This document shows positions 1 to 53,443 of a DNA stretch of 53,443 bases, one piece after another. The stretch covers positions 1 through 53,443 of IMG/VR virus record IMGVR_UViG_3300005747_000096, one strand, 5' to 3'. The notes below the pieces were generated by a model. The model did no database searches. It saw nothing but the letters and a program-made list of their open reading frames with translations, and had not been told where the DNA came from. The DNA comes from a virus. Position 1 is the first letter of the stretch, and each line of letters starts with the position of its first letter. Position numbers and translations under genes: made by a program.

Positions 1-186
1 AGCTACCCGTTTGCGCTGGGCTTCAATGGAAGCGCTAGAGGTAACAGAAGCAGTCGGTGTAGCTTCTTTAACCCGTACCGCCTCAACAGCCGTTGTGCTG
101 GCAATAGACGCACTCGCAGAAGCCTCAACGATGTTAGCGTCGAGAGCCGCTAGTGGTGCTGATGCGAGAGGACTAAATCCTAGCAT
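1..186 (-). CDS. N-terminus of repeat-rich tail fibre-like protein (partial, runs off left edge)
   Basis: An open frame starts at an ATG at 186 and leaves the window at position 1 after 62 codons. The product begins MLGFSPLASAPLAALDANIV and continues in Ala/Ser/Thr-rich text with the pattern A-S-x-S-I-x-S-T/S. The same texture fills the gene at the right edge (51978-53443), which lacks its 5' end. I infer that the two are ends of one gene in a circular or permuted molecule. Joined directly, however, the frames do not match: one extra base (mod 3) is needed. Function is inferred only from tail-module context and composition. It lies just downstream of the LamG-domain fibre on the same strand. 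Confidence 0.6.
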   Translation of the reverse strand, partial: MLGFSPLASAPLAALDANIVEASASASIASTTAVEAVRVKEATPTASVTSSASIEAQRKRVA

Positions 187-189
187 TGA

Positions 190-729
190 CTAGCCTTCTA
201 ATGAAGCTGTTGGTGGTGTAAAGTTTGAGGTGTAACGAGCTAAACCATCAGCAATACGAAAGTCTTGGATGTAGCCCTGAAAATATGAATTTGCATTTGT
301 TAGGTTTCCAGAACCAATCCTCACTTGATCTCCGTTTGCGCTAGATGCCCAAGAAATTCCACTGAATGTCCCTTGTCCGTCTAAAGTACCATTTATATAG
401 ATTTTTATATTATTATTACCTGAGTTTGCATCTAAAACAACGGCTATATGAGACCAAGAATTTAAAGTTATTGCATTGCTTGAAGAAATTATATTTGACG
501 ATCCAGTCCACCAATAAAAGAATGGTGTGAGAGATTGAAATCCAATACTGAAATATGTATCTCCGATAGCTAATATAGATGGAGATAAATATGAGCTATC
601 CCCGCTACGACTTATAGTTGGATAAACCCATGCCTCTATAGTCATATGTTTGTCGTTGTTTATTAAATTATTTAAAATATCTTTATTGTCGTTAATTATA
701 ATATAATCCCCAGTTCCATCAAAATACAT
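190..729 (-). CDS. LamG/concanavalin-like tail fibre domain (C-terminal part of a frameshifted gene)
   Basis: The 179-residue product has the pattern of a LamG-like jelly roll: MYFDGTGDYIII near the start, MTIEAWVYPT, then WSHIAVVLD, KIYINGTLDG and YIQDFRIADGLARYT at the end. Such domains in phage fibres usually bind surface glycans. The frame stays open upstream of the ATG to about position 894, and that upstream text (GAELHLKGTDASII, then TQAKFSNTKS) reads as normal fibre sequence. The ATG at 729 is therefore probably internal. The true N-terminus is the reading frame 813-1181, separated by a single-base frameshift near 875-893. A separate protein started at 729 is possible but has no convincing ribosome-binding site. 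Confidence 0.6.
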   Translation of the reverse strand: MYFDGTGDYIIINDNKDILNNLINNDKHMTIEAWVYPTISRSGDSSYLSPSILAIGDTYFSIGFQSLTPFFYWWTGSSNIISSSNAITLNSWSHIAVVLDANSGNNNIKIYINGTLDGQGTFSGISWASSANGDQVRIGSGNLTNANSYFQGYIQDFRIADGLARYTSNFTPPTASLEG

Positions 730-812
730 TGACTTAGTATTGCTAAACTTAGCCTGAGTAGTTGAGCCAGTAGTATTACCAACCAGCTTTAGGTTAGCGC
801 CTTGCGATTTAT

Positions 813-1181
813 CTATGATCGAAGCGTCTGTGCCTTTAAGGTGTAGTTCTGCGCCAGTTGAAGATAGTGGTGCAGTAGGTATGGCGTAGTATTGCTAGAG
901 GCGTCTTGGACAGAGGTAATGTTAGGGTTCGTATTTACCAAGCTAACAGAGTACCAGCCTGAGCCATTATTGATGTAAAACCGATTAGTGGCAGTCACAT
1001 AAGCCATATCACCCGCAGCAAAGCCAGAGAGAGGTAATAGATCAGCCGTAGCATAGACTACAGCCCCCGCAGCTACCGTATCAAACGCTACGCCCCCAGA
1101 GCCAGTAGACTTGAGGAACTCTCCTGAATTACCGTCATCTAAGACGTTTGCAAGGTTGCTGAGATTTGATGCGTTGCTCAT
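813..1181 (-). CDS. Tail fibre N-terminal part (frameshifted before LamG domain)
   Basis: The product starts MSNASNLSNLANVLDDGNSG. This resembles the N-terminus of the next fibre upstream (1225-2322, MSNNRNLGNIATAITNATSG), so the two are paralogous at their virion-attachment end. A motif near residues 43-80 (YATADLLPLSG, then YINNGSGWYSVSL) is typical of marine phage fibres. The last 25 or so residues (from about YLLHHYLQL) do not fit the preceding text, whereas the neighbouring frame continues sensibly into the LamG domain at 190-729. I read this as one fibre gene broken by a 1-nt deletion. Confidence 0.65.
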   Translation of the reverse strand: MSNASNLSNLANVLDDGNSGEFLKSTGSGGVAFDTVAAGAVVYATADLLPLSGFAAGDMAYVTATNRFYINNGSGWYSVSLVNTNPNITSVQDASSNTTPYLLHHYLQLAQNYTLKAQTLRS

Positions 1182-1224
1182 AGATTAGTCCTAAATTGGG
1201 TATGGTGCTACGTGAGAAAGCTGA

Positions 1225-2322
1225 TTAAGCCAAAAAGTCTATATAAAAAGCAGTAGAGTTACCTGATCCCACCGTAGTTAGCGACCTCCAGTTTGACTCT
1301 AATACTCCATTAATATAAAACTTTATTTGACCTCCATTAAAATAAGTGTCTGTTAGGTTCCCAAAACCCCAGCCAGTTATGTAAAATCTATGACCTGTAA
1401 CTCCTCCGCTAGTCCACCGAACAGAAAAATTATCATTCGCAGTACTTTCAGATACGAAACAAGTATAAAAAGGATCTGGTACTGTATATCCTGCTGCAGT
1501 AGCGTTGGTTACCATTAATCCGGGACCGGTAGAGTTACTATGTGCGTAATCATCAAATCCCTCACCCCACCCGGGTGCATTTGATGTTGGAGTATAACCA
1601 GCGAAAGTGGTAGAACTCCTTAAAGAAGAGTCCTCAAAAACAGATCCATTACTATTTAAAATTAGAGCATTCCAAATTGTGTAATTAGTAGAACCTGTAC
1701 TTGTTTGATCTACAACAAATCCAGTAATATTTTGTAATCCAAAATTTAAATTAAGAGTAGTAATAGCAGGGGTAAATAAAACTCCGTCAGAGGCTTTAGT
1801 TCTAAATATTACAGTTCCAGCATCAGAGTCACTCGTACTAGGAGTTAAAGTAAATACTCCGCTACTTTCTGATACAGCTGTTAACTGTGGAGGTAAACTA
1901 GATGCATTATATACTGTTGATCCAGAATACGCATCCCAATCATATGTTATAGGAAACCCAGACTCATCAACCGCAACTGCTGTTAAAGTACTTGCAACAC
2001 CACTTGTATCAAGGTCAACTTCAGACGTAGGAGTTGTAGTATATCTAGGGCCTATTTGAGGACCAGAAGAAATCTTATCCCATTCAGAACCATCCCAGAT
2101 ATACAAAGATTTTAAAGCTCCCGATCCAGTTACGTCTTTAACCCAAGCTAAATCTCCATCTGTGTTGCCGCTAGAAGGTAAATCTCCCGTATTATCATAT
2201 ACGGTTACACCACCGGCATCAGCAAAAGCCGCAACTCCGTCACCTTGAGAAGTCAGAACTTGCCCAGAGGTAGCATTGGTGATGGCTGTAGCTATATTGC
2301 CTAGATTGCGGTTGTTGCTCAT
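1225..2322 (-). CDS. Tail fibre protein
   Basis: The product is 365 residues. Its N-terminus MSNNRNLGNIATAIT is shared with the 813-1181 fibre, followed by a block containing GDLPSSGNTDGDLAWVKD and LYIWDGSEWDKI, a common virion-proximal motif in marine podovirus fibres. Residues of about 95-200 resemble an Ig/cadherin-like repeat (ITYDWDAYSG, GVFTLTPSTSDSDAGTVIF). The remaining part is a Gly/Ser/Thr-rich putative receptor-binding region with no recognised enzyme motif. It lies in a run of fibre genes on one strand with short gaps. The specific receptor is unknown. Confidence 0.65.
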   Translation of the reverse strand: MSNNRNLGNIATAITNATSGQVLTSQGDGVAAFADAGGVTVYDNTGDLPSSGNTDGDLAWVKDVTGSGALKSLYIWDGSEWDKISSGPQIGPRYTTTPTSEVDLDTSGVASTLTAVAVDESGFPITYDWDAYSGSTVYNASSLPPQLTAVSESSGVFTLTPSTSDSDAGTVIFRTKASDGVLFTPAITTLNLNFGLQNITGFVVDQTSTGSTNYTIWNALILNSNGSVFEDSSLRSSTTFAGYTPTSNAPGWGEGFDDYAHSNSTGPGLMVTNATAAGYTVPDPFYTCFVSESTANDNFSVRWTSGGVTGHRFYITGWGFGNLTDTYFNGGQIKFYINGVLESNWRSLTTVGSGNSTAFYIDFLA

Positions 2323-2331
2323 AGAATTACC

Positions 2332-2763
2332 TTATGGTTTCGTAGGCCAAGTAACATTAAAAGGAAAACCCGATTGAGAAGGGATGTCTCGCAAAGCTTG
2401 CCTGTAGGCAGTCATTTCAGAAGACATTGTGCGATCAGATAAAGCATACACATCAGTATCTTCTAAAAGTGAATCCCTTGTGGAACGTGTGTTTTCTGAC
2501 GCTGCGCTTTCTGAAAGATTGCTTACTGAATAAGACAGAACCCAAGTGCCATCGACTAAAACAGGAGTGTCAGACGGGGTTACTGTTTGATACCTGTCAT
2601 CGTGATCAGGAATATCGGTTCTTACAATATAAACATTCCAATCAGTCAAAAGAGAGCTTGTAAGTTTTCTAGGAAAGCTAACAGTTGGGTTGTCAGATTT
2701 TAAATCCGCTAATGAGTACGGAAATGTGTGAATACTGTTATCAGAGTTTACTTTAATATACAT
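2332..2763 (-). CDS. Small tail-associated protein
   Basis: A 143-residue product, [21 protein letters not shown]..., contains DDRYQTVTPSDTPVLVDGTWVLSYSV. It ends with a stretch (MTAYRQALRDIPSQSGFPFNVTWP) that resembles the C-terminal motif of phage tail-fibre assembly or chaperone-like proteins (R-x-x-LR-DIP). The start overlaps the end of the upstream gene by 11 nt, so the two are probably co-translated. The family assignment is from memory of that motif, and function is not established. Confidence 0.6.
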   Translation of the reverse strand: MYIKVNSDNSIHTFPYSLADLKSDNPTVSFPRKLTSSLLTDWNVYIVRTDIPDHDDRYQTVTPSDTPVLVDGTWVLSYSVSNLSESAASENTRSTRDSLLEDTDVYALSDRTMSSEMTAYRQALRDIPSQSGFPFNVTWPTKP

Positions 2764-4111
2764 TGCTCATCGCCGTTCCGTCACTGTTAATGCCACCTAA
2801 CAAAAGTGTGTTTTGCAACGTAAGCCCAGCGTGATCTAGCTGGTAATGCCAGCCCGTTGAAGCGCTTGCGTTTCCGCTGGTATAAGTTAGTGCAAAATTT
2901 GTGTATGTTGATTGGCTCACGCTTGAAGCTGAACCAAGATTAACTAAAGTAAGAGTTTCAGTTCCATAACCACTAAAAATAAGAACTCTGTTTCCGTTTT
3001 CATCTATTGTAGAAGCTACGTCAGTTCCTCTGTTAGTAGAGCTGGTGTTATTATGCCCTATTTGTCCACTAGATATTGCTTGACCTGTGGTTAAAACGGG
3101 CATTAAAACTTGCCCTGCCGTGTATGTACTTCCTAAATCGCTTAAATCTAAGAAAGATAGTTGGGTAGTGGCAGCATTTGCAACGCCGTGAACATAATGC
3201 AGAACTTCGTTTGTATCATCGACTGCATAAAAGCTAGTGTAGCGATTACCTGTGTCAGTTGTATTATAATAAGTAAGCCCAACGGCTGAACTACCTTGAT
3301 TTATGTAATCTCCAATGCGGGTGTGATTACTTACATTTGAGTCACTTACATCCCAAACTTCTGGACCCCCAATCAAATCACCAGATCTAAAAACTATTTT
3401 CTTGCGAGGCCAGTAAACAACATCCGCTCTAGTTAATGCAGCGGGTGACAAACTAGCGTTTTGCGCAGTGCCTGCTGTATAACCACTCGCAGATGGTGCA
3501 GCAAAAACTGTTAGGCTACCCGAGGCTCCATTTGCAACAATGTCACTGTAATCAATAGAGGTAAACCTTTCGCTTCCAGCAAATATCATTTGTCGGCTTG
3601 TATCTACCGCCATCTTAGTGAAATGGTTTAAATTAGGTGACTTAGTATAAGTAGCAAGGAGTGTAGGAGATCCACTAAAACTTGTCTTCCAAGAAGAAAC
3701 ATCCCAAAACCCTATCATATCATCTATTTGAGCGACTGTAATTAAAATGTCTGAGCTAGAATCATAGTAACAATTATAGCAACCGTTTAGATCTGACGAC
3801 TGACTAAAAGACCCAAGAATAGACATATTGGTTGGATCAGAAATATCAATAACGGTTATGCTATCGGATAACCTACCGGCTACCCATAAATAATCGTTTA
3901 CAGTATCGACGAAACCACCAATAGCGCCATTTAAAGTTGTCGAGTTTGATACAGAAGAAGCTGGGGTAATGTCGTGCGATTGAAACATTGTGCTGACATC
4001 AATGCTTATGACTGTATCTGTGGCGTAACTAGCTACGAAAATATAAGGAGTAACACTAGCCGCCGCTGCCGCTTTATTTACGCCAATTAATTTTCTCGCT
4101 ATGCTGCTCAC
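2753..4111 (-). CDS. Putative beta-propeller (LVIVD-like) tail protein
   Basis: The 452-residue protein contains repeated segments ending in phrases such as [16 protein letters not shown] and GFWDVS, spaced along the chain. This is the look of LVIVD/choice-of-anchor beta-propeller repeats, where each blade carries a V-x-V-I-D-I-S-type strand. The first 20 residues ([20 protein letters not shown]) form a short basic/Ala stretch that may dock onto the virion. The start overlaps the stop of the upstream fibre (4108-5637) by 4 nt (ATGA). A binding or structural role is inferred; no catalytic motif is visible. Confidence 0.55.
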
Positions 4112-5637
4112 AACATTGCATCCCCAGCGTGGAAACCATAGTAATTCGTGCCGCCATCCTGAGTGTAGAATACGAATACATCAGTCTCACCACTAGCGGT
4201 TGCTGTGGGAGCAGAGCCGCCAGCCCAATCAACAGAAGCAGGCCAAGTCTGAGTGATTGTTGCGGAAGGAGAAACCTTTAGCGTAAAACCAAAAGCCGTT
4301 CCAGAAGATGGTGGGTTTGAAAATACATAAGTTGGATTGCCCGAAGGTGCGTGAGAAAATACGTTACCAGTAGACAAGTCTAAAGTTCCGCTACTTTCTG
4401 TACCTACAGTTTCCTGATAGGTTACGGGTTTTAAATCGCTAATAAACTCTAACGCATTAGCCCCGCTGTTGACTTGTAGAATTTGACCCGCTGTGCCTAA
4501 GCTTGAGGGCGTATCAGTGAAATCTAAAATACTGTCATTTGCCAGCGAACCGTGTTCGACTACCTCAACAACATCGTTAGCTACAAAAGCTGAAAAGCCT
4601 GTGATCGAAGTGCCGTTGCTTGCTGTGAAATCTACGCCCCCGCCTCGAAGCTTAACGCCGTTTTTGTAGACAGCTACTTTATCAGGGGTGTAATCTACTG
4701 TGACCGAAGTTGCCCCTGTCGTGACCGTAGGAAACGTACTAGCATAAGGGCTGGCAAACGGAGCGCCATATTCGACAACTTCTACAATATCGCCTACAGC
4801 CGTTGCGCTTATAGTGATCTGCGTATCAGTAGCCGTAACTTCGCTATCTTGAAGCTTAACGCCGTTGAGAAACACTGCAATATTAGCAGCTTTCCAAGAA
4901 CCAGTGAAAACAGTTTGACCCGCCGTAGCTGTCGTTTTCGTAGTAGTAATGGGTACTAACGAGCCGCCAGTTGAGCTAGATCCTGATGAGGCGGGTGGAG
5001 TGTAGCTAAATACGCCGCTGGTGTTGTCATAGCTTAAAGCGCCAGAGCCGCTGGCTGAGTTTTGCGTAACCGATAAATCTGTAAGAGCTATGCCGCTAGA
5101 TCCACTAGCCGTAACAACGCCAGAGCCATCTATGCTTAGGCCGCTACCAATTTTAATGCCGCCAAGCGTAGAGCTAGAGGCAGTTGGCAAAGTGTAGCTG
5201 GTGATGTCGCTGTGATTGCCCAAGCGAACCCAATTACCGGCATGAGCAAAATACATAGCGCCATCGCCATGCACATGCGCTATACGCCCGTGATTGCTAG
5301 AAGCTGAAGGCAAGTCGCTGGTGGAGCTATAGACCTCAACGTATTGTAAATCTTCTGCCGCTGGTGAGATAAAGACCTTGGCGCTGCTTGATAAGTTAAG
5401 CAAGCTGCCGGTAGATGAGCTAGTTAAAGATCGTGTGAGAGTGGTTCCTGAGTGTGTATAGGTTCCAGTACCAATCTCCCAAGCTGTACCATCTTCGATA
5501 ACATAGCGAATAGTTTCACCATCCAAAGAAGAAGGCACAGACTGATAACCCGACTCCGCAGAGCCAAGAGTAACAGTACCTGTGCCTGAAGTGCCGCTTG
5601 CAACGGCAACTTTGACCCGATCAGCAAACTTAGCCAT
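4108..5637 (-). CDS. Large tail fibre protein
   Basis: The 509-residue product begins [25 protein letters not shown], a start common in phage fibre proteins of the '[12 protein letters not shown]' type. It then carries a block ([20 protein letters not shown], then TLTRSL) seen in many marine phage fibres. Two internal repeats follow: [20 protein letters not shown] and [20 protein letters not shown], each followed by a [18 protein letters not shown] strand. The C-terminus ends in a [20 protein letters not shown] segment. Ser/Gly/Thr linkers separate the modules. It is probably a virion-attached adhesin or fibre shaft. Confidence 0.7.
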
Positions 5638-5646
5638 AGGGGTTCC

Positions 5647-6888
5647 TTAATCTAACTTGATGACAAAATCGCCACTACCAAAACGGAGAATATCACCTGA
5701 GTTCACTGTACGGGAAGTGGTTAATGCACCAGTTAAAAACGGACAATTAGCCTTCCCAACCAAGCTATTAGTGTTAACATATTCCCAATATGTAGGGTTA
5801 TTTGCATACGAGTACGAAGTATCTGAGTCATCACCTCTATATAAACCCCAATGTGTTATTGTACCCCAGTTAGAGGTAGCCTCATCAAAGGCTATAGAGC
5901 TATTGTTAGTTATGGAGGCAACACCACCTGAAATTGAGGCTGTGGCCCATTTGCTGTTTACTTTTACTCTACTATACCCATCGCTCGTACTAGGCTCTAC
6001 TGAGGTTGCTATTTGGCTGGGATTATTTCCGGGGTCGCTTTTATACAAGGCTAAATAAATATCTTGATCTGTGACCGATGAACTTTGAGCTGTAGTGGTG
6101 TTGGGATTGTAGTAATTATAAGTTTTACCTAAATATGGCAACGACATATTAGGCCACGCATGGTTTATAGATCTATGATTGTCAGTTAAACTTGCTGCAT
6201 ATGCGGTAGAATCCCAGTTTGTTGGCATAGTTTCAAAACCCAACCGCCGCATCAACTGAAGTCGCCACTCAGTAGCTATTAATTTATCACCTATAAAACC
6301 AGAAGAGTTTGATGAAAAATTAGTAGCACGATCTAACTGACTATTAGTTAATCCTCCTCTACCCATCTTACTGGGCCAAGCAATTTCGAAGTCTCCTGCC
6401 GGTATTCTAAATACATCACCTGTACCCACACCCACACTCGCAGATAATGCCCCGGTGGCAACCAAACTACTTGAGGAAGTGTTGCTAGCATGATTCCAAA
6501 TAGACCAGTGTGATATGTTTCCCCACGAAGATTGAGCCTCTGCAAAATCAATAGCATGATGATTTGTTAAATTTTCATTGGTTGTATTAAAACTATTTAC
6601 AGTGTCCCATTTTAAGTTACTGCTTACATGGGTAGTATTAGCCTTAGAAAAAACATCACAGTGCGCCCTATTACTTGTAGAAGCCTGAAAAGGCCTAGTA
6701 GTGTCATTAGCGATTTTTATTCGTGCATAGCCCGTACCTGAAGTAGAAACCTCGTTGGATACAGAACTATCTTCTAAAGGAGAGCCTGTATGTAACCCAA
6801 GCCATAATCCGCTAGGAATGTCCAACTCAGTTTGCCCAAACATATGCTTGAGCAAAGCAAGTTCTATATGATCACTTAGAATACCCAT
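5647..6888 (-). CDS. Tail fibre-like protein with two copies of a beta-rich domain
   Basis: The 413-residue product consists of two related halves. The first ends in GDVFRIPAGDFEIAWPS (around residues 155-171) and the second in GDILRFGSGDFVIKLD at the C-terminus. Both contain an I-D/A-F-x-E-A-x-S-x-W-G-x-I-x-H-W block. The 129-residue protein encoded next (6901-7290) is a single-domain version ending GDIFRIPAGDLDINIS. I infer a domain duplication and fusion from the small neighbour. These beta-rich proteins are typical of phage tail or head-fibre modules; the exact role is unknown. Confidence 0.6.
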   Translation of the reverse strand: MGILSDHIELALLKHMFGQTELDIPSGLWLGLHTGSPLEDSSVSNEVSTSGTGYARIKIANDTTRPFQASTSNRAHCDVFSKANTTHVSSNLKWDTVNSFNTTNENLTNHHAIDFAEAQSSWGNISHWSIWNHASNTSSSSLVATGALSASVGVGTGDVFRIPAGDFEIAWPSKMGRGGLTNSQLDRATNFSSNSSGFIGDKLIATEWRLQLMRRLGFETMPTNWDSTAYAASLTDNHRSINHAWPNMSLPYLGKTYNYYNPNTTTAQSSSVTDQDIYLALYKSDPGNNPSQIATSVEPSTSDGYSRVKVNSKWATASISGGVASITNNSSIAFDEATSNWGTITHWGLYRGDDSDTSYSYANNPTYWEYVNTNSLVGKANCPFLTGALTTSRTVNSGDILRFGSGDFVIKLD

Positions 6889-6900
6889 CAGGCGCTCCTA

Positions 6901-7290
6901 TCAGCTAATATTGATGTCTAAATCGCCAGCCGGTATGCGGAAAATATCGCCGGTAGAAATAGCTTTGTCGCTCGTAAGCTGGGCGTGTACGATCATGTCT
7001 GAAGCTGACCCGCCGCTAGATGCGGGCATGATCATAACCGCAATCACTGTTCCGTAATCTGCAGTCGCTTCGGGGAACTCGATTGCCGAAGTATTAGAGG
7101 CGTTGTTTCCAGACACGGTAAATGCCACTGACTGACGAGCATAAGCGCCGCCAGAAACTTCAGTTCCCAGAGCGGTGTCCGTGGGATCTGTGGTGCATAA
7201 AGCCACGTACCAATTTGTAGGCCGTGTTACTGAATCTGTGGTCAGCAAATATTTTAAAGTGTGTGTTTCAAATTCGTTTGAGAGGCTCAT
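6901..7290 (-). CDS. Small tail fibre-like / virion surface protein
   Basis: A 129-residue protein starting MSLSNEFETHTLKYLLTTDS. It carries the conserved phrase RPTNWYVALCTTDPTD, then EFPEATADYGTVIAVMIM, and ends GDIFRIPAGDLDINIS. This is a widely seen small phage structural domain in tail-fibre clusters, usually annotated tail fibre or hypothetical. It sits immediately upstream of the two-domain relative at 5647-6888. The ribosome-binding site AGGAGAA lies just before the ATG. Confidence 0.65.
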   Translation of the reverse strand: MSLSNEFETHTLKYLLTTDSVTRPTNWYVALCTTDPTDTALGTEVSGGAYARQSVAFTVSGNNASNTSAIEFPEATADYGTVIAVMIMPASSGGSASDMIVHAQLTSDKAISTGDIFRIPAGDLDINIS

Positions 7291-7306
7291 GTGTTTCTCC
7301 TGTTCC

Positions 7307-7678
7307 TCAAATCGTGATGGTGAAAGAGGACACAGCTAACCTGTCTCCTACGAAAAGATTGACGTTGGTTAAGGTGAGATCACCGCCGCCGCCTGTGTTA
7401 GTCACAGTGCCTCTGAAGACTTCGGAGCCACCGCTAGTAAAGATTTTGAATTTGGTTGCCGTACCAGCATTCACTGTGGTGTCAGTGGTAATGGCGTTAG
7501 CAGAAACGGAGCCACTATCTGCGGCTCCGAATGCTGGGTTGGTTAAAGGCAGTGTTGCTAACTCGTTATCTCCAGCATCTAGGATTTGCAGAGTACCCGC
7601 AGAACCCCCACTGTCGATTTCGTCCACGATGCCGTTCAAGGCGGCATTCTTAGCACGATTGGTTAGACTGATTGCCAC
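7307..7678 (-). CDS. Small virion structural protein next to the capsid gene
   Basis: The 123-residue product is Ala/Gly/Thr-rich and predicted all-beta (LTNRAKNAALNGIVDEIDSGGSAGTLQI near the N-terminus, VGDRLAVSSFTITI at the C-terminus). Similar small proteins occur directly downstream of the major capsid gene in many podoviruses and siphoviruses and are thought to be head decoration or minor structural proteins. It lies 12 nt downstream of the capsid gene. No catalytic residues are evident, and function is inferred from position only. Confidence 0.6.
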   Translation of the reverse strand: MAISLTNRAKNAALNGIVDEIDSGGSAGTLQILDAGDNELATLPLTNPAFGAADSGSVSANAITTDTTVNAGTATKFKIFTSGGSEVFRGTVTNTGGGGDLTLTNVNLFVGDRLAVSSFTITI

Positions 7679-7690
7679 TGCCCTTAGCCT

Positions 7691-8737
7691 CTATGCGAGG
7701 TTGTAGTTCACTGTGAACAGCGCTTCTGGCCTCAGTACCTTCCTGCCGTAAAGCTGCATACCTCGGACCACATCACTAAAGGTGTCTGGAGAACGGAATG
7801 TCTCCACCTTGGCGATTTGATCCGCTACTGCTACTGCAGAATCGTGACCCGCTACCATTACTCCGAAGTTAGTTTCGGAACCCGCAGAAGCGGTAGTGTC
7901 GAGGTTGCCAACATAAGGCAAATTGTTTGACACATAGATAGTGAAGTTACGGATTTTAGCCGGTAGCTTACCATTACGAATTTCATCCGAACCACCGAAG
8001 TCGGCGTTAATTAATTTCGAATCTTCGTCCATAAGGATTTCTGCTACGAGCGGTGAAATAACCATATAACGCCCGTCTGTAGCTACATTAGCCTCATCCA
8101 TCTTACGATTGATGCGGTTCATAACAGCTAATGGTGAAGTAATTCCACCAGCACCACCGCCAGCAGCGAGTGGAATAGACGTTACTTCGCCTGCTACACC
8201 CAAGTCAGAACCACCGAAATCAGTGATGTCTAGCTTGTTAGCAGCCAGCAATTCATCCGTACCCGCCGCAGTATTTGCTACTGTGCCAGATGTGGTTGTA
8301 TTACGTGCCCATGAACCCGGTGTTTTCCACCCAGACATGTAGCCAAGTACTTCCGCATCAAATGCATCACGAAGATCATAACCTGCACGATCTGAGGCGA
8401 GATCCATGAAGTTGAGGTGACTATGAGCAACTTCGATATCTGCCAACGTGAACTGCCAGTAGTTCGCTTTATCTACAACCATAGTGAACGAAGTATCTGT
8501 AAGATCTTGCGTTGCGAGTGTAGTGCCACGTTCCAGATTGTTAATAGTGATTGTTGGTTCACGGACAATAACCACTGAATCGCCGTGTTGGGCGATCTCA
8601 CCAGCGTAGTCGGTGTTAGTTACAGCCTCAACCACAGAACTCTTGCGGAAAGCAAGCTGCGCTTTTTTGCTGTAGATTACGGGTGAAAACCCGCCTGAAT
8701 TTAAGTTAGTATAGCCAGAGGCTTTTGCGAATGCCAT
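7691..8737 (-). CDS. Major capsid protein
   Basis: A 348-residue protein starting MAFAKASGYTNLNSGGFSPVIYSKKAQLAFRKSS. It has the order and texture of podovirus coat proteins of the HK97-fold group: an N-terminal extended arm, then HGDSVVIVREPTITI, FTLADIEVAH and a C-terminal VVRGMQLYGRKVLRPEALFTVNYNLA. It is preceded on the same strand by a scaffold-like gene (9034-9813) and followed by a small structural protein, the usual head-gene order. A strong Shine-Dalgarno (AGGAGAACAAC) precedes the ATG. Assignment rests on context and on remembered similarity to phage coat proteins. Confidence 0.8.
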   Translation of the reverse strand: MAFAKASGYTNLNSGGFSPVIYSKKAQLAFRKSSVVEAVTNTDYAGEIAQHGDSVVIVREPTITINNLERGTTLATQDLTDTSFTMVVDKANYWQFTLADIEVAHSHLNFMDLASDRAGYDLRDAFDAEVLGYMSGWKTPGSWARNTTTSGTVANTAAGTDELLAANKLDITDFGGSDLGVAGEVTSIPLAAGGGAGGITSPLAVMNRINRKMDEANVATDGRYMVISPLVAEILMDEDSKLINADFGGSDEIRNGKLPAKIRNFTIYVSNNLPYVGNLDTTASAGSETNFGVMVAGHDSAVAVADQIAKVETFRSPDTFSDVVRGMQLYGRKVLRPEALFTVNYNLA

Positions 8738-9033
8738 GTTGTTCTCCTATTGGCATGAAGGGCGAGAACGCCCGGACAAACCCCGAAGAGGACAATTGAG
8801 TGGCAGTACTGGGTACTGGGTGGTGCACGAATGCAGGCCAGCCGTACTGGTGGACTAAACGTCTTATATCTTGGGAAAATCAGACAAAGGGGTAGACCCG
8901 TGGGTGGCCCTTTTCTGAGGTTGAGAGATTGCTCTCAGAAAATAAGTCTACTTTAAACTTATTATCGAAAAGCGGGGCATTTCTGCCCCTGCTCAACTTA
9001 TGTTATACCATTAATACAGTGGCATTGCAAACA
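8738..9033. other. Intergenic leader between scaffold and capsid genes
   Basis: This 296-nt non-coding stretch separates two minus-strand head genes that would otherwise be adjacent. It holds one copy of the genome-wide motif TGCCACTYARTT (8794-8805) and a hairpin at 8972-8992. Elsewhere I see nothing convincing. A long leader before the capsid gene, the most needed head product, fits separate control of capsid expression, but no clear -35/-10 pair is visible on the minus strand. Confidence 0.5.
8972..8992 (-). terminator. Hairpin attenuator downstream of scaffold gene
   Basis: On the minus strand the sequence GCAGGGGCA-GAAA-TGCCCCGC is followed by TTTTC. The 6-bp GC stem with a tetraloop and short T-run looks like a weak or leaky Rho-independent terminator, placed after the scaffold gene and before the capsid gene. 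It could also act as an RNA processing or stability hairpin. Confidence 0.5.
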
Positions 9034-9813
9034 CTATCTTGCTGCACCACTTATGTCGTAGCTAAACTGACCGCTGCGGATAGCTTCCTGAATAGCGTCT
9101 GCGTTTTTCTCAAAGTCACGATCCGACATTGAATTCACCATGCTCTCAGAAAACTCTGCCCGTTGGTTAGCCGCTGGAGTAGACCGAGACAGCCTACCCA
9201 CGTCTTCTGCCGCTGATTTAGACTTAGTTTTGCGCTTGCCCGTATCAGCCTTGTACAAATCAATAGCCCGTGCCGCTGCTTTGGCATCAGTAGTGTTTTT
9301 GTACAGAGCATCTTCGATATACTGCGGCTGTTCTGCCACCCATTCATGGAACGAGGGGTCTTGCCGAATATCGTGGAAGTCAGGATGCAGTTTAACCAGT
9401 TGCTGCTCTGCTTCACGCTTAGTCAGCTTCTTTTCTAGGCTGCGTAGGTTATCCATACGCTTATCGCCTTCTTCCAAAGCTTCATTGGCCCTTTTACGTG
9501 CAATAGTATCCACGATTGAAGCCACGTCTGGGTACTTCTTAGACCATTGCTCAATCTCTTCATCAGACTTAGGAAACTTGATCTGGCCTTTAGCTGCCTG
9601 ATCTAATTGCTGCCGTAGCTGTGCAACTTCTTCATCCTTTTGTTGGAGAAGCTGTTGTTGATGCCGTCGAAGGTCACCGTACCGCTTTTTATAGGTAGCA
9701 TCTTCAGAATCTACCGGCTCTGGGCCGTCTGCTTGTGCTTCTTGCTGTTGCGCAAGTTCTTCGCTGTAAGAAAGACCATTGTCTTCCTCATTCTGTCTTT
9801 TATATTTTGCCAT
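9034..9813 (-). CDS. Putative capsid scaffolding protein
   Basis: The 259-residue protein is highly charged, rich in Gln, Glu, Lys and Arg, and predicted to be almost all helical or coiled coil. It has a Q-rich stretch (RRHQQQLLQQKDEEVAQLRQQLDQ at about residues 49-72), an EEIEQWSKKYPD motif, and a long basic helix with KRANEALEEGDKRMDNLRSLEKKLTKREAEQQ. This composition and the position between portal and capsid genes are typical of podovirus scaffolds. The family is too divergent to name from sequence alone. Confidence 0.7.
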   Translation of the reverse strand: MAKYKRQNEEDNGLSYSEELAQQQEAQADGPEPVDSEDATYKKRYGDLRRHQQQLLQQKDEEVAQLRQQLDQAAKGQIKFPKSDEEIEQWSKKYPDVASIVDTIARKRANEALEEGDKRMDNLRSLEKKLTKREAEQQLVKLHPDFHDIRQDPSFHEWVAEQPQYIEDALYKNTTDAKAAARAIDLYKADTGKRKTKSKSAAEDVGRLSRSTPAANQRAEFSESMVNSMSDRDFEKNADAIQEAIRSGQFSYDISGAAR

Positions 9814-9850
9814 TTTTGCCTCATTGGGGGCCGCTGTTGCGGGTAGCCCT

Positions 9851-10765
9851 TTAAGACATGATCATTAGTTTTGGTTTGCTGACCATGCCTGGTAAGTTGG
9901 ATGTAGTAGGCAAGATCTCCCCATCTTCCTCATCATCCAGCATGTCATCTACCTCTACGGTAGCGACTTCTACTTCAACGTCCTCTGAAGGAACGTCTTC
10001 TTCAGCTTCAGATCCCTCTTCAGGCTCTTCAGCTTCCTCTCCTGCATACTGTATAAGGCCCATATCATACATTCCCATGAGGCCCAGTTCGGCCTCTGAC
10101 TGCATGTCCATAATATGTTTAAGGCCGTGCCATTTAACGACATTAGCAGGGAGAACATATTCACCTTCGCTAATCATCGCTTCAATATCATCCCGTACAT
10201 TCTCTGCACTTGAACCAATTGGAATAGGGTTGCCTGATACGGGGTCAGACATCATGCCGCCACCGCAATCACAGTCATCACCGCCTTCGCATCCACATGG
10301 CATACCGCCGTGGTACATTTTCATGGCTTTCTGGACTGTCTCTCCACGCTGTTTTTCGTAATCAGACAGTTTGTTATCATTATTAAGATCAGCGTTTTTT
10401 TCATCTAGCTGAAACCGTTTATCTGCCATTTCTTTACCTTCCTCTGTGGTAATTCCCTTGCGGGCTGTTGCAAGACCGCCCAGCGCAAATGTCGGGGAGT
10501 TTTCATCTACAATCCCGCCTTCATTAAAATATTTTCTTGCTTTTTGGATAATGGGGCCAGTATTTACCCCTATCTTTTCTAAGCCGATAATACCCGCCAT
10601 ACCGCCCATTTTTGCAGTATCTTTCAGTACATCAAAAAAAGAATATGGTTCTTCTTCATCATTCCAATCCTTAAAATCTTCGGGATACTTATCCATCAAA
10701 TACTTTAATTCTTGGCGGTGAATCAGGTATTCCTGTTCTTCCTGATTGTACTCTTTATCTGGCAC
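9851..10765 (-). CDS. Conserved acidic head-region protein with EF-hand-like loop
   Basis: A 304-residue protein encoded between portal and scaffold. The probable start is GTG at 10765, overlapping the upstream stop (TAGTG). Visible features are a segment DLNNDNKLSDYE at about residues 127-138 with the spacing of an EF-hand/dockerin calcium loop, a Gly/Cys cluster (GGMPCGCEGGDDCDCGGGMM, about 153-172), a conserved EGEYVLPANVVKWHGLKHI block (about 197-215) and a long acidic tail. Related proteins accompany portal genes in many marine podoviruses. Its role in head assembly is unknown. Confidence 0.6.
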   Translation of the reverse strand: MPDKEYNQEEQEYLIHRQELKYLMDKYPEDFKDWNDEEEPYSFFDVLKDTAKMGGMAGIIGLEKIGVNTGPIIQKARKYFNEGGIVDENSPTFALGGLATARKGITTEEGKEMADKRFQLDEKNADLNNDNKLSDYEKQRGETVQKAMKMYHGGMPCGCEGGDDCDCGGGMMSDPVSGNPIPIGSSAENVRDDIEAMISEGEYVLPANVVKWHGLKHIMDMQSEAELGLMGMYDMGLIQYAGEEAEEPEEGSEAEEDVPSEDVEVEVATVEVDDMLDDEEDGEILPTTSNLPGMVSKPKLMIMS

Positions 10766-10980
10766 TACTCTGCTCCCTTAATCATTTCATCCCGAAGGGT
10801 TTTAAACCTACGGAGTTCAGCGATAGCGCCCTGTATTTCTAAGACACGGTGAGGATCTTTCGTATTTTCCAGTTGCTGGTGAAACCCTGCAATACGAACA
10901 GAAACATACTCATGCAACAAATCCATATAGGTGGGAGTGTTCACCAACAGGAGCATAGACTTACAAAACTGTTTATCCAT
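10765..10980 (-). CDS. Small helical protein between portal and head genes
   Basis: The 71-residue product (MDKQFCKSMLLLVNTPTYMDLL...) is predicted helical, with a heptad-like stretch IAGFHQQLENTKDPHRVLEIQGAIAELRRF. Its start overlaps the portal stop (TAATG) and its end overlaps the next start by 1 nt, so it is translationally coupled in the head operon. Similar tiny ORFs follow the portal gene in T7-like and HMO-2011-like phages. No function can be assigned. Confidence 0.6.
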   Translation of the reverse strand: MDKQFCKSMLLLVNTPTYMDLLHEYVSVRIAGFHQQLENTKDPHRVLEIQGAIAELRRFKTLRDEMIKGAE

Positions 10981-13127
10981 TATTGCACAGGGCCTTGCGG
11001 TGCTTGATTAGGATCAGGCTGTGTATTACCGCCATTGTCGCCGCCGCCAGCACCCGTGAAACCTTCTGCTCCTGGCTCTGGGGCTGCTCCTGGCGCTATA
11101 TTACCGCCGCCTGTTCCTGTTGGGTCTGAAGGGCTAGGTGGCCCACCCTCTTGCTGTTGCTGTGGCTGTTGAGGCATCATTGCCTGTATCTCAGCCATCA
11201 TTTTAGCTTGTATTACAGCCTCTCGTTGATCGTTCAGGATCTTGTCTTCATCTAAGTCCATGCTGGCTGCTAATTCACGCAAGACGTAATCGTATTTAAC
11301 AAACGGAGCCATCTGTGGATTTTGAGTCATCTGCATAAACTGAAGTAAGCGTTGACTACGGATTTCGTTACGCATCAGGCTTTCTGTGCCTTTAGCGATT
11401 ACGTCCAGATCCCCTACAAATTCCTTATCAAACAGGAACTGCATATTAAAACTAAACAGAGCTTTTCCTAGTGGAGCCAGCAAGTAATCATCTATGTTTC
11501 TGACTACTGCTTTAATGTTAGCTTGGGCCGCTCCCATCAACATGCTCATACCACTAGCAGTACGGCCTACACCTGTAATACCAGTACCGCCGTGACTGTA
11601 GCTAGGGATGCCTGTAGCCTCATCGGCTAACTGCCTAGCCTTGTCGTACATCATCATTAATTCATTAGAAACATTCGGAAACTTAGTGCCGTGGATGGCA
11701 GTACCTACTTGGCCCCCTTGTCTGCGAAACACTTTGCCGGGATATACCGTTAAGTCTTGCCCCGGCACCAAATTTGTTTCATCGACTTCGATTAACAGAT
11801 TACCAGAAAGCGCCGCATTATCGATTCCGAGCCTGTAGAAGCCATTCATTAACAGTTGTGTATCTTCCATATTTTCAGCGACACCGATGCCAAAGAAAGA
11901 ATATGGGTTATGCTCATATGGAACAGAATGATAAGGAATACGGTTAGGGGTAAATGGGTTTAAAACAAGACGAACTATCTGCCCATTACAAATCCACGCA
12001 TTGATCTGTATTTGATCATTATCTTCATATTCTTTGGGTATATCCAACTCTGCTTCATCTGCGAGTTCTTGGTCAATAATACCCCAGTACTCTAAAACCT
12101 CATACCTGTCGATTTGCTCACTACCTGCACTGTCTTCTAGTGCTTCTTCCCAGTACTCACGAATATAAGAAGGGCCGTAGCTTATAGCCAGTTCAATGCT
12201 TTCATCCCTAAAATATGGACGCTTCTTTAGTGCCCGCATTTGCGTTTTACTTAATCTATGACGCTGTACGGTATACTCAGCTTCGCCAATATTTCTAGAA
12301 TCTGGATCAGGATAGAAATCCCAAACAGAAGTATATTCTACTTTAGGAACTGTTTCATAAATCGGTTCATAGTTACCCTCTTCATCCCAACGAGGGTATT
12401 CTTTATCTGCAGCAAAAGGCCCTTTAATAATACCCTGCCCAAACAAAGCACACTCAAACGCCATTGAACGTAAATGCTTACTAGCTTGAGAAGACTCCAA
12501 CTGGTCATGCATTTTCTTCTCAAGGTTTTGTGCCGCACGTTTTGCAGGCTCAAAGGTAATAGATCCAGGTACCGTTCCTGCACCTAGTTCTAAGTCATCC
12601 TTAATAGGCTCTAGCTTTTCCCTATAAAGACCTAACTGCTTTGCAATATCAGGACGGGAAATACTACGTGGAACCTCATATTCTACGTTTGTCTTTTCTT
12701 TAACTTTTTCATCTGTCAGGGCGTTAGGGTTATAGCTAACTGCACCGGCAACATTATTCGGGTTATTACGTGCGTCTACACCAATTGGGAATTTACCGCC
12801 TGCAAACAGCACATCAATCATCTGGGCATACGCTGCCAGAACTTTTGTTTTGGTTACTTTAATAAAAGCCTGTGACTTTTCACTGTCGGTAAATTGAACG
12901 TCTGCACTATAAATACCACGGTAGTTTCTATATGCAGACAGCCATCTATCTTCGTCAGATTGTCTGTGCGTTTTGGCCCGTCTAAATTGACCATCAACAA
13001 AAGCAACTAGACTTGAATATTCTGTGTTTTCTTCTTCAACATCACCGTCTTCTTCCAAAGCAATAACACGATCTGTTTCCGTTGCTTCTTCTGGGTTTGG
13101 ATCAGTAGGTTTATCCATTAATGCCAT
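10980..13127 (-). CDS. Portal (head-to-tail connector) protein
   Basis: The product has about 715 residues from the ATG at 13127, which lies directly after the TerL stop; a TTG at 13139 would add four residues. It shows podovirus portal texture: an early FRRAKTHRQSDEDRWLSAYRNYRG helix, an IKVTKTKVLAAYAQMIDVLFAGGKFPI segment, the aromatic-rich KVEYTSVWDFYPDPDSRNI block, and a C-terminal region rich in Gln/Pro/Gly (residues about 655-715). It should form the dodecameric DNA channel at the capsid vertex. Assignment follows from size, motifs and position directly downstream of TerL. Confidence 0.8.
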   Translation of the reverse strand: MALMDKPTDPNPEEATETDRVIALEEDGDVEEENTEYSSLVAFVDGQFRRAKTHRQSDEDRWLSAYRNYRGIYSADVQFTDSEKSQAFIKVTKTKVLAAYAQMIDVLFAGGKFPIGVDARNNPNNVAGAVSYNPNALTDEKVKEKTNVEYEVPRSISRPDIAKQLGLYREKLEPIKDDLELGAGTVPGSITFEPAKRAAQNLEKKMHDQLESSQASKHLRSMAFECALFGQGIIKGPFAADKEYPRWDEEGNYEPIYETVPKVEYTSVWDFYPDPDSRNIGEAEYTVQRHRLSKTQMRALKKRPYFRDESIELAISYGPSYIREYWEEALEDSAGSEQIDRYEVLEYWGIIDQELADEAELDIPKEYEDNDQIQINAWICNGQIVRLVLNPFTPNRIPYHSVPYEHNPYSFFGIGVAENMEDTQLLMNGFYRLGIDNAALSGNLLIEVDETNLVPGQDLTVYPGKVFRRQGGQVGTAIHGTKFPNVSNELMMMYDKARQLADEATGIPSYSHGGTGITGVGRTASGMSMLMGAAQANIKAVVRNIDDYLLAPLGKALFSFNMQFLFDKEFVGDLDVIAKGTESLMRNEIRSQRLLQFMQMTQNPQMAPFVKYDYVLRELAASMDLDEDKILNDQREAVIQAKMMAEIQAMMPQQPQQQQEGGPPSPSDPTGTGGGNIAPGAAPEPGAEGFTGAGGGDNGGNTQPDPNQAPQGPVQ

Positions 13128-13128
13128 A

Positions 13129-14982
13129 TTAATATCCAAATGCTAAATCTGAGGGCCTGTAGCTCTGAGTAGGAACACCCTTGCCCATATCAAAAGGTGA
13201 AAAGGCTCTGGGCCTACTCATCACCCCATACCTGATAGAATCGTAGGTGTGGTCGGATGCAAATCTCTGATCAATGTCATCTGACCCTTTAGGACAGGAA
13301 GGTATGCTTGGTAGATCTGCGATAATCTGTCTGCACGTATTAAAGAATACAATTCCAGGTTGTTCTGTAATATCGTCTACCTTCATGCGTTGGTGTAATT
13401 GGTTCTTACCTGCTACCCGTGCGCCAGCGGTTCGATCACTAGGACGCCACCTACACCCCAAGCTAATCATTTCTTCAGCTATAGATGGGCCTAGTTGCCC
13501 ACGGTTATGCCAACAGCTTGAGTCCAGCACACCATACTGGATGCGATCCCCTAGTTCAGCTTCCATAACCGCATGGGCTAAATCTTTACCAGTATGCTTG
13601 GATAGGTATAGTTCTCTATAAACAATTAATGTTTCGTAGCTTGGATCTATTGCGTACCAATGTACCGCACTCCATGAACTATATCCGTAATCACATGACC
13701 TAAAGCGCACCCAGTCATCTGGTATATCAAAAGGCTCAATTACATGGTCGGACTGTTTAAACTCAGGGAACGCAGCGCCATCTGCTACTGCCCAATCGCC
13801 TTCTAATAATTGCCGCCGTTGGTTCTCTGGCAAAGATAAAAGGTTAGCTTCATATACTCCGTCTTCAGCTAGATAAGGATTGTCGTATAGGCTTGCAGGA
13901 ATAAACTTGCGGTAAAATAGCGGCTCACCCGCCTTTTCGTGTGTATCAGGGTACACAAGGGGTTTGCCTGTTTCGAGATCTTGCGCCACAAACTTTTTGT
14001 TCGCAGGGGCAGGATCAATAAACATCTTCTTGACCCACTGATGTCCTGGCCCGCCGGGGTTGGTAGTTGCCCGCATAAAGATAGGTAGGTCAGGATCTGT
14101 AGTACGAAGACGTGAGCGTAAATAATTGAAGCTGTAGGGGCTAGAATACTGAGTCAGTTCGTCTACACCAATATAAGAAAATGACTGACCTTGGTAACGC
14201 ATAACATCTTCGTCACGCTCAAGATATGTCATCCATAATCTTGCTCCGCTAGGGAACGTCCACTGGCTTTTCTTCTCCTGCCATTTCGAGCCTGGGTACG
14301 CTTTCGGGTAGAGTTCCTGTGACTTGAAAACCAATTCACGCAATTCGTCGTTTGTGCGGCGAAGGATGAGTCCACTGAATGCAGGATTTGAAAAATAGCG
14401 CATGGGATCTGCGAGTAGGCTGTAGCTTTTGCCGCCGCCTGCCGCTCCCCCGAACAAGACTTCTCTCTCTGGCGCTGCCAAGAAATCGGTTTGTGGCCCT
14501 GGATTTGGGGCGAATATAACTTCCTGTTTTTTTGCCTGCTCTTCAACGCTTCCGAAATCCAGATTATTGCTTGGCGTTTCTGGCTTATCTTCATGTTCAG
14601 CCAGCTTCTTAGTCATCAAAGTTGCTACCCGTTTAGCGTCTGATCTTTTACGCTTAACTGCAGCAATCTTTTTATCTTTAGCAGTCTTTGGCTTTCGCTT
14701 TTTATTAGCTTTATCGAGAGCGGCTATTCGTTTGCTATCAGGACGATGCTTTCTCCAAAGGATAATTACACCTTGATGGGAAATCTTTCTGCCTGCTTTA
14801 TCAGAAAGCCATTCTGCTACTTTTCTGGTAGCAAACCCGTTCTCAAGATAATCCAGTGCCTCTTCAACTAGAGCAACAATTCTCTCATCAGGAAATATCA
14901 GTAGAGGATTATCTTCATCAGCCACATACCCAAACGGTATTCTAGCTGTTCTGTTGGGCCTAGCTTTATTCTCCCACAGCAT
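13129..14982 (-). CDS. terL: Terminase large subunit with extra N-terminal DNA-binding-like domain
   Basis: I choose the ATG at 14982 (MLWENKARPNRTARIPFGY), giving 617 residues and a 17-nt overlap with terS; an in-frame upstream start at 15012 is less likely. Walker A GGAAGGGKS lies at about 178-186, Walker B YIGVDE at about 270-275, and the nuclease domain begins around RSCDYGY at about 428-434, where Asp431 is a probable metal ligand. Before the ATPase there is an unusual domain of about 70 residues (PFGY...KISHQG...WRKHR), then a basic Lys/Arg linker. That domain resembles the PF07508 'Recombinase' DNA-binding domain of serine recombinases and recurs in the endonuclease VII-like protein at 17911-18747. 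The enzyme packages DNA through the portal. Confidence 0.85.
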   Translation of the reverse strand: MLWENKARPNRTARIPFGYVADEDNPLLIFPDERIVALVEEALDYLENGFATRKVAEWLSDKAGRKISHQGVIILWRKHRPDSKRIAALDKANKKRKPKTAKDKKIAAVKRKRSDAKRVATLMTKKLAEHEDKPETPSNNLDFGSVEEQAKKQEVIFAPNPGPQTDFLAAPEREVLFGGAAGGGKSYSLLADPMRYFSNPAFSGLILRRTNDELRELVFKSQELYPKAYPGSKWQEKKSQWTFPSGARLWMTYLERDEDVMRYQGQSFSYIGVDELTQYSSPYSFNYLRSRLRTTDPDLPIFMRATTNPGGPGHQWVKKMFIDPAPANKKFVAQDLETGKPLVYPDTHEKAGEPLFYRKFIPASLYDNPYLAEDGVYEANLLSLPENQRRQLLEGDWAVADGAAFPEFKQSDHVIEPFDIPDDWVRFRSCDYGYSSWSAVHWYAIDPSYETLIVYRELYLSKHTGKDLAHAVMEAELGDRIQYGVLDSSCWHNRGQLGPSIAEEMISLGCRWRPSDRTAGARVAGKNQLHQRMKVDDITEQPGIVFFNTCRQIIADLPSIPSCPKGSDDIDQRFASDHTYDSIRYGVMSRPRAFSPFDMGKGVPTQSYRPSDLAFGY

Positions 14983-15349
14983 CTTCAGTTTTCGGGGGTA
15001 GAATAAACACACCGCCGCCTTGGCTGGTGACCTCTACCTGTTCCTTCTTAACCAAACCTGTGCGGTCTAGTATTTCACGGGCTGCAGAGATCGAATTTCT
15101 TGCGCCCATAGCACTAGGATCATCTAGAACCCCAATAATACCAAAGGCCGCTTTAGGTGCATTCATAGCCAGCATAAGGCTTGCACGTTCAATTATTTCT
15201 TCCCGTAAGTTCTTAACTACTTCGCCACTTTTCGTGGTCTTAGAGTAACCCGCTATATCCATAGCTTTGCGGATATTTCCCCCTGCTTCACCCATCAGGG
15301 CATCCAAAAAGGTTAACTGCTTATCCGTATAATTTTTCTCTACTTCCAT
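14966..15349 (-). CDS. terS: Terminase small subunit
   Basis: I start this at the ATG at 15349 (MEVEKNYTDKQLTFLDALMGEAGGN), which overlaps the stop of the upstream gene as TGATG; this gives 127 residues. The segment YTDKQLTFLDAL...GGNIRKAMDIAGYSKTTKSGEVVKNLREEI is a small-terminase helix-turn-helix (terminase_2-like) that recognises the packaging site. The C-terminal part has a conserved ARNSISAAREILDRTGLVKKEQVEV motif. Its position immediately before terL supports the call. Confidence 0.75.
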   Translation of the reverse strand: MEVEKNYTDKQLTFLDALMGEAGGNIRKAMDIAGYSKTTKSGEVVKNLREEIIERASLMLAMNAPKAAFGIIGVLDDPSAMGARNSISAAREILDRTGLVKKEQVEVTSQGGGVFILPPKTEDAVGE

Positions 15350-15624
15350 CACCCCATCGCCCTCATATATACAAAAGCTGCCCCGATAGACGCCGTAAAT
15401 ACGATCCACCAGATACGCTCAAAGAATTGAAGCTTATGGCCTCTAGACGCCGTAATTTCGTCCAGCTTTTGGATACGATCCCATATCATTTTTAACTGAT
15501 CGTCTACGTTATCCATCCGCTTGAAAACTGTAATCATACGCTCTTCCATGCGAGCAAGCGTTATGACTGCATTTGAAAGTGCGTCCAATTTGTCCTCAAT
15601 ACGAGTTAGGCGATCATCGCTCAT
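15349..15624 (-). CDS. Coiled-coil protein with C-terminal membrane segment (holin-like candidate)
   Basis: A 91-residue protein. Residues 1-65 form a heptad-like coiled coil (LTRIEDKLDALSNAVITLARMEERM), and residues of about 68-88 (FERIWWIVFTASIGAAFVYM) form a single transmembrane helix. This layout matches small phage membrane proteins such as haemolysin XhlA-like holin partners. It overlaps the neighbouring genes at both ends (4 nt upstream, 1 nt downstream). It could be a holin or a holin accessory; sequence alone does not decide. Confidence 0.6.
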   Translation of the reverse strand: MSDDRLTRIEDKLDALSNAVITLARMEERMITVFKRMDNVDDQLKMIWDRIQKLDEITASRGHKLQFFERIWWIVFTASIGAAFVYMRAMG

Positions 15625-15839
15625 TTTTCCTTAGACCCCACTGCAAAGTAAGTGGCTACTAATCCAGACAAGGCTAGATATTGAGCCATGAGAATTGATT
15701 CAGCCGCTTCCATGCGTGTAGGATCAATTAGTGTAGCTAGTGTGCAGGCCAGCATCATCGCAAATGCGGCCCAACACATATGTCTACGGTTCTTCTGATA
15801 TGTTGCCATATCTAAATGCTGGCGTTCTTCTACGGTCAT
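15621..15839 (-). CDS. Two-helix membrane protein (candidate holin)
   Basis: The 72-residue product has a charged N-terminus (MTVEERQHLDMATYQKNRRH), a first hydrophobic helix (MCWAAFAMMLACTLATLI), a short DPTRMEAAES loop, a second hydrophobic helix (ILMAQYLALSGLVATYFAV) and a short charged tail GSKEK. Two helices with both termini on the same side is the class II holin layout. It is translationally coupled (4-nt overlaps) to the genes on both sides. The lysozyme and spanins lie far away in the window (47467-48621), so the assignment is topological only. Confidence 0.55.
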   Translation of the reverse strand: MTVEERQHLDMATYQKNRRHMCWAAFAMMLACTLATLIDPTRMEAAESILMAQYLALSGLVATYFAVGSKEK

Positions 15840-15985
15840 TTCTTGGCCTTCTTAACAGCCGTACCGCCTTTATTCATTTTACCCGCTTTTAAATCTTTAT
15901 AGGTTTTATCGCTGATCGTGCTTTTACCCTTGGAACGTGAAGTGCCAGCTTTCTTTCGAGCGTTCATATTTTTTAACAGAGACAT
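15836..15985 (-). CDS. Very basic 49-residue protein
   Basis: A short gene starts at an ATG at 15985, and its TGA overlaps the next ATG by 4 nt (ATGA). The product (MSLLKNMNARKKAGTSRSKG...) has about 15 Lys/Arg residues and ends KGGTAVKKAKK. Similar Lys/Ser/Gly-rich microproteins (KxxTISDKTYKDLKAGK) occur beside terminase or portal genes in marine podoviruses. It may be a DNA-binding or virion-packaged basic peptide, but no function is known. The tight coupling on both sides supports its being real. Confidence 0.6.
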   Translation of the reverse strand: MSLLKNMNARKKAGTSRSKGKSTISDKTYKDLKAGKMNKGGTAVKKAKK

Positions 15986-15989
15986 AAAA

Positions 15990-16229
15990 TCACCAATTCT
16001 TGCAAGACCAGTAACGGGCCGTTAGTTTAGATTTTGCCGTGCTGCACTTGTGTCTGGCACGAAAGGATTTACGGCGCTTAGGGTTGCTCTTCTTGATCTT
16101 CATATTCGGGTCGCCGTATCGAATAATCTTCTCAGTGCCGCCCTCACACGCCTTCACAACAAACTTCTTGGATTCACCCGGTGTGCGGCGGGGCTTATTG
16201 CATTTCATCTTGGATTTATCGATTGCCAT
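15990..16229 (-). CDS. Conserved basic Cys-containing small protein
   Basis: A 79-residue protein from the ATG at 16229 (TGATG overlap with the upstream stop). The sequence includes KCNKPRRTPGESKKFVVKAC, EKIIRYGDPNMKI, then KRRKSFRARHKC and a TARYWSCKNW ending. Proteins with this KPRRTPG...KSFRARHxC...YW...W pattern are widespread in marine phages and also in some large eukaryotic DNA viruses, as far as I remember, and have no proven function. Four Cys residues and the many basic residues suggest a compact nucleic-acid-binding fold. Confidence 0.7.
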   Translation of the reverse strand: MAIDKSKMKCNKPRRTPGESKKFVVKACEGGTEKIIRYGDPNMKIKKSNPKRRKSFRARHKCSTAKSKLTARYWSCKNW

Positions 16230-16486
16230 CACGCCACCACGAAATCTACAATTTGCCCATCCGGGCTACGAAGCTTGTTAGGATCAGGATTATACGCATA
16301 CCTCTGATCAACCAGCTTTAGATTCTCGACGGGAGTATTCTCATCTATCGGTTCCACTGAACCCGCTTCACCCGCCCTAGCCTTCTTCTCTACCTGCTCC
16401 CCAGTACCGCTCTCAAAAATTACATTCACATGCGTCTGAAACGGCATACTAGGCAGAGGAAAGTGACTGATTAATGTCTCACCCAT
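16229..16486 (-). CDS. Small unknown protein
   Basis: The 85-residue product (MGETLISHFPLPSMPFQTHVNVIFESGTG...) ends with YNPDPNKLRSPDGQIVDFVVA. It overlaps the upstream gene by 8 nt and the downstream gene by 1 nt, as expected for a real member of this tightly packed operon. No motif I recognise. It is probably a minor structural or assembly protein by location. Confidence 0.6.
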   Translation of the reverse strand: MGETLISHFPLPSMPFQTHVNVIFESGTGEQVEKKARAGEAGSVEPIDENTPVENLKLVDQRYAYNPDPNKLRSPDGQIVDFVVA

Positions 16487-16946
16487 AATTCACCCAAGTC
16501 CACCAGAGCAGGCCGATAGCCGAACCAAAGACCACTACGAGGGCAAGACTCCACTGAATAATATTAGCGATAAAAGCTCTAGCCTTAGCACGATCTTCGG
16601 CTTCCTGCTTCTTGCGTACACGCTCTTTAGCCTGCCAATTGACCCAATCTTGATACAGGCCCGGTCGGCCAAACAGGCGCATAGCAGACTCGATTTCCTT
16701 CTTAGCCTCACGAATGCGCTCAAGCTCCATAAATTCATCAAAACTATCTTCGCTGCGTCCTAGCGCCATAGACAGAAGGGATTTCTTCTTAGACTCGCCT
16801 TCTGCCTTTAATGTCTCTTCGGCAGTGAGCAGGGCACTAAGCTGCTTACCCATTGAGGTAATATCAGAGCCGGTGCCTATTAATGTTTTGATCTGGCCTA
16901 CAGCGGCATTCGCCGCCGACACAATGGCAAGCGTTTCTGCTATCAT
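16479..16946 (-). CDS. Helical protein with C-terminal membrane anchor
   Basis: A 155-residue protein beginning MIAETLAIVSAANAAVGQIKTLIGTG. A long helical middle rich in Lys/Glu (SLLSMALGRSEDSFDEFMELERIREAKKEIE) is followed by a single C-terminal hydrophobic helix (IIQWSLALVVVFGSAIGLLWWTWV). Proteins with this start (an ALAAVSAANAAI-type amphipathic helix) and one C-terminal anchor occur near terminase genes in marine podoviruses. Function is unknown. A G-rich Shine-Dalgarno precedes the ATG. Confidence 0.6.
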   Translation of the reverse strand: MIAETLAIVSAANAAVGQIKTLIGTGSDITSMGKQLSALLTAEETLKAEGESKKKSLLSMALGRSEDSFDEFMELERIREAKKEIESAMRLFGRPGLYQDWVNWQAKERVRKKQEAEDRAKARAFIANIIQWSLALVVVFGSAIGLLWWTWVNYG

Positions 16947-16977
16947 CCTTCCCCCCGAAGAATTAGCTAAATGTAGG

Positions 16978-17172
16978 TTAAGTTGTGCCCTGCATCTGAT
17001 AGCACTGGTAACGGGCGTAGAAGTTTCTACCGTTTTTTATATTTTTTACGTCTTCTTCAACTTGAGCCTTGCAAGCAGCCTGACTGAAAAACCCTTGGTC
17101 TGTTCGAACCAATACATCACAAGTTCTAACATCCATCGGAGAAGCGCAGATCAGGACAACTGCAATCCACAT
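16978..17172 (-). CDS. Small secreted or membrane-anchored Cys-containing protein
   Basis: A 64-residue product starting MWIAVVLICASPMDVRTCDVL. The hydrophobic first 10-12 residues look like a short signal or anchor. Further Cys residues (ACKAQVEEDV..., RYQCYQM) could form disulfides in the periplasm. The ATG overlaps the preceding stop (TAATG). Comparable 'Cys-x-signal' microproteins recur in HMO-2011-like phages. No function is assigned. Confidence 0.55.
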   Translation of the reverse strand: MWIAVVLICASPMDVRTCDVLVRTDQGFFSQAACKAQVEEDVKNIKNGRNFYARYQCYQMQGTT

Positions 17173-17312
17173 TATTTTTTCTTCTTGTGGGCCATGCCAC
17201 CATACATCATCTTAGGCTTCTTATTAGCCATACCACCGTACATCATTTTAACTTTGGCAGGCTTACCCGCAGGGGGATTAGACGCACCGCACTTTGCTTT
17301 TTCCTTAGTCAT
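17172..17312 (-). CDS. Microprotein with MMYGGMA repeats
   Basis: A 46-residue protein from the ATG at 17312, overlapping the 3' end of the upstream gene by 8 nt and the next start by TAATG. The product MTKEKAKCGASNPPAGKPAK is followed by two copies of K-M-M-Y-G-G-M-A (residues 22-30 and 34-42), separated by Lys/Pro, and ends HKKKK. The repeat is exact and codon use differs between copies, so selection on the protein is likely. A related phrase (MKMYHGGM) occurs in the head-region protein at 9851-10765. Role unknown. Confidence 0.6.
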   Translation of the reverse strand: MTKEKAKCGASNPPAGKPAKVKMMYGGMANKKPKMMYGGMAHKKKK

Positions 17313-17541
17313 CTTCATTTTCAATTTCCCTGATAATAAATGGATTAGGATCTTCCACTACGGTTGCGGCTTCTTCTGTCTCGAAATATTCCGCATAACC
17401 TCTAAAGATAAGATCTCTGTTCTGTGCCTGCTTCTTGGTGATCAGGCCTTCCTCTAAAAGAAGGTCACGCACAGCTTCCAGAGATAACTCCTTGCCTGTA
17501 CGCTCACGAATAGCTGCACGAATGTATACGAGATTTATCAT
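17305..17541 (-). CDS. First gene of the leftward late operon (small acidic protein)
   Basis: A 78-residue protein (MINLVYIRAAIRERTGKELSLEAVRDLLLEEGLITKKQAQN...) with a helical N-terminal half resembling a small winged-helix or helix-turn-helix-like fold, and an acidic C-terminal tail (VVEDPNPFIIREIENEDD). It is the first gene after the minus-strand promoter at 17568-17597, so it heads the terminase/head/tail operon. A regulatory role is possible from position but is not supported by a recognised family. Confidence 0.55.
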   Translation of the reverse strand: MINLVYIRAAIRERTGKELSLEAVRDLLLEEGLITKKQAQNRDLIFRGYAEYFETEEAATVVEDPNPFIIREIENEDD

Positions 17542-17567
17542 AGGGCCATTTCTGCCCTGATATAGTT

Positions 17568-17597
17568 ATTATAACATCAGGACTACATTTAGGTCAA
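17568..17597 (-). promoter_or_regulatory. Sigma70-type promoter for the leftward terminase/head operon
   Basis: On the minus strand TTGACC (17597-17592), an 18-nt spacer and TATAAT (17573-17568) lie about 27 nt before the ATG at 17541. The -10 is a perfect consensus. A palindromic copy of the genome-wide motif abuts the -35 (17598-17615), so a bound protein would probably control this promoter. Confidence 0.65.
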
Positions 17598-17615
17598 CCA
17601 CTTAATTGAGTGGCA
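17598..17615. promoter_or_regulatory. Palindromic operator-like site between divergent promoters
   Basis: CCACTTAATTGAGTGG (17598-17613) is a palindrome with one mismatched pair. It contains the 12-bp motif TGCCACTCAATT on the minus strand (17615-17604). It sits exactly between the -35 boxes of the leftward promoter (17592-17597) and the rightward promoter (17625-17630). Five other copies of the 12-bp motif lie in other intergenic regions. Confidence 0.6.
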
Positions 17616-17624
17616 TTATTGGGA

Positions 17625-17652
17625 TTGACTTTTCTGAAAAATGCTGTATAAT
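17625..17652 (+). promoter_or_regulatory. Sigma70-type promoter facing rightward, antisense to the DUF1127 gene
   Basis: TTGACT (17625-17630), a 16-nt spacer and TATAAT (17647-17652) form a near-consensus promoter on the plus strand. All genes for 6 kb to the right are on the minus strand, so a transcript from here would be antisense to the DUF1127 gene and possibly to the endonuclease gene. It could also be a fortuitous AT-rich match. Confidence 0.5.
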
Positions 17653-17683
17653 TTACTTGTAAGCCGGGGGTTAATACTACTAG

Positions 17684-17842
17684 CTAGTCATAAATACGGC
17701 TATAAATCTCACCTCTAGAGATACCCATATCCTTTAACTGTTTGTCAGACATATTCTGTAAGATCCAATAATCAGAACGTCTTTGCTGGTTCTTCTGGAT
17801 AGACTTCCAGAATCCGTTCAAGCTGTTAAACACATAATCCAT
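17684..17842 (-). CDS. DUF1127-family (YjiS-like) microprotein
   Basis: An unlisted 52-residue gene with ATG at 17842 preceded by GGAGAGTTGAT. The product ends with YWILQNMSDKQLKDMGISRGEIYSRIYD. The L-x-x-MSDxQLKDMGISRxEI core is the signature of DUF1127, a family of arginine-rich small proteins abundant in alphaproteobacteria. There, members such as CcaF1 of Rhodobacter and its Agrobacterium relatives bind RNA and affect sRNA or mRNA processing and phosphate or stress responses. The N-terminal half (MDYVFNSLNGFWKSIQKNQQRR) is basic and aromatic. A phage copy could retune host RNA turnover. It lies alone between the regulatory hub and the endonuclease gene. Confidence 0.8.
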   Translation of the reverse strand: MDYVFNSLNGFWKSIQKNQQRRSDYWILQNMSDKQLKDMGISRGEIYSRIYD

Positions 17843-17910
17843 ATCAACTCTCCTAAGTTTGTGTTGCTAAGTATATTATAGCAGCACTCTACTAAGGGGA
17901 GTTTTGTTAT

Positions 17911-18747
17911 TTAGTAATATCCGCTATGCTTCTGTAAGTACAAGATAGCTTTCTGCATTATGGTAGGATCATCCTTAAAATGCCCTAACCCTGAGTTACA
18001 AGTAGGACATAAATAACTTCTAAACTTGCCAGTAGCATGGCAATGATCCAGATGAAATGTTACCTTTCGGTTATATCGACTCGATAAACCCTCTTCGTCT
18101 ATCCCGCAAATAGTACAACAATGATTTTCAGGTAAAGGATTATCACGCTTTAGCTCGTTAAGTATACCGTCTGATCTTTTACAACAACTCTTGCATCTAG
18201 AACCTCGCTTACCCGTTTTAGAGTTTACGAAATGAAACTGGTTCTTAGGCTTACTCTCTTCACAAAGCACACATCTTTTTAAACCATATTGGTTAACTCT
18301 CCATCTTAAAAACTCACCTAGTGGAACCACCTTTAACCAGTACTTAAATTGGTTAGAAGTAATATCATGTTTGTTCAAAAACCTACTGAGATCGTTCTTC
18401 CTCATAGAAACTACAAGATCAGAGATATGCCCATGTAACTTATCTGTAATAGTATCTAGCCTTCCATAACATTTACTATGGTAAGCATTTCGGTACTTTT
18501 CGTATAAGTTCTTAAATCCTTGGTGAGAGATATAGATGCCGCTTTCACTAGAAACCTTTCTAGCCAAGGAACGGAGCGAACTAAACTGCTTGCTATCATC
18601 CACTTGATCAAAAGCAGCTTCGATAACAGATATGCTGTCATCAATTCTATAATACATATCCAAATTATCCCCCACAGAATAACCCCAGGGAGGCCTTAAA
18701 CCAGGATTAATAACCTGCCTCTTAACAGGCCAACAGTCTAACCCCAT
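17911..18747 (-). CDS. Endonuclease VII-like HNH protein with TerL-like N-terminal domain
   Basis: The 278-residue protein has three parts. Residues of about 18-87 (RPPWGYSV... to ISHQGFKNLYEKYR) match the N-terminal domain of this phage's TerL in layout and in the phrase ISHQG. A first zinc module has CVLC (159-162) and CKSC (185-188). The C-terminal endonuclease VII domain has CCTIC (210-214), FHLDHCHATGKFRSYLC (231-247), CPTCN (247-251) and GHFKDDP. Family members cleave branched DNA (T4 gp49) or act as free-standing HNH nucleases. The start overlaps the upstream stop (TAATG). It could resolve packaging intermediates or act as a site-specific HNH enzyme. Confidence 0.75.
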   Translation of the reverse strand: MGLDCWPVKRQVINPGLRPPWGYSVGDNLDMYYRIDDSISVIEAAFDQVDDSKQFSSLRSLARKVSSESGIYISHQGFKNLYEKYRNAYHSKCYGRLDTITDKLHGHISDLVVSMRKNDLSRFLNKHDITSNQFKYWLKVVPLGEFLRWRVNQYGLKRCVLCEESKPKNQFHFVNSKTGKRGSRCKSCCKRSDGILNELKRDNPLPENHCCTICGIDEEGLSSRYNRKVTFHLDHCHATGKFRSYLCPTCNSGLGHFKDDPTIMQKAILYLQKHSGYY

Positions 18748-19061
18748 TAATCTATGTTGAAGAGATCATCTACAGCGTCAGTGCTGTCCTCTATGCGCCC
18801 TGCCGTAGCCCGTAGCCTCTCAGCTAACCGGGTAAACTCATGGGCAATACTATACAGCTTCTGGTAACCGTTAATGTCACCATAAAACTCACTTAATTCT
18901 TCAGTAACGCCTTCAAGATCTACCTTAGTCTCAGTAGCCTCATCACCATCACCCACATAGATAAACGTAGCAAGATAACAAATGCCATCAGCATCTATAT
19001 CAAAGTCGTGATCTACATGAATCGGGATATCCAGCGTAATATCAGAGCCAAACTCACTCAT
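18747..19061 (-). CDS. Small acidic protein, unknown
   Basis: A 104-residue strongly acidic protein: MSEFGSDITLDIPIHVDHDFDIDADGICYLATFIYVGDGDE..., then a helical half (YQKLYSIAHEFTRLAERLRATAGRIED) and an acidic end VDDLFNID. It is transcribed from the promoter at 19108-19136, which carries the operator-like motif in its spacer, and is coupled to the endonuclease gene. DNA-mimic or inhibitor proteins often look like this, but that is only a possibility. Confidence 0.55.
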   Translation of the reverse strand: MSEFGSDITLDIPIHVDHDFDIDADGICYLATFIYVGDGDEATETKVDLEGVTEELSEFYGDINGYQKLYSIAHEFTRLAERLRATAGRIEDSTDAVDDLFNID

Positions 19062-19107
19062 AATATACTCTCAGTTAATAACAGCCTGCAGTACAGCCTG
19101 TGATTGA

Positions 19108-19136
19108 TATATAACTAAGTGGCACAACTGAGTCAA
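19108..19136 (-). promoter_or_regulatory. Promoter with operator-like motif in spacer (drives 19061 leftward)
   Basis: On the minus strand TTGACT (19136-19131), a 17-nt spacer and TATATA (19113-19108). The spacer contains most of TGCCACTTAGTT (19124-19113), the genome-wide 12-bp motif. A protein bound there would block RNA polymerase. The promoter lies 47 nt before the ATG at 19061. Confidence 0.65.
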
Positions 19137-19568
19137 TAGGATTTTACATAATACAGGAACAAATTCCTGAATTTATGGTATTATGTTGACGAAAACAGAA
19201 CGAAAGTCCTGCAGGTAGCCTATTATCGGGGCGATTTACAAGCATGAAATCCCAAAAATAGGTAGGATTGGTGCACGATACCGGGATACCCCCCATCGGC
19301 GCTCGCCCCCGTCTGCTACAACGCAAGATTTTATTAAACTATTGATTTTATTGCGTAATTTATGGGGATTTATGGGGCTGAAACTCTTTAGTTATGGGGC
19401 CAAGAGCAAAAAAAGCCAATAAAACAAAGGCTTTTCGGTAAAAAGTATCTGCAAAAAGTATTCAAAAGAAAGAAAAGCAAAAGCTTGCAGCGCAAAAGCT
19501 TTAAAATTCTGCAGGGGGTTGCACGGTGACGGGTTTATAAAGGCGGGGCGGGGGTTCTTTGGGTGCAT

Positions 19569-19629
19569 CGTTTGGCCCTTGTCTTTTAGTTTTGCTTTAT
19601 CGTTTGGCCCCTGTCTTTTAGAATATGCT
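19569..19629. repeat. Two 21-nt direct repeats 40 bp apart
   Basis: The word CGTTTGGCCCYTGTCTTTTAG occurs at 19569-19589 and 19609-19629, differing at one base. The start-to-start distance is about four helical turns, so a protein could bind both on one face. Only two copies are visible. They sit in the gene-free region downstream of the accessory operon. Confidence 0.6.
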
Positions 19630-19762
19630 CTTACAGCCAATATAAGCCCCGCTGAGTAGCCCTAACCTGGTTTCCGCTGTTTATACCTAGACCGGCTAGG
19701 CTTTGCCTTCTCTATGGGCTTTATTTCGCCCCTTATTGCCGCCCTTTATTATACCCCCAAGC

Positions 19763-19792
19763 AAAAGCCCCGCCGGTTTAAGGGCAGGGCTT
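19763..19792 (-). terminator. Rho-independent terminator of the accessory operon
   Basis: On the minus strand AAGCCCTGCC, an 8-nt loop, then GGCGGGGCTTTT. The 10-bp stem has one G-U pair and is followed by T residues, 26 nt after the stop of the methyltransferase-like gene. It closes the leftward accessory operon. Confidence 0.65.
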
Positions 19793-19817
19793 CAATCTTT
19801 TGGTTTTGGCTTGGGGT

Positions 19818-20567
19818 TTATTCTGCCGCCTGTATTTCATTTATGGCTTGGGTAAATTTGATAGTGGGTTCATTTGCTTCAAACACCGCTTGGGCAAAGC
19901 CCCTAGGCGTTGCGCTTCTAATATTCTTAGTCTTTAGGCTTTTGCCCCCTAACTTTCTATGCTGTCTTGAAGCCCCAAAACTTTCACAATTTACAGGCAA
20001 CGGGGCAGGCATAGCAAAACCGCCCCCCGTCCATAAACAAGTTTTTTTGCTATACGCATCACGGGGCGGGATATGATCGGGCCATTGCGGGTGAATTGCG
20101 TCTTGATCTTGGATATAGCCCCCGAATTGATACGGGTGAAAAGTATGATCGGGCTTGCGCCATATTGTAGATAATACGCTAACGGGGTTTTCGATCATAA
20201 AAGGGCAATCAAGCTTTTCTGCAAGATATGCAATAGCTGAACAATGGCCTGCAGCCTTATCTTGAAAGGCGGGGTCTTTTGCCCGTTTCTTTGCGAAATG
20301 CGCCGCCCCGCTAACTGCAAGATCGGTGCAAGGCGGGAAGCCTAAAACTAAAGCAACCCGCCCCGCATATTCTGCAGCAAGATCTTGCATTGTTTCGGGG
20401 CTATAAAGATCAAGCTTTGCTTTAACCATAAAGCCCCCGTTTTGATAATGATAACAAGATGCGCCGTTGTGCTGTATATCAAAGGCAATGCCCCCATAGC
20501 CTGCATTTACCCAAGGCTGCAGCGCAACCCCTGTAAAATCATAAAGCGATAAGACAAGATCACGCAT
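19818..20567 (-). CDS. Cytosine-5 DNA methyltransferase-like protein
   Basis: I use the ATG at 20567 (MRDLVLSLYDFTGVALQPW), preceded by AAAGGCGG and overlapping the previous stop by 8 nt; this gives 249 residues. Visible motifs are a motif I-like LSLYDFTGVALQPWVNAG (7-23), the catalytic loop GFPPCTDLAVSG (76-87, Cys80), ENP at 126-128 (motif VI) and RSATPRGFAQAVFEAN near the C-terminus. A clear motif VIII (QxRxR) and a long target-recognition domain are absent, so it is shorter than bacterial Dcm-type enzymes. Compact relatives occur in many phages. It may methylate phage DNA against host restriction or may be a divergent nucleotide-modifying enzyme. Confidence 0.65.
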   Translation of the reverse strand: MRDLVLSLYDFTGVALQPWVNAGYGGIAFDIQHNGASCYHYQNGGFMVKAKLDLYSPETMQDLAAEYAGRVALVLGFPPCTDLAVSGAAHFAKKRAKDPAFQDKAAGHCSAIAYLAEKLDCPFMIENPVSVLSTIWRKPDHTFHPYQFGGYIQDQDAIHPQWPDHIPPRDAYSKKTCLWTGGGFAMPAPLPVNCESFGASRQHRKLGGKSLKTKNIRSATPRGFAQAVFEANEPTIKFTQAINEIQAAE

Positions 20568-20940
20568 TTTGCACCGCCTTTGCGAAAAGACGCAAGGCAA
20601 GATCAAGATTTGATCTATAGGTTTGACCTGTTGCAAGATCTTGCATTTCAAAGGGATATTTTCGGGCTTTTGAATTATAGCCAATAAGCGAAAAGCTTTT
20701 TCCTTGATCATTGCCAATCTTTGAAACGTCTAAATTATAGAAATTTGCATAAAAATCTAAATCCTTTTCGCTTTGGCTTTTGGCCCCCTTCACTTTTACT
20801 TCAAGCTTAAAGTTTGCAACGTCTTGATCAAAGCTGCATTTTCCCGCATGTATTTCTAAGCCTTCAAATTGCTGCAGGTTTTGAAGCAATGCGTTTATTT
20901 CGCTGCGAATTGATCGGATTTTTTCTTTTGTAAATTTCAT
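20560..20940 (-). CDS. Unknown protein of accessory operon (leader copy 1)
   Basis: A 126-residue protein starting MKFTKEKIRSIRSEINALLQNLQQFEGLEIHAG, with a helix followed by an alpha/beta region (FKLEVKVKGAKSQSEKDLDFYANFYNL, KSFSLIGYNSKARKYPFEMQDL). It ends in a helix LALRLFAKAVQNA. No family recognised with confidence; similar proteins occur beside DUF932 genes on alphaproteobacterial plasmids and phages. The ATG is preceded by the repeated AAAAGGAACCGACCAAA leader. Confidence 0.6.
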   Translation of the reverse strand: MKFTKEKIRSIRSEINALLQNLQQFEGLEIHAGKCSFDQDVANFKLEVKVKGAKSQSEKDLDFYANFYNLDVSKIGNDQGKSFSLIGYNSKARKYPFEMQDLATGQTYRSNLDLALRLFAKAVQNA

Positions 20941-20957
20941 TTTGGTCGGTTCCTTTT
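20938..20957 (-). repeat. Conserved translation leader, copy 1
   Basis: Minus-strand AAAAGGAACCGACCAAAATG, including the start codon of the gene ending at 20560. The same 20 nt occur before two other genes (copies 2 and 3). AAGGA is the Shine-Dalgarno, and the invariant ACCGACC between it and the ATG is more than ribosome binding needs. Confidence 0.7.
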
Positions 20958-21024
20958 GCTAGTTACTAGCTGCAAAATCTGCAGCCCAAGGCCCCCGCCA
21001 AAGGCAGGGGCTAAAGGCTAAAGA
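20958..21024 (-). promoter_or_regulatory. Repeated intergenic hairpin upstream of leader copy 1
   Basis: On the minus strand a GCCCCTGCC...GGCGGGGGC hairpin is followed by CTTGGGCTGCAGATTTTGCAGC and then the leader. A close relative precedes leader copy 2 (about 22198-22252: GCCCCTGC...GCGGGGGCCTTGGGCTGCA). The cassette hairpin-CTTGGGCTGCA-leader appears to have been duplicated within the operon. It may act as attenuator or processing site. Confidence 0.55.
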
Positions 21025-21114
21025 CTAAGTGAAAAGAAGCGGGGCAAATTGCAGCATGATCAAAATACCAAACAAGCAAAGCCCCCCGATAAGATCACCG
21101 ATAAAGCCCCGCAT
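21025..21114 (-). CDS. 29-residue membrane peptide
   Basis: A tiny gene whose ATG at 21114 overlaps the stop of the preceding gene (TAATG). The product MRGFIGDLIGGLCLFGILIM is followed by LQFAPLLFT, essentially one hydrophobic helix. Its first 14 nt (ATGCGGGGCTTTAT) equal the first 14 nt of the preceding gene at 21341. Coupling and clean hydrophobicity favour a real microprotein, for example a small toxin-like or membrane-modulating peptide. Confidence 0.45.
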   Translation of the reverse strand: MRGFIGDLIGGLCLFGILIMLQFAPLLFT

Positions 21115-21341
21115 TATGCTGCAGCCTTTTTGAATTTATAGGCATTGCCTGATGTTTTAAAGCTTACCAAGGCCCCGTTTAATACGTTTTGAAGCGTTCC
21201 ATATGGAATTGAATGTTCGCTTATGGGTTGCCCCTTTTCATTAAGCAAAATTATATATTCCCAACGCTTTAAATGGCATTGTTTGAAGCTTTGATAGAAG
21301 CTTGTTTCTTTGCCGTTAATTTCTAAAATAAAGCCCCGCAT
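21114..21341 (-). CDS. Small unknown protein of accessory operon
   Basis: The ATG at 21341 overlaps the stop of the DUF932 gene (TGATG), giving 75 residues: MRGFILEINGKETSFYQSFK..., with a beta-rich middle (REYIILLNEKGQPISEHSIPYG-like) and a basic C-terminus YKFKKAAA. An upstream in-frame start at 21371 lacks a ribosome site. No family recognised. Confidence 0.55.
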   Translation of the reverse strand: MRGFILEINGKETSFYQSFKQCHLKRWEYIILLNEKGQPISEHSIPYGTLQNVLNGALVSFKTSGNAYKFKKAAA

Positions 21342-22171
21342 CACGCTGCAGCCTGTTCTGCGATATCCCAAAGGCCTTGGTTCAATCTCACAATTTCTTT
21401 GAGGCCGGTCACCGCTCTTGCGGATCTTGTTTTTATGCCTTTTGCGTTTCGGGATATGATTGGCAGGCCTGCCCCAAGAATACTTTCTTGAAGCCTATTG
21501 TATACTGTCCAAAGATCTTGGCTTGCGTCTTCAATCCGCTTTGGGTGATTGGCGTGTATCATGGTAACGCTATCCCAAAAGGCCCCCGTGTCGGGGCTTC
21601 TGTCTATTTGTTTCCAGCGTAAATCTAAGGCCTGCCTTGCAAGGCTTTGCTGTTGCTTAATATCAAGCTTAACTGCCTGCATTAGCGATGCGGCTTCCAT
21701 AGCCTTTGGCATGTTTTGGGCTTGCTCTTGCACAAGCTTTTCAAAGCCTGCAGTCTGGCCCCCGTCATGCCTTAGCTTTGCCTGCAGGCCTTCGCCCACG
21801 ATGCAACCATTATCACATGCAAACCGATAAATTCCCGACAGCAAACGCAAGCTTTGCGATGCATCGTGCGAATTCCAAAGCAGAATCTCAGGCCTATGCG
21901 GGGCGTCGTTTAGATCTTGTGCAAAGGCTATCAAGTGGCTTGCAAAAGGGATGTTTGCGCTTTTGCGTGATGGTCTTTGCGCTGCATAAACAGGCTTGAA
22001 CCCGTGATCTTGCAAAATTTCCACGGCCTGCATGGTATCAACAAAATCATAATTTTTTGACGTTTTAGGGGCAGGGCTTGGGGTAAATGCTGCAGGGCAT
22101 TTATCTAAAAGATCCGCTTGCGAAAGCATTGTGCGGGGGGTTTTGTCGGTGATCATTAAATCATATGGCAT
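21341..22171 (-). CDS. DUF932-family phage/plasmid protein
   Basis: A 276-residue protein. The phrases YDFVDTMQAVEILQDHGFKPVYAAQ, IPFASHLIAFAQDL, PEILLWNSHDASQSLRLLSGIYRFACDNGCIVGEGL and a helical C-terminus (ESILGAGLPIISRNAKGIKTRSARAVTGL) match the DUF932/TIGR03299 family. In that family a conserved 'N-SHDGS-A-...-G-FR-VCSNGL' core occurs; here it reads NSHDASQSLRLLSGIYRFACDNG. Members are common on plasmids and phages, often with anti-restriction or DNA-modification genes, and the biochemical role is not settled. The start follows leader copy 2. Confidence 0.75.
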   Translation of the reverse strand: MPYDLMITDKTPRTMLSQADLLDKCPAAFTPSPAPKTSKNYDFVDTMQAVEILQDHGFKPVYAAQRPSRKSANIPFASHLIAFAQDLNDAPHRPEILLWNSHDASQSLRLLSGIYRFACDNGCIVGEGLQAKLRHDGGQTAGFEKLVQEQAQNMPKAMEAASLMQAVKLDIKQQQSLARQALDLRWKQIDRSPDTGAFWDSVTMIHANHPKRIEDASQDLWTVYNRLQESILGAGLPIISRNAKGIKTRSARAVTGLKEIVRLNQGLWDIAEQAAA

Positions 22172-22188
22172 TTTGGTCGGTTCCTTTT
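22169..22188 (-). repeat. Conserved translation leader, copy 2
   Basis: Minus-strand AAAAGGAACCGACCAAAATG, ending in the start codon of the DUF932 gene. Identical to copies 1 and 3. Confidence 0.7.
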
Positions 22189-22257
22189 TTTTAGGTTTAT
22201 TGCTGCAAGATTGCAGCCCAAGGCCCCCGCAAATTGCAGGGGCTAAAGGCTAAAATC

Positions 22258-22491
22258 TTAAAAGATATCTGCCCCCATGATGTTTAAAAGCTTTGGGTTT
22301 GGGGGGCTTTCTGCATAATGCTTTTTGATATCTGCAGCCATTTCACTTTTGTCAGTATAAAAAGAACCGTCCGCAAAAAAGCTTTCACCGTCTTGATCAA
22401 GCAACCAATAGCCCCAACCGTTTTGGTTTCTTTCGGTTCCAATCTTTGCGCCTATGGTAGACGCTAAAAAGCGCAATTCTTTAATTGTCAT
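22258..22491 (-). CDS. Small unknown protein of accessory operon
   Basis: From the ATG at 22491 (TAATG overlap with the upstream stop) the product has 77 residues: MTIKELRFLASTIGAKIGTE, then NQNGWGYWLLDQDGESFFADGSFYTDKSEMAADIKKHY. It looks like a small alpha/beta fold with a helical N-terminus. No recognised family. Coupled translation with the gene before it. Confidence 0.55.
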   Translation of the reverse strand: MTIKELRFLASTIGAKIGTERNQNGWGYWLLDQDGESFFADGSFYTDKSEMAADIKKHYAESPPNPKLLNIMGADIF

Positions 22492-22727
22492 TAAACCGCC
22501 CCCGCTGTTTTTTCTTCTAATTCTTGGGGCGTGTTTGCAGTAACGCATTCAATGATTGAAACGGTGAAGACATCACCCATTTTTTGGGCCTGCTTAAAAA
22601 TATTGCTTTCTATGCTGTCTTCGATTGTGCGGCAGGTATTGCCTAAAACAGACATATCTAAAACCCGTCCTTTGAATTCTTGGTTGTATATGCCGTTTAT
22701 GGTTGCGATTGCTTCAAAGTATTTCAT
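22491..22727 (-). CDS. Small unknown protein of accessory operon (leader copy 3)
   Basis: A 78-residue protein MKYFEAIATINGIYNQEFKG..., with an alternating hydrophobic N-terminus, a helical middle (TCRTIEDSIESNIFKQAQKMG) and a C-terminal strand (VFTVSIIECVTANTPQELEE). The start follows the third identical leader. No family recognised. Confidence 0.55.
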   Translation of the reverse strand: MKYFEAIATINGIYNQEFKGRVLDMSVLGNTCRTIEDSIESNIFKQAQKMGDVFTVSIIECVTANTPQELEEKTAGAV

Positions 22728-22744
22728 TTTGGTCGGTTCCTTTT
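22725..22744 (-). repeat. Conserved translation leader, copy 3
   Basis: Minus-strand AAAAGGAACCGACCAAAATG before the gene ending at 22491. Just upstream (about 22755-22783) a GGGGCAGGGCATAAGCTTTGCCCC-like inverted repeat (two arms, no long T-run) resembles the hairpins before copies 1 and 2. Confidence 0.65.
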
Positions 22745-22826
22745 GTCAAAAGTTAAGGGGCAAAGCTTATGCCCTGCCCCTTGTTATTTCATTTCCACAA
22801 TTTAGTAAAGCCACTTTATTAATCTT

Positions 22827-22895
22827 TCAAAATAAAAGATCTAAAGCCCATAACCAAAATACGGTGAAGCCCAAAGCAGTATAAAAGATTTTCAT
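22827..22895 (-). CDS. 22-residue membrane peptide
   Basis: The ATG at 22895 overlaps the previous stop by 4 nt (ATGA). The product MKIFYTALGFTVFWLWALDL-LF is a single hydrophobic helix with Lys2 near the start. With the 29-residue peptide at 21025-21114 it makes two translationally coupled tiny membrane peptides in one operon. Confidence 0.4.
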   Translation of the reverse strand: MKIFYTALGFTVFWLWALDLLF

Positions 22896-23149
22896 AGCGC
22901 CTCTTCTGCCTTTTCAAGCAAACTATCAAAGCCGTAACCGCAACATATGATAAAGGCTTGATTGTAATGTTCACGGGTTGCGGGTTCTAAATTGGGCCAC
23001 TGTTCAGCTAATTGGTTAAGATCTTTCAAGGCCCCGCTGTCGCTGTCTTCATTTACAGCGCTTGCGAATTCCTGCCAAAGACTAAGATCCCAAACATCGT
23101 TTTCAATTGCTTCTAAAAGCTTTGGGGTTTTTGGGGTTCTAGTTTTCAT
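22892..23149 (-). CDS. Small acidic helical protein
   Basis: From the ATG at 23149 (1 nt after the previous stop) the product has 85 residues: MKTRTPKTPKLLEAIENDVWDLSLWQEFASAVNEDSDSG..., ending YGFDSLLEKAEEAL. The upstream in-frame start at 23179 would overlap the neighbour and lacks a ribosome site. No family recognised. Confidence 0.55.
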   Translation of the reverse strand: MKTRTPKTPKLLEAIENDVWDLSLWQEFASAVNEDSDSGALKDLNQLAEQWPNLEPATREHYNQAFIICCGYGFDSLLEKAEEAL

Positions 23150-23150
23150 A

Positions 23151-23366
23151 TTAAAGCCCCCCGACATATCGAAAGCCACCCTTGCAGCGCTTATCAGGCT
23201 TAAAGCCTAATTTTGCTGCAGCCTTTGCAGCAAGCCTATTAAATTCAGGGCGGTTTTCTTCATCACCAAAAGAGCGGGGTATATAAGTATATAAGACAGG
23301 CTTGCCCCCGATTAGGCAAAGGGCAAGGGCTTGCTTGCCATTGCTGGCGGCTCTTATCTTTAACAT
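23151..23366 (-). CDS. Small basic protein
   Basis: A 71-residue product: MLKIRAASNGKQALALCLIGGKPVLYTYIPRSFGD..., then FNRLAAKAAAKLGFKPDKRCKGGFRYVGGL. A short beta hairpin followed by a helix and a basic glycine-rich tail. The ATG is preceded by AGGGGGG. No recognised family. Confidence 0.55.
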   Translation of the reverse strand: MLKIRAASNGKQALALCLIGGKPVLYTYIPRSFGDEENRPEFNRLAAKAAAKLGFKPDKRCKGGFRYVGGL

Positions 23367-23378
23367 ATCTAAGCCCCC

Positions 23379-24149
23379 CTATTCTGCAGCCAAGAGAAAG
23401 CCCTTGCCCGCTTGAGCAAGATCTTTAGGAAAACAGGCTTGCGCTTGTGCGGGGCATTGTGTTGTTTGGCTTGGCTCTACTATAAACAAGCTTTTGCTTT
23501 TCTTGGCTTCATTGCCTTTCAGTTTAAGCCCGATAATTTTGCCCCGTTGTTTTTGGTTTTTGATATCGGACAAATCACCGTCAACAATTTCACGGCCTAA
23601 GAAATAAGAACCGACAGGCACAAAGCCCCGAAAGACAACGGCAACAGGCCTGTCGGTTTGAAGCGCTCGCTTCACTTGCTTTTGATATTTTGGCTCTTGG
23701 GAATATGAAAAAATAATATCATAGTTAGGCGGCAAATTGTGCAGCCTTTGGGCGCTTTTGGTATAGTCTAGAAAATAGGCTTGGGGGTATCTTTGGGGGA
23801 TGCCATATCTTTCCCAAGGGATATCGCTTATTGTGTTAAGCCTAATAGCAGGGCTTTTATTTGTGCGGATGCAAAGTGATATAAAGTTTTGTATTTCTTT
23901 ATTCCATTGATCAAGAAAGCCCTGCCTATCTTTCATATAAAAATCAGTTTTGGATTGCCTGCCATTTCTGACATTCGAGAAAGCCCCAAAGCCCGCTTCT
24001 ACTAAGCAAGGCTCTTTGCAACCCGCTAAGATTGCTGCAGGGCAAATTGTATCGTTTGGATAAAGAGAAAGGCTTGCAATCCGCAACCCGCTTTCCTTTT
24101 GGCTCTTTCTAACTTTTGTGTTGCTTGCGCTTGTATCAAGTAATTTCAT
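23379..24149 (-). CDS. GP88-like (Gene 88) protein, first gene of accessory operon
   Basis: A 256-residue protein. The N-terminal part (GLRIASLSLYPNDTICPAAILAGCKEPCLVEAGFGAFSNVRNGR), with Cys at about 36, 44 and 48, and the later DIPWERYGIPQRYPQAYFLDYTKSAQRL and YDIIFSYS segments match the phage 'Gene product 88' family as I remember it. The Cys spacing suggests a metal or Fe-S site; function is unproven. It is the promoter-proximal gene of the leftward operon, starts at the ATG at 24149 after AAAAGGAAACC, and belongs to the compositionally distinct block. Confidence 0.7.
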   Translation of the reverse strand: MKLLDTSASNTKVRKSQKESGLRIASLSLYPNDTICPAAILAGCKEPCLVEAGFGAFSNVRNGRQSKTDFYMKDRQGFLDQWNKEIQNFISLCIRTNKSPAIRLNTISDIPWERYGIPQRYPQAYFLDYTKSAQRLHNLPPNYDIIFSYSQEPKYQKQVKRALQTDRPVAVVFRGFVPVGSYFLGREIVDGDLSDIKNQKQRGKIIGLKLKGNEAKKSKSLFIVEPSQTTQCPAQAQACFPKDLAQAGKGFLLAAE

Positions 24150-24236
24150 TTCTTGGTTTCCTTTTCGTTTTAGATTTTTGCAGATCTTGGGGTTTGTCTT
24201 TTGGGTTGGTTAGGCCCGCCCTTTAATCTGCCACCC

Positions 24237-24265
24237 AATAGAAACGAAAAACGCAAAGCAATCAA
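24237..24265 (-). promoter_or_regulatory. Candidate promoter for the accessory operon
   Basis: Minus strand TTGATT (24265-24260), a 17-nt spacer, TCTATT (24242-24237). It lies 88 nt upstream of the GP88-like gene and diverges from the rightward promoter at 24337. Moderate match to sigma70. Confidence 0.45.
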
Positions 24266-24336
24266 GCGCAAATTTGCACAAATAAAAAGCACATAAAAAG
24301 AATTTATTATTCCTTCCTGGTGGGTGTAATTATTTC

Positions 24337-24365
24337 TTGAGTTCAATATCTAACTATCATATAGA
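24337..24365 (+). promoter_or_regulatory. Rightward promoter before the small gene at 24452
   Basis: TTGAGT (24337-24342), a 17-nt spacer, TATAGA (24360-24365) on the plus strand. Together with the leftward candidate at 24237-24265 it defines a divergent early promoter region, where a lysis/lysogeny switch would be expected. Confidence 0.5.
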
Positions 24366-24451
24366 TACCTGTGCGGGGGCTATATGTGCATATTGACGCC
24401 CAGGTAAAAAAAGAACTAAAAGGGAACATTCAAAACAATAGGGGGATTCGT

Positions 24452-24631
24452 ATGGTGCTAGACCAGGCACAAGCTAAAGAGCTTGGAGAAGCTTTAATTG
24501 ATGCTTCGGATAAAATTGATAGTAATAAAAACACACAAGCAATTGTAGTTATTGGCGATTTAGCGGTAGCAGTTCCTTATCACCCAGACATGCAAGACGA
24601 ATATGAGACAGTTTGTATTATAGGGGTGTAA
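24452..24631 (+). CDS. Small unknown protein at divergent promoter region
   Basis: The ATG at 24452 has a strong Shine-Dalgarno (AGGGGG, 6 nt away) and gives 59 residues: MVLDQAQAKELGEALIDASD..., then TQAIVVIGDLAVAVPYHPDMQ and an end YETVCIIGV. In-frame GTG starts at 24371 and 24386 exist, but 24371 would coincide with the expected transcription start. No helix-turn-helix is evident. It is followed by a clear terminator, so it forms its own transcription unit. Confidence 0.5.
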   Translation: MVLDQAQAKELGEALIDASDKIDSNKNTQAIVVIGDLAVAVPYHPDMQDEYETVCIIGV

Positions 24632-24661
24632 TACGCATTCTCGCCTAAGTAGTTTTAAATT

Positions 24662-24683
24662 AGACCCTTCGGGGTCTTTTTTT
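24662..24683 (+). terminator. Rho-independent terminator
   Basis: AGACCC-TTCG-GGGTCT followed by TTTTTTT. A compact stem with a UUCG tetraloop and a long T-run, 31 nt after the stop of the small gene; it isolates that unit from the integrase. Confidence 0.8.
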
Positions 24684-24687
24684 ATAA

Positions 24688-24721
24688 AAAACCCCCGCCA
24701 AAGAAAGGGAATTGGCGAGGG
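24688..24721 (-). terminator. Hairpin with T-run on the minus strand
   Basis: On the minus strand CCCTCGCCAA, a 10-nt loop, TTGGCGGGGG, then TTTTTT. It looks like a terminator for leftward transcription, although no leftward gene lies immediately to the right. It may protect the switch region from read-through in the prophage state or be part of an RNA element. Confidence 0.5.
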
Positions 24722-24811
24722 CTGCTACTAGCAAGGAGACATAGGCTGGGAGGATGCCTACAAAACCATATATATATAATGCACTATATAATGCAACTAC
24801 TATTTTATTAA

Positions 24812-24840
24812 TTGACTTTATTAATGCCACTCAGTTACAT
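24812..24840 (+). promoter_or_regulatory. Integrase promoter with operator-like motif in spacer
   Basis: TTGACT (24812-24817), a 17-nt spacer, TTACAT (24835-24840). TGCCACTCAGTT (24825-24836) lies across the spacer and the -10. The -10 is weak, which suits a tightly controlled integrase gene. Just upstream the word TATATAATGCA is repeated (24771-24802). Confidence 0.55.
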
Positions 24841-24872
24841 GGTATCAGCCTCATAACCTTTGGGAGACTGAT

Positions 24873-25946
24873 ATGGCGCATATAAAATACCTGAGAAGGA
24901 AAACACTAGAGAGTGGACATAAGATCTGGGTGGTTAATCCACCTAAATACGTCAAAGAAGCTATTGGTGCTTACTATGAGCAGTTTTCTGATCAATCAGA
25001 TGCTACTGCGAGAGCAATCAGTATTGCGGATCAGTACACCGACTACAAAAGAAACATTAAGCGTGAAGTTCATATTAATGAGCGCACGGTTGGTGGCTTA
25101 GTTAATCAGTATAAGCAAACTAACAGTTGGAATAAGCTAACCGACAACTCTAAAAGAACCTACGACCAGTTGTTGCGGGGTACACTTAGATTACGGGTTA
25201 GTGAGTCACCCAAGTTGCTACAGGACATGCTGATAGAGCATATTTCTGTTAAACATGCAGAGTATTTGTACTCACACCTGTGCAAAGATGTAAGTATGCA
25301 CAGAGCAAACCATGTGTGTAAGGTACTCAGACGCATATGGACAGTAGGCCAGCGTCTTGGGTTAACAAAAGTCAATCCATTTAAGAATATGGGTCTAAGG
25401 AAGACGCCATCCCGTACTGTTCTATGGGAACCAGAGCAAGTACATGCATTTGTCGATAAAGCAGATGAAATGGGCACTCCTTCTCTGGGTACGATGGCTT
25501 TGCTTTGCTATGACCTATGCCAGAGGCCAGGAGATATGCGTCAGCTTACTTGGCAGGACTTTCGTGATCAGATCTTTGGGTTTGAGCAGGAAAAGAATAA
25601 GACATGGGTAGATATCCCTGCCTCTCCACGGCTGTTAGAGCGGATGCAATTGGTATCCCCAAGCAACTGGCATGATCAGATTGTGTATTACGAAAAGACA
25701 GGCAAACCATATGACCGCAGGCAGTACAATAAAGTCTTCTGTCGGATCAGAAACGCTGCAGGTCTGCCCTCTGAGTTACAGCTAAGAGATCTTAGACGTA
25801 CAGGTGCAACTGAAATGGCAGAAGCTGGCTGTACTGAGGACGAATTGCGTTCTGTAACGGGCCACCAGAGCCGTGACGTTCTTTCTATCTATGTAAGGCC
25901 TACAAGAAAGCTTGCCGCTGCAGGCATAAACAAGCGGTTTGGATAA
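24873..25946 (+). CDS. int: Tyrosine recombinase / phage integrase
   Basis: A 357-residue protein. An N-terminal arm-binding region and a SAM-like core-binding domain (about 70-170: GGLVNQYKQTN... to RIWTVGQRLGLTKVNPF) precede the catalytic domain. Catalytic residues are Arg218 in CQRPGDMRQL, Arg308 in LRDLRRTGAT (the usual His of HxxR is Arg305), His331 in TGHQS and the nucleophile Tyr340 in SIYVRPT. It should recombine the tRNA-Met-derived attP at 27194-27240 with a host tRNA gene. The start ATG follows GGGAG. No excisionase is recognised, although the small genes downstream are candidates. Confidence 0.9.
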   Translation: MAHIKYLRRKTLESGHKIWVVNPPKYVKEAIGAYYEQFSDQSDATARAISIADQYTDYKRNIKREVHINERTVGGLVNQYKQTNSWNKLTDNSKRTYDQLLRGTLRLRVSESPKLLQDMLIEHISVKHAEYLYSHLCKDVSMHRANHVCKVLRRIWTVGQRLGLTKVNPFKNMGLRKTPSRTVLWEPEQVHAFVDKADEMGTPSLGTMALLCYDLCQRPGDMRQLTWQDFRDQIFGFEQEKNKTWVDIPASPRLLERMQLVSPSNWHDQIVYYEKTGKPYDRRQYNKVFCRIRNAAGLPSELQLRDLRRTGATEMAEAGCTEDELRSVTGHQSRDVLSIYVRPTRKLAAAGINKRFG

Positions 25947-26107
25947 TGGCAGGTAATATTAACGGAGCGATAAAGGCTTCTGCGGTAGTAGCACTCTTAA
26001 TAGCACTTTTACCCGTGCTAATCGCTATGACCTATTCCGAATATCCACGGTACTGCAAGCTATCGATCTTGTTACCGTGCATTGGAGTTTATGATGAACG
26101 TAAATGA
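25946..26107 (+). CDS. 53-residue single-pass membrane protein
   Basis: The ATG at 25946 overlaps the integrase stop (TAATG). The product MAGNINGAIKASAVVALLIA has a hydrophobic helix to about residue 30 (LLPVLIAM), then TYSEYPRYCKLSILLPCIGVYDERK with two Cys. Tight coupling to the integrase supports translation. Unknown role; possibly superinfection exclusion. Confidence 0.5.
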   Translation: MAGNINGAIKASAVVALLIALLPVLIAMTYSEYPRYCKLSILLPCIGVYDERK

Positions 26108-26234
26108 GGCCAGAGCAGCCTTCGAAGCTGAACTACAGCGTGTGATTGAACAGCCACCACAGCAATTAACTGAACGCCTGATCGACTTGGTTAAGGCAAT
26201 TCGTGTGGAGTTAAGGAAAACTGATGGAAAGTAA
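26094..26234 (+). CDS. 46-residue helical microprotein
   Basis: The ATG at 26094 overlaps the previous gene by 14 nt, and the end overlaps the next ATG by 11 nt. The product MNVNEARAAFEAELQRVIEQ is followed by PPQQLTERLIDLVKAIRVELRK and looks like two helices. It could be an excisionase-like or structural peptide, but no signature supports this. Confidence 0.45.
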   Translation: MNVNEARAAFEAELQRVIEQPPQQLTERLIDLVKAIRVELRKTDGK

Positions 26235-26373
26235 GGAACTTTCGCATTTAGCCTACCACCTAGATATGTTAGGTGTAGTGCCACTCAAGAAGGTGGAAGA
26301 AGAAAAGAAGCTTCACCGTACATATGAGTATAGAAAAGTCGAATTAGATGAAAATGGAGAGCCACCTTGGTAG
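26224..26373 (+). CDS. 49-residue charged microprotein
   Basis: The product from the ATG at 26224 is MESKELSHLAYHLDMLGVVP, then a Lys/Glu-rich helix KKVEEEKKLHRTYEYRKVELDE and an end GEPPW. It overlaps the TTG start of thyX by 7 nt. Coding position within the int-thyX string and coupling are the only support. Confidence 0.45.
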   Translation: MESKELSHLAYHLDMLGVVPLKKVEEEKKLHRTYEYRKVELDENGEPPW

Positions 26374-27116
26374 CAGAAATCACAGTCGAATATGTAGATC
26401 ATTGCGGTACAGACCTTTCAGTCTGTGATGCTGCACGGGTGTCCTACGCAAAGAAATCTGAGCCAGTGGGATACTCTGGTGTAGATGGAAAACCCCTACT
26501 GCCTATCCTGCACGATAAGGATAAGAAGCTGATAAAGTATTTGGCTGATCATAATCATCATAGCCCCTTCAATCATACCTTCGTAACCTTTAGATGCTAC
26601 GCACCGTTGTTTGTTATAGCCCAGCTTCAAAAGCACGAATACATGCCGTGGAATCAGGAGAGCCGTAGATATATTGATGATGAACCTGAGTTCTATATCC
26701 CAAAGCAGTGGCGGGGCCGACCTAAAAACTCCAAGCAAGGTTCTGATGGGGTTGTTGATATCGGCGGTAGTGTTCCTGTAGGCCGGGCTATGTATGCTTG
26801 TAGGGATGCTTATAACGGCCTGCTAAAGGCTGGTGTAGCCCCTGAAATGGCTAGGATGGTATTACCTCAAAATATGATGGCACGGTGGATCTGGAGTGGT
26901 ACGGTTAAAGCTATATCGAAAATGGTAGGGCTTAGAAGTGCATCAGATAGCCAATACGAAAGCCAAGTGATTGCAAATCAAATCAGTGATATCGTAAGAG
27001 GATTGTTTCCCGTAAGCTGGGATGCGCTGGTTCCCCATAAAGAGATCATTCGACCAATGGATGATGAAGAGCGGCAGCAAGCCGTGTATAAATCTATCCA
27101 GAATCAGTACATTTAA
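26367..27116 (+). CDS. thyX: Flavin-dependent thymidylate synthase
   Basis: A 249-residue protein that makes dTMP from dUMP using FAD and methylene-tetrahydrofolate. It starts at TTG 26367 after GGAG. Seen motifs are RVSYAKKSE near the N-terminus, HHSPFNHTFVTFRCYAPLFVIAQLQKHEYMPWNQESRRYI at 64-103, and MARMVLPQNMMARWIWSGTVKAI near residue 170. The ThyX signature RHRxxSxNExSxR is replaced by QKHEYMPWNQESRR, and the usual HxSPFEH is HHSPFNH, so the dUMP-binding loop is divergent. It serves the nucleotide-supply group with MazG and the ribonucleotide reductase. Confidence 0.8.
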   Translation: MVAEITVEYVDHCGTDLSVCDAARVSYAKKSEPVGYSGVDGKPLLPILHDKDKKLIKYLADHNHHSPFNHTFVTFRCYAPLFVIAQLQKHEYMPWNQESRRYIDDEPEFYIPKQWRGRPKNSKQGSDGVVDIGGSVPVGRAMYACRDAYNGLLKAGVAPEMARMVLPQNMMARWIWSGTVKAISKMVGLRSASDSQYESQVIANQISDIVRGLFPVSWDALVPHKEIIRPMDDEERQQAVYKSIQNQYI

Positions 27117-27120
27117 TTTC

Positions 27121-27150
27121 TTGACATACGATTTCGGATACTTTTATGTA
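27121..27150 (+). promoter_or_regulatory. Candidate promoter downstream of thyX
   Basis: TTGACA (27121-27126, perfect) and a TATGTA -10 candidate at 27145-27150 (18-nt spacer); a TATACT at 27152-27157 is too far. A transcript would run through attP into the replication genes, so integration would cut it off from them. Confidence 0.4.
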
Positions 27151-27193
27151 CTATACTTAACTCTGGGTATTAACCCGTTGTTTTTATTGGACT

Positions 27194-27240
27194 TGGTTGC
27201 GGGAGTAGGATTTGAACCTACGACCTTCAGGTTATGAGCC
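27194..27240 (-). other. attP: attP core: 3' part of a tRNA-Met(CAU) gene
   Basis: Read on the minus strand, the 47 nt start GGCTCATAACCTGAAGGTCG and end in a T-arm GTAGG-TTCAAAT-CCTAC, then TCCCGCA, a discriminator A and CCA. This is the anticodon loop (CAU), variable loop, T-arm and acceptor 3' strand of a tRNA-Met or initiator tRNA. The 5' half is absent: upstream is AAAA instead of a complete anticodon stem. A tRNA 3' end in a phage genome near a tyrosine integrase is the classical attP identity segment, which restores the host tRNA after integration. Confidence 0.85.
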
Positions 27241-27393
27241 TTTTCAATGAAAACAATGGGTTATAGACGCCAAAGGTTAATAGGCCCATAACTCTGCCAC
27301 ATAATAATGTGCTTGACTTATATCAAAAAGCCTATAGCCTGCGGCTAACCCGCCCAGGGTTAGTAATAGCAACTAGCTAAGAGGCACAAGGCA

Positions 27394-27615
27394 ATGAATA
27401 AAGAGCAAGAAGATTTAAAGGGCAAAGAAGATTATATAAGCCCTGCTACCTTTCTATGTGAATACTGCACAATACCAGTACTTATCTCTCAGCCTGCAAC
27501 TGTATTAATGTATACATGCAAGGGGCCAAAATTCCCGAAGTATCTAGGAGAACTAGGCCCATCCTTAAAATTCACAAGACTATGCAGAGATTGTGGGGAT
27601 CACTTCGATGTCTAG
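27394..27615 (+). CDS. Small zinc-ribbon-like protein
   Basis: A 73-residue protein with two CxxC pairs: FLCEYCTIP (about 21-24) and RLCRDCGDHFD (about 65-70). These are typical of a zinc ribbon or knuckle. It overlaps the primase start by 8 nt. Related small zinc proteins often precede phage replication genes; function is unknown. Confidence 0.6.
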   Translation: MNKEQEDLKGKEDYISPATFLCEYCTIPVLISQPATVLMYTCKGPKFPKYLGELGPSLKFTRLCRDCGDHFDV

Positions 27616-28387
27616 TTATCGTGAACAGGTAGAATGGGTTAAAACCTTATCAATCAAAGAAGGCAGTCGGATAACAACCGACTGTCCATTTTGTGGTGGT
27701 AAGAACAAATTCACGCTAGATAAATTTGATGGTAAGCTTGTATGGAATTGTTATAGAGCATCCTGCAATGTTAAAGGCGCACATTCAGGTGAGCGTAATC
27801 TTGATGCGGTAAAGGCTAGACTATCTGGTTCTGCTATCAAGAGACATAAGCCTGAACCTAAACCTATTCCAACAATCACAACGAATGTATCAAACAGTGA
27901 TACAGCTTTAGCTTACCTTAAAAAGGTTAATAGTTATGATGCATATCTTAGAGGCGATATAAAGATTCGCTATGCCCCTAAAGAAAGTCGGGTACTCTTC
28001 TATAACAAAGACAATACAGGCGCTGTAGGACGCTCTATGAGGCCTGTTCGTGCTAAGTGGTGGAGTTATGGAGAACTATCTAAAGGCATACATGTAGGTA
28101 ATGGTGATCACGCAATCCTGGTTGAAGATGTAGCTTCTGCATGTGCGGTATCAAACGTAACAGGTCTAACTGGTGTTGCGCTATTAGGTACGAGCATTAC
28201 TAAAAGCATTAAAAGAGCAATTAGTAAGTATAAAAAAGTAACATTAGTTCTTGACAATGACGCAAGTGCTAAGGCAGTATCTCTAATGGGCGTACTTGGA
28301 TATCGTTCTCAGGTACGACTTACTGTGGTAGATCTAAAGTATCTATCCCCCGACAAGATAAGAGAGGTAATTGAATATGAAATTTAA
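27608..28387 (+). CDS. DNA primase (zinc finger + TOPRIM)
   Basis: From the ATG at 27608 (after GTGGGGA) the product has 259 residues. The N-terminal zinc module is C26PFC29...C48YRASC53, as in T7 gp4-type primases. The TOPRIM core has Glu173 in AILVEDVASACA and Asp216/Asp218 in VTLVLDNDASAKA. There is no fused helicase; the helicase follows as a separate gene at 29007. It is shorter than DnaG and corresponds to the primase half of gp4. Confidence 0.8.
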   Translation: MSSYREQVEWVKTLSIKEGSRITTDCPFCGGKNKFTLDKFDGKLVWNCYRASCNVKGAHSGERNLDAVKARLSGSAIKRHKPEPKPIPTITTNVSNSDTALAYLKKVNSYDAYLRGDIKIRYAPKESRVLFYNKDNTGAVGRSMRPVRAKWWSYGELSKGIHVGNGDHAILVEDVASACAVSNVTGLTGVALLGTSITKSIKRAISKYKKVTLVLDNDASAKAVSLMGVLGYRSQVRLTVVDLKYLSPDKIREVIEYEI

Positions 28388-28583
28388 AGTAATTGGTTTA
28401 AACCTACCTCACATGAAGCTTGTCGAACATAATTGGACGGGATCGTACCTGCTAAAGCCTTATGGCGCTCATTATCGAAGATCACTGCGTCTGCTGAGCA
28501 AAAGGGTACTTAAACGCTCGGCTGATTGGACAGGATCAAGTGTATGGGGCAGCCCTGTAGTTTGCTTAGCACCTCCAGCTTGA
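28377..28583 (+). CDS. Small unknown basic protein
   Basis: The ATG at 28377 (MKFKVIGLNLPHMKLVEHNW) overlaps the primase end by 11 nt after a good GAGAGG site; 68 residues. The middle is Arg/Lys-rich (HYRRSLRLLSKRVLKRSADW) and the end is VVCLAPPA. No family recognised. Confidence 0.45.
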   Translation: MKFKVIGLNLPHMKLVEHNWTGSYLLKPYGAHYRRSLRLLSKRVLKRSADWTGSSVWGSPVVCLAPPA

Positions 28584-28681
28584 ATACATGAAATTTTTAA
28601 TATAGGCGCAGGCAATCGGCTGCGATAAAAAGTATTCGTCTATGTCGCCAGTACAGACGTTAAAGTTCAGGGAATGGTATA

Positions 28682-28885
28682 ATGAAAGCTAGAGGAATTG
28701 TAGTAATAGACTACGATATTGAGGGTGGTTTCCTAGAAGCTGCAGAAGAGCAACAGAAACTGCAAGAAGCTATCGCTTCAATCGTGAAAGGCAACAAGCG
28801 TGTTGTATTTCACCAAGTGGATATGAAAGAGCGCAGAGGTGATCAAACCCCTGACATCAAGTCCATGAAGTTTAGGAACAGCTAA
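28682..28885 (+). CDS. Small unknown protein
   Basis: A 67-residue protein MKARGIVVIDYDIEGGFLEA, then a helix EEQQKLQEAIASIVKGNKRVVFHQVDMKERRGDQTPD. The beta-alpha-beta look and a D-x-D near the start give no clear family. Similar short proteins sit between primase and helicase in marine podoviruses. Start after AGGGAATGGTATA. Confidence 0.55.
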   Translation: MKARGIVVIDYDIEGGFLEAAEEQQKLQEAIASIVKGNKRVVFHQVDMKERRGDQTPDIKSMKFRNS

Positions 28886-28918
28886 CACCCTGTTTTAGAA
28901 CAGTTTTAAAAGAAAGAT

Positions 28919-28947
28919 GCCCTGATCGAAAGATTGGGGCTTTTTTT
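28919..28947 (+). terminator. Rho-independent terminator before helicase gene
   Basis: GCCCTGATC-GAAA-GATTGGGGC followed by TTTTTTT: a 9-bp stem with two wobble pairs. A smaller hairpin CTGTT-TTAG-AACAG-TTTT precedes it at about 28890. It separates primase from helicase transcription, perhaps as an attenuator. Confidence 0.7.
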
Positions 28948-29006
28948 ATGTTCAAATACTGCTATATCTCTGCCCCTAACTATGCCACAGAGCAAGGGAG
29001 AGCAGA

Positions 29007-30227
29007 ATGGAAATACAATTATTAAAAACATTATTAACTAAAGACTGTTACAACAGCACAAAGCCCCGGCTAAGAAGATCAATATTTTCAGATGAAACGG
29101 GAAGCCTATACAATCTTCTAGGCGAAACCCACAGTAAGTATGATACAGATATAACCCCAGACGATCTCTACGGAATCTGGTTATCTGAAAACCCTGTCGC
29201 CACTACTTCAGAGATTGGTGATTTTCGTGATACAATTGATGAACTCAAGTATGCAGATCCTATCACCCCTGACATAGCTACAGACATCATTGAGAACCTA
29301 TGGCGGCGTGAGATAGGCAGAGATATTGCCAATCTTGGGCTGAATATGTCTGCGGGTGACCTGTCAGCTATGACACGCCTGCAGTCATTACTTGAGCGCA
29401 CCAAGGACAGCTATATGCCTGACAACTTTGGTGAACCAACTACTGACGATATTTATGAACTACTAGCGGAAACCTCAGATGAAAACCGTTATAAGTTTAA
29501 CATCGAAACGCTTGCCCGTAACGTCTATGGAATTGGGCCATCAGAATTTGGGATAGTGTTTGCCCGTCCTGAAACAGGTAAGTCAGCTTTTGTTATCAGT
29601 ATCGTTGCAGGCCCTGGCGGCTTTTGCCAACAAGGCGCTACTGTCCTTTACTTAGGCAACGAAGAGAAAACCACCCGTACTAAACTGAGGGCAATACAAG
29701 CCTGTTCAGGTATGACCCGTGAGCAGATAGCCGACAATCCTGATCTGGCTATGAGTAAATACCTGTCGATCAAAGACCGCCTGATAATGAAAGATGTTCA
29801 GGAGTGGGATCTGGATACGATCAACTCTTATTGCGAGAAGATTAATCCTGATATTATCGTCGTAGACCAAGCGGATAAAATTAATATTTCTGGTAACTAC
29901 AACGCCAGCCATGAACGTATTCGTGAATTATATCGGTCACTACGGGAACTAGCAAAGCGTCACGATGCTGCCCTGCTAGGTGTAAGCCAAGCGTCTGCAG
30001 ATGCAGAAGGACGTACCCGCATCGACTTCTCTATGCTTGAGGGTTCGAAGACAGGCAAGGCTGCAGAGGCAGACCTTATCATAGGTATTGGTAAGCATAA
30101 TGGTGATGGTGACGATAACTCACCTAACCATGATCGTTTTCTAAACATCAGCAAGAACAAACTCAGCGGATATCACGGCTGCGTTCAATGCGTAATTTTA
30201 CCAGAGGTGAGCCGCTATGCTGAGTGA
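29007..30227 (+). CDS. DnaB-like replicative helicase
   Basis: A 406-residue protein with a RecA-like core. The Walker A-like ARPETGKSA lies at about 186-194 (the first Gly of GxxxxGKS is Ala), GATVLYLGNEEK at about 210-221 is motif H1a-like, Walker B is IIVVDQAD at about 283-290, and LLGVSQAS (H3) follows. An N-terminal region of about 140 residues replaces the DnaB N-domain. It works with the separate primase upstream and the polymerase downstream. Start after GGGAGAGCAGA. Confidence 0.8.
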   Translation: MEIQLLKTLLTKDCYNSTKPRLRRSIFSDETGSLYNLLGETHSKYDTDITPDDLYGIWLSENPVATTSEIGDFRDTIDELKYADPITPDIATDIIENLWRREIGRDIANLGLNMSAGDLSAMTRLQSLLERTKDSYMPDNFGEPTTDDIYELLAETSDENRYKFNIETLARNVYGIGPSEFGIVFARPETGKSAFVISIVAGPGGFCQQGATVLYLGNEEKTTRTKLRAIQACSGMTREQIADNPDLAMSKYLSIKDRLIMKDVQEWDLDTINSYCEKINPDIIVVDQADKINISGNYNASHERIRELYRSLRELAKRHDAALLGVSQASADAEGRTRIDFSMLEGSKTGKAAEADLIIGIGKHNGDGDDNSPNHDRFLNISKNKLSGYHGCVQCVILPEVSRYAE

Positions 30228-30396
30228 AGATGATTTAAAAGAATTCTATGAACTACTTGAGAAGAATAAAGCTGAGTACAAGAAAACCTCATCCCCTGAG
30301 ATTAAGGATCTGTTGGATGAACAGTTTGATCTAATCAACGCTTTTATTCTCAATCAAACTAAGATTGCCGCAAAGCTGGCAGGCTTTAAAGTATGA
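30217..30396 (+). CDS. 59-residue helical protein between helicase and polymerase
   Basis: The ATG at 30217 overlaps the helicase end by 11 nt, and the TGA overlaps the polymerase ATG by 4 nt. The product MLSEDDLKEFYELLEKNKAE is followed by a Lys/Asp helix and AFILNQTKIAAKLAGFKV. It is probably real given the couplings on both sides. No function known. Confidence 0.55.
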   Translation: MLSEDDLKEFYELLEKNKAEYKKTSSPEIKDLLDEQFDLINAFILNQTKIAAKLAGFKV

Positions 30397-32531
30397 GAGT
30401 CTTAGTACTCGACTTAGAAACCACCGTTAAGAAAATCGAGGGCAAGATTGATAACAGCCCTTTCAATCCACAGAATAAGTGTGTCTCAGCGCACTTTGGT
30501 TTTCTTGGGTGGGATACGGTAGACGAGGTGACTAACCTTGTCTTCCATCATAATGAAATAGAAACTCCTGATAGCCGTAAGGCGTTAGAACATTCGTTAG
30601 AACAGGCTGACGTGCTAGTAGCACACAACGCCAAGTTTGATGTTGCTTGGCTTATTGCAATGGGCTTCGACATACCAGAAACCGTATTCTGCACGATGCT
30701 TTGCGAATATGTACTGGCAAAAGGCCAGAGGCAGGAACTATCGCTTAAAGCTACAGCGGAACGCAGGGATGTAACCCGCAAGAAATCAGATCTTGTAGAT
30801 GAACTCTTTAAGAGTGGTACGGGCTTTGAGGCAATGCCTTTGGATACTGTACTGGAGTATGCAGAAGCGGATGTTATTTCCTGCGCTGAGATATATCTGG
30901 CCCAACAGAATGACCTAGCCCATGAAAGCAACCAATCGTTAAAGGAAACGATTAAGCTTACAAACGAAATGCTTCTTTTTCTTGTAGAGATAGAAGGTAA
31001 TGGCATCAAAGTGGATCTGGATGTACTTGCAGGGATCAAAGAAGAGTTTCTTGCAGAGCAAACGGAATTAACCAAGCGGCTTGAAGAAATTGTTGAGCAA
31101 GTGATGGGTGATACCGTCATAAATCTTAACAGTGGGCAGGATATGACACGGGTTGTATATAGCCGTGAGGTCATTGATCGTGATGATCACCAACAGGTCT
31201 GGAATATCGGTACAGACAGCAACAACAAGCCCTTGTTTCCACCCAGAATGAACAGATCACAGTTTAACGCTGCGGTAAGGGCTACTACACGGGTTGTATA
31301 TAAAACCAATGCTATTTGTTGTGATGCCTGTGATGGTAGGGCGTATATACAGAAGTATAAACAGAAAACCCGCCAAAAGAACGGTAAGAAGTATCGTGTT
31401 CAAGGCGAACCCTACAAGAATCTGTCTAAATGCCCTTCCTGTGCGGGTGTTGGCGCATTCTATCAGCCTAATGGCAAGGTAGCAGGCTTACGTCTTAACC
31501 CAACCATGCCCTCTGATGCTTCTATCAATGGATTTAAGACCGACAAGGTTACCATCCAGCGTTTAATCTCGCAGGCAGAGGCCAAGGGCAATGATACCGC
31601 CGTTGAGTTCCTGACTAAGAGCAGTAGGCTTAACGCAGTCAGTGTGTATCTGGATTCTTTCGTTAAGGGCTTTGAAAATTGGACACGGGCAGATGGAATT
31701 CTGCATACCAATTTTACTCAGCATGTCACGGCAACAGGCCGACTATCTAGTACTTCTCCAAATATGCAGAACGCCCCAAAGCGGGGTTTTCCTGTGCGTA
31801 AGGCTGTCGTTAGTAGATTTGAAAACGGAATCATCGTTGAAAGTGATTTCAGTTCTGTTGAATTCGTTTTGGCTGGGGAATTATCCCGTGACCCCCAGAT
31901 CATATCTGATGTTAAGACAGGCAAGGATCTACACAAACAGACTGCATCTATCATCTACCAATGTAGTGAAGATGAAGTGACAAAAGACCGCCGCCAGGCG
32001 TCTAAGAAATTCAGTTTTGCGCCAATTTATGGAGGATTGGGCGCTGGAGAGGCAGATCACGTCCGATCATATTTTTCAACTTTTTTTGAGATTTATGAAG
32101 GTCTGGGTGCGTATCACCGCAGGCTTGCAGATGGCGTTTTAAAGAATGGTATTGTGCAGATCCCATCAGGCAGACAGTTCTTTTGGCCTAACGTAGTTCG
32201 TAAGCGTGGGGGCCGTACCAGCCACTACACACAGATCGTAAATTACCCTGTGCAATCTTCTGCGGCAGATTTGATGCTACTGTCCTGTGTTCGTGCGCTT
32301 CGCAAGTTCAGAGAACTTAACCTACGTTCTAAACTGATACTCACCGTCCATGACTCAATTGTCTCAGATGTCTATCCCGGCGAACTTGAGAAAGTCAAAG
32401 AAGCCCTGACATGGGCTATGGTGGAAGTAACCAAAGAGGCTGAACAGCGCTGGAATTACACCTTCGCTCTGCCCTTAGAAATAGAAATATCAGGCGGCAA
32501 AAACTGGCTAGATCAAGTCGAATATGATTGA
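30393..32531 (+). CDS. polA: Family A DNA polymerase with DnaJ-type zinc-finger insert
   Basis: A 712-residue replicative polymerase. The 3'-5' exonuclease has LDLETT (6-11), AHNAKFD (77-83) and YAEADVISC (156-164). A cysteine module follows: ICCDACDGRAY (308-318) and KCPSCAGVGAF (346-356), i.e. two CxxCxGxG-like DnaJ repeats, placed between exonuclease and polymerase. This is the feature reported for phage HMO-2011. The polymerase has motif A ESDFSSVEF (483-491), motif B RRQASKKFSFAPIYG (533-547) with Arg534, Lys538, Phe542 and Tyr546, and motif C VHDS (652-655). Phe542 aligns with E. coli Pol I Phe762. It overlaps the gene before it by 4 nt. Confidence 0.92.
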   Translation: MRVLVLDLETTVKKIEGKIDNSPFNPQNKCVSAHFGFLGWDTVDEVTNLVFHHNEIETPDSRKALEHSLEQADVLVAHNAKFDVAWLIAMGFDIPETVFCTMLCEYVLAKGQRQELSLKATAERRDVTRKKSDLVDELFKSGTGFEAMPLDTVLEYAEADVISCAEIYLAQQNDLAHESNQSLKETIKLTNEMLLFLVEIEGNGIKVDLDVLAGIKEEFLAEQTELTKRLEEIVEQVMGDTVINLNSGQDMTRVVYSREVIDRDDHQQVWNIGTDSNNKPLFPPRMNRSQFNAAVRATTRVVYKTNAICCDACDGRAYIQKYKQKTRQKNGKKYRVQGEPYKNLSKCPSCAGVGAFYQPNGKVAGLRLNPTMPSDASINGFKTDKVTIQRLISQAEAKGNDTAVEFLTKSSRLNAVSVYLDSFVKGFENWTRADGILHTNFTQHVTATGRLSSTSPNMQNAPKRGFPVRKAVVSRFENGIIVESDFSSVEFVLAGELSRDPQIISDVKTGKDLHKQTASIIYQCSEDEVTKDRRQASKKFSFAPIYGGLGAGEADHVRSYFSTFFEIYEGLGAYHRRLADGVLKNGIVQIPSGRQFFWPNVVRKRGGRTSHYTQIVNYPVQSSAADLMLLSCVRALRKFRELNLRSKLILTVHDSIVSDVYPGELEKVKEALTWAMVEVTKEAEQRWNYTFALPLEIEISGGKNWLDQVEYD

Positions 32532-32532
32532 C

Positions 32533-32562
32533 TTGTGCCACTTAGTTGTGCCACAATATAAC
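32533..32562 (+). promoter_or_regulatory. Promoter/operator before SSB-like gene with double motif
   Basis: TGCCACTTAGTT (32536-32547) is followed by a second TGCCAC (32549-32554) and TATAAC (32557-32562). A -35 TTGTGC at 32533-32538 gives an 18-nt spacer; an overlapping TTGACT (32528-32533) is another option. Two motif copies in tandem suggest strong control of the SSB/recombination unit. Confidence 0.5.
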
Positions 32563-32585
32563 TTCCAATAAAGAAAGGTTCTTAG

Positions 32586-33416
32586 ATGAACGATATAACA
32601 ACAGTTGATAACATTGAGTTAGAGCAATTTTCCGACATTTTAGGCTCCGCAAGTAGCGGGGATTCTGGTGACGGTCTTATTCGTGTACCAAAATTTGATC
32701 ACCAGCATTCACCAGATGATGATGATGGAAACGTAATGCCCCGTGGTGAGTTTCGGCTTCATATGCCCGAAGGGATTGTCTACGCAAAGAAGCCTTTATT
32801 CAGGCCTCTTATGGCCCACATTCAGTATTATCTGTGGGAAGACGATAAGCTTACCAAATCACTGGTCTGTAATAATTTGCGGGATGAAGCCCGTGATACG
32901 GCTGGCGGTATAGCGTGTGGAATGCCTGAGTGGGAAGTTCGTGCCGAAGATAAAGAATTACGGCAGAAATACAAAGACTGCCAACGGCGTGTGGTTCGTG
33001 GATTGGTTACGATGGACGGTCATACTTTAGACGGTTCGCCTGTTAAAATTGAAAACCAACCAGCTATTTACTTTGGCAAAGGCAGCACGAATTACGGCGG
33101 GTTTTTTAATGAGTATATGAAGCTTTTGCCTAAACACGCAAATCTTCACGACTACCAATCTGAAATGTCTACTGAGCGCATGAAAGTTGGTGAAACAGTA
33201 TTCTTTAAGATCCACTGGAAGCCGCTTCTTAACAACAAGCTTGCGCTTGATCGTGATGCTTTTGAAACAATGAAGGTTTTTGCACAAACCATTCGTGACG
33301 AAAACAAATACATCGATAAAGAACACTTTGCGAAGATGAAGCAGGGCAGCATCGATACCAAGGCCATCAAAGCTTTGGGTGAAAGCCTTGACGATGATTT
33401 TGAAGACGTAGCATGA
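32586..33416 (+). CDS. Putative single-stranded DNA-binding protein
   Basis: A 276-residue protein. The body has beta-rich stretches (GEFRLHMPEGIVYAKKPLFRPL, VRGLVTMDGHTLDGSPVKIENQPAIYFG, GETVFFKIHWKPLLNNKLALD), and the C-terminus is acidic with an aromatic (SLDDDFEDVA), as in SSBs such as T7 gp2.5, where the tail binds replication partners. It lies directly after the polymerase and before a recombination nuclease. Assignment is by architecture and context, not by a clear family signature. Confidence 0.55.
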   Translation: MNDITTVDNIELEQFSDILGSASSGDSGDGLIRVPKFDHQHSPDDDDGNVMPRGEFRLHMPEGIVYAKKPLFRPLMAHIQYYLWEDDKLTKSLVCNNLRDEARDTAGGIACGMPEWEVRAEDKELRQKYKDCQRRVVRGLVTMDGHTLDGSPVKIENQPAIYFGKGSTNYGGFFNEYMKLLPKHANLHDYQSEMSTERMKVGETVFFKIHWKPLLNNKLALDRDAFETMKVFAQTIRDENKYIDKEHFAKMKQGSIDTKAIKALGESLDDDFEDVA

Positions 33417-34282
33417 GCCTGCAGGCTGACATACATAAGGTCTTAGACCAGCTATCTAACAACGAAGGCGATACGCTGGATATTGATGATAGCTGGATCG
33501 AAGATGCGGGTGAGGCATTCAAAGATGCCTTACGCCGACAGTTTGCCAAGCGTGAGGATGAAGACTTTCGTCTTCGTATGTCCAACATTGGTAAACCCTT
33601 GTGCCAGCTACAGATGGCTAAAAGCGGCGCTAAGAAGGAACGCAAAGACTACAACTTCATTATGCGGATGCTGCACGGTGATGCCGTTGAATGCATAATG
33701 GATGTGATCCTTAAAATCGCCAAAGCCAACATCACGGGTAGTAAAGATAAGGTGGTACTGGAGTTAGAAGGTACAACCGTTAAGGGTGAAGATGATGTTG
33801 AGATAGACAATAAAGTCTATGACATCAAAACATGCTCTCCCTTTGCCTTTGAACGCAAGTGGAAGATGGGGCTACCTGCCTTAAAAGCTAATGATGACTT
33901 TGGTTATGTTGGTCAGCTAGTTGGTTATTCAGAAGCCAAAAGTAAGAAGGCAGGCGGCTGGATTGTAGTGTGCAAAAGCACTGGACAGGTTCTGGTGATG
34001 GATGCCGATTTTTCTAAAGATGAAAAAGATACAGTCCTGCAAGAAATGCAGATGAAGGCCACTGCTCTTAAAGAAGATTGGTCGTTTGATAGGTGTTTTG
34101 AGCCTGTCGATGATTTCTTCAATAAGAAATATACGGGTTCTAAAAAGCTACCAACTTCATGTAACTGGTGTGATTTTAAAAAGTCATGCTGGCCTAAAGC
34201 ACAGTTACTTCCACAACCAAACTCTTGGGCAAAGCAGCCTAAAAAGAATTGGTATGTCCAATACAAGGGCATGGAACTCTGA
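33413..34282 (+). CDS. RecB/Cas4-type PD-(D/E)XK nuclease with Fe-S cysteines
   Basis: A 289-residue protein. Cys64 (KPLCQLQ) and the C-terminal triad C250NWC253DFKKSC259 form the four-cysteine iron-sulfur pattern of AddB/Cas4-like nucleases. Nuclease motifs are HGDAVE (88-93), EIDNKVYDIKTCSP (130-143, with D137-I-K139) and the QLVGY (168-172) QxxxY motif. It probably resects 5' ends for recombination or degrades host DNA, as gp6 does in T7. Start overlaps the SSB-like stop (ATGA). Confidence 0.75.
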   Translation: MSLQADIHKVLDQLSNNEGDTLDIDDSWIEDAGEAFKDALRRQFAKREDEDFRLRMSNIGKPLCQLQMAKSGAKKERKDYNFIMRMLHGDAVECIMDVILKIAKANITGSKDKVVLELEGTTVKGEDDVEIDNKVYDIKTCSPFAFERKWKMGLPALKANDDFGYVGQLVGYSEAKSKKAGGWIVVCKSTGQVLVMDADFSKDEKDTVLQEMQMKATALKEDWSFDRCFEPVDDFFNKKYTGSKKLPTSCNWCDFKKSCWPKAQLLPQPNSWAKQPKKNWYVQYKGMEL

Positions 34283-34636
34283 ATGCCAATAACCCCGCAG
34301 TCTGCGAAAGCAAAAGGTCGCCGCCTGCAACAATGGGTGAGAGACAGGCTCTACTCCACTTTCCCTAAGTTAGAAGACGGAGACATTCGCTCGACTAGCA
34401 TGGGGGCTTCTGGCGAAGACCTGTTGTTCTCACCTGCCGCAAGACGCTGCTTTCCATACTCAGTGGAATGCAAAAACAATAAAAGTAATGCGATTTATAA
34501 AGTGATGGAACAGGCCATCAGCAACTGCCCCAAGGGCGCTACTCCACTAGCCATAATTAAGGCTGACCAGAAGAAGCCCTTGGCGGTTGTGGACGCAGAT
34601 CACTTTTTCAAATTGGCAAAAAGGAATAAAAAATGA
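34283..34636 (+). CDS. PD-(D/E)XK endonuclease (Holliday-resolvase-like)
   Basis: A 117-residue protein: AKAKGRRLQQWVRDRLYSTF at the N-terminus, then GDIRSTSMGASGEDLLFSPAARRCFPYSVECKNNKSNAIYKVMEQA. Asp (GEDLLFSP), Glu and Lys (VECKN) form the restriction-fold catalytic set, and the size fits archaeal Hjc-type or phage resolvases. It could resolve branched intermediates alongside the endonuclease VII-like protein. It begins directly after the previous stop. Confidence 0.65.
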   Translation: MPITPQSAKAKGRRLQQWVRDRLYSTFPKLEDGDIRSTSMGASGEDLLFSPAARRCFPYSVECKNNKSNAIYKVMEQAISNCPKGATPLAIIKADQKKPLAVVDADHFFKLAKRNKK

Positions 34637-34953
34637 ATTCTAAATATCTTCCCAAAAATTCAGTCTCTTTGGTTGTATCTTTGGATGATGAAGGCCTTCC
34701 TGTTGTTGATGCGTATTCCAACCTTACAGATGAACAGACAGAAGATGAAAACACCTTTCTGGCCCTGTTACTTAAAGGCTTAGAGTTCAATGCCTATGCA
34801 GGCGGTAACCTGTTAGCGTCTATCGGTAACATCATGGCAATCCTAGATAAGTACGAAGAAAGCGATCTAGAATTTGAGCCTGACGAAGAACTTGTAGAGA
34901 AGCTTCAAGACGCAAAAATCATCCCTATCAACGGCAAGCAGAGGCCAAACTGA
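34633..34953 (+). CDS. Small acidic unknown protein
   Basis: A 106-residue protein (MNSKYLPKNSVSLVVSLDDEGLPVVDAYSN...) rich in Asp/Glu (LTDEQTEDENTFLALLLKGLEF, SDLEFEPDEELVEKLQD). Overlaps both neighbours by 1-4 nt, so it is co-translated in the recombination/nucleotide operon. No family recognised. Confidence 0.55.
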   Translation: MNSKYLPKNSVSLVVSLDDEGLPVVDAYSNLTDEQTEDENTFLALLLKGLEFNAYAGGNLLASIGNIMAILDKYEESDLEFEPDEELVEKLQDAKIIPINGKQRPN

Positions 34954-35258
34954 TGGGTATGGATGATACTTGGTATGATCTTAACGAAGATCCAAACCCT
35001 AAATACGACATCACCCATGATCGGAAAAAGGTGGCATCAGATGGGCTGTCTACTTCTTATTATCAGATCCCTCAACATGCCACTGAACTGCGTCATTTGA
35101 TTAGCCACAAGGGCATGTCTAAGAGCCGTGGAGACATCTTTAAGGCTTGCTACAGGCTGGGAGAAAAGCAGGGCACGGACACGCTCTATGATCTCAACAA
35201 GATGAAATTCTTCATCGAAGATCTCATCGAAATGCATCAACGGGGAGAACACTTATGA
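34953..35258 (+). CDS. DUF3310-like small protein
   Basis: A 101-residue protein (MGMDDTWYDLNEDPNPKYDITHDRKK...). The C-terminal half, GDIFKACYRLGEKQGTDTLYDLNKMKFFIEDLIE, resembles DUF3310 (the SaV-like 'nucleotide kinase' family), with its FxxGNxxKYxxRxGxK...DLxKAxxYL pattern. It sits next to MazG and the ribonucleotide reductase. A role in nucleotide metabolism is plausible but not demonstrated. Confidence 0.55.
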   Translation: MGMDDTWYDLNEDPNPKYDITHDRKKVASDGLSTSYYQIPQHATELRHLISHKGMSKSRGDIFKACYRLGEKQGTDTLYDLNKMKFFIEDLIEMHQRGEHL

Positions 35259-35581
35259 ACATGCAAGACTATCAAACACAGGCCTCTAAAACCGCAATCT
35301 ACAACGATGCGGATATCATCATTTATCCAGCATTGGGTATGTTGAGCGAGGCAGGTGAAGTTGCAGGTAAAATTAAAAAAGTACTGCGTGATAAAAACGG
35401 AAACTTTGATCCCGTTGAGCGGCAGAAGATTTCCGAAGAAGTGGGTGACGTGCTTTGGTACATTGCTGCACTTTGCACCGATTTAGATATCGGCATGGAA
35501 ACCATTGCCCAGCGCAACCTAGATAAACTCAACAGCCGTATGGCCCGTGGAGTTATTTCAGGCAGCGGTGATCACAGGTGA
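35255..35581 (+). CDS. mazG: MazG-like nucleotide pyrophosphohydrolase
   Basis: A 108-residue all-helical protein with the MazG metal site: LSEAGEVAGKIKK (31-43; two Glu) and EEVGDVLWYIAALC (61-74; Glu and Asp) in the EExxE...ExxD arrangement. Such phage MazG proteins hydrolyse (d)NTPs and are proposed to alter host ppGpp or dNTP pools. It is coupled to the gene before it (ATGA) and precedes the reductase. Confidence 0.8.
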   Translation: MNMQDYQTQASKTAIYNDADIIIYPALGMLSEAGEVAGKIKKVLRDKNGNFDPVERQKISEEVGDVLWYIAALCTDLDIGMETIAQRNLDKLNSRMARGVISGSGDHR

Positions 35582-35775
35582 AGTCTTATAGGGATCAGAC
35601 ATTCTGTGAGTGCGACTGCACAAACATGATCTGTCACCTCTATTACGACACAGGCGTATTACAGGACGCCAAAGATGCGGGATTGCCCATCATTACATCG
35701 GATCAGTCCAAAGGCTGTTCCTCTTATTTAAAACCAAAAACAGTACAAGAAATCGGGAGCCACAATGAGCAGTAA
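35578..35775 (+). CDS. Small Cys-rich protein
   Basis: A 65-residue protein starting at GTG 35578. FCECDCTNMICHLYYDTG (9-26) contains four Cys, and one more follows in SKGCSSYL. It may bind a metal or assist the adjacent ribonucleotide reductase, for example as a reductant, but this is speculative. It overlaps the reductase start by 11 nt. Confidence 0.5.
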   Translation: MKSYRDQTFCECDCTNMICHLYYDTGVLQDAKDAGLPIITSDQSKGCSSYLKPKTVQEIGSHNEQ

Positions 35776-37759
35776 TCAACAAACCTTTTCAACCCGTGCC
35801 AACGTAATTACACGCCGCACCTACAACCGCCCTTTGAACGACGAAGGCACAATATTTGAGACATGGGAGCAGACAGTTGCCCGTGTGATTGACCACCAGA
35901 AGTGGCTATGGGAACGTGCTAAAGGCAGCACCTTAGTTGAATCTGAATTGTCAGAACTTGAGGAACTTCGTGACCTAATGGTCAACCGCCAAGCTACCGT
36001 ATCAGGACGTACCCTTTGGTTAGGCGGTACGGACGTAGCCAAAAACCGTGAGGCCTCTCAGTTCAATTGCAGCTTTGGGCGCTCTGAAACTGTGCATGAT
36101 ATTGTGGATCAGTTCTGGCTTCTCCTACAGGGCTGTGGGGTAGGCTTTGAGCCTGTTCGTGGAACACTAAACGGGTTTGCAAAGCCTGTAGAGGTTGAGG
36201 TCATTAGATCCACCCGAACAGAGCGTGGAATTGAGGGTAACCAAGAGAAAACATACATCAGTGATGATGGAAAAAAAGTACATCAAATAACTGTGGGTGA
36301 TAGTGCAGAGGCTTGGGCTAAAAGCATAGGTAAAGTCTTGGCGCTTAAAAAGCCAATTGATACTCTGATTTTAGACTTCTCAGAAATACGCCCTGCGGGT
36401 GAACGCCTAAAAGGTTACGGCTGGATTTCGTCGGGTGATGATACAATCAGCGTTGCCTTTGTTAAAATATGCGGCATCCTAAATAAACGTGCAGGTAAAC
36501 TTCTCACTCGCATCGATATCCTAGACATCCTGAATCACTTAGGAACTACACTATCATCACGCCGAAGTGCTGAGATTGCTCTGATGCCAATTGATGATCC
36601 AGAGATTGATGAATTTATTGTAGCTAAGAAAGATTTCTGGGAACACGGAAACGAACACCGCCAGCAATCAAATAACTCAATTGTATTCCATTCTAAGCCA
36701 ACTAAATGGGAATTGTCCTACATCTTTGACCGCATGGTTGAGGCTGGTGGAAGTGAACCAGGATTTGTTAATGCAGAAGCTGCAAAGCGTAGAGCGCCCT
36801 ATTTTAAAGGGGGAAACCCATGTTTTGAAATACTTTTAGGAAATAAGAGTTTTTGCAACCTAGTTGAGTGTGATCTAGGCAAGTTTCTGTCAGATACCCC
36901 TGCTTTAGAACGTGCAATGTGGGTTATCGCACGGGCAAACTATCGCCAAACCTGCGTTAATCTGGATGACGGGGTTCTACAGCGTTCATGGCACGAATTA
37001 AATGAATTTCTGCGTTTATGCGGTGTTGGATTGACGGGTATCGTGAAGTTTTTGGACTTTCATGGGCCTGAATCACCAAATAGGCTCAGAAACCTAAAGT
37101 ATCAGGCTCATACGGGCGCAAACAGCATGGCAGACACACTTGGACTGCCACGCCCACAGAATATCTGCACCGTTAAGCCAAGCGGAAGCCTCTCAAAAAT
37201 CATGGATACGACTGAGGGGGTGCATAAACCGTTAGGTAAGTATTTATTCAACAATGTAACCTTCTCCAAGCACGATCCGTTGGTTCCTGTACTTAAAGCG
37301 GCTAACTATAAAGTAGTTACAAAGCCATTTGAGCCAGACAGCGTGTTGGTTACGTTTCCTGTTGTTTATAACGATGTTAAATTCACGGAAGTTGATGGAA
37401 AATATGTAAATATCGAAACAGCCGTAAAACAGCTAGATCGATACAAAATGATGATGGATCATTATGTTGATCATAACTGTTCCGTAACCATTTCGTATGA
37501 CGTAGGTGAGATCCCTGCCATAATCGATTGGATCATGGAAAATTGGGATAGCTATGTAGGTGTTTCGTTTATCTACCGTAATGATCCTACCAAAACAGCC
37601 GAAGATCTGGGTTATGCTTATTTACCTCAAGAGGTGGTTACGCATGATGAGTATAAAACCTACTCCGATAATCTTTGGCCCGTTGATTTAGACGGTGCAA
37701 ACAGCCTTCTAGAATTAACAGAAGACGAATGTGCGACAGGTGCATGTCCAATTCGGTAA
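35765..37759 (+). CDS. nrdJ: Monomeric class II (B12-dependent) ribonucleotide reductase
   Basis: A 664-residue adenosylcobalamin-dependent ribonucleoside-triphosphate reductase. The N-terminal segment resembles the Lactobacillus enzyme (TVARVIDHQKWLWERAKG). The redox/active cysteines are seen at Cys102 (FNCSFG), the loop NPCFE (351-355) with Asn351, Cys353 and Glu355, Cys364, and the C-terminal pair C656ATGAC661. It reduces NTPs to dNTPs without oxygen and uses host or environmental cobalamin. With ThyX and MazG it shows self-sufficiency in nucleotide supply. The enzyme is somewhat shorter than the Lactobacillus type. Confidence 0.88.
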   Translation: MSSNQQTFSTRANVITRRTYNRPLNDEGTIFETWEQTVARVIDHQKWLWERAKGSTLVESELSELEELRDLMVNRQATVSGRTLWLGGTDVAKNREASQFNCSFGRSETVHDIVDQFWLLLQGCGVGFEPVRGTLNGFAKPVEVEVIRSTRTERGIEGNQEKTYISDDGKKVHQITVGDSAEAWAKSIGKVLALKKPIDTLILDFSEIRPAGERLKGYGWISSGDDTISVAFVKICGILNKRAGKLLTRIDILDILNHLGTTLSSRRSAEIALMPIDDPEIDEFIVAKKDFWEHGNEHRQQSNNSIVFHSKPTKWELSYIFDRMVEAGGSEPGFVNAEAAKRRAPYFKGGNPCFEILLGNKSFCNLVECDLGKFLSDTPALERAMWVIARANYRQTCVNLDDGVLQRSWHELNEFLRLCGVGLTGIVKFLDFHGPESPNRLRNLKYQAHTGANSMADTLGLPRPQNICTVKPSGSLSKIMDTTEGVHKPLGKYLFNNVTFSKHDPLVPVLKAANYKVVTKPFEPDSVLVTFPVVYNDVKFTEVDGKYVNIETAVKQLDRYKMMMDHYVDHNCSVTISYDVGEIPAIIDWIMENWDSYVGVSFIYRNDPTKTAEDLGYAYLPQEVVTHDEYKTYSDNLWPVDLDGANSLLELTEDECATGACPIR

Positions 37760-37950
37760 TGCGTCATAATACATCAGATTCTCCGTTTGAGTTAGGTTAC
37801 CAAGCCTTCTTTGACGGGGAGTTTGTATGCCAGTACCGCCCTAAGTCTCACTACCACCGTGAGTGGCAGCGGGGCTTCAACAAAGCCTACTTTTACAACA
37901 GGAATACACATGTACAAAGCATTCCAATCGAAAGACTTCAACAAGTATGA
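37759..37950 (+). CDS. RMF/CrpP-like small protein
   Basis: The ATG at 37759 overlaps the reductase stop (TAATG), giving 63 residues. The stretch ELGYQAFFDGEFVCQYRPKSHYHREWQRGFNKAYF resembles the ribosome modulation factor/CrpP pattern GxxAxxxGxxxxxxPY...W.xGWxxA. Phage RMF-like proteins could bind ribosomes; CrpP-type members are debated. The match is by pattern only, and another small domain is possible. Confidence 0.5.
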   Translation: MRHNTSDSPFELGYQAFFDGEFVCQYRPKSHYHREWQRGFNKAYFYNRNTHVQSIPIERLQQV

Positions 37951-38329
37951 TGAAGCTGCCAGAAACCGTGCTAAAGAGTTTTGGGAAAGCCAAGGATATA
38001 CCTGCACGGATCACGATGATGAATATGATGTAGATCTTGTAGTAGAAAAGAACGGTAAGCGGTTTTACTGTGAGGTTGAGGTTAAAACCGTCTGGCATGG
38101 CAAAGACTTTAAGTATAATACCATTCATATTCCTGTGCGGAAGGCTAAGTTCTTAGGTAAACCTACGCAGTTTATGGTCTTTAATAACAGCCTTACCCAT
38201 GCTGCCGTAATAGGTCGCAAAAAGGTGCTAAATGCGACTAAAGTAGACGTGCCTAACAGAAAGATTGCCTTTGGCGAAAAGTTCTTTGATATACCGAAAG
38301 AAGATGCCATATTTGTGCAAACTATATAA
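37910..38329 (+). CDS. Small PD-(D/E)XK nuclease-like protein
   Basis: From the ATG at 37910 (MYKAFQSKDFNKYDEAARNR) the product has 139 residues. EYDVDLVVEKNGKRFYCEVEVKTVWHGKDFKY contains a D-x-D...E-x-E-V-K restriction-fold core. It is the last gene of the rightward operon, just before the terminators. It may be a DNA-end or restriction-like nuclease. An in-frame start at 37811 lies inside the preceding gene and is unlikely. Confidence 0.6.
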   Translation: MYKAFQSKDFNKYDEAARNRAKEFWESQGYTCTDHDDEYDVDLVVEKNGKRFYCEVEVKTVWHGKDFKYNTIHIPVRKAKFLGKPTQFMVFNNSLTHAAVIGRKKVLNATKVDVPNRKIAFGEKFFDIPKEDAIFVQTI

Positions 38330-38337
38330 AAGAAAAA

Positions 38338-38366
38338 GCCTCAAGGCGATTGACCTCAAGGCTTAA
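38338..38366 (-). terminator. Terminator for the leftward side of the convergent zone
   Basis: Minus strand AAGCCTTGAGG-TCAATCG-CCTTGAGGCTT followed by TTTTCTTTT: an 11-bp stem with two wobble pairs. It ends transcripts that run leftward past the internal virion protein gene. Confidence 0.7.
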
Positions 38367-38395
38367 TTTTTATATAACAGAAAGTGAATTGAACC

Positions 38396-38420
38396 TTGGT
38401 CGGTTCCAATTCGTTTTAGA
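38396..38420 (-). repeat. Orphan copy of the accessory-operon leader
   Basis: Minus strand CGAATTGGAACCGACCAAGG, preceded by AATCTAAAA as before the GP88-like gene. It matches the repeated leader of the 19.8-24.2 kb operon, but no start codon or gene follows; it lies between the two convergent terminators. Confidence 0.5.
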
Positions 38421-38423
38421 TTG

Positions 38424-38452
38424 AACCCTCAGATTTAGGTCTGGGGGTTTTT
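38424..38452 (+). terminator. Terminator for the rightward replication operon
   Basis: Plus strand AACCCTCAGA-TTTAGG-TCTGGGGGTTTTT: a 10-bp stem with one wobble pair and a T-run. It ends the long rightward operon just before the convergent virion gene. Confidence 0.7.
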
Positions 38453-38455
38453 CTA

Positions 38456-41400
38456 TTATCCATCCCCGCCAAAGATACGACTACCAAACTGTTGCATGTC
38501 TCTATCCATACCAAAGCGAACATCTTCTTGTCCGTATTCATCTTGCTCAATAACCCGCATTTCATAACGCCCTGTTCGCACTGCAGAGTTAATTGCTAGG
38601 CTCATTGCCTGTCTGAATCTGGGTTCTGGCGAGCCATCTGCGTATTGCTTAATTGCTTTAGAAAAAGCTTTGGGGTCAGTAACCGCTATAGCTAACACAT
38701 GGGCAGCTACTTCTTTTTGTAGCTTTTCCTTTTCAGCAATCGGCGCTGATGTTAATCGCCGTAGCATAGCGGCTGTTGGGTTCATATAACCTGCAGTCAG
38801 GAGAATGGCGGTTGATACAGCATCCCTAATATCATTATTTATTACAGTATCAGATCCAGCCTGTGCTACTTTCATGCGGCTTGGAATACTGGCATCATAC
38901 AGAACCCCTAATGTTTGCAGCACAGATTCTTTCATCAAACCGTTTTCTGATGCGTCTGCAGGGAATACCAAATCAATAGACTTCATTAGGTTTGATGCAT
39001 CATCAGAGGACAGTTTATTTACTTGTCCAAGTGCTATAGCTTTTTTGCCTTTAGATGTGGGAGTTGCCCCAGTTAGTTTAGAACCAACCGTATCAAGTGC
39101 CACTGCCTGCAAAGCTTCAAGTGCTTGCTTTTTCTGATTACCTTCAAGCAGAGCAACACGATCCAAAACGGTTTGTATTTTATTAGCGCTATCTGCACCT
39201 GTCATAATGCTGGATAATACATCCCTTGCATTAGACACCGGCCGTAGAGCAGTCGGCCCTTGTGCATCTAGACCTAATGGTCTTCCTGGTTCGTCGCTTA
39301 TAAGCTTGCCGATTATGCTTTCTTGCGCTTGTCTGGCTTGTGCCTCAAGCTGCTCTTTAAGCGTGTCATTAGCCAGAACCATATCGCCCAGATTTCCACG
39401 GGCATCTTCTATCTGTTTTACTGCCTCATCTAATTTAGCAAGAGTTGCAGTATCCCCAATATCAGAAAGTTTCTGCCGAATACCCTTGAAAGCATTTACA
39501 ACCATTGCTTCTGTTTGAGGATTATCACCAGACATTGCTATAGCTTCACGTAGCTGTTGAGTGGCGTTGGCTACAAACAAATCACCAAATGCGCCATCTA
39601 GTTCTCTGGGAGATCTAACCCCGTCCAACATGAAGTCTAATTGGGTTCTAAGCAGACCTGTCGTATCTGCAACTACCTGATCAGAAAATACCTGTCCTTG
39701 AGTACCAGCGTCTACTTCATTTCGATCAAGTGGCCCTGGAATCTCGCCTCTAGGATTTGTTTCAGGATCAAACGCACGTCTGGCCCCTAACTTATCTTCT
39801 AGTGCCCGTGACTCTTGAGAGTTTGAAAATTTAGCCTTTGCTTCTTTAAAAACGGCATCCGCATTACGATACTGGTCAGCTATATCAGGATAAGTATTAA
39901 TTACATGCGCCATCTGACCGCTGTCAGCGTCAGTAATATGATCTCTGAATTCTATCAGTCTTTTTCTTACTTCGGGGTCACCGCTATAAGAGTCAATCAC
40001 GCTGGATAGGTTTTTCTTAATAGCATACAGATCTTTAAATTTAATCTGATCTGCAATCCTATTGGTAATCTGTTCTGGTGTTTCTCTTGCTACGACAATA
40101 GAGGCCTCTTCACCTGCTATAGGTAAAGGGTCTGGGATACGTTTAGTAACATTAGCATCAAAGGGCGCAATGATAGCCCTAAGAACATCCCCTGCCTTGC
40201 GCCCAGACTCATCCATAATATTAGAAGCAGCAACAACCTGATTAAGTTTGCTTTTTAGCAATGCCGCATCAATCGGGGCGTCAGGTAAGTTATCGTAAGT
40301 TGCAGCTACATTATCAAAGGTATCTTTGAACGTCTTATAAACGTCATTGGTAAATATCTCTTGGACAACATCCCGATACTTTTCGGGATCTGTATTGAAT
40401 ACTGTCGAACTACCCAACATGTCTTCAATGATTGGATTTTGTTCTACAACCTTAGATTGTTGTGAGAGTAGCTCATCCGTTTGTCGAGTAACATCGGATA
40501 CTTGTGTTCGTAGGCCTGCCATTTCAGTATCAACATCGCCTACAACATCTTTTGCTAATCTCTGTGCAGCCTGATCCACGGGGCCGGTAGTAGCATTCGG
40601 GTCTATATTTCTACCTTGCCTAGCAAGTTGATCTGCACTTTGGTTTATAAACCCTGCTACCTCAGTAGCCGTTTTATCTACAGATGACGCCACAACTGGA
40701 TTAGATAATTGGCTTCGCATCAGACCAATCATAGCAGAGGACATTCTTGCGGCTTCTTGCTCTACAAACTCATCATACTCAACCTTGGACATGGTATCCA
40801 TTAGCTTCTGGTTTGCTTCACGCACGTAAGCCTCAGAGGCCCGTAGCATAGCAACAGATGTGTCCGCTTTAATGTCCGCTTTAGATTGGCCCAGCGCAAC
40901 CTCAATAACAGAGTTATTGTTTAGCTTTTCAGCCAACAGATATAGTCTGCGCTTTGTTTCATCCGCAGAAACTTCGAATATCTTGGGATCAAGGTAGGTA
41001 ATAATTCCCTTTAATGTATCATCTTCCGCAGCCCGTGATAGTACATTGTTGTTCAGTAATTTAGTTGACTCACTGACTAACTCTTTACCTTTCCCATAAA
41101 CTGGGCCTATTACGTTTTTACCAACTGCTAATATACCGTCGAATGCGCCGTTGAGAAACAAGCCATCCAAGAACATGGAAACATCTTTGGCCTGTTGCTC
41201 ATTAAGAAAGGTTCCTTGCAGTGTGCTAGGAGTAATCAATAAACCAGTATCACCTTCCTTTGACATTATAGTTTCAACAATAGAAGTAATTAATGCATCA
41301 TCATATATTTGTGCTCTTTTTGCTAATTTCTCTCCACCTTTTACATAGGGAGATACAAATTTTCCTACATATCTAGACGCCCCTACCATTGGAATTACAG

Positions 41401-42100
41401 GCGCTGCTATAGAAAGCAAATCGGTAAACAATTGCTCACCGCCCTGCATTTGATAGTCGGCTATGTTACGCTCTAAGTTACTTTCCCCAGTAAACTTCCC
41501 TTCTGTAACAAGGCCCCCAAATTGCTGGAATATATCCTTACCTGCCTGCTCAACAGAACGCCCAAAAGCGGAACTTGCAGGATCAGGTATTTTAAATAGA
41601 TATTCTTTATTTACTGTATTTCCGTTTTCATCTTCTTCGGTAACTACTTTTGTGTAGAACCGATTAGAACCATCTTGGTATCCTGTATTATTATATATTT
41701 CCTGAGAGCTTGTATTAAACTGTGCTACTGCTTCATCATATTCAGCAAGAGCTTTTTGATTGCTTGTTAGTACACCACTTTCTGGATCTGGTGCTTTTTC
41801 AAATACAGAGGCAACTTTAGCCCCAAGAGGATAATCAGGGTATTCTCCATATAATCCTTCATAGGAAAGGCTGTCTCTTTGTGAACCTGCGGATTTAACT
41901 TCTTCTGTTACATCCCGTGAAAGCCCAGCGCCTGATGTAGGCTCACGGGTTTCTGTTTCAGATAAACCAAGTCCATCTAAATCAAGCGAGGGGTTTCGTT
42001 TTAAAAGTGCATCAAGTTCAGGATCTAGAAGATTTTCATCCTCTTCTTCCTCTAACCCAAGAGCCTTTAAATCTAAGTCTTGAAGTGTGCGCTCTGCCAT
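38456..42100 (-). CDS. Very large internal virion / DNA-ejection protein
   Basis: A 1214-residue protein, the largest in the window. The N-terminus (MAERTLQDLDLKALGLEEEEDENLLDPELDALLKRNPSLDLDGLGL) is acidic and Leu-rich. The rest is mostly helical with many Asp/Glu/Gln, a hydrophobic stretch near residue 235 (LFTDLLSIAAPVIPMVGAS) and a C-terminal helical domain with ILLTAGYMNPTAAMLRRL. Size, helical texture and placement beside a muralytic internal protein recall T7 gp16-type ejection proteins of podoviruses. No enzyme motif is seen. Confidence 0.6.
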   Translation of the reverse strand: MAERTLQDLDLKALGLEEEEDENLLDPELDALLKRNPSLDLDGLGLSETETREPTSGAGLSRDVTEEVKSAGSQRDSLSYEGLYGEYPDYPLGAKVASVFEKAPDPESGVLTSNQKALAEYDEAVAQFNTSSQEIYNNTGYQDGSNRFYTKVVTEEDENGNTVNKEYLFKIPDPASSAFGRSVEQAGKDIFQQFGGLVTEGKFTGESNLERNIADYQMQGGEQLFTDLLSIAAPVIPMVGASRYVGKFVSPYVKGGEKLAKRAQIYDDALITSIVETIMSKEGDTGLLITPSTLQGTFLNEQQAKDVSMFLDGLFLNGAFDGILAVGKNVIGPVYGKGKELVSESTKLLNNNVLSRAAEDDTLKGIITYLDPKIFEVSADETKRRLYLLAEKLNNNSVIEVALGQSKADIKADTSVAMLRASEAYVREANQKLMDTMSKVEYDEFVEQEAARMSSAMIGLMRSQLSNPVVASSVDKTATEVAGFINQSADQLARQGRNIDPNATTGPVDQAAQRLAKDVVGDVDTEMAGLRTQVSDVTRQTDELLSQQSKVVEQNPIIEDMLGSSTVFNTDPEKYRDVVQEIFTNDVYKTFKDTFDNVAATYDNLPDAPIDAALLKSKLNQVVAASNIMDESGRKAGDVLRAIIAPFDANVTKRIPDPLPIAGEEASIVVARETPEQITNRIADQIKFKDLYAIKKNLSSVIDSYSGDPEVRKRLIEFRDHITDADSGQMAHVINTYPDIADQYRNADAVFKEAKAKFSNSQESRALEDKLGARRAFDPETNPRGEIPGPLDRNEVDAGTQGQVFSDQVVADTTGLLRTQLDFMLDGVRSPRELDGAFGDLFVANATQQLREAIAMSGDNPQTEAMVVNAFKGIRQKLSDIGDTATLAKLDEAVKQIEDARGNLGDMVLANDTLKEQLEAQARQAQESIIGKLISDEPGRPLGLDAQGPTALRPVSNARDVLSSIMTGADSANKIQTVLDRVALLEGNQKKQALEALQAVALDTVGSKLTGATPTSKGKKAIALGQVNKLSSDDASNLMKSIDLVFPADASENGLMKESVLQTLGVLYDASIPSRMKVAQAGSDTVINNDIRDAVSTAILLTAGYMNPTAAMLRRLTSAPIAEKEKLQKEVAAHVLAIAVTDPKAFSKAIKQYADGSPEPRFRQAMSLAINSAVRTGRYEMRVIEQDEYGQEDVRFGMDRDMQQFGSRIFGGDG

Positions 42101-44496
42101 TACTCTGTTCCCCTTGGAAACTGTCGCTCAAGAATATCTACGGGCAGGTTGAACTTTTTAGAAATCATTCCAATTACAGTTGTTCTATCTGTTGTATTCA
42201 AACCTGCCAGTTGATCTTTTGCTGCTTCATATTGAGGGCTGTTCAGATAATTATTCAGTCTTATTTCAATACCTTGAGCAGGATTACCTGTGTTTATTGG
42301 AATAGATCTTGTATTCATCCATTCAATTGCTGCTACGATATCAGGGCTTCTACTTTCCATAAATGTATCGAAAGGTACTAGAATATCTTTGTAAGCGGCT
42401 TCGTAACCTGGCCGTTCAGCTATAATACCTAACTCTGGTTTAGTTTGAATATTATCGTGAACATCCCGTGCATCTGCATACGCTGTACCGACCAAGCCTC
42501 GTAAGTTTTCAGAAAATGCGCCATATGTTGATCCCTGTATTATTGTCTTATAGGCATTTTCAAAATCAGCATCTGTAATTCTATCTTGGTTCAGGCCAGA
42601 TGTTGCGTAGATATAGGCAAGTTCAAATGCCCTTGATTGAAATTGTCCATATAATCGTGCTTTATCCCTAACTTCATCGGGCGCATTTTCTAAGTCTAAG
42701 GCTACTGCCCTATTAAATCCTCTGCGTATTTCTTCTTTAGTATTTCCTCTAAAGTATGAATCCAATTCCCCTACTTCAGCCCGTAACCTTTCTAGAACTG
42801 AAGGGAATCTACCGCCCACAAATGTAAGAACTGATCCATCCGATTGCTCTACTATGCTATCAAGCTCTTTAGATCTTCTAAGTAATAAGGTCGTATCATT
42901 TCTCTGTTTAAGAATTGGCGTGGTTGTGGCGGTATTTATTCTAACAGCATCTTTTACCGCTTCATTAAATTCGGCGGCACTTCCGATACTATCTGGTTTT
43001 ATTACTTCAACAACGGTTCCATCTTCTAAAGTCTCTGTTCTACTAAAAGATCTTCCCAAGGAAGGGTCGTAGAAATCACCATTCTCTTTTAATTCAAGGG
43101 CCTTACGCTGATAGCTTTCTCCTCCATCTATAGAAACTTCAGCAAAATATGTCTCACCAGTAAGACCTAATGCCTCTGTATCTTTCTGTATCTTTGCCAG
43201 ATGAGTGTTAAGAGCAGCTATAACTTTAGCTTTTTGATCATCTGAAAGATTAGTAGAATTTTCTGCCTTAGTTATCTGAGCCACTGTTGTTCCAACAGAT
43301 CCGATTCCAGATAACCAAGAATCCATATCAACAGGACTTTCGACTGCATTCATTGCCTGGATATCGTCGTGCAAGGCTTTTTGTTGTGGGTTTTGAAGGT
43401 CTAAAGATTGAGCAAACCTACTTCTTTCTGCGGGAGATAGTCGTGCGATTGCTAATTTTTCAGATGTAGACGCACCTTCAGGTCTAGGCGGCTTAATGAT
43501 AAATGTTTCTTGTGTTCGATCCCCAGCGGTACTGGTTTCCTCTAGGCCCCCTGCCATAGCATGTGTTCTAGCGTAGTCCGTTAGGCTGGTTCCGTTGGAG
43601 TCTTTTTCATTGTACTTGCCATCCGTAATCAGGAACTGTTTCAGGCCGCTCTTACCACCTAAATGCGCTACAGCCACTAAGCTAGACTCGGTTAATGTGA
43701 CGCCATTAATCTCCGTGCCTATAAACTTATCCAAGCCTTCGGATTTGATGTATTGTGAAATATCCTTAAAGTGCCAATCCGCAATCTTCTCTTGCTCGGC
43801 TTCGGGCATATTCAACATATCTTTGGCGGTATAATTCGTACCGGCAACTGCATTATAATCAGCTAATCTAGCGTCACCGAATTGATACCGCCCCGCAAAC
43901 ATTTTACCATCAGGGTTAATATTCTTAGCTGTAAGATCCCCGCTGCCACGGCTTTCAGTATTAGCAAGGCTTTTCCGTACACCTTTAGGTTCCCGTGGCC
44001 CCTTCAGGTCGGACATAGATTCCTTAAAGGCCTCGTCCATCTGTGCTTCTATCTCAGGTGGCTTCGGCCCTCTATTCTTGTACAGACTATTAGCGGCTAC
44101 CTTACCTAGCCTTCCATCTTTAATAAGGCTCTCGTACATATTACGAGTACCATTCACATCATCGCCGTTAATTTCTAGTTCACCATAGACGTGGTTAGTA
44201 AAATTTGTGTTGTTAGGATCTAAGCCTATGCCATTTACGATAGACTTTGCGGCCTTTAGCCGTTGTGCATTCTTTTTCTCTTCAGCTTTTTGTTCTGCCA
44301 GAGCTTCTTCCCGTTTTTTCTTACGGTCGGCCTCTTCTTCAAGGCGCATCATCTGCTCTTGCTTGAATCGGCCTTCCATACCCGCACCAATCGAGCGGAT
44401 TAAAGAACCAAAGCCCTCATCAACAGCACTTTTCTTTTTAGGAGCGTAGCTGATCTTACCTGCGTAAAAATCCCGTTCTACATCACGCCAACCCAT
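42100..44496 (-). CDS. Internal virion protein with lysozyme/transglycosylase-like domain
   Basis: A 798-residue protein. A charged helical N-terminus (about 40-85, MMRLEEEADRKKKREEALAEQ-type) is followed by a muralytic-looking domain at about 175-320: NTESRGSGDLTAKNINPDGKMFAGRYQFGDARLADYNAVAGTNYTA..., with a Glu in TESRGSG as candidate catalytic residue, in the style of virion lysozymes (phage transglycosylase-like). The C-terminal 450 residues are helical. It would cut peptidoglycan during DNA injection. The start overlaps its upstream neighbour by 14 nt and the end abuts the ejection protein. Confidence 0.65.
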   Translation of the reverse strand: MGWRDVERDFYAGKISYAPKKKSAVDEGFGSLIRSIGAGMEGRFKQEQMMRLEEEADRKKKREEALAEQKAEEKKNAQRLKAAKSIVNGIGLDPNNTNFTNHVYGELEINGDDVNGTRNMYESLIKDGRLGKVAANSLYKNRGPKPPEIEAQMDEAFKESMSDLKGPREPKGVRKSLANTESRGSGDLTAKNINPDGKMFAGRYQFGDARLADYNAVAGTNYTAKDMLNMPEAEQEKIADWHFKDISQYIKSEGLDKFIGTEINGVTLTESSLVAVAHLGGKSGLKQFLITDGKYNEKDSNGTSLTDYARTHAMAGGLEETSTAGDRTQETFIIKPPRPEGASTSEKLAIARLSPAERSRFAQSLDLQNPQQKALHDDIQAMNAVESPVDMDSWLSGIGSVGTTVAQITKAENSTNLSDDQKAKVIAALNTHLAKIQKDTEALGLTGETYFAEVSIDGGESYQRKALELKENGDFYDPSLGRSFSRTETLEDGTVVEVIKPDSIGSAAEFNEAVKDAVRINTATTTPILKQRNDTTLLLRRSKELDSIVEQSDGSVLTFVGGRFPSVLERLRAEVGELDSYFRGNTKEEIRRGFNRAVALDLENAPDEVRDKARLYGQFQSRAFELAYIYATSGLNQDRITDADFENAYKTIIQGSTYGAFSENLRGLVGTAYADARDVHDNIQTKPELGIIAERPGYEAAYKDILVPFDTFMESRSPDIVAAIEWMNTRSIPINTGNPAQGIEIRLNNYLNSPQYEAAKDQLAGLNTTDRTTVIGMISKKFNLPVDILERQFPRGTE

Positions 44497-45043
44497 CTTG
44501 AGGCTCCTCTTCGTTATTATTCATACCCAACATACTGGCCTGTTCTTCATCCGAAGAACTCATTGCCTCTTGCGGAGAAGGGGTTCCCATCAAACCACCT
44601 GTCCTCATAGGCGGTGGTGATGGCGGTGCTGCCACATCAGGATCTTCATCCTCTAAAATGCCCAGCGCCATTCTTAGGCTCGTGGGAGTAATCATTTTGT
44701 CTTTGTCGGTAGACGGAACCATCTTGTGTTTGATCCCAGCCTCTTTAGCTATTATTTCCATGTATCGGGCTACCGGCCCTGCAATGAGAATTGCTAGGTC
44801 AATGGATACCTTCCCTTTGGATATCCCTTGCATCAGTAGGGAACCCGTCAGACTAGCGGCGTCCATCTTTAGCTGCAGCATGGACATTACCAAGTGTTGT
44901 TGCTCTGGCTCATTCAACTTACTGATAAAATAATCTACCGCCTCATCGTAGTCGGTATATTCTGGCGGTCTGTGCCAAGGATAATTTCGGGTATCGGCAG
45001 TGAAGTTTGCGCCGGGAATAGGTGCATCAATTGGGAGTACCAT
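44483..45043 (-). CDS. Unknown virion-region protein
   Basis: A 186-residue protein: MVLPIDAPIPGANFTADTRN, then YPWHRPPEYTDYDEAVDYFISKLNEPEQ with a helical middle (MVMSMLQLKMDAASLTGSLLMQGI) and a Pro/Met/Glu-rich tail. The motif RPPEYTDYDEAVDYFI recurs in marine phage proteins next to internal virion genes. Function unknown. Confidence 0.6.
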   Translation of the reverse strand: MVLPIDAPIPGANFTADTRNYPWHRPPEYTDYDEAVDYFISKLNEPEQQHLVMSMLQLKMDAASLTGSLLMQGISKGKVSIDLAILIAGPVARYMEIIAKEAGIKHKMVPSTDKDKMITPTSLRMALGILEDEDPDVAAPPSPPPMRTGGLMGTPSPQEAMSSSDEEQASMLGMNNNEEEPQDGLA

Positions 45044-45208
45044 TTATTCTTCTTCCTTTTCGACTTCGCCCACCAGTTGCTCCTCAAGCTGGTCAAAATA
45101 ATCAGGGGTGTAGACTAGGCCACCTTCCTTCAATCCATTGGAGTTGATAGGCAGTTTACCATCAAGAAACCGCTTCACTGACTTCACTACTGCGTGTTCA
45201 AACTTCAT
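45044..45208 (-). CDS. 54-residue acidic protein
   Basis: The ATG at 45208 overlaps the end of the S74 gene by 11 nt, and the TAA abuts the next ATG (TAAATGG). The product MKFEHAVVKSVKRFLDGKLP is followed by INSNGLKEGGLVYTPDYFDQLEEQLVGEVEKEEE. It is small, acidic and helical. It sits in the virion operon and is well supported by spacing only. Confidence 0.55.
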   Translation of the reverse strand: MKFEHAVVKSVKRFLDGKLPINSNGLKEGGLVYTPDYFDQLEEQLVGEVEKEEE

Positions 45209-47474
45209 TGTTTATCATCCCGTAATTTACTCGGAGGTAACCGTCCTCGCCTTGAGTCACGGCGTGTGGATGTGTTTTCAGGACTTCTTGGGCCAATACA
45301 CCAATGCTAGGATGCTGGTCTGCGCCTAATTCCTTGCCCTTATCGTTCCAATCCCAAGTGTAGTAATTTACATTGCCTATGGTCGAATAATGCTGAATGT
45401 TTTCTTTAAGTCGGGTGTCTGACCAATCTAACCAATCTCTATCAAAGGTATCCACTAGATCGACTTCTAGTGCCCCATCATCAAATGGATTAAGGTCAAT
45501 ATCGCCCTCAAGAACATTTTCCACTGAATCTACCAGATCTACTTCAAGAGCTTCGCCCTTCCCAAATGGATTAGCGTCTAAAGCCTCTAAGGCGGCTACT
45601 GCAGCAATTGTTGCGGTTACTGGGTTTGAAAGAGAGAGAAGACCTATTGCTTCATCTGACACATCACTTGTATCGCCGCCGCCGGTAAATAAATCCACGG
45701 CCCCACTTATAAGATCTTCTGCGCCACCAATAAAGTCGATGCCTTCGCCATCGCCACCAACAAGATCCTCAAAGCCGCCAATAAAATCTATTCCGTCACC
45801 ATCGCCAATTCCGACTGCCCCTAGAACAGAATTTACCCCATCCATTATGCTGCTTGCAGTGCTGCCTACCCCATCCTTATAGATAGAAGCGGTTAAAGCC
45901 GTACCCGCCAGACCAATAAGGGCTGTCATAGTTTCACTCATGCCGCCACCCGCTTCGGCATCAGCCTGCGCCCGGATTCCTGCCATTAGAATATTAGCAT
46001 CACGATCCGCATCGCTGTTGTAATTATTTACTGTGTGATCCAGTAGACTATCGACCCGATCCCACATTTGGTTCATCGCCTCTTGGCTTAGATCCAATCC
46101 ATTACGAACATCCTCAGTTTGAGCGTCAAAGGCTAACTCAGTATTTGTCTCGGCTACGGATTGCCGCCATTGGGCATTGTCGGAGTCAATCTGGTATTGC
46201 ATGTCTGCATAGTACCGCTGCCGACTGTCTTCCATTTCGGCTTCAAACTCAGCGCCATCGTTTAGTTCACCCGCATTAAACCGTTTGATTTGATTAAGCT
46301 GCTCAGAACGATGCATTTGAATATTGGCATTCAGGTTATCGTAATACTTCGTAAAATCGTTTTCTTGTTCAGTATCAAAGCGTCTAGCCACATTGGTTTC
46401 GGCGGCATCTGATAGCATTACGTCTATACGTTCTTGGGTATTAATAATCTCTGCTTCCTGCTCAAGATCCAAGTTCTTTAGATCCATTTGCAAAAAGGCA
46501 TCAGCGTTGTTTACCGCCGCAGTTTCCCTAGCTCCTAGATTGGCTACCTCAAACTTAGCCAAAGTTTGCGCTTTGTTAATAATCGACTCTTGGCGATTGT
46601 CTAAGTTTTCCGTAGTCAGCGTTTGGAAAAAAGCTGCCTCATCCTTTGATATGCCAATCGTCGCTTCCATAATAGCGTTTGCCATCGCTGCAGTCGCTGC
46701 AGTGCCTGACATACCATCAAAGGCTATACTGCGTTTTAGCATACGGGCAGTACTTTGCGCCCACGGTGGGATAACAGGCTCACCAGTATCAGGGTCTTTA
46801 AACTGACGGCTTATGATATCCATCTGACCAGCAATCGTGGCCTTGGCGTCAGTGTAGTTTCCCTCTCCCAATTCTTCCGCAAGTAAACGGCCAGAAGTTG
46901 TAGAAGTATCAATAATGGTGGAGAAGTTCTGAGTAGCGTATTGGTTTAGGGCAGCACCGGTCTGGTTAACTGTGCCATCTTCGTTAACGCCAGTAGCAGC
47001 CGCATCGATGTCAATTTCTATATCACTGGCGTCTATAAGCGCATTAGAATCCTCAGTGATCTCACCCTGTGCCGCATTGACCGTAGTTTCAGGAGTTCCT
47101 AGTGAACCTTCTACAGTCTCAACATTATCTGAGTAACCTGCCGCATCAGGAATATCAGTAAATTCATTAGCTAATTCAGCATCGTCTTCATCTACCGTAT
47201 TCGTATTATCTATGACTAGATCGTCGCCTAGATCATACCGCTCATCAGTAGCATCAAGATTTGTTCCCGTGGCGTCTGCATCTAGCTCAGTATAATTATC
47301 ACTTACCAGAAGATCATTATCAGCCAAAAACGTATTAGGATCATCGGCTAATGACTGTATATCAGTATCCTGATCAGTCATGCCAACGTCATCCATCGCA
47401 CCGTCGAGATCGAAGATGTCTTGGTTTTCTGTTTCATCCTCTATGGGTAGGATTGTCACATCATCTTCAGCCAT
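45198..47474 (-). CDS. Large virion protein with peptidase S74 chaperone domain
   Basis: From the ATG at 47474 (MAEDDVTILPIEDETENQD), after AGGGA, the product has about 758 residues. The first 200 residues are very acidic with repeated Asp/Asn/Thr. The middle is helical (NLDNRQESIINKAQTLAKFEVANLG...) and the C-terminus has Gly-Asp-Gly-rich repeats (SVLGAVGIGDGDGIDFIGGFEDLVGGDGEGIDFIGGAEDL). The end WSDTRLKENIQHYSTIGNVNYYTWDWNDKG is the peptidase S74 intramolecular chaperone, with Ser in SDTRLKENI and Lys as the self-cleavage pair. It is probably a spike or tail-associated protein, unusual for its acidic N-terminal region. Confidence 0.7.
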   Translation of the reverse strand: MAEDDVTILPIEDETENQDIFDLDGAMDDVGMTDQDTDIQSLADDPNTFLADNDLLVSDNYTELDADATGTNLDATDERYDLGDDLVIDNTNTVDEDDAELANEFTDIPDAAGYSDNVETVEGSLGTPETTVNAAQGEITEDSNALIDASDIEIDIDAAATGVNEDGTVNQTGAALNQYATQNFSTIIDTSTTSGRLLAEELGEGNYTDAKATIAGQMDIISRQFKDPDTGEPVIPPWAQSTARMLKRSIAFDGMSGTAATAAMANAIMEATIGISKDEAAFFQTLTTENLDNRQESIINKAQTLAKFEVANLGARETAAVNNADAFLQMDLKNLDLEQEAEIINTQERIDVMLSDAAETNVARRFDTEQENDFTKYYDNLNANIQMHRSEQLNQIKRFNAGELNDGAEFEAEMEDSRQRYYADMQYQIDSDNAQWRQSVAETNTELAFDAQTEDVRNGLDLSQEAMNQMWDRVDSLLDHTVNNYNSDADRDANILMAGIRAQADAEAGGGMSETMTALIGLAGTALTASIYKDGVGSTASSIMDGVNSVLGAVGIGDGDGIDFIGGFEDLVGGDGEGIDFIGGAEDLISGAVDLFTGGGDTSDVSDEAIGLLSLSNPVTATIAAVAALEALDANPFGKGEALEVDLVDSVENVLEGDIDLNPFDDGALEVDLVDTFDRDWLDWSDTRLKENIQHYSTIGNVNYYTWDWNDKGKELGADQHPSIGVLAQEVLKTHPHAVTQGEDGYLRVNYGMINNEV

Positions 47475-47718
47475 TGATATTATCCCTTTCGGCTTCGCAT
47501 CGCCTGATACGATCACGTAAGTAAATGTAGTTTTTCATCGCTTCCTCTATCGCCCGACTATCAGGTGGAAGAGCTTCGATTTCGTCTGCTAATTGATTGT
47601 TAAATCTGTCATCGTACTGCGCCATCGAAGGGCAGTAGACCTCAAGCTGCGTCCTATAGACCGTTGTTACGCAGCCGGTCAGTGACAGAGCGACGATCAG
47701 TAAGGGTATCGCTCTCAT
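47467..47718 (-). CDS. Outer-membrane spanin lipoprotein (Rz1-like)
   Basis: An 83-residue protein. MRAIPLLIVALSLTGCVTTV has a signal peptide with the lipobox LTGC (Cys16). The mature part is short and ends with RDRIRRCEAERDNING. It overlaps the Rz-like gene (47654-47893) by 65 nt in another frame, the classical Rz/Rz1 layout. Together they fuse inner and outer membranes at lysis. Confidence 0.75.
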   Translation of the reverse strand: MRAIPLLIVALSLTGCVTTVYRTQLEVYCPSMAQYDDRFNNQLADEIEALPPDSRAIEEAMKNYIYLRDRIRRCEAERDNING

Positions 47719-47893
47719 GTTCTGCCATATTTTTGTAAAAATCAGAGGCCTTTGTCTGTGCCTCTAATTCGTCCTCAAGGACTTTGGTTTTCTCTTTAGC
47801 TCGTCCTTTGACCTGACCCATCACGTAAAGGATAGGTAAGGCCAGAGCTAAAGCGCCTATTGCGTAGGACTTTATTTTGGAGAAAAGCATCAA
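47654..47893 (-). CDS. Inner-membrane spanin (Rz-like)
   Basis: A 79-residue protein: an N-terminal membrane helix (IKSYAIGALALALPILYVMG) and then a charged coiled-coil region (KAKEKTKVLEDELEAQTKASDFYKNM-like). This is the Rz-type i-spanin layout, upstream of and partly overlapping the Rz1-like lipoprotein. Its start overlaps the lysozyme stop by 4 nt. Confidence 0.75.
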   Translation of the reverse strand: MMLFSKIKSYAIGALALALPILYVMGQVKGRAKEKTKVLEDELEAQTKASDFYKNMAEHESDTLTDRRSVTDRLRNNGL

Positions 47894-48621
47894 TGGATGC
47901 CTTCCTTGTGGTCGTTGAATCTGGCATACGCTGCCAGTGCGATACCGCCTAAAGCACAGAGCAAAAAGATAGTCTTCATGCTATCGCTATAGGGAACCAA
48001 GGCTTCGATCTGAGGGGCAATTTCGCCCAGCGCCGTAGCGGCCCCAGCTACACCAGCGCCCACCATAGTCTTAGACTTAGTAAGTGGCTTAACTGCTTCG
48101 GCAGTAACCTTTTGAGCCATCATCGGCCCACCCTCATCAGACGGTAGTTGGGCGTCACGGGAGAAGATAGCGGCTTCGGCTGAACGGCGGCGTGTCAGAC
48201 CCCGAAGAGGTGTTAACTTGCCATCTACCCTGGCTTTGTTCCATCTTAGAAATTGCTCTGGTACGGCGTCATAATTTCCAGAGTTCAGTAGGCGCAGCAA
48301 AGTTGATGACTTGAAGTTGCCACCGCCCAAGTTGAAAACGAAGGACGTTAAAGCGTCATACTGGCCTTGCGATAATGGTACGTTAACGTATTTTTTAACG
48401 ATCTTGCCGTGTTCATCTAAGTCTTCCATCAACCGCTTTTCGGCATAATCCACAGTCCACTTGTCGCCAGACCTTACGCCTTTCGTGGCACCATATCCGT
48501 TTGTCCAACGGTTTGCGACACAGCGGTAGGCGTGGACTAATCCATCGTCACCCATCTTATGTAGGCCTTCGAACTTCTTCACTAAATCAACGCATTGCTG
48601 CGATACACTTACGGGATGCAT
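47890..48621 (-). CDS. Endolysin (GH24 lysozyme) with C-terminal membrane helices
   Basis: From the ATG at 48621 (MHPVSVSQQCVDLVKKFEGL), after AAAGGAAG, the product has 243 residues. The GH24 fold has Glu18 in KKFEG, ANRWTNGYG at 36-44, LSQGQYDALTSFVFNLGGGNF and LTRRRSAEAAIF. After residue 180 there is a hydrophobic segment (MVGAGVAGAATALG) and a second (MKTIFLLCALGGIALAAYA) ending in a charged tail. A lysozyme with its own C-terminal membrane region is unusual and may be tethered or carry a holin-like part. Driven by the operator-containing promoter at 48663-48691. Confidence 0.8.
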   Translation of the reverse strand: MHPVSVSQQCVDLVKKFEGLHKMGDDGLVHAYRCVANRWTNGYGATKGVRSGDKWTVDYAEKRLMEDLDEHGKIVKKYVNVPLSQGQYDALTSFVFNLGGGNFKSSTLLRLLNSGNYDAVPEQFLRWNKARVDGKLTPLRGLTRRRSAEAAIFSRDAQLPSDEGGPMMAQKVTAEAVKPLTKSKTMVGAGVAGAATALGEIAPQIEALVPYSDSMKTIFLLCALGGIALAAYARFNDHKEGIH

Positions 48622-48662
48622 ACTACTTCCTTTGGGGTATAAATTTTTAGGGGGATACAATC

Positions 48663-48691
48663 ATTATAAATAATTAAGTGGCATTAATCAA
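48663..48691 (-). promoter_or_regulatory. Lysis promoter with operator-like motif in spacer
   Basis: Minus strand TTGATT (48691-48686), a 17-nt spacer, TATAAT (48668-48663, perfect). TGCCACTTAATT (48683-48672) fills the spacer. It lies 42 nt upstream of the endolysin ATG. Confidence 0.7.
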
Positions 48692-48706
48692 CCCCTAATT
48701 GATACA

Positions 48707-49543
48707 TCAAATACGGCTTTCTAATTCTGATATACGGTCATTGGCTTGCTGTAGTGCTGCCCAAAGAACAGGCACAAGGCTGCTATAATCTACAGTTTGA
48801 TAGACAGGCATACCATCTATGTCCTCTGCGTCTTTTTCTCCAAATACAGCCCAGGGAGCCACCTCTTGTAACTCATGGGCCATAAACATTGCACGGGTCT
48901 GCGTGTCACTTTCCCGCTTACCCATAAAAGCATCGACAGACATGATCATATCGGTTGCTGCATATAAATCGCTTTCAACTGTCTTGGTTCTGTAATCAGA
49001 AGTCGTTACATAGCTGGCGGCTGAAACTGCATTTGTAACTGTAGCACTGTCGCCCGTAATATCGCCCGTAACCGAAGCATCGCCGCTCAAGAATAAATCC
49101 TGCCAACGATTATTGTTTGTGCCTAGGTCTTTGGTGTTTGTTGTATCAGGAACCAATGCACCCTCAGCCACACTGATATGAGCCAAGGCTTGCCACACCG
49201 CATTGTCTGCAGTGGAGTCAGCGCAGACATGCATACGATCTGTGGTCACGTTCACCCATACTGACCCGACTGCATATCCCAAATCCGTATCATCATTGAC
49301 CGTAGGATCTGCCGTAGCATCCAGCTTGTTTAAGCCACCCACTCCACCATTAGCGGCAGGTAGGTAGCCGGTGACTGAGCTTGCTAGAGGTATCTTTGCG
49401 CTATCGCCAGCAACGCCCGTATGCGTATGGCCGCTGGTTCCAAAGGCCGTCTGTAATTGGTTAAACTCTGCGTTCAGCGGCGCTGCAGTAATATCCAGCG
49501 TGTTCTGAATGGAGCTTGCTGATTGTCTGGTATATCCTGCCAT
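48707..49543 (-). CDS. Tail spike/appendage protein with S74 chaperone-like end
   Basis: A 278-residue protein. The N-terminal part (MAGYTRQSASSIQNTLDITAAPLNAEFNQLQTAFGTSGHTHTG) is typical of phage tail appendage proteins (the HTHTG motif). The C-terminus SDYRTKTVESDLYAATDMIMSVDAFMG..., YQTVDYSSLVPVLWAALQQANDRISELESRI has the S74-like SDYRTK start and the terminal leucine coiled coil. A distinct S74 protein is encoded at 45198-47474. Confidence 0.7.
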   Translation of the reverse strand: MAGYTRQSASSIQNTLDITAAPLNAEFNQLQTAFGTSGHTHTGVAGDSAKIPLASSVTGYLPAANGGVGGLNKLDATADPTVNDDTDLGYAVGSVWVNVTTDRMHVCADSTADNAVWQALAHISVAEGALVPDTTNTKDLGTNNNRWQDLFLSGDASVTGDITGDSATVTNAVSAASYVTTSDYRTKTVESDLYAATDMIMSVDAFMGKRESDTQTRAMFMAHELQEVAPWAVFGEKDAEDIDGMPVYQTVDYSSLVPVLWAALQQANDRISELESRI

Positions 49544-51222
49544 TATCTTTTCCCTGACTGTGCAAATTCAAATACTAGCCCTTGAATAGAATGTGGGCTG
49601 GCTACTGCGTCCGTTACGAAGGTAGCTCTAGTCGAGTAGCCGCTGCCTTGTATGTCCGACACGATGACGGGCTTACTAGAGCCGCCGTATTTAACGTCTG
49701 TAGCGTTATAAGTGATGTTTCTTCCACCATAGACTGTAGGTGCGCCGGTAGAGTTCTGACTGTAATCCCGTGGCGTAGAGGTGTCTGGATCAGACCAATC
49801 GTACTCTATGTTAAGCAGCATAGTGAATGGGCCTTCTGCCCTGATAAACGTATTCAGCTTATGAATCACCTTGCGGATTTCAGTGTCGCCAAAGTCTAAA
49901 AACGGCGTGGAATAGAGGCTGATAATGTTATCACCGGCTAGGCTGTTGCCTGTCTCTTGGCGATATACCTTACCATCAAAACCACCATGTAAGACGTACT
50001 CTTCTGCACCTATGTATTCACTTGTACAGACCGATACTTTAAAGCCTAGTAGCTCAGAAAACTCCCAGCCCATGCCTTGTGGAGTACTGGTTAACCCCCC
50101 CAGTATGCCTTTGCCTTCAGAGGTATTGTCGCCCACAAAGAATCGGATCTGAGACTTAGCTCTGATCACAGTAGAATTAAGCGTATCCAAATCCTCGTTA
50201 CGGATAATATCAGTCAGCTTGCCTTGTATGTTTTTGCTGATTGAGCGGATCTCTACATCACCGATATTAGCCGTACCTGATACAGGGCGTAGGCCATCAG
50301 GGCTTAGGAATATTAGATCCCCGCCTAGCTCCTGCACAGAGTCACGGGCTACGCATCCCACGTTGCTGGTTACATTGTCGGGCTTAAACGGAGCAGTCGC
50401 ACCTTGAGCCGTATTCTTAGCGAGCTTCTTAATGGCGTTCTGCCCGAATACAAATAAATCCTCACGAAACGGCTTTAGCTGTACGACTTTAAATCCTGCA
50501 GAATACTGATGACTATCAGCCGCCGTGGTCCAAGTGTATGGATCTTGTGGTGCTGAATGAGAAATCCCGTTCTGGTAGCTCGTATCGCCAGCGATAAACA
50601 GGTAGTCCTCAAACACTTCTACAGTCTCAGGGGCGTCATAAGCATTAGGGCCACCGGCACTAGACGATCCACCTGAGTTAGTTGAGAGTACCTGCTTCCA
50701 GTTCGTACCGTCGAAGATTGTCAGGGGGTTTATACCATCAACAAAGGCCACCATAGAGCCGCTGCCAAAGTTAAACTGCACATGGCGTATCTTGTTAATT
50801 GTCTTAGAGCCGCTAACGGTATTATGTGTTAGGCCGGTAGTGATTTTACTCCATCCAGAGCCAGTAATGTGTTTCCAGAAAGAGTAAGTATTTCCAGAAA
50901 CATCCTTACGTGCGGCTATAATGTAAGGCGATCCCAAAATTTCATTACGGTACATGCAGAGGCCAAGGATTTTACCTTCGGCTACAGGATTGCTAGAACC
51001 GTCGAGCGCCTGTACTTCCTGCCCATACTCACCGCCAGAGTAGGTAACCGTAGTATCGTAATGGTCAAAGCCTTCGATGCGTCGATACCCGCCGAATAAA
51101 CTAGGCTCGTAGTTCATCAAGCGGGTAGCCGCACCGGGGAAGTTAGCAGCCAGATCCAAATGGTTCTCATTGCTATTTAACCCGCCCTTGCAGATTACTT
51201 TATATGAGTCGATACGATCCAC
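49543..51222 (-). CDS. Tail protein (large beta-rich)
   Basis: A 559-residue protein starting MDRIDSYKVICKGGLNSNENHLDLAANFPGAATRLMNYEPSLFGGYRRIEGF. The YRRIEGF and FKVVQLKPFREDLFVFGQNAIKKL segments are seen in marine podovirus tail or packaged-DNA stabilisation proteins. The texture is beta-propeller-like with repeated GxxxxFDGTNW and VAFVDGINPL motifs. Positioned next to a TTPA-like protein; probably part of the short tail. Confidence 0.65.
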   Translation of the reverse strand: MDRIDSYKVICKGGLNSNENHLDLAANFPGAATRLMNYEPSLFGGYRRIEGFDHYDTTVTYSGGEYGQEVQALDGSSNPVAEGKILGLCMYRNEILGSPYIIAARKDVSGNTYSFWKHITGSGWSKITTGLTHNTVSGSKTINKIRHVQFNFGSGSMVAFVDGINPLTIFDGTNWKQVLSTNSGGSSSAGGPNAYDAPETVEVFEDYLFIAGDTSYQNGISHSAPQDPYTWTTAADSHQYSAGFKVVQLKPFREDLFVFGQNAIKKLAKNTAQGATAPFKPDNVTSNVGCVARDSVQELGGDLIFLSPDGLRPVSGTANIGDVEIRSISKNIQGKLTDIIRNEDLDTLNSTVIRAKSQIRFFVGDNTSEGKGILGGLTSTPQGMGWEFSELLGFKVSVCTSEYIGAEEYVLHGGFDGKVYRQETGNSLAGDNIISLYSTPFLDFGDTEIRKVIHKLNTFIRAEGPFTMLLNIEYDWSDPDTSTPRDYSQNSTGAPTVYGGRNITYNATDVKYGGSSKPVIVSDIQGSGYSTRATFVTDAVASPHSIQGLVFEFAQSGKR

Positions 51223-51965
51223 TATAAGCCACTCACTGATCTAAAACTGGCTGAAGCATTACCGCCGCCGAAGTTAACTCTGGTGTCTCTGACTTCGCTG
51301 TAGCTGTTGATGTATTGGGATTTCATGTCGGCTATAGCCCGTTCAAAATTGCGCTGGGCTAATTGGGCCGACTCTGGATTATCCTTGAACATATAGATGT
51401 GATACAGCGCACCTTCTACGAAGATTGGTGTCAGTACGTCTGGATAGACTGAAGCGCCGGTAGGTGTATCATTATATGCTACAAGCTCAGTCGGGTGCAG
51501 GAAGTATCGAAACTCTAGTCGGTACGGCTTATCGGGTGCTGGGCTGATGCCAAATCCTACGCCGTGGCTGGGGAATACATATTCAGGGCGACTGATACCG
51601 GACGAAGCTGCGTCATCGTCTTTATCCCGATAGCTCTTGTACCATACATCCCTATCTATGTACTGCAGTGAACGGTTCTCTGTGGAGTAGGTTCCATCAC
51701 CCACGATCTGAAAAGAGTTCCACTCCAGCGTCTTGGCCCTAGTTGGATTACTATATTCTGTCTGCCCAACTACAACCTGAGTAAGCTCTTGGGCAGCATT
51801 AAAAGGCCACTCAAATTGCTGTGCGTTGAAGTCAAATATAGCGCTGTTAATCGCATCCTTAGCCGCCGCCTGTATGCCACGAGCGTTTTCAAAGTCAGAT
51901 TGCGTAAGTTCGACTTCATTGAGTCGCCTTAGAACCCGATTAGTCAGGTCAATAAAAGTAGTCAT
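51222..51965 (-). CDS. Tail tubular protein A-like (gatekeeper) protein
   Basis: A 247-residue protein: MTTFIDLTNRVLRRLNEVELTQSDFENARGIQAAAKDAINSAIFDFN, then IVGDGTYSTENRSLQYIDRDVWYKSY and a C-terminal EGALYHIYMFKDNPESAQLAQRNFERAIADMKSQY. The order and helix pattern fit T7 gp11/TTPA-type connector proteins between portal and nozzle. It is directly upstream of the 559-residue tail protein (adjacent stop/start). Confidence 0.7.
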   Translation of the reverse strand: MTTFIDLTNRVLRRLNEVELTQSDFENARGIQAAAKDAINSAIFDFNAQQFEWPFNAAQELTQVVVGQTEYSNPTRAKTLEWNSFQIVGDGTYSTENRSLQYIDRDVWYKSYRDKDDDAASSGISRPEYVFPSHGVGFGISPAPDKPYRLEFRYFLHPTELVAYNDTPTGASVYPDVLTPIFVEGALYHIYMFKDNPESAQLAQRNFERAIADMKSQYINSYSEVRDTRVNFGGGNASASFRSVSGL

Positions 51966-51977
51966 GTATGGGCCTTT

Positions 51978-53443
51978 TTAAGCTGCGTTTTTAAACGGGC
52001 TGCTTGGGGTAGAAGTTGATGTGGTTGCAAATGGCGACACATTTAGATCAGAACTTCTTGAAGTAAACGGAGGCTCAATAACGCTAGTGGTTATGTTCTG
52101 AGCGCCCCTAGCATTCACGATAGGAATGTTAACAGTACTGTTAATAGTACCAGTGAGTGTCAGAGTAGCATTGGCGCTAGTCTGGCTGTTAATATTAGCA
52201 ACAGCACCGCTGGAGAACACGCCTTCGGGATTGGCTTGAGAGGTAACCCCAATACTGGTGGACGGCTTACCATCTGCGACTGCATCGGCATCGATGCTGG
52301 TGGTTGATGCTACACTCGCCGCTGCAGAGGCATCCCTAATACGATCAAACGAAATAACTGCTGAGGTTTCAATGTCGGCAGTTACTTTTGGCTGTGCAAC
52401 TAATTGAGCAGCTATAGGTGCCGTACATGAAATCGTTGCTGAAATAAATGACGTTGATACTCGGTCTGCATCAATCGTCGCTGTAGAAGCCACGGTCGCA
52501 GCGGCCTCGCCTAGTTTTACGATTTGAGCATCGATTGAGGCGTTACTCTCGATTTCTGCAATAATACGATCAGCGAGAGCGCCGGTTACTGCAGCAACGA
52601 AGGTATATGTTTCTTCGGCCTCTGAGTTCTGTGGAACAGATCCGGTTGCTGTGGCAGCAAAGGTATATGTCTCATCAGCTTCAGAGTTCTGTGGAATAGA
52701 TCCGGTTGCTGTGGCAGCGAAGGTGTAAGTGGTGTCAGTAACCACCCCATCAAATACTTGCCCTACAGCATTAGCAGAAAAGGTATACGTTTCTTCGGCT
52801 GCAATATCGACGCCAATACCAGCATTCAAAGAACCAGTAAATTCTAGGGTTTCATCGACAGCCGCATTAGTGCCAATAGAGCCAGCCACTGTGGCAGCAA
52901 GGTCGTAGCTAGTATCAGTCTCAGCGTTTGTGCCAGTAGATCCAGATAATGTAGCAGTAAGGTTGTAGCTAGTATCAGTCTCAGCGTTTGTGCCGGTAGA
53001 TCCAGATAATGTAGCTGATATGGCATATGTTTCGTCGGCGTTGGCCTGTCTAAATTCTTCGCCAACTGCAGCGGTGACTGATATTACATCAGCACTGGCA
53101 GCGGATTTTATCGTCCTAGCAGGGTCTACTGAACTGGTATATAAGAAGTTGGCCGCAGCTTCTGCTAACCGAAGTCGAATACTGTCATTGACTGAGCTAG
53201 ATGAAGATATATCAGCGGTAACATCCGCTACCCGTACTCTGTTAACTTCAATTGTAGAAGATAGTACAGAAGATGTATCGGCTTCACCGTCTATTACTAT
53301 TTCACTGTCAGCCGACGATGTAGATAGTATTTCACCAGACGCAGCGGCGGTTATTACCTGTAGTCTACCAGTAACCGTGGATGCAACAGTGTACGTTTCA
53401 TCAACATTAGCATCTGTACCCGTAGAAGCAGCTACCGTCCCAG
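51978..53443 (-). CDS. Repeat-rich tail fibre-like protein (5' end beyond right edge)
   Basis: The frame is open from the right edge to the stop at 51978, at least 488 residues, so GTG 52889 is not the true start. The chain consists of repeats of about 20 residues such as TDTSYNLTATLSGSTGTNAE and ETYTFAATATGSIPQNSEAD, then less regular Ala/Ser/Thr/Ile repeats (ASVASTTSIDAD), ending SPFKNAA. Some repeats are near identical at DNA level with a 60-nt period. It resembles the left-edge fragment (1-186), which supplies a plausible N-terminus. Probably a fibrous virion surface protein. Confidence 0.65.
   Translation of the reverse strand, partial: GTVAASTGTDANVDETYTVASTVTGRLQVITAAASGEILSTSSADSEIVIDGEADTSSVLSSTIEVNRVRVADVTADISSSSSVNDSIRLRLAEAAANFLYTSSVDPARTIKSAASADVISVTAAVGEEFRQANADETYAISATLSGSTGTNAETDTSYNLTATLSGSTGTNAETDTSYDLAATVAGSIGTNAAVDETLEFTGSLNAGIGVDIAAEETYTFSANAVGQVFDGVVTDTTYTFAATATGSIPQNSEADETYTFAATATGSVPQNSEAEETYTFVAAVTGALADRIIAEIESNASIDAQIVKLGEAAATVASTATIDADRVSTSFISATISCTAPIAAQLVAQPKVTADIETSAVISFDRIRDASAAASVASTTSIDADAVADGKPSTSIGVTSQANPEGVFSSGAVANINSQTSANATLTLTGTINSTVNIPIVNARGAQNITTSVIEPPFTSRSSDLNVSPFATTSTSTPSSPFKNAA
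52600..53015. repeat. 60-nt tandem repeats inside the fibre gene
   Basis: The word GTAGCTAGTATCAGTCTCAG recurs exactly 60 nt apart (52905 and 52965), inside nearly identical repeat units. A second pair with a shared TCTGAGTTCTGTGGAA-type core lies at about 52620-52740. They encode 20-residue repeats and could recombine or collapse in assembly, which may explain why the sequence breaks here. Confidence 0.65.

Follow-up and report, generated by a model that had tools for sequence, protein, structure and literature searches.

A 12-bp motif, TGCCACTYARTT, is dispersed over the genome of a marine bacterial virus, where it probably forms the main half of an operator for one phage-encoded regulator, which is most likely a repressor. 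The same tag stands at promoters of integration, recombination and lysis genes of this genome, and many relatives have versions of their own at the corresponding promoters, which points to a single regulator encoded by the virus itself. The sites, their positions relative to promoters, their conservation, their phage-specific letters and their coherence within genomes were observed directly. The window in what follows is the whole stretch of DNA that was analyzed (53,443 bases), and its features are collected in Table 1.

The DNA polymerase of the window is 57-65% identical to those of Roseobacter phages CRP-235, CRP-738, CRP-3 and CRP-212 but only 34-38% identical to those of HMO-2011 and six further HMO-2011-type isolates, and orthologues of most of its replication and head genes are present in CRP-3, CRP-235, CRP-738 and CRP-212. 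CRP-3 is assigned to HMO-2011-type subgroup III in a passage of PMC9038755, and both the polymerase and the order and set of genes place the window in this subgroup. Judging from these features, the window phage is a relative of the HMO-2011-type (subgroup III) roseophages. Since the window contains both an integrase gene and the 3′ end of a tRNA-Met gene, the phage is probably temperate. A 44-bp stretch shared with CRP-3 corresponds to attP, and the integration site of CRP-3 is the tRNA-Met(CAT) gene of its host FZCC0040, as described in a passage of PMC6918029. Searches of the window for tRNA genes and for Rfam families gave no match, and a single scan of genome contigs with a DNA polymerase alignment revealed no prophage relative.

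Table 1. Positions of the motif sites, promoters and genes discussed in the text
Feature	Position	Strand	Remarks
Window	1-53,443		IMG/VR record IMGVR_UViG_3300005747_000096; marine bacterial virus
Site A	8794..8805	-	exact motif in capsid-gene leader; no promoter over it
B78	17305..17541	-	78-aa protein; weak winged-HTH match (HTH_33); second, less favored regulator candidate
B78 promoter	17568..17597	-	TTGACC-N18-TATAAT; score 11/12
Site B	17598..17613		palindromic operator (predicted) CCACTTAATTGAGTGG; overlaps exact motif 17604-17615 (-)
Divergent promoter	17625..17652	+	TTGACT-N16-TATAAT; score 11/12
Site C	19113..19124	-	spacer of TTGACT (19131-19136)-N17-TATATA (19108-19113); hexamers by eye
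Site D	24825..24836	+	spacer of TTGACT (24812-24817)-N17-TTACAT (24835-24840); hexamers by eye
Tyrosine integrase	24873..25946	+
attP core	27196..27231	+	matches tRNA-Met(CAT) 3′ end
Site G	27295..27312	+	weaker palindrome TGCCACATAATAATGTGC; adjoins TTGACT (27313-27318); no clear -10
H67	28682..28885	+	67-aa protein; between primase and helicase; weak regulator candidate
Site E	32536..32547	+	spacer of TTGACT (32528-32533)-N18-CACAAT (32552-32557); score 9/12
Site F	48672..48683	-	spacer of TTGATT-N17-TATAAT; score 10/12

Motif sites and promoters in the window

An earlier note on this DNA had located six exact copies of TGCCACTYARTT, all of them intergenic, and had expected such a motif far less than once per genome. 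The positions and strands of all six are correct, and shuffled sequences contained 0.03 copies on average with a maximum of one, so that six were reached in 0 of 100 shuffles. The excess also holds after correction for the choice of motif: among the classes of 12-mers in which any two positions are reduced to purine or pyrimidine, TGCCACTYARTT is at the top with its count of six, tied only by one palindromic class that is counted on both strands, and each of 12 Markov shuffles peaked at four. The intergenic location was borne out for all six sites; intergenic 12-mers make up 5.9% of the window (chance 4e-8 if the sites are independent), a share that rests on 71 hand-listed coding sequences, four of which, none near a site, are not open in the given frame. 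A start codon lies at most 80 nt downstream of each site, and all six sites are oriented along the direction of the downstream gene. In a de novo motif search of the window, a TGCCACTYARTT-type motif was ranked first with a score of 73.7, compared to 57-60 in four shuffles. No copy with one mismatch was detected in the window, and copies with two mismatches were not enriched (26 seen versus 18.65 expected; 9 of 100 shuffles reached 26).

Site B has the perfect palindromic form CACYYARYTRRGTG; it adjoins the -35 element of the B78 promoter and lies between two divergent promoters, as previously suggested, which are the best two in the 18.5 kb scanned for sigma-70-like promoters. A transcript from the rightward one would be antisense to the leftward genes; the stretch 17652-18519 contains no start of a plus-strand open reading frame longer than 32 aa, and a TATA element at this promoter position recurs, by eye, in many relatives. 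Overall, the 18.5 kb scan gave no excess of promoter-like sites (25 found versus 36.0 in shuffles), and near site F one was found versus 0.7 expected. Sites C and D lie upstream of an acidic 104-aa gene (18747-19061) and of the integrase gene, respectively, site E between the DNA polymerase gene and a 276-aa gene, with a second TGCCAC alongside, and site F upstream of a lysozyme gene with its ATG at about 48621. The earlier note had placed four of its sites in good promoters, which stands for F and, by eye only, for C and D, the promoters of which are missing from the promoter scanner output; at site E, the pair that it had proposed (TTGTGC-N18-TATAAC) is replaced by a better-fitting one (TTGACT-N18-CACAAT). 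Its list had also overlooked the weaker palindromic site G, which precedes the primase operon and has counterparts at the same place in the related genomes G001 and G017 and, by eye, also in CRP-235, G012, G016 and G018. Site G probably belongs with operators B-F.

The motif lies 6, 7, 2 and 2 nt after the -35 element in C, D, E and F, respectively, and precedes this element in B and G. Since the operator occupies the -35/-10 spacer in C-F, a protein bound there should exclude host RNA polymerase from these sigma-70-like promoters; at B and G, the operator adjoins -35. The genes under control would be those for B78, the 104-aa protein, the integrase and the lysozyme, the recombination block after the DNA polymerase gene and, via site G, the primase operon. 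Protein binding, repression and a role of the sites in lysogeny are what we infer from this arrangement, and the assignment as a repressor follows from the anatomy of the sites, namely the spacer position and the genes covered. Such a repressor would most likely silence these promoters in the prophage, or turn them down late in infection in the manner of Cro.

Conservation and phage-specific letters in relatives

The region 3′ of the DNA polymerase gene was compared across 73 loci, a selected list from which most loci of 97-99% identity were left out, and most of them have TTGAC followed by the spacer element GCCACYTARYTATGCCA or a lettered variant of it. The element is missing in two loci (L197, which belongs to genome G009, and L205) and deviant in three others (L184, L194 and L195). 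An automatic set of 95 E-site entries, in which some genomes are entered twice, contains 64 of GCCAC type and 31 others, and HMO-2011, CRP-1 and CRP-345 have kept a TTGAC-N17-TATAAC promoter without the spacer element. The site is also present at orthologous promoters of the 104-aa gene in several relatives. By eye, the palindrome of site B upstream of the B78 gene is kept in closer relatives, and other inverted repeats take its place in farther ones; the perfect form CACYYARYTRRGTG was found in five copies among five genomes, all of them intergenic. The close relative G003 has four core matches, none of them before the lysozyme gene (the place of site F).

The earlier note would have been contradicted by a motif equally frequent in coding sequence. 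In 11 genomes of the GCCAC class including the window, 34 of 49 matches to the core GCCACYYARYW are intergenic and 15 lie within open reading frames, despite the fact that these genomes are about 90-95% coding; 27 of 39 are intergenic if the window is excluded, and the reversed motif has no match in the same 11 genomes. Counts of repeated intergenic 11-mer classes in 16 genomes, made after removal of any class with five consecutive A or T, gave the motif as first or tied in the window, G001, CRP-212 and G010, and it is also listed for CRP-3; in ten other genomes it is not among the seven classes listed, and in 11 of the 16 neither the motif nor the palindrome of G009 leads. The de novo search ranked a related motif first in CRP-212 (73.3 versus 50-60 in shuffles), and in CRP-235, CRP-3 and CRP-738 the motif was not first, with terminators, leaders and other repeats ranking higher. 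G009 is led by a palindrome of its own, TAGTGCACTA, which occurs six times versus 0.06 expected in place of the common element and has no copy in the other 19 genomes. Five of the six copies lie after the polymerase gene and before the helicase gene, the integrase gene and two others; the sixth is within the primase gene.

The capsid gene, which had been tied to the same regulator, behaves differently. TGCCAC is kept in 8 of 14 aligned capsid leaders (an alignment in which G001 and G010 are misplaced), including those of CRP-212, G005, G006 and G009, although the operators of these phages carry other letters, and is absent from those of CRP-3, G008, CRP-738 and G007. Because TGCCAC persists before the capsid gene in phages with different operator letters, the capsid link is unsupported, and site A was judged from these comparisons to be a separate conserved leader element and not an operator. 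The operators of the window then number five (B-F) plus the weaker G, and not six. The remaining part of the proposal, a set of operators in promoters across the genome that joins integrase, recombination, lysis and other genes, stands, probably with one reader. Site A also demonstrates that a lookalike can exist, and the chance level of two-mismatch copies fits the idea that all sites are unrelated lookalikes or products of chance; nevertheless, this idea is hardly credible in view of the excess of exact sites, their intergenic placement, their coherence within genomes and their conservation at orthologous promoters, and for B-F it is already largely refuted.

In several relatives the site is flipped, by eye, and still lies within the spacer: at the position of C in G002 and G004, of D in CRP-3 and of E in G020. 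Such flips are more readily explained by a DNA-binding protein than by a promoter element tied to one strand. They bear on two other explanations, the first of which takes the motif as a promoter element that a special sigma factor or RNA polymerase would recognize; the uniform orientation of the six window sites along transcription and the absence of one-mismatch copies elsewhere in the window agree with it, and the flips, the variable distance to -35 and the presence of sigma-70-like hexamers make it very improbable. A search for a T7-type polymerase gave no match, and neither did its control. The second explanation is that the regulator would be an activator or a timing factor of the lytic phase and not a lysogeny repressor, with B and G as activator positions directly upstream of TTGAC. 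In line with it, the controlled genes include a lytic function (lysozyme), and the two candidate proteins are encoded in the replication arm and upstream of the small genes that precede the terminase gene. However, C-F fill the spacer of promoters with recognizable hexamers (C and D by eye), which should be a blocking position, and the flips within the spacer also speak against activation, so that an activator is a minor possibility next to the repressor that we prefer.

The letters of the sites are specific to the phage. Across 15 of 20 genomes, the core of the E site matches the integrase and 104-aa-gene promoters of its own genome at 10.20 of 12 positions and those of other genomes at 8.86 (0 of 20000 permutations), although the genomes are mutually related; this test left out G003 (a near-copy of the window), G007, G008, and G018 and G020 (no integrase match). 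When only eight genomes chosen to differ were used, two of which are of GCCAC type, the values were 10.00 and 8.45 (1 of 20000 permutations). The match of the E core to its own promoters is weak in CRP-235 (7/12) and G009 (8/12). The base before CAC at intergenic sites is G in all six cases in CRP-3, and A in eight, C in two and G in none of ten in CRP-212 (p 1.2e-4, with palindromes contributing two halves each). It is mixed in CRP-235 (G, C and A once each), as well as in G003 (two A, three C) and G008 (two G, one A). One class of dispersed sites with phage-specific letters is thus clear in the window, G001, CRP-3 and CRP-212, and mixed in CRP-235.

These letters are the main evidence on whether a host protein reads the sites, an option that the earlier note had considered. 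CRP-3, CRP-212 and CRP-235 share the host strain FZCC0040, and since CRP-3 and CRP-212 differ consistently before CAC on this same strain, the letters are unlikely to be dictated by a protein of their common host; moreover, in G009, which may have a different host, some of the corresponding promoters carry a palindrome of unrelated sequence. On the other hand, CRP-235 exhibits no consistent letter, most letter classes other than that of G009 have a CAC(Y)TA-like core in common, and no phage regulator was recognized, all of which would suit a host regulator. Taken together, a host regulator appears unlikely, and a phage-encoded one is the preferred reading.

Candidate regulators

No gene for an obvious repressor had been noticed in the window, and the profile searches agree: the lambda-type HTH_3 domain (PF01381) has 0 matches in the window at E values up to 1, with the control positive in 14 of 14 genomes, and in six relatives only one sub-threshold match was found, inside a 1179-aa frame of CRP-3. 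The reader of the operators may belong to a new DNA-binding protein family, for which the 67-aa protein H67 is offered as a tentative lead. Among 50,697 phage records, H67 was detected in four, each of them from this subgroup. A tblastn search of 16 large genomes located it in 15; in the remaining one, G009, the same place is taken by a highly diverged 261-aa protein with end motifs shared by eye. Its predicted model has a pLDDT of 89. Comparison of this model with PDB structures gave no match at E values up to 10, a profile search against PDB nothing better than E 1.2, and a search of viral structure models only an unnamed protein (E 0.14).

The relationship between H67 distances and operator letters was assessed by partial Mantel correlations that take other proteins into account. 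The correlation was 0.218 (35 of 2000 permutations) with five proteins and 32 loci, and 0.583 (7 of 2000) with four proteins and nine genomes, a set in which the 104-aa protein reached 0.364 (70 of 2000). With three proteins in a set of 43, H67 gave 0.132 (158 of 2000) and the helicase was higher (0.175, 53 of 2000); with uncorrected E-site placement in 30 loci, H67 gave 0.163 (163 of 2000). Column-by-column mutual information did not favor H67, with its best column at rank 31. In two of three tests, H67 distance appears to covary with the operator letters beyond the other proteins, which makes it a lead, not an identification.

The weak winged-HTH match of B78 has a Pfam E value of 0.015, which falls short of the cut-off, and 6.8e-4 for one genome. 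B78 was set aside as the reader: it is an acidic protein, and the window and G001, which have the same operator, differ in its putative recognition helix. Moreover, its model is poor (pLDDT 74), none of the structural matches of this model is better than E 1.0, and the partial correlation of B78 with the operator letters is negative (-0.262, nine genomes). Binding sites for sigma-54, LexA, CtrA and MerR were also considered and dropped by eye.

Related control systems and biological meaning

Several known phage systems resemble the proposed one in part. In lambda, palindromic operators for CI and Cro lie over lytic promoters and between divergent promoters, in two clusters; the palindromic site B between divergent promoters is similar to this, whereas the window has single sites at many promoters and no HTH_3 repressor was detected in it. 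The phiC31 repressor uses conserved inverted-repeat operators dispersed at many early promoters, to which the dispersed inverted-repeat operators proposed here are likened by description, not by sequence or repressor.

For the C1 repressor of P1, a passage of PMC8546580 describes 22 operators dispersed over the genome, repression of lytic genes and an asymmetric 17-bp consensus, ATTGCTCTAATAAATTT. Dispersed operators read by one phage repressor, as proposed here, would be the common feature; unlike P1, the window has five to six sites, one of them a full palindrome, and the P1 consensus, compared by eye only, is unlike the window motif. Cluster A mycobacteriophages such as L5 and Bxb1 are described in parts of PMC6550527 and PMC9283540 as related phages with related but distinct site letters and immunity types, L5 having 20-30 sites that are mostly outside promoters and need one orientation. 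The window resembles them in its short scattered sites, oriented with transcription, in a phage that probably integrates, and in site letters that are distinct between related phages. It differs from them in that its five to six sites are all at promoters, with a palindrome at B, and the fixed orientation, seen in all six window sites, does not extend to the flipped sites of G002, G004, CRP-3 and G020. The repressor of the L5-type system is a monomer that combines an HTH with a second DNA-binding domain.

No report of such an operator set was found in titles and abstract openings of the open-access literature on HMO-2011-type phages and roseophages, and in the main text of PMC9038755 and PMC6918029 neither "repressor" nor "promoter" occurs. 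The operator set predicts which promoters are controlled, and operator DNA could be used as bait for pulling out the regulator. The operator letters also suggest that heteroimmune phages, such as CRP-3 and CRP-212, may occur on one host. If a new protein family with H67 as its lead member does read the operators, the subgroup would amount to a naturally occurring series of immunity types whose readers and operators change in step.

Genes and promoters beside the putative operators

The palindrome at 17598-17613 (site B), a putative operator lying between two divergent promoters, adjoins a DUF1127 gene, whereas in the related Roseobacter phages CRP-3 and CRP-212 a perfect palindrome is instead located upstream of the DUF1127 gene. 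From site B, a strong rightward promoter (17625-17652) opposes the leftward operon, and no sizeable ORF was found closely downstream of it. The acidic protein encoded under another putative operator (site C, 19113-19124) was detected in 4 of 50,697 phage records, all four within the subgroup, and may be a DNA mimic.

Features of the leftward genes
Feature	Position	Strand	Remarks
DUF1127 protein gene	17684-17842	minus	Pfam E 1.3e-8; adjoins site B
104-aa protein gene	18747-19061	minus	under site C; very acidic, net charge -20
25-base leader with AAAAGGAACCGACCAAAATG	20934-20958, 22165-22189, 22721-22745	minus	common to three leftward genes

Capsid-gene leader and region 1-7690

The capsid-gene leader (8738-9033), which includes the exact motif at 8794-8805, carries ACTGCCACT and, after it, a TTGTCCTCTTC-like stretch. 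Alignment revealed that both are kept in 8 of 14 subgroup capsid leaders, including that of the relative G009, and this conserved element may be a promoter for late transcription or a leader RNA that is processed.

Region 1-7690 contains ten genes, and for eight of them no orthologue was detected in CRP-3, CRP-212, CRP-235 or CRP-738. If the record is treated as a circular permutation of the CRP-235 gene order, this block has the capsid gene on one side and the tail genes on the other; it is explained either by an insertion or by an effect of the assembly.

Attachment site

The 36-base tRNA-Met 3′ end at 27196-27231 (attP core) has an identical copy in 59 of 327 loci. Since attP is flanked by thymidylate synthase on one side and primase on the other, integration would separate the integrase from the replication genes.

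Sites and repeats in related phages

G009 (IMGVR_UViG_3300021197_001923) has a wholly different palindromic site, TAGTGCACTA (e.g., at 26332, 29871 and 34936), which occurs at the promoters of helicase and integrase and at the promoter downstream of polymerase. Beside the 25-base leader shared by three genes of the window, other phages of the subgroup carry intergenic repeats of their own, for example CTAACTTGRAR, which is found in CRP-3 and in the subgroup genome G008; these repeats perhaps represent a second phage-specific regulatory target.

Follow-up and report, generated by a model that had tools for sequence, protein, structure and literature searches.

In the window, the 53,443-nt stretch of viral DNA analysed here, we identified an int gene (24873-25946, plus strand) encoding a tyrosine integrase of the lambda-Int type with 357 amino acids. 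This ORF matches PF00589 (E=5e-16; 59.4 bits against a cut-off of 27.1) and phrog_1 (E=2.5e-36), and its product carries the catalytic R, K, R, H/W and Y of tyrosine recombinases in that order. The residues R218, K241, R308, H331 and Y340 are invariant in an alignment of the integrases of the window phage, CRP-235, CRP-3, CRP-212, CRP-738 and HMO-2011, and a profile of these six aligned integrases matched lambda integrase structures (best E=3e-8). A preliminary description of this DNA had reported a complete tyrosine integrase with Arg218, Arg308, His331 and Tyr340, which is borne out by the PF00589 match and the invariant residues, with K241 as an addition. We also found a sequence, TAACCTTTGG, that has only two copies in the window, one just 5' of the int start (24854, plus strand) and one inverted and directly beside attP (27279, minus strand); the two may be a shared binding site.

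The attP core is a 47-nt segment (27194-27240, minus strand; GGCTCATAACCTGAAGGTCGTAGGTTCAAATCCTACTCCCGCAACCA) that corresponds to positions 31-77 of the 77 positions of initiator tRNA-fMet(CAU), and it starts 1247 nt after the int stop. ARAGORN found no full-length tRNA in the window, and the segment is thus a 3' fragment. Between int and attP lies thyX (26367-27116, plus strand; PF02511, E=2e-39), a gene for a flavin-dependent thymidylate synthase that most relatives also have in this position and that is outside the integration machinery. On the opposite side of attP from int is the DNA primase gene (27593-28387, plus strand), the first recognisable gene of the replication module, assigned by phrog_47 (E=1.5e-14), Toprim_3 and synteny.

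The preliminary description had already recognised the 3' part of a tRNA-Met(CAU) 1.25 kb from int and had proposed a search of alphaproteobacterial genomes for the same 47 nt. The exact sequence was found in 9 of 385 such genomes (a sample of this one class), inside complete fMet genes: in most of the nine it is the end of a complete CAT tRNA gene, CGCGGGATGGAGCAGCCCGGTAGCTCGTCAGGCTCATAACCTGAAGG... The host gene, CGCGGGA...TCCCGCAACCA, has an unpaired C1/A72, and the CAT tRNA is therefore the initiator, which refines the earlier assignment to tRNA-fMet. In six host loci a 5S rRNA lies directly 5' of this gene. Identity to the host fMet genes extends over 48 nt (27194-27241), and the window match thus reaches tRNA position 30. 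As in attPs of the tRNA type, the phage copy is long enough to rebuild the gene, with an exact 47-nt match that ends in CCA. A chance match is excluded, because the 47 nt end real fMet genes and because about 110 related contigs have the fragment in this position as well.

The core had also been put forward as a handle on the host. The match to attB is genuine, but it does not single out a host, since it occurs in 9 of 385 genomes and unrelated elements use the same site. At three genome loci (L155, L162 and L163) we found the 3' fragment without a 5' half, a pattern left by other elements that use the fMet site. The one of these that was examined, in G144, is a 24.7-kb genomic island in the fMet gene, between two copies of the core (G144:C1:2457-27193; L158, L163, L167 and L168); it carries a DNA methyltransferase and its own integrase, unrelated to that of the window. 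This element was rejected because both integrase and cargo are unrelated.

The window shares with HMO-2011-type phages homologous portal, TerL, primase, helicase and DNA polymerase genes in syntenic order, and its record (53,443 bases) fits the group's size of approximately 53-56 kb. Its portal protein is 76% identical to those of CRP-738 and CRP-235 and 56% identical to that of HMO-2011. One hallmark of the group is a Family A DNA polymerase with a partial DnaJ central domain containing two CXXCXGXG motifs; the window polymerase has one full motif, CPSCAGVG (residue 347), and one partial motif, CDACDG (residue 310). The phage is best described as an HMO-2011-type, probably subgroup III-like roseophage, the comparisons covering pairwise protein identities and an integrase tree. 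Portal identity and synteny thus uphold the HMO-2011-type backbone proposed earlier. The accompanying view that an integration system is notable in a group known as lytic does not stand, since HMO-2011 and most relatives carry int and CRP-3 integrates. An integrase is present in HMO-2011 and in nearly all the CRP isolates that we compared, and int has been reported in all HMO-2011-type isolates known by 2021 (PMC8528129) and in most members of subgroups I and III (PMC9038755).

The informative relative is Roseobacter phage CRP-3 (MK613345; HMO-2011-type subgroup III, host FZCC0040); a study of 2019 showed, with sequence data from infected cells and with PCR, that it integrates into a tRNA-Met(CAT) gene of this host (PMC6918029). 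CRP-3 and the window have the same order of int, thyX, attP (minus strand), primase, helicase and DNA polymerase, and the same 38-nt core allele. On the other hand, their integrases are 48% identical, the tRNA match of CRP-3 extends less far on the anticodon side, and their overall DNA is not similar beyond the core. CRP-235 (MZ892989) and CRP-212 (MZ892988) also carry an fMet core at the same place, with integrases 64% and 46% identical to that of the window, respectively, although CRP-212 has a different T-stem allele; we found no published integration test for either phage. In CRP-738 (MZ892992; integrase 34% identical) attP is at the same place, whereas its core is the 3' part of tRNA-Asn(GTT). 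The subgroup I phages Puniceispirillum phage HMO-2011, CRP-1 and CRP-2 have a related integrase (26-33%) upstream of the primase, but there int directly adjoins the replication genes and no such tRNA fragment was found. The arrangement in the window is therefore already known and has been shown experimentally in a close relative, CRP-3, to which the window phage adds another member.

Two scans of viral contigs yielded 133 loci with integrase relatives. A tRNA fragment with sufficient flank was present at 110 integrase loci: 86 fMet, 16 Asn and eight of a third kind. In about 110 contigs the fragment is opposite in strand to int and lies between int (often int-thyX) and the primase gene, and position, strand and target are the same in nearly all relatives, down to approximately 41% integrase identity. 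The fragment is absent at locus L142, and no fMet, Asn or second-CAU fragment was found near the int genes of subgroup I (HMO-2011, CRP-1, CRP-2 and kin; L005-L010, L063-L092). An HMO-2011-type contig in a Rhodobiaceae MAG (L146) was considered as a provirus and rejected, as it has no tRNA and all its genes are viral.

The third kind of fragment is the end of a gene (L169) for a second tRNA with anticodon CAT, which is either tRNA-Ile2 or elongator tRNA-Met. This second-CAU fragment takes the place of fMet at L100:4251, L113:7032, L025:3793, L033:1496, L040:1027, L043:3190 and L121:2056, and the integrases that target it are up to 72% identical to that of the window. On the integrase tree, a quick tree with several long branches, explaining the distribution of the second CAT target takes five or more changes, spread over well supported branches, and the Asn group forms one clade. 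The tRNA-Asn(GTT) attP is at the same place in L004:2961 (CRP-738), L051-L062, L065, L069, L079 and L081, and we found no published report of this clade in the literature examined. The target switching and the survey of attP anatomy are the only part of this analysis that goes beyond that literature.

The flanks of the core carry putative sites for accessory proteins. An IHF-consensus site, H' (27251-27263, plus strand; AAACAATGGGTTA), has one mismatch to the consensus WATCAANNNNTTR. Allowing at most one mismatch, this consensus was found in 41 of 60 non-redundant attPs at offset +57, counted from the start of the core, and in 30 of 60 at offset -11; shuffles of the right flank gave at most two matches at any position. 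In the window, the place of the left site (27183-27195, plus strand; offset -11) is poor, with four mismatches, a point against a working integration module. Further to the right is a fixed-position motif, GCCCATAACTC (27284-27294, plus strand), a candidate P' arm-type site. Many divergent relatives have the heptamer CATAACT at offset 93 +/-1, and the tRNA-Asn phages have TGTTAACA at offset 91; the motif may represent an arm-type site. A CATAACT repeat in the left arm was dropped because it was not enriched relative to other phages or shuffles. We also dropped an inverted repeat that would pair the anticodon side of the core with the GGCCCATAACT motif, as a phage's own pairs scored 8.03 compared with 7.80 for pairs swapped between phages. 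The module resembles lambda in the profile match of the integrase catalytic domain and in a core flanked by IHF-consensus sites, whereas it differs in its tRNA target, in having no recognised excisionase and in arm-type sites that are only tentative.

These data bear on whether the integrase acts on the tRNA fragment at all. A distance of 1.25 kb, which includes thyX, separates the fragment from int, and this would suit a piece of tRNA picked up for another role and an integrase that uses a different site. However, IHF-consensus sites stand at fixed offsets around the fragment and the kind of tRNA follows the integrase clades. In addition, when the published CRP-3 primers were mapped on L002 (attL-R, 2829-2849; attR-F, 3642-3662), the homologous CRP-3 core (3171-3217) was found between them. 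A different integration site is accordingly exceedingly improbable.

The stretch that contains the core, the IHF site and the CATAACT site is followed, after about 20 bp, by a conserved -35-like TTGAC upstream of the primase gene. In the window this element is TTGACT (27313-27318, plus strand), located between attP and the primase operon and absent from the output of a generic promoter scan; TTGAC was found in 47 of 60 relatives, compared with 10% in shuffles. It is conceivable, but improbable, that attP forms part of the region controlling the replication operon, such that assembly of the recombination complex and transcription of the replication genes would be mutually exclusive and would give a lysis/lysogeny decision independent of a classical repressor. 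Integration is unlikely to sever the replication genes from their promoter, because the conserved TTGAC is on the primase side of attP and would stay with the primase. A palindrome, CACATAATAATGTG (27298-27311), lies directly 5' of the TTGACT. An operator palindrome before the primase -35 was too weak to claim, with dyads of at least five pairs in 9 of 47 relatives versus approximately 7% in shuffles.

The conservation of the core gives an indication of where strands would be exchanged. Across 44 non-redundant fMet attPs, tRNA positions 40-77 (27194-27231, minus strand, in the window) are the same as in the host gene except for the T-stem, in which the changes are paired. The T-stem has five alleles, each fully paired in a search that required pairing, and a repeat search without this filter gave T-arms paired at five of five positions in 109 of 109 cases. 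At tRNA position 39 and beyond, identity falls. We infer that strand exchange occurs in the overlap region CCTGAAG (27225-27231, minus strand), the 3' strand of the anticodon stem at positions 40-46, because of the sharp identity boundary at position 40 and because targets have switched between tRNAs that share the CUCAUAAC loop. Exchange at this place would leave the whole T-arm and the 3' strand of the acceptor stem of the rebuilt gene phage-derived, which would explain the co-variation in the T-stem. It is possible, if rather unlikely, that the same module exchanges strands in the T-loop (TTCAAAT), as documented for mycobacteriophage Ms6 (PMC1762012); the T-loop is roughly central in the invariant block of 38 nt. 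Nevertheless, a boundary exactly at position 40 and target switches between tRNAs with a common CUCAUAAC loop argue against this, and a phage exchanging in the T-loop could dispense with one strand of the T-stem, whereas the two strands co-vary.

With exchange in the anticodon stem as the preferred reading, the locus is very probably a lambda-type site-specific integration module, in which the window integrase would act on attP (27194-27240 together with its flanks) and on the 3' portion of the host initiator tRNA-fMet gene, recombining the two. Since attP carries tRNA positions 31-77, the junction on the thyX/int side would contain a rebuilt, intact tRNA gene, and the host 3' fragment that is displaced would come to lie at the junction on the primase side. 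IHF and the CATAACT site would help to assemble the complex. Judged from their sequences, the core and int almost surely constitute a working attP system, and the window phage itself probably integrates.

The main sign that the module is used is the conservation of a functional T-arm across divergent lineages, together with the integration of CRP-3. It has to be weighed against the possibility that the phage is now purely lytic, with integrase and attP left over. An integrase relative at E<=1e-30 was not found in 395 genomes of one Rhodobacterales-like family, a weak search that had no positive control, and no HMO-2011-type provirus was found among 153 viral-contig loci with a complete fMet tRNA or the 47 nt; the earlier suggestion to look for prophages of this kind at the fMet gene thus gave none. 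Furthermore, a scan of 40 window proteins revealed no recognisable repressor or excisionase. Against a relic, all the catalytic residues are kept, CRP-3 integrates, and the T-arm and acceptor are maintained with compensatory changes across lineages with integrases 41-60% identical, whereas an unused site would decay. We therefore consider a purely lytic relic very unlikely.

Phages of the HMO-2011 type rank among the most abundant in the sea and have slow-growing hosts, and how often they enter lysogeny is the question at stake. The conserved attP with its compensatory T-stem alleles, which preserve tRNA function, offers sequence evidence for integration across the int-bearing lineage, beyond the one tested isolate. 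Exact junction sequences are supplied for searches of Roseobacter genomes and metagenome reads.

At three of the surveyed loci (L024, L025 and L121), int alone is turned around with respect to attP and the genes for replication. The ends of the window record have no repeat, but joining positions 53443 and 1 gives a reading frame that is uninterrupted for 207 codons over the junction, consistent with a genome that is circularly permuted and nearly complete.
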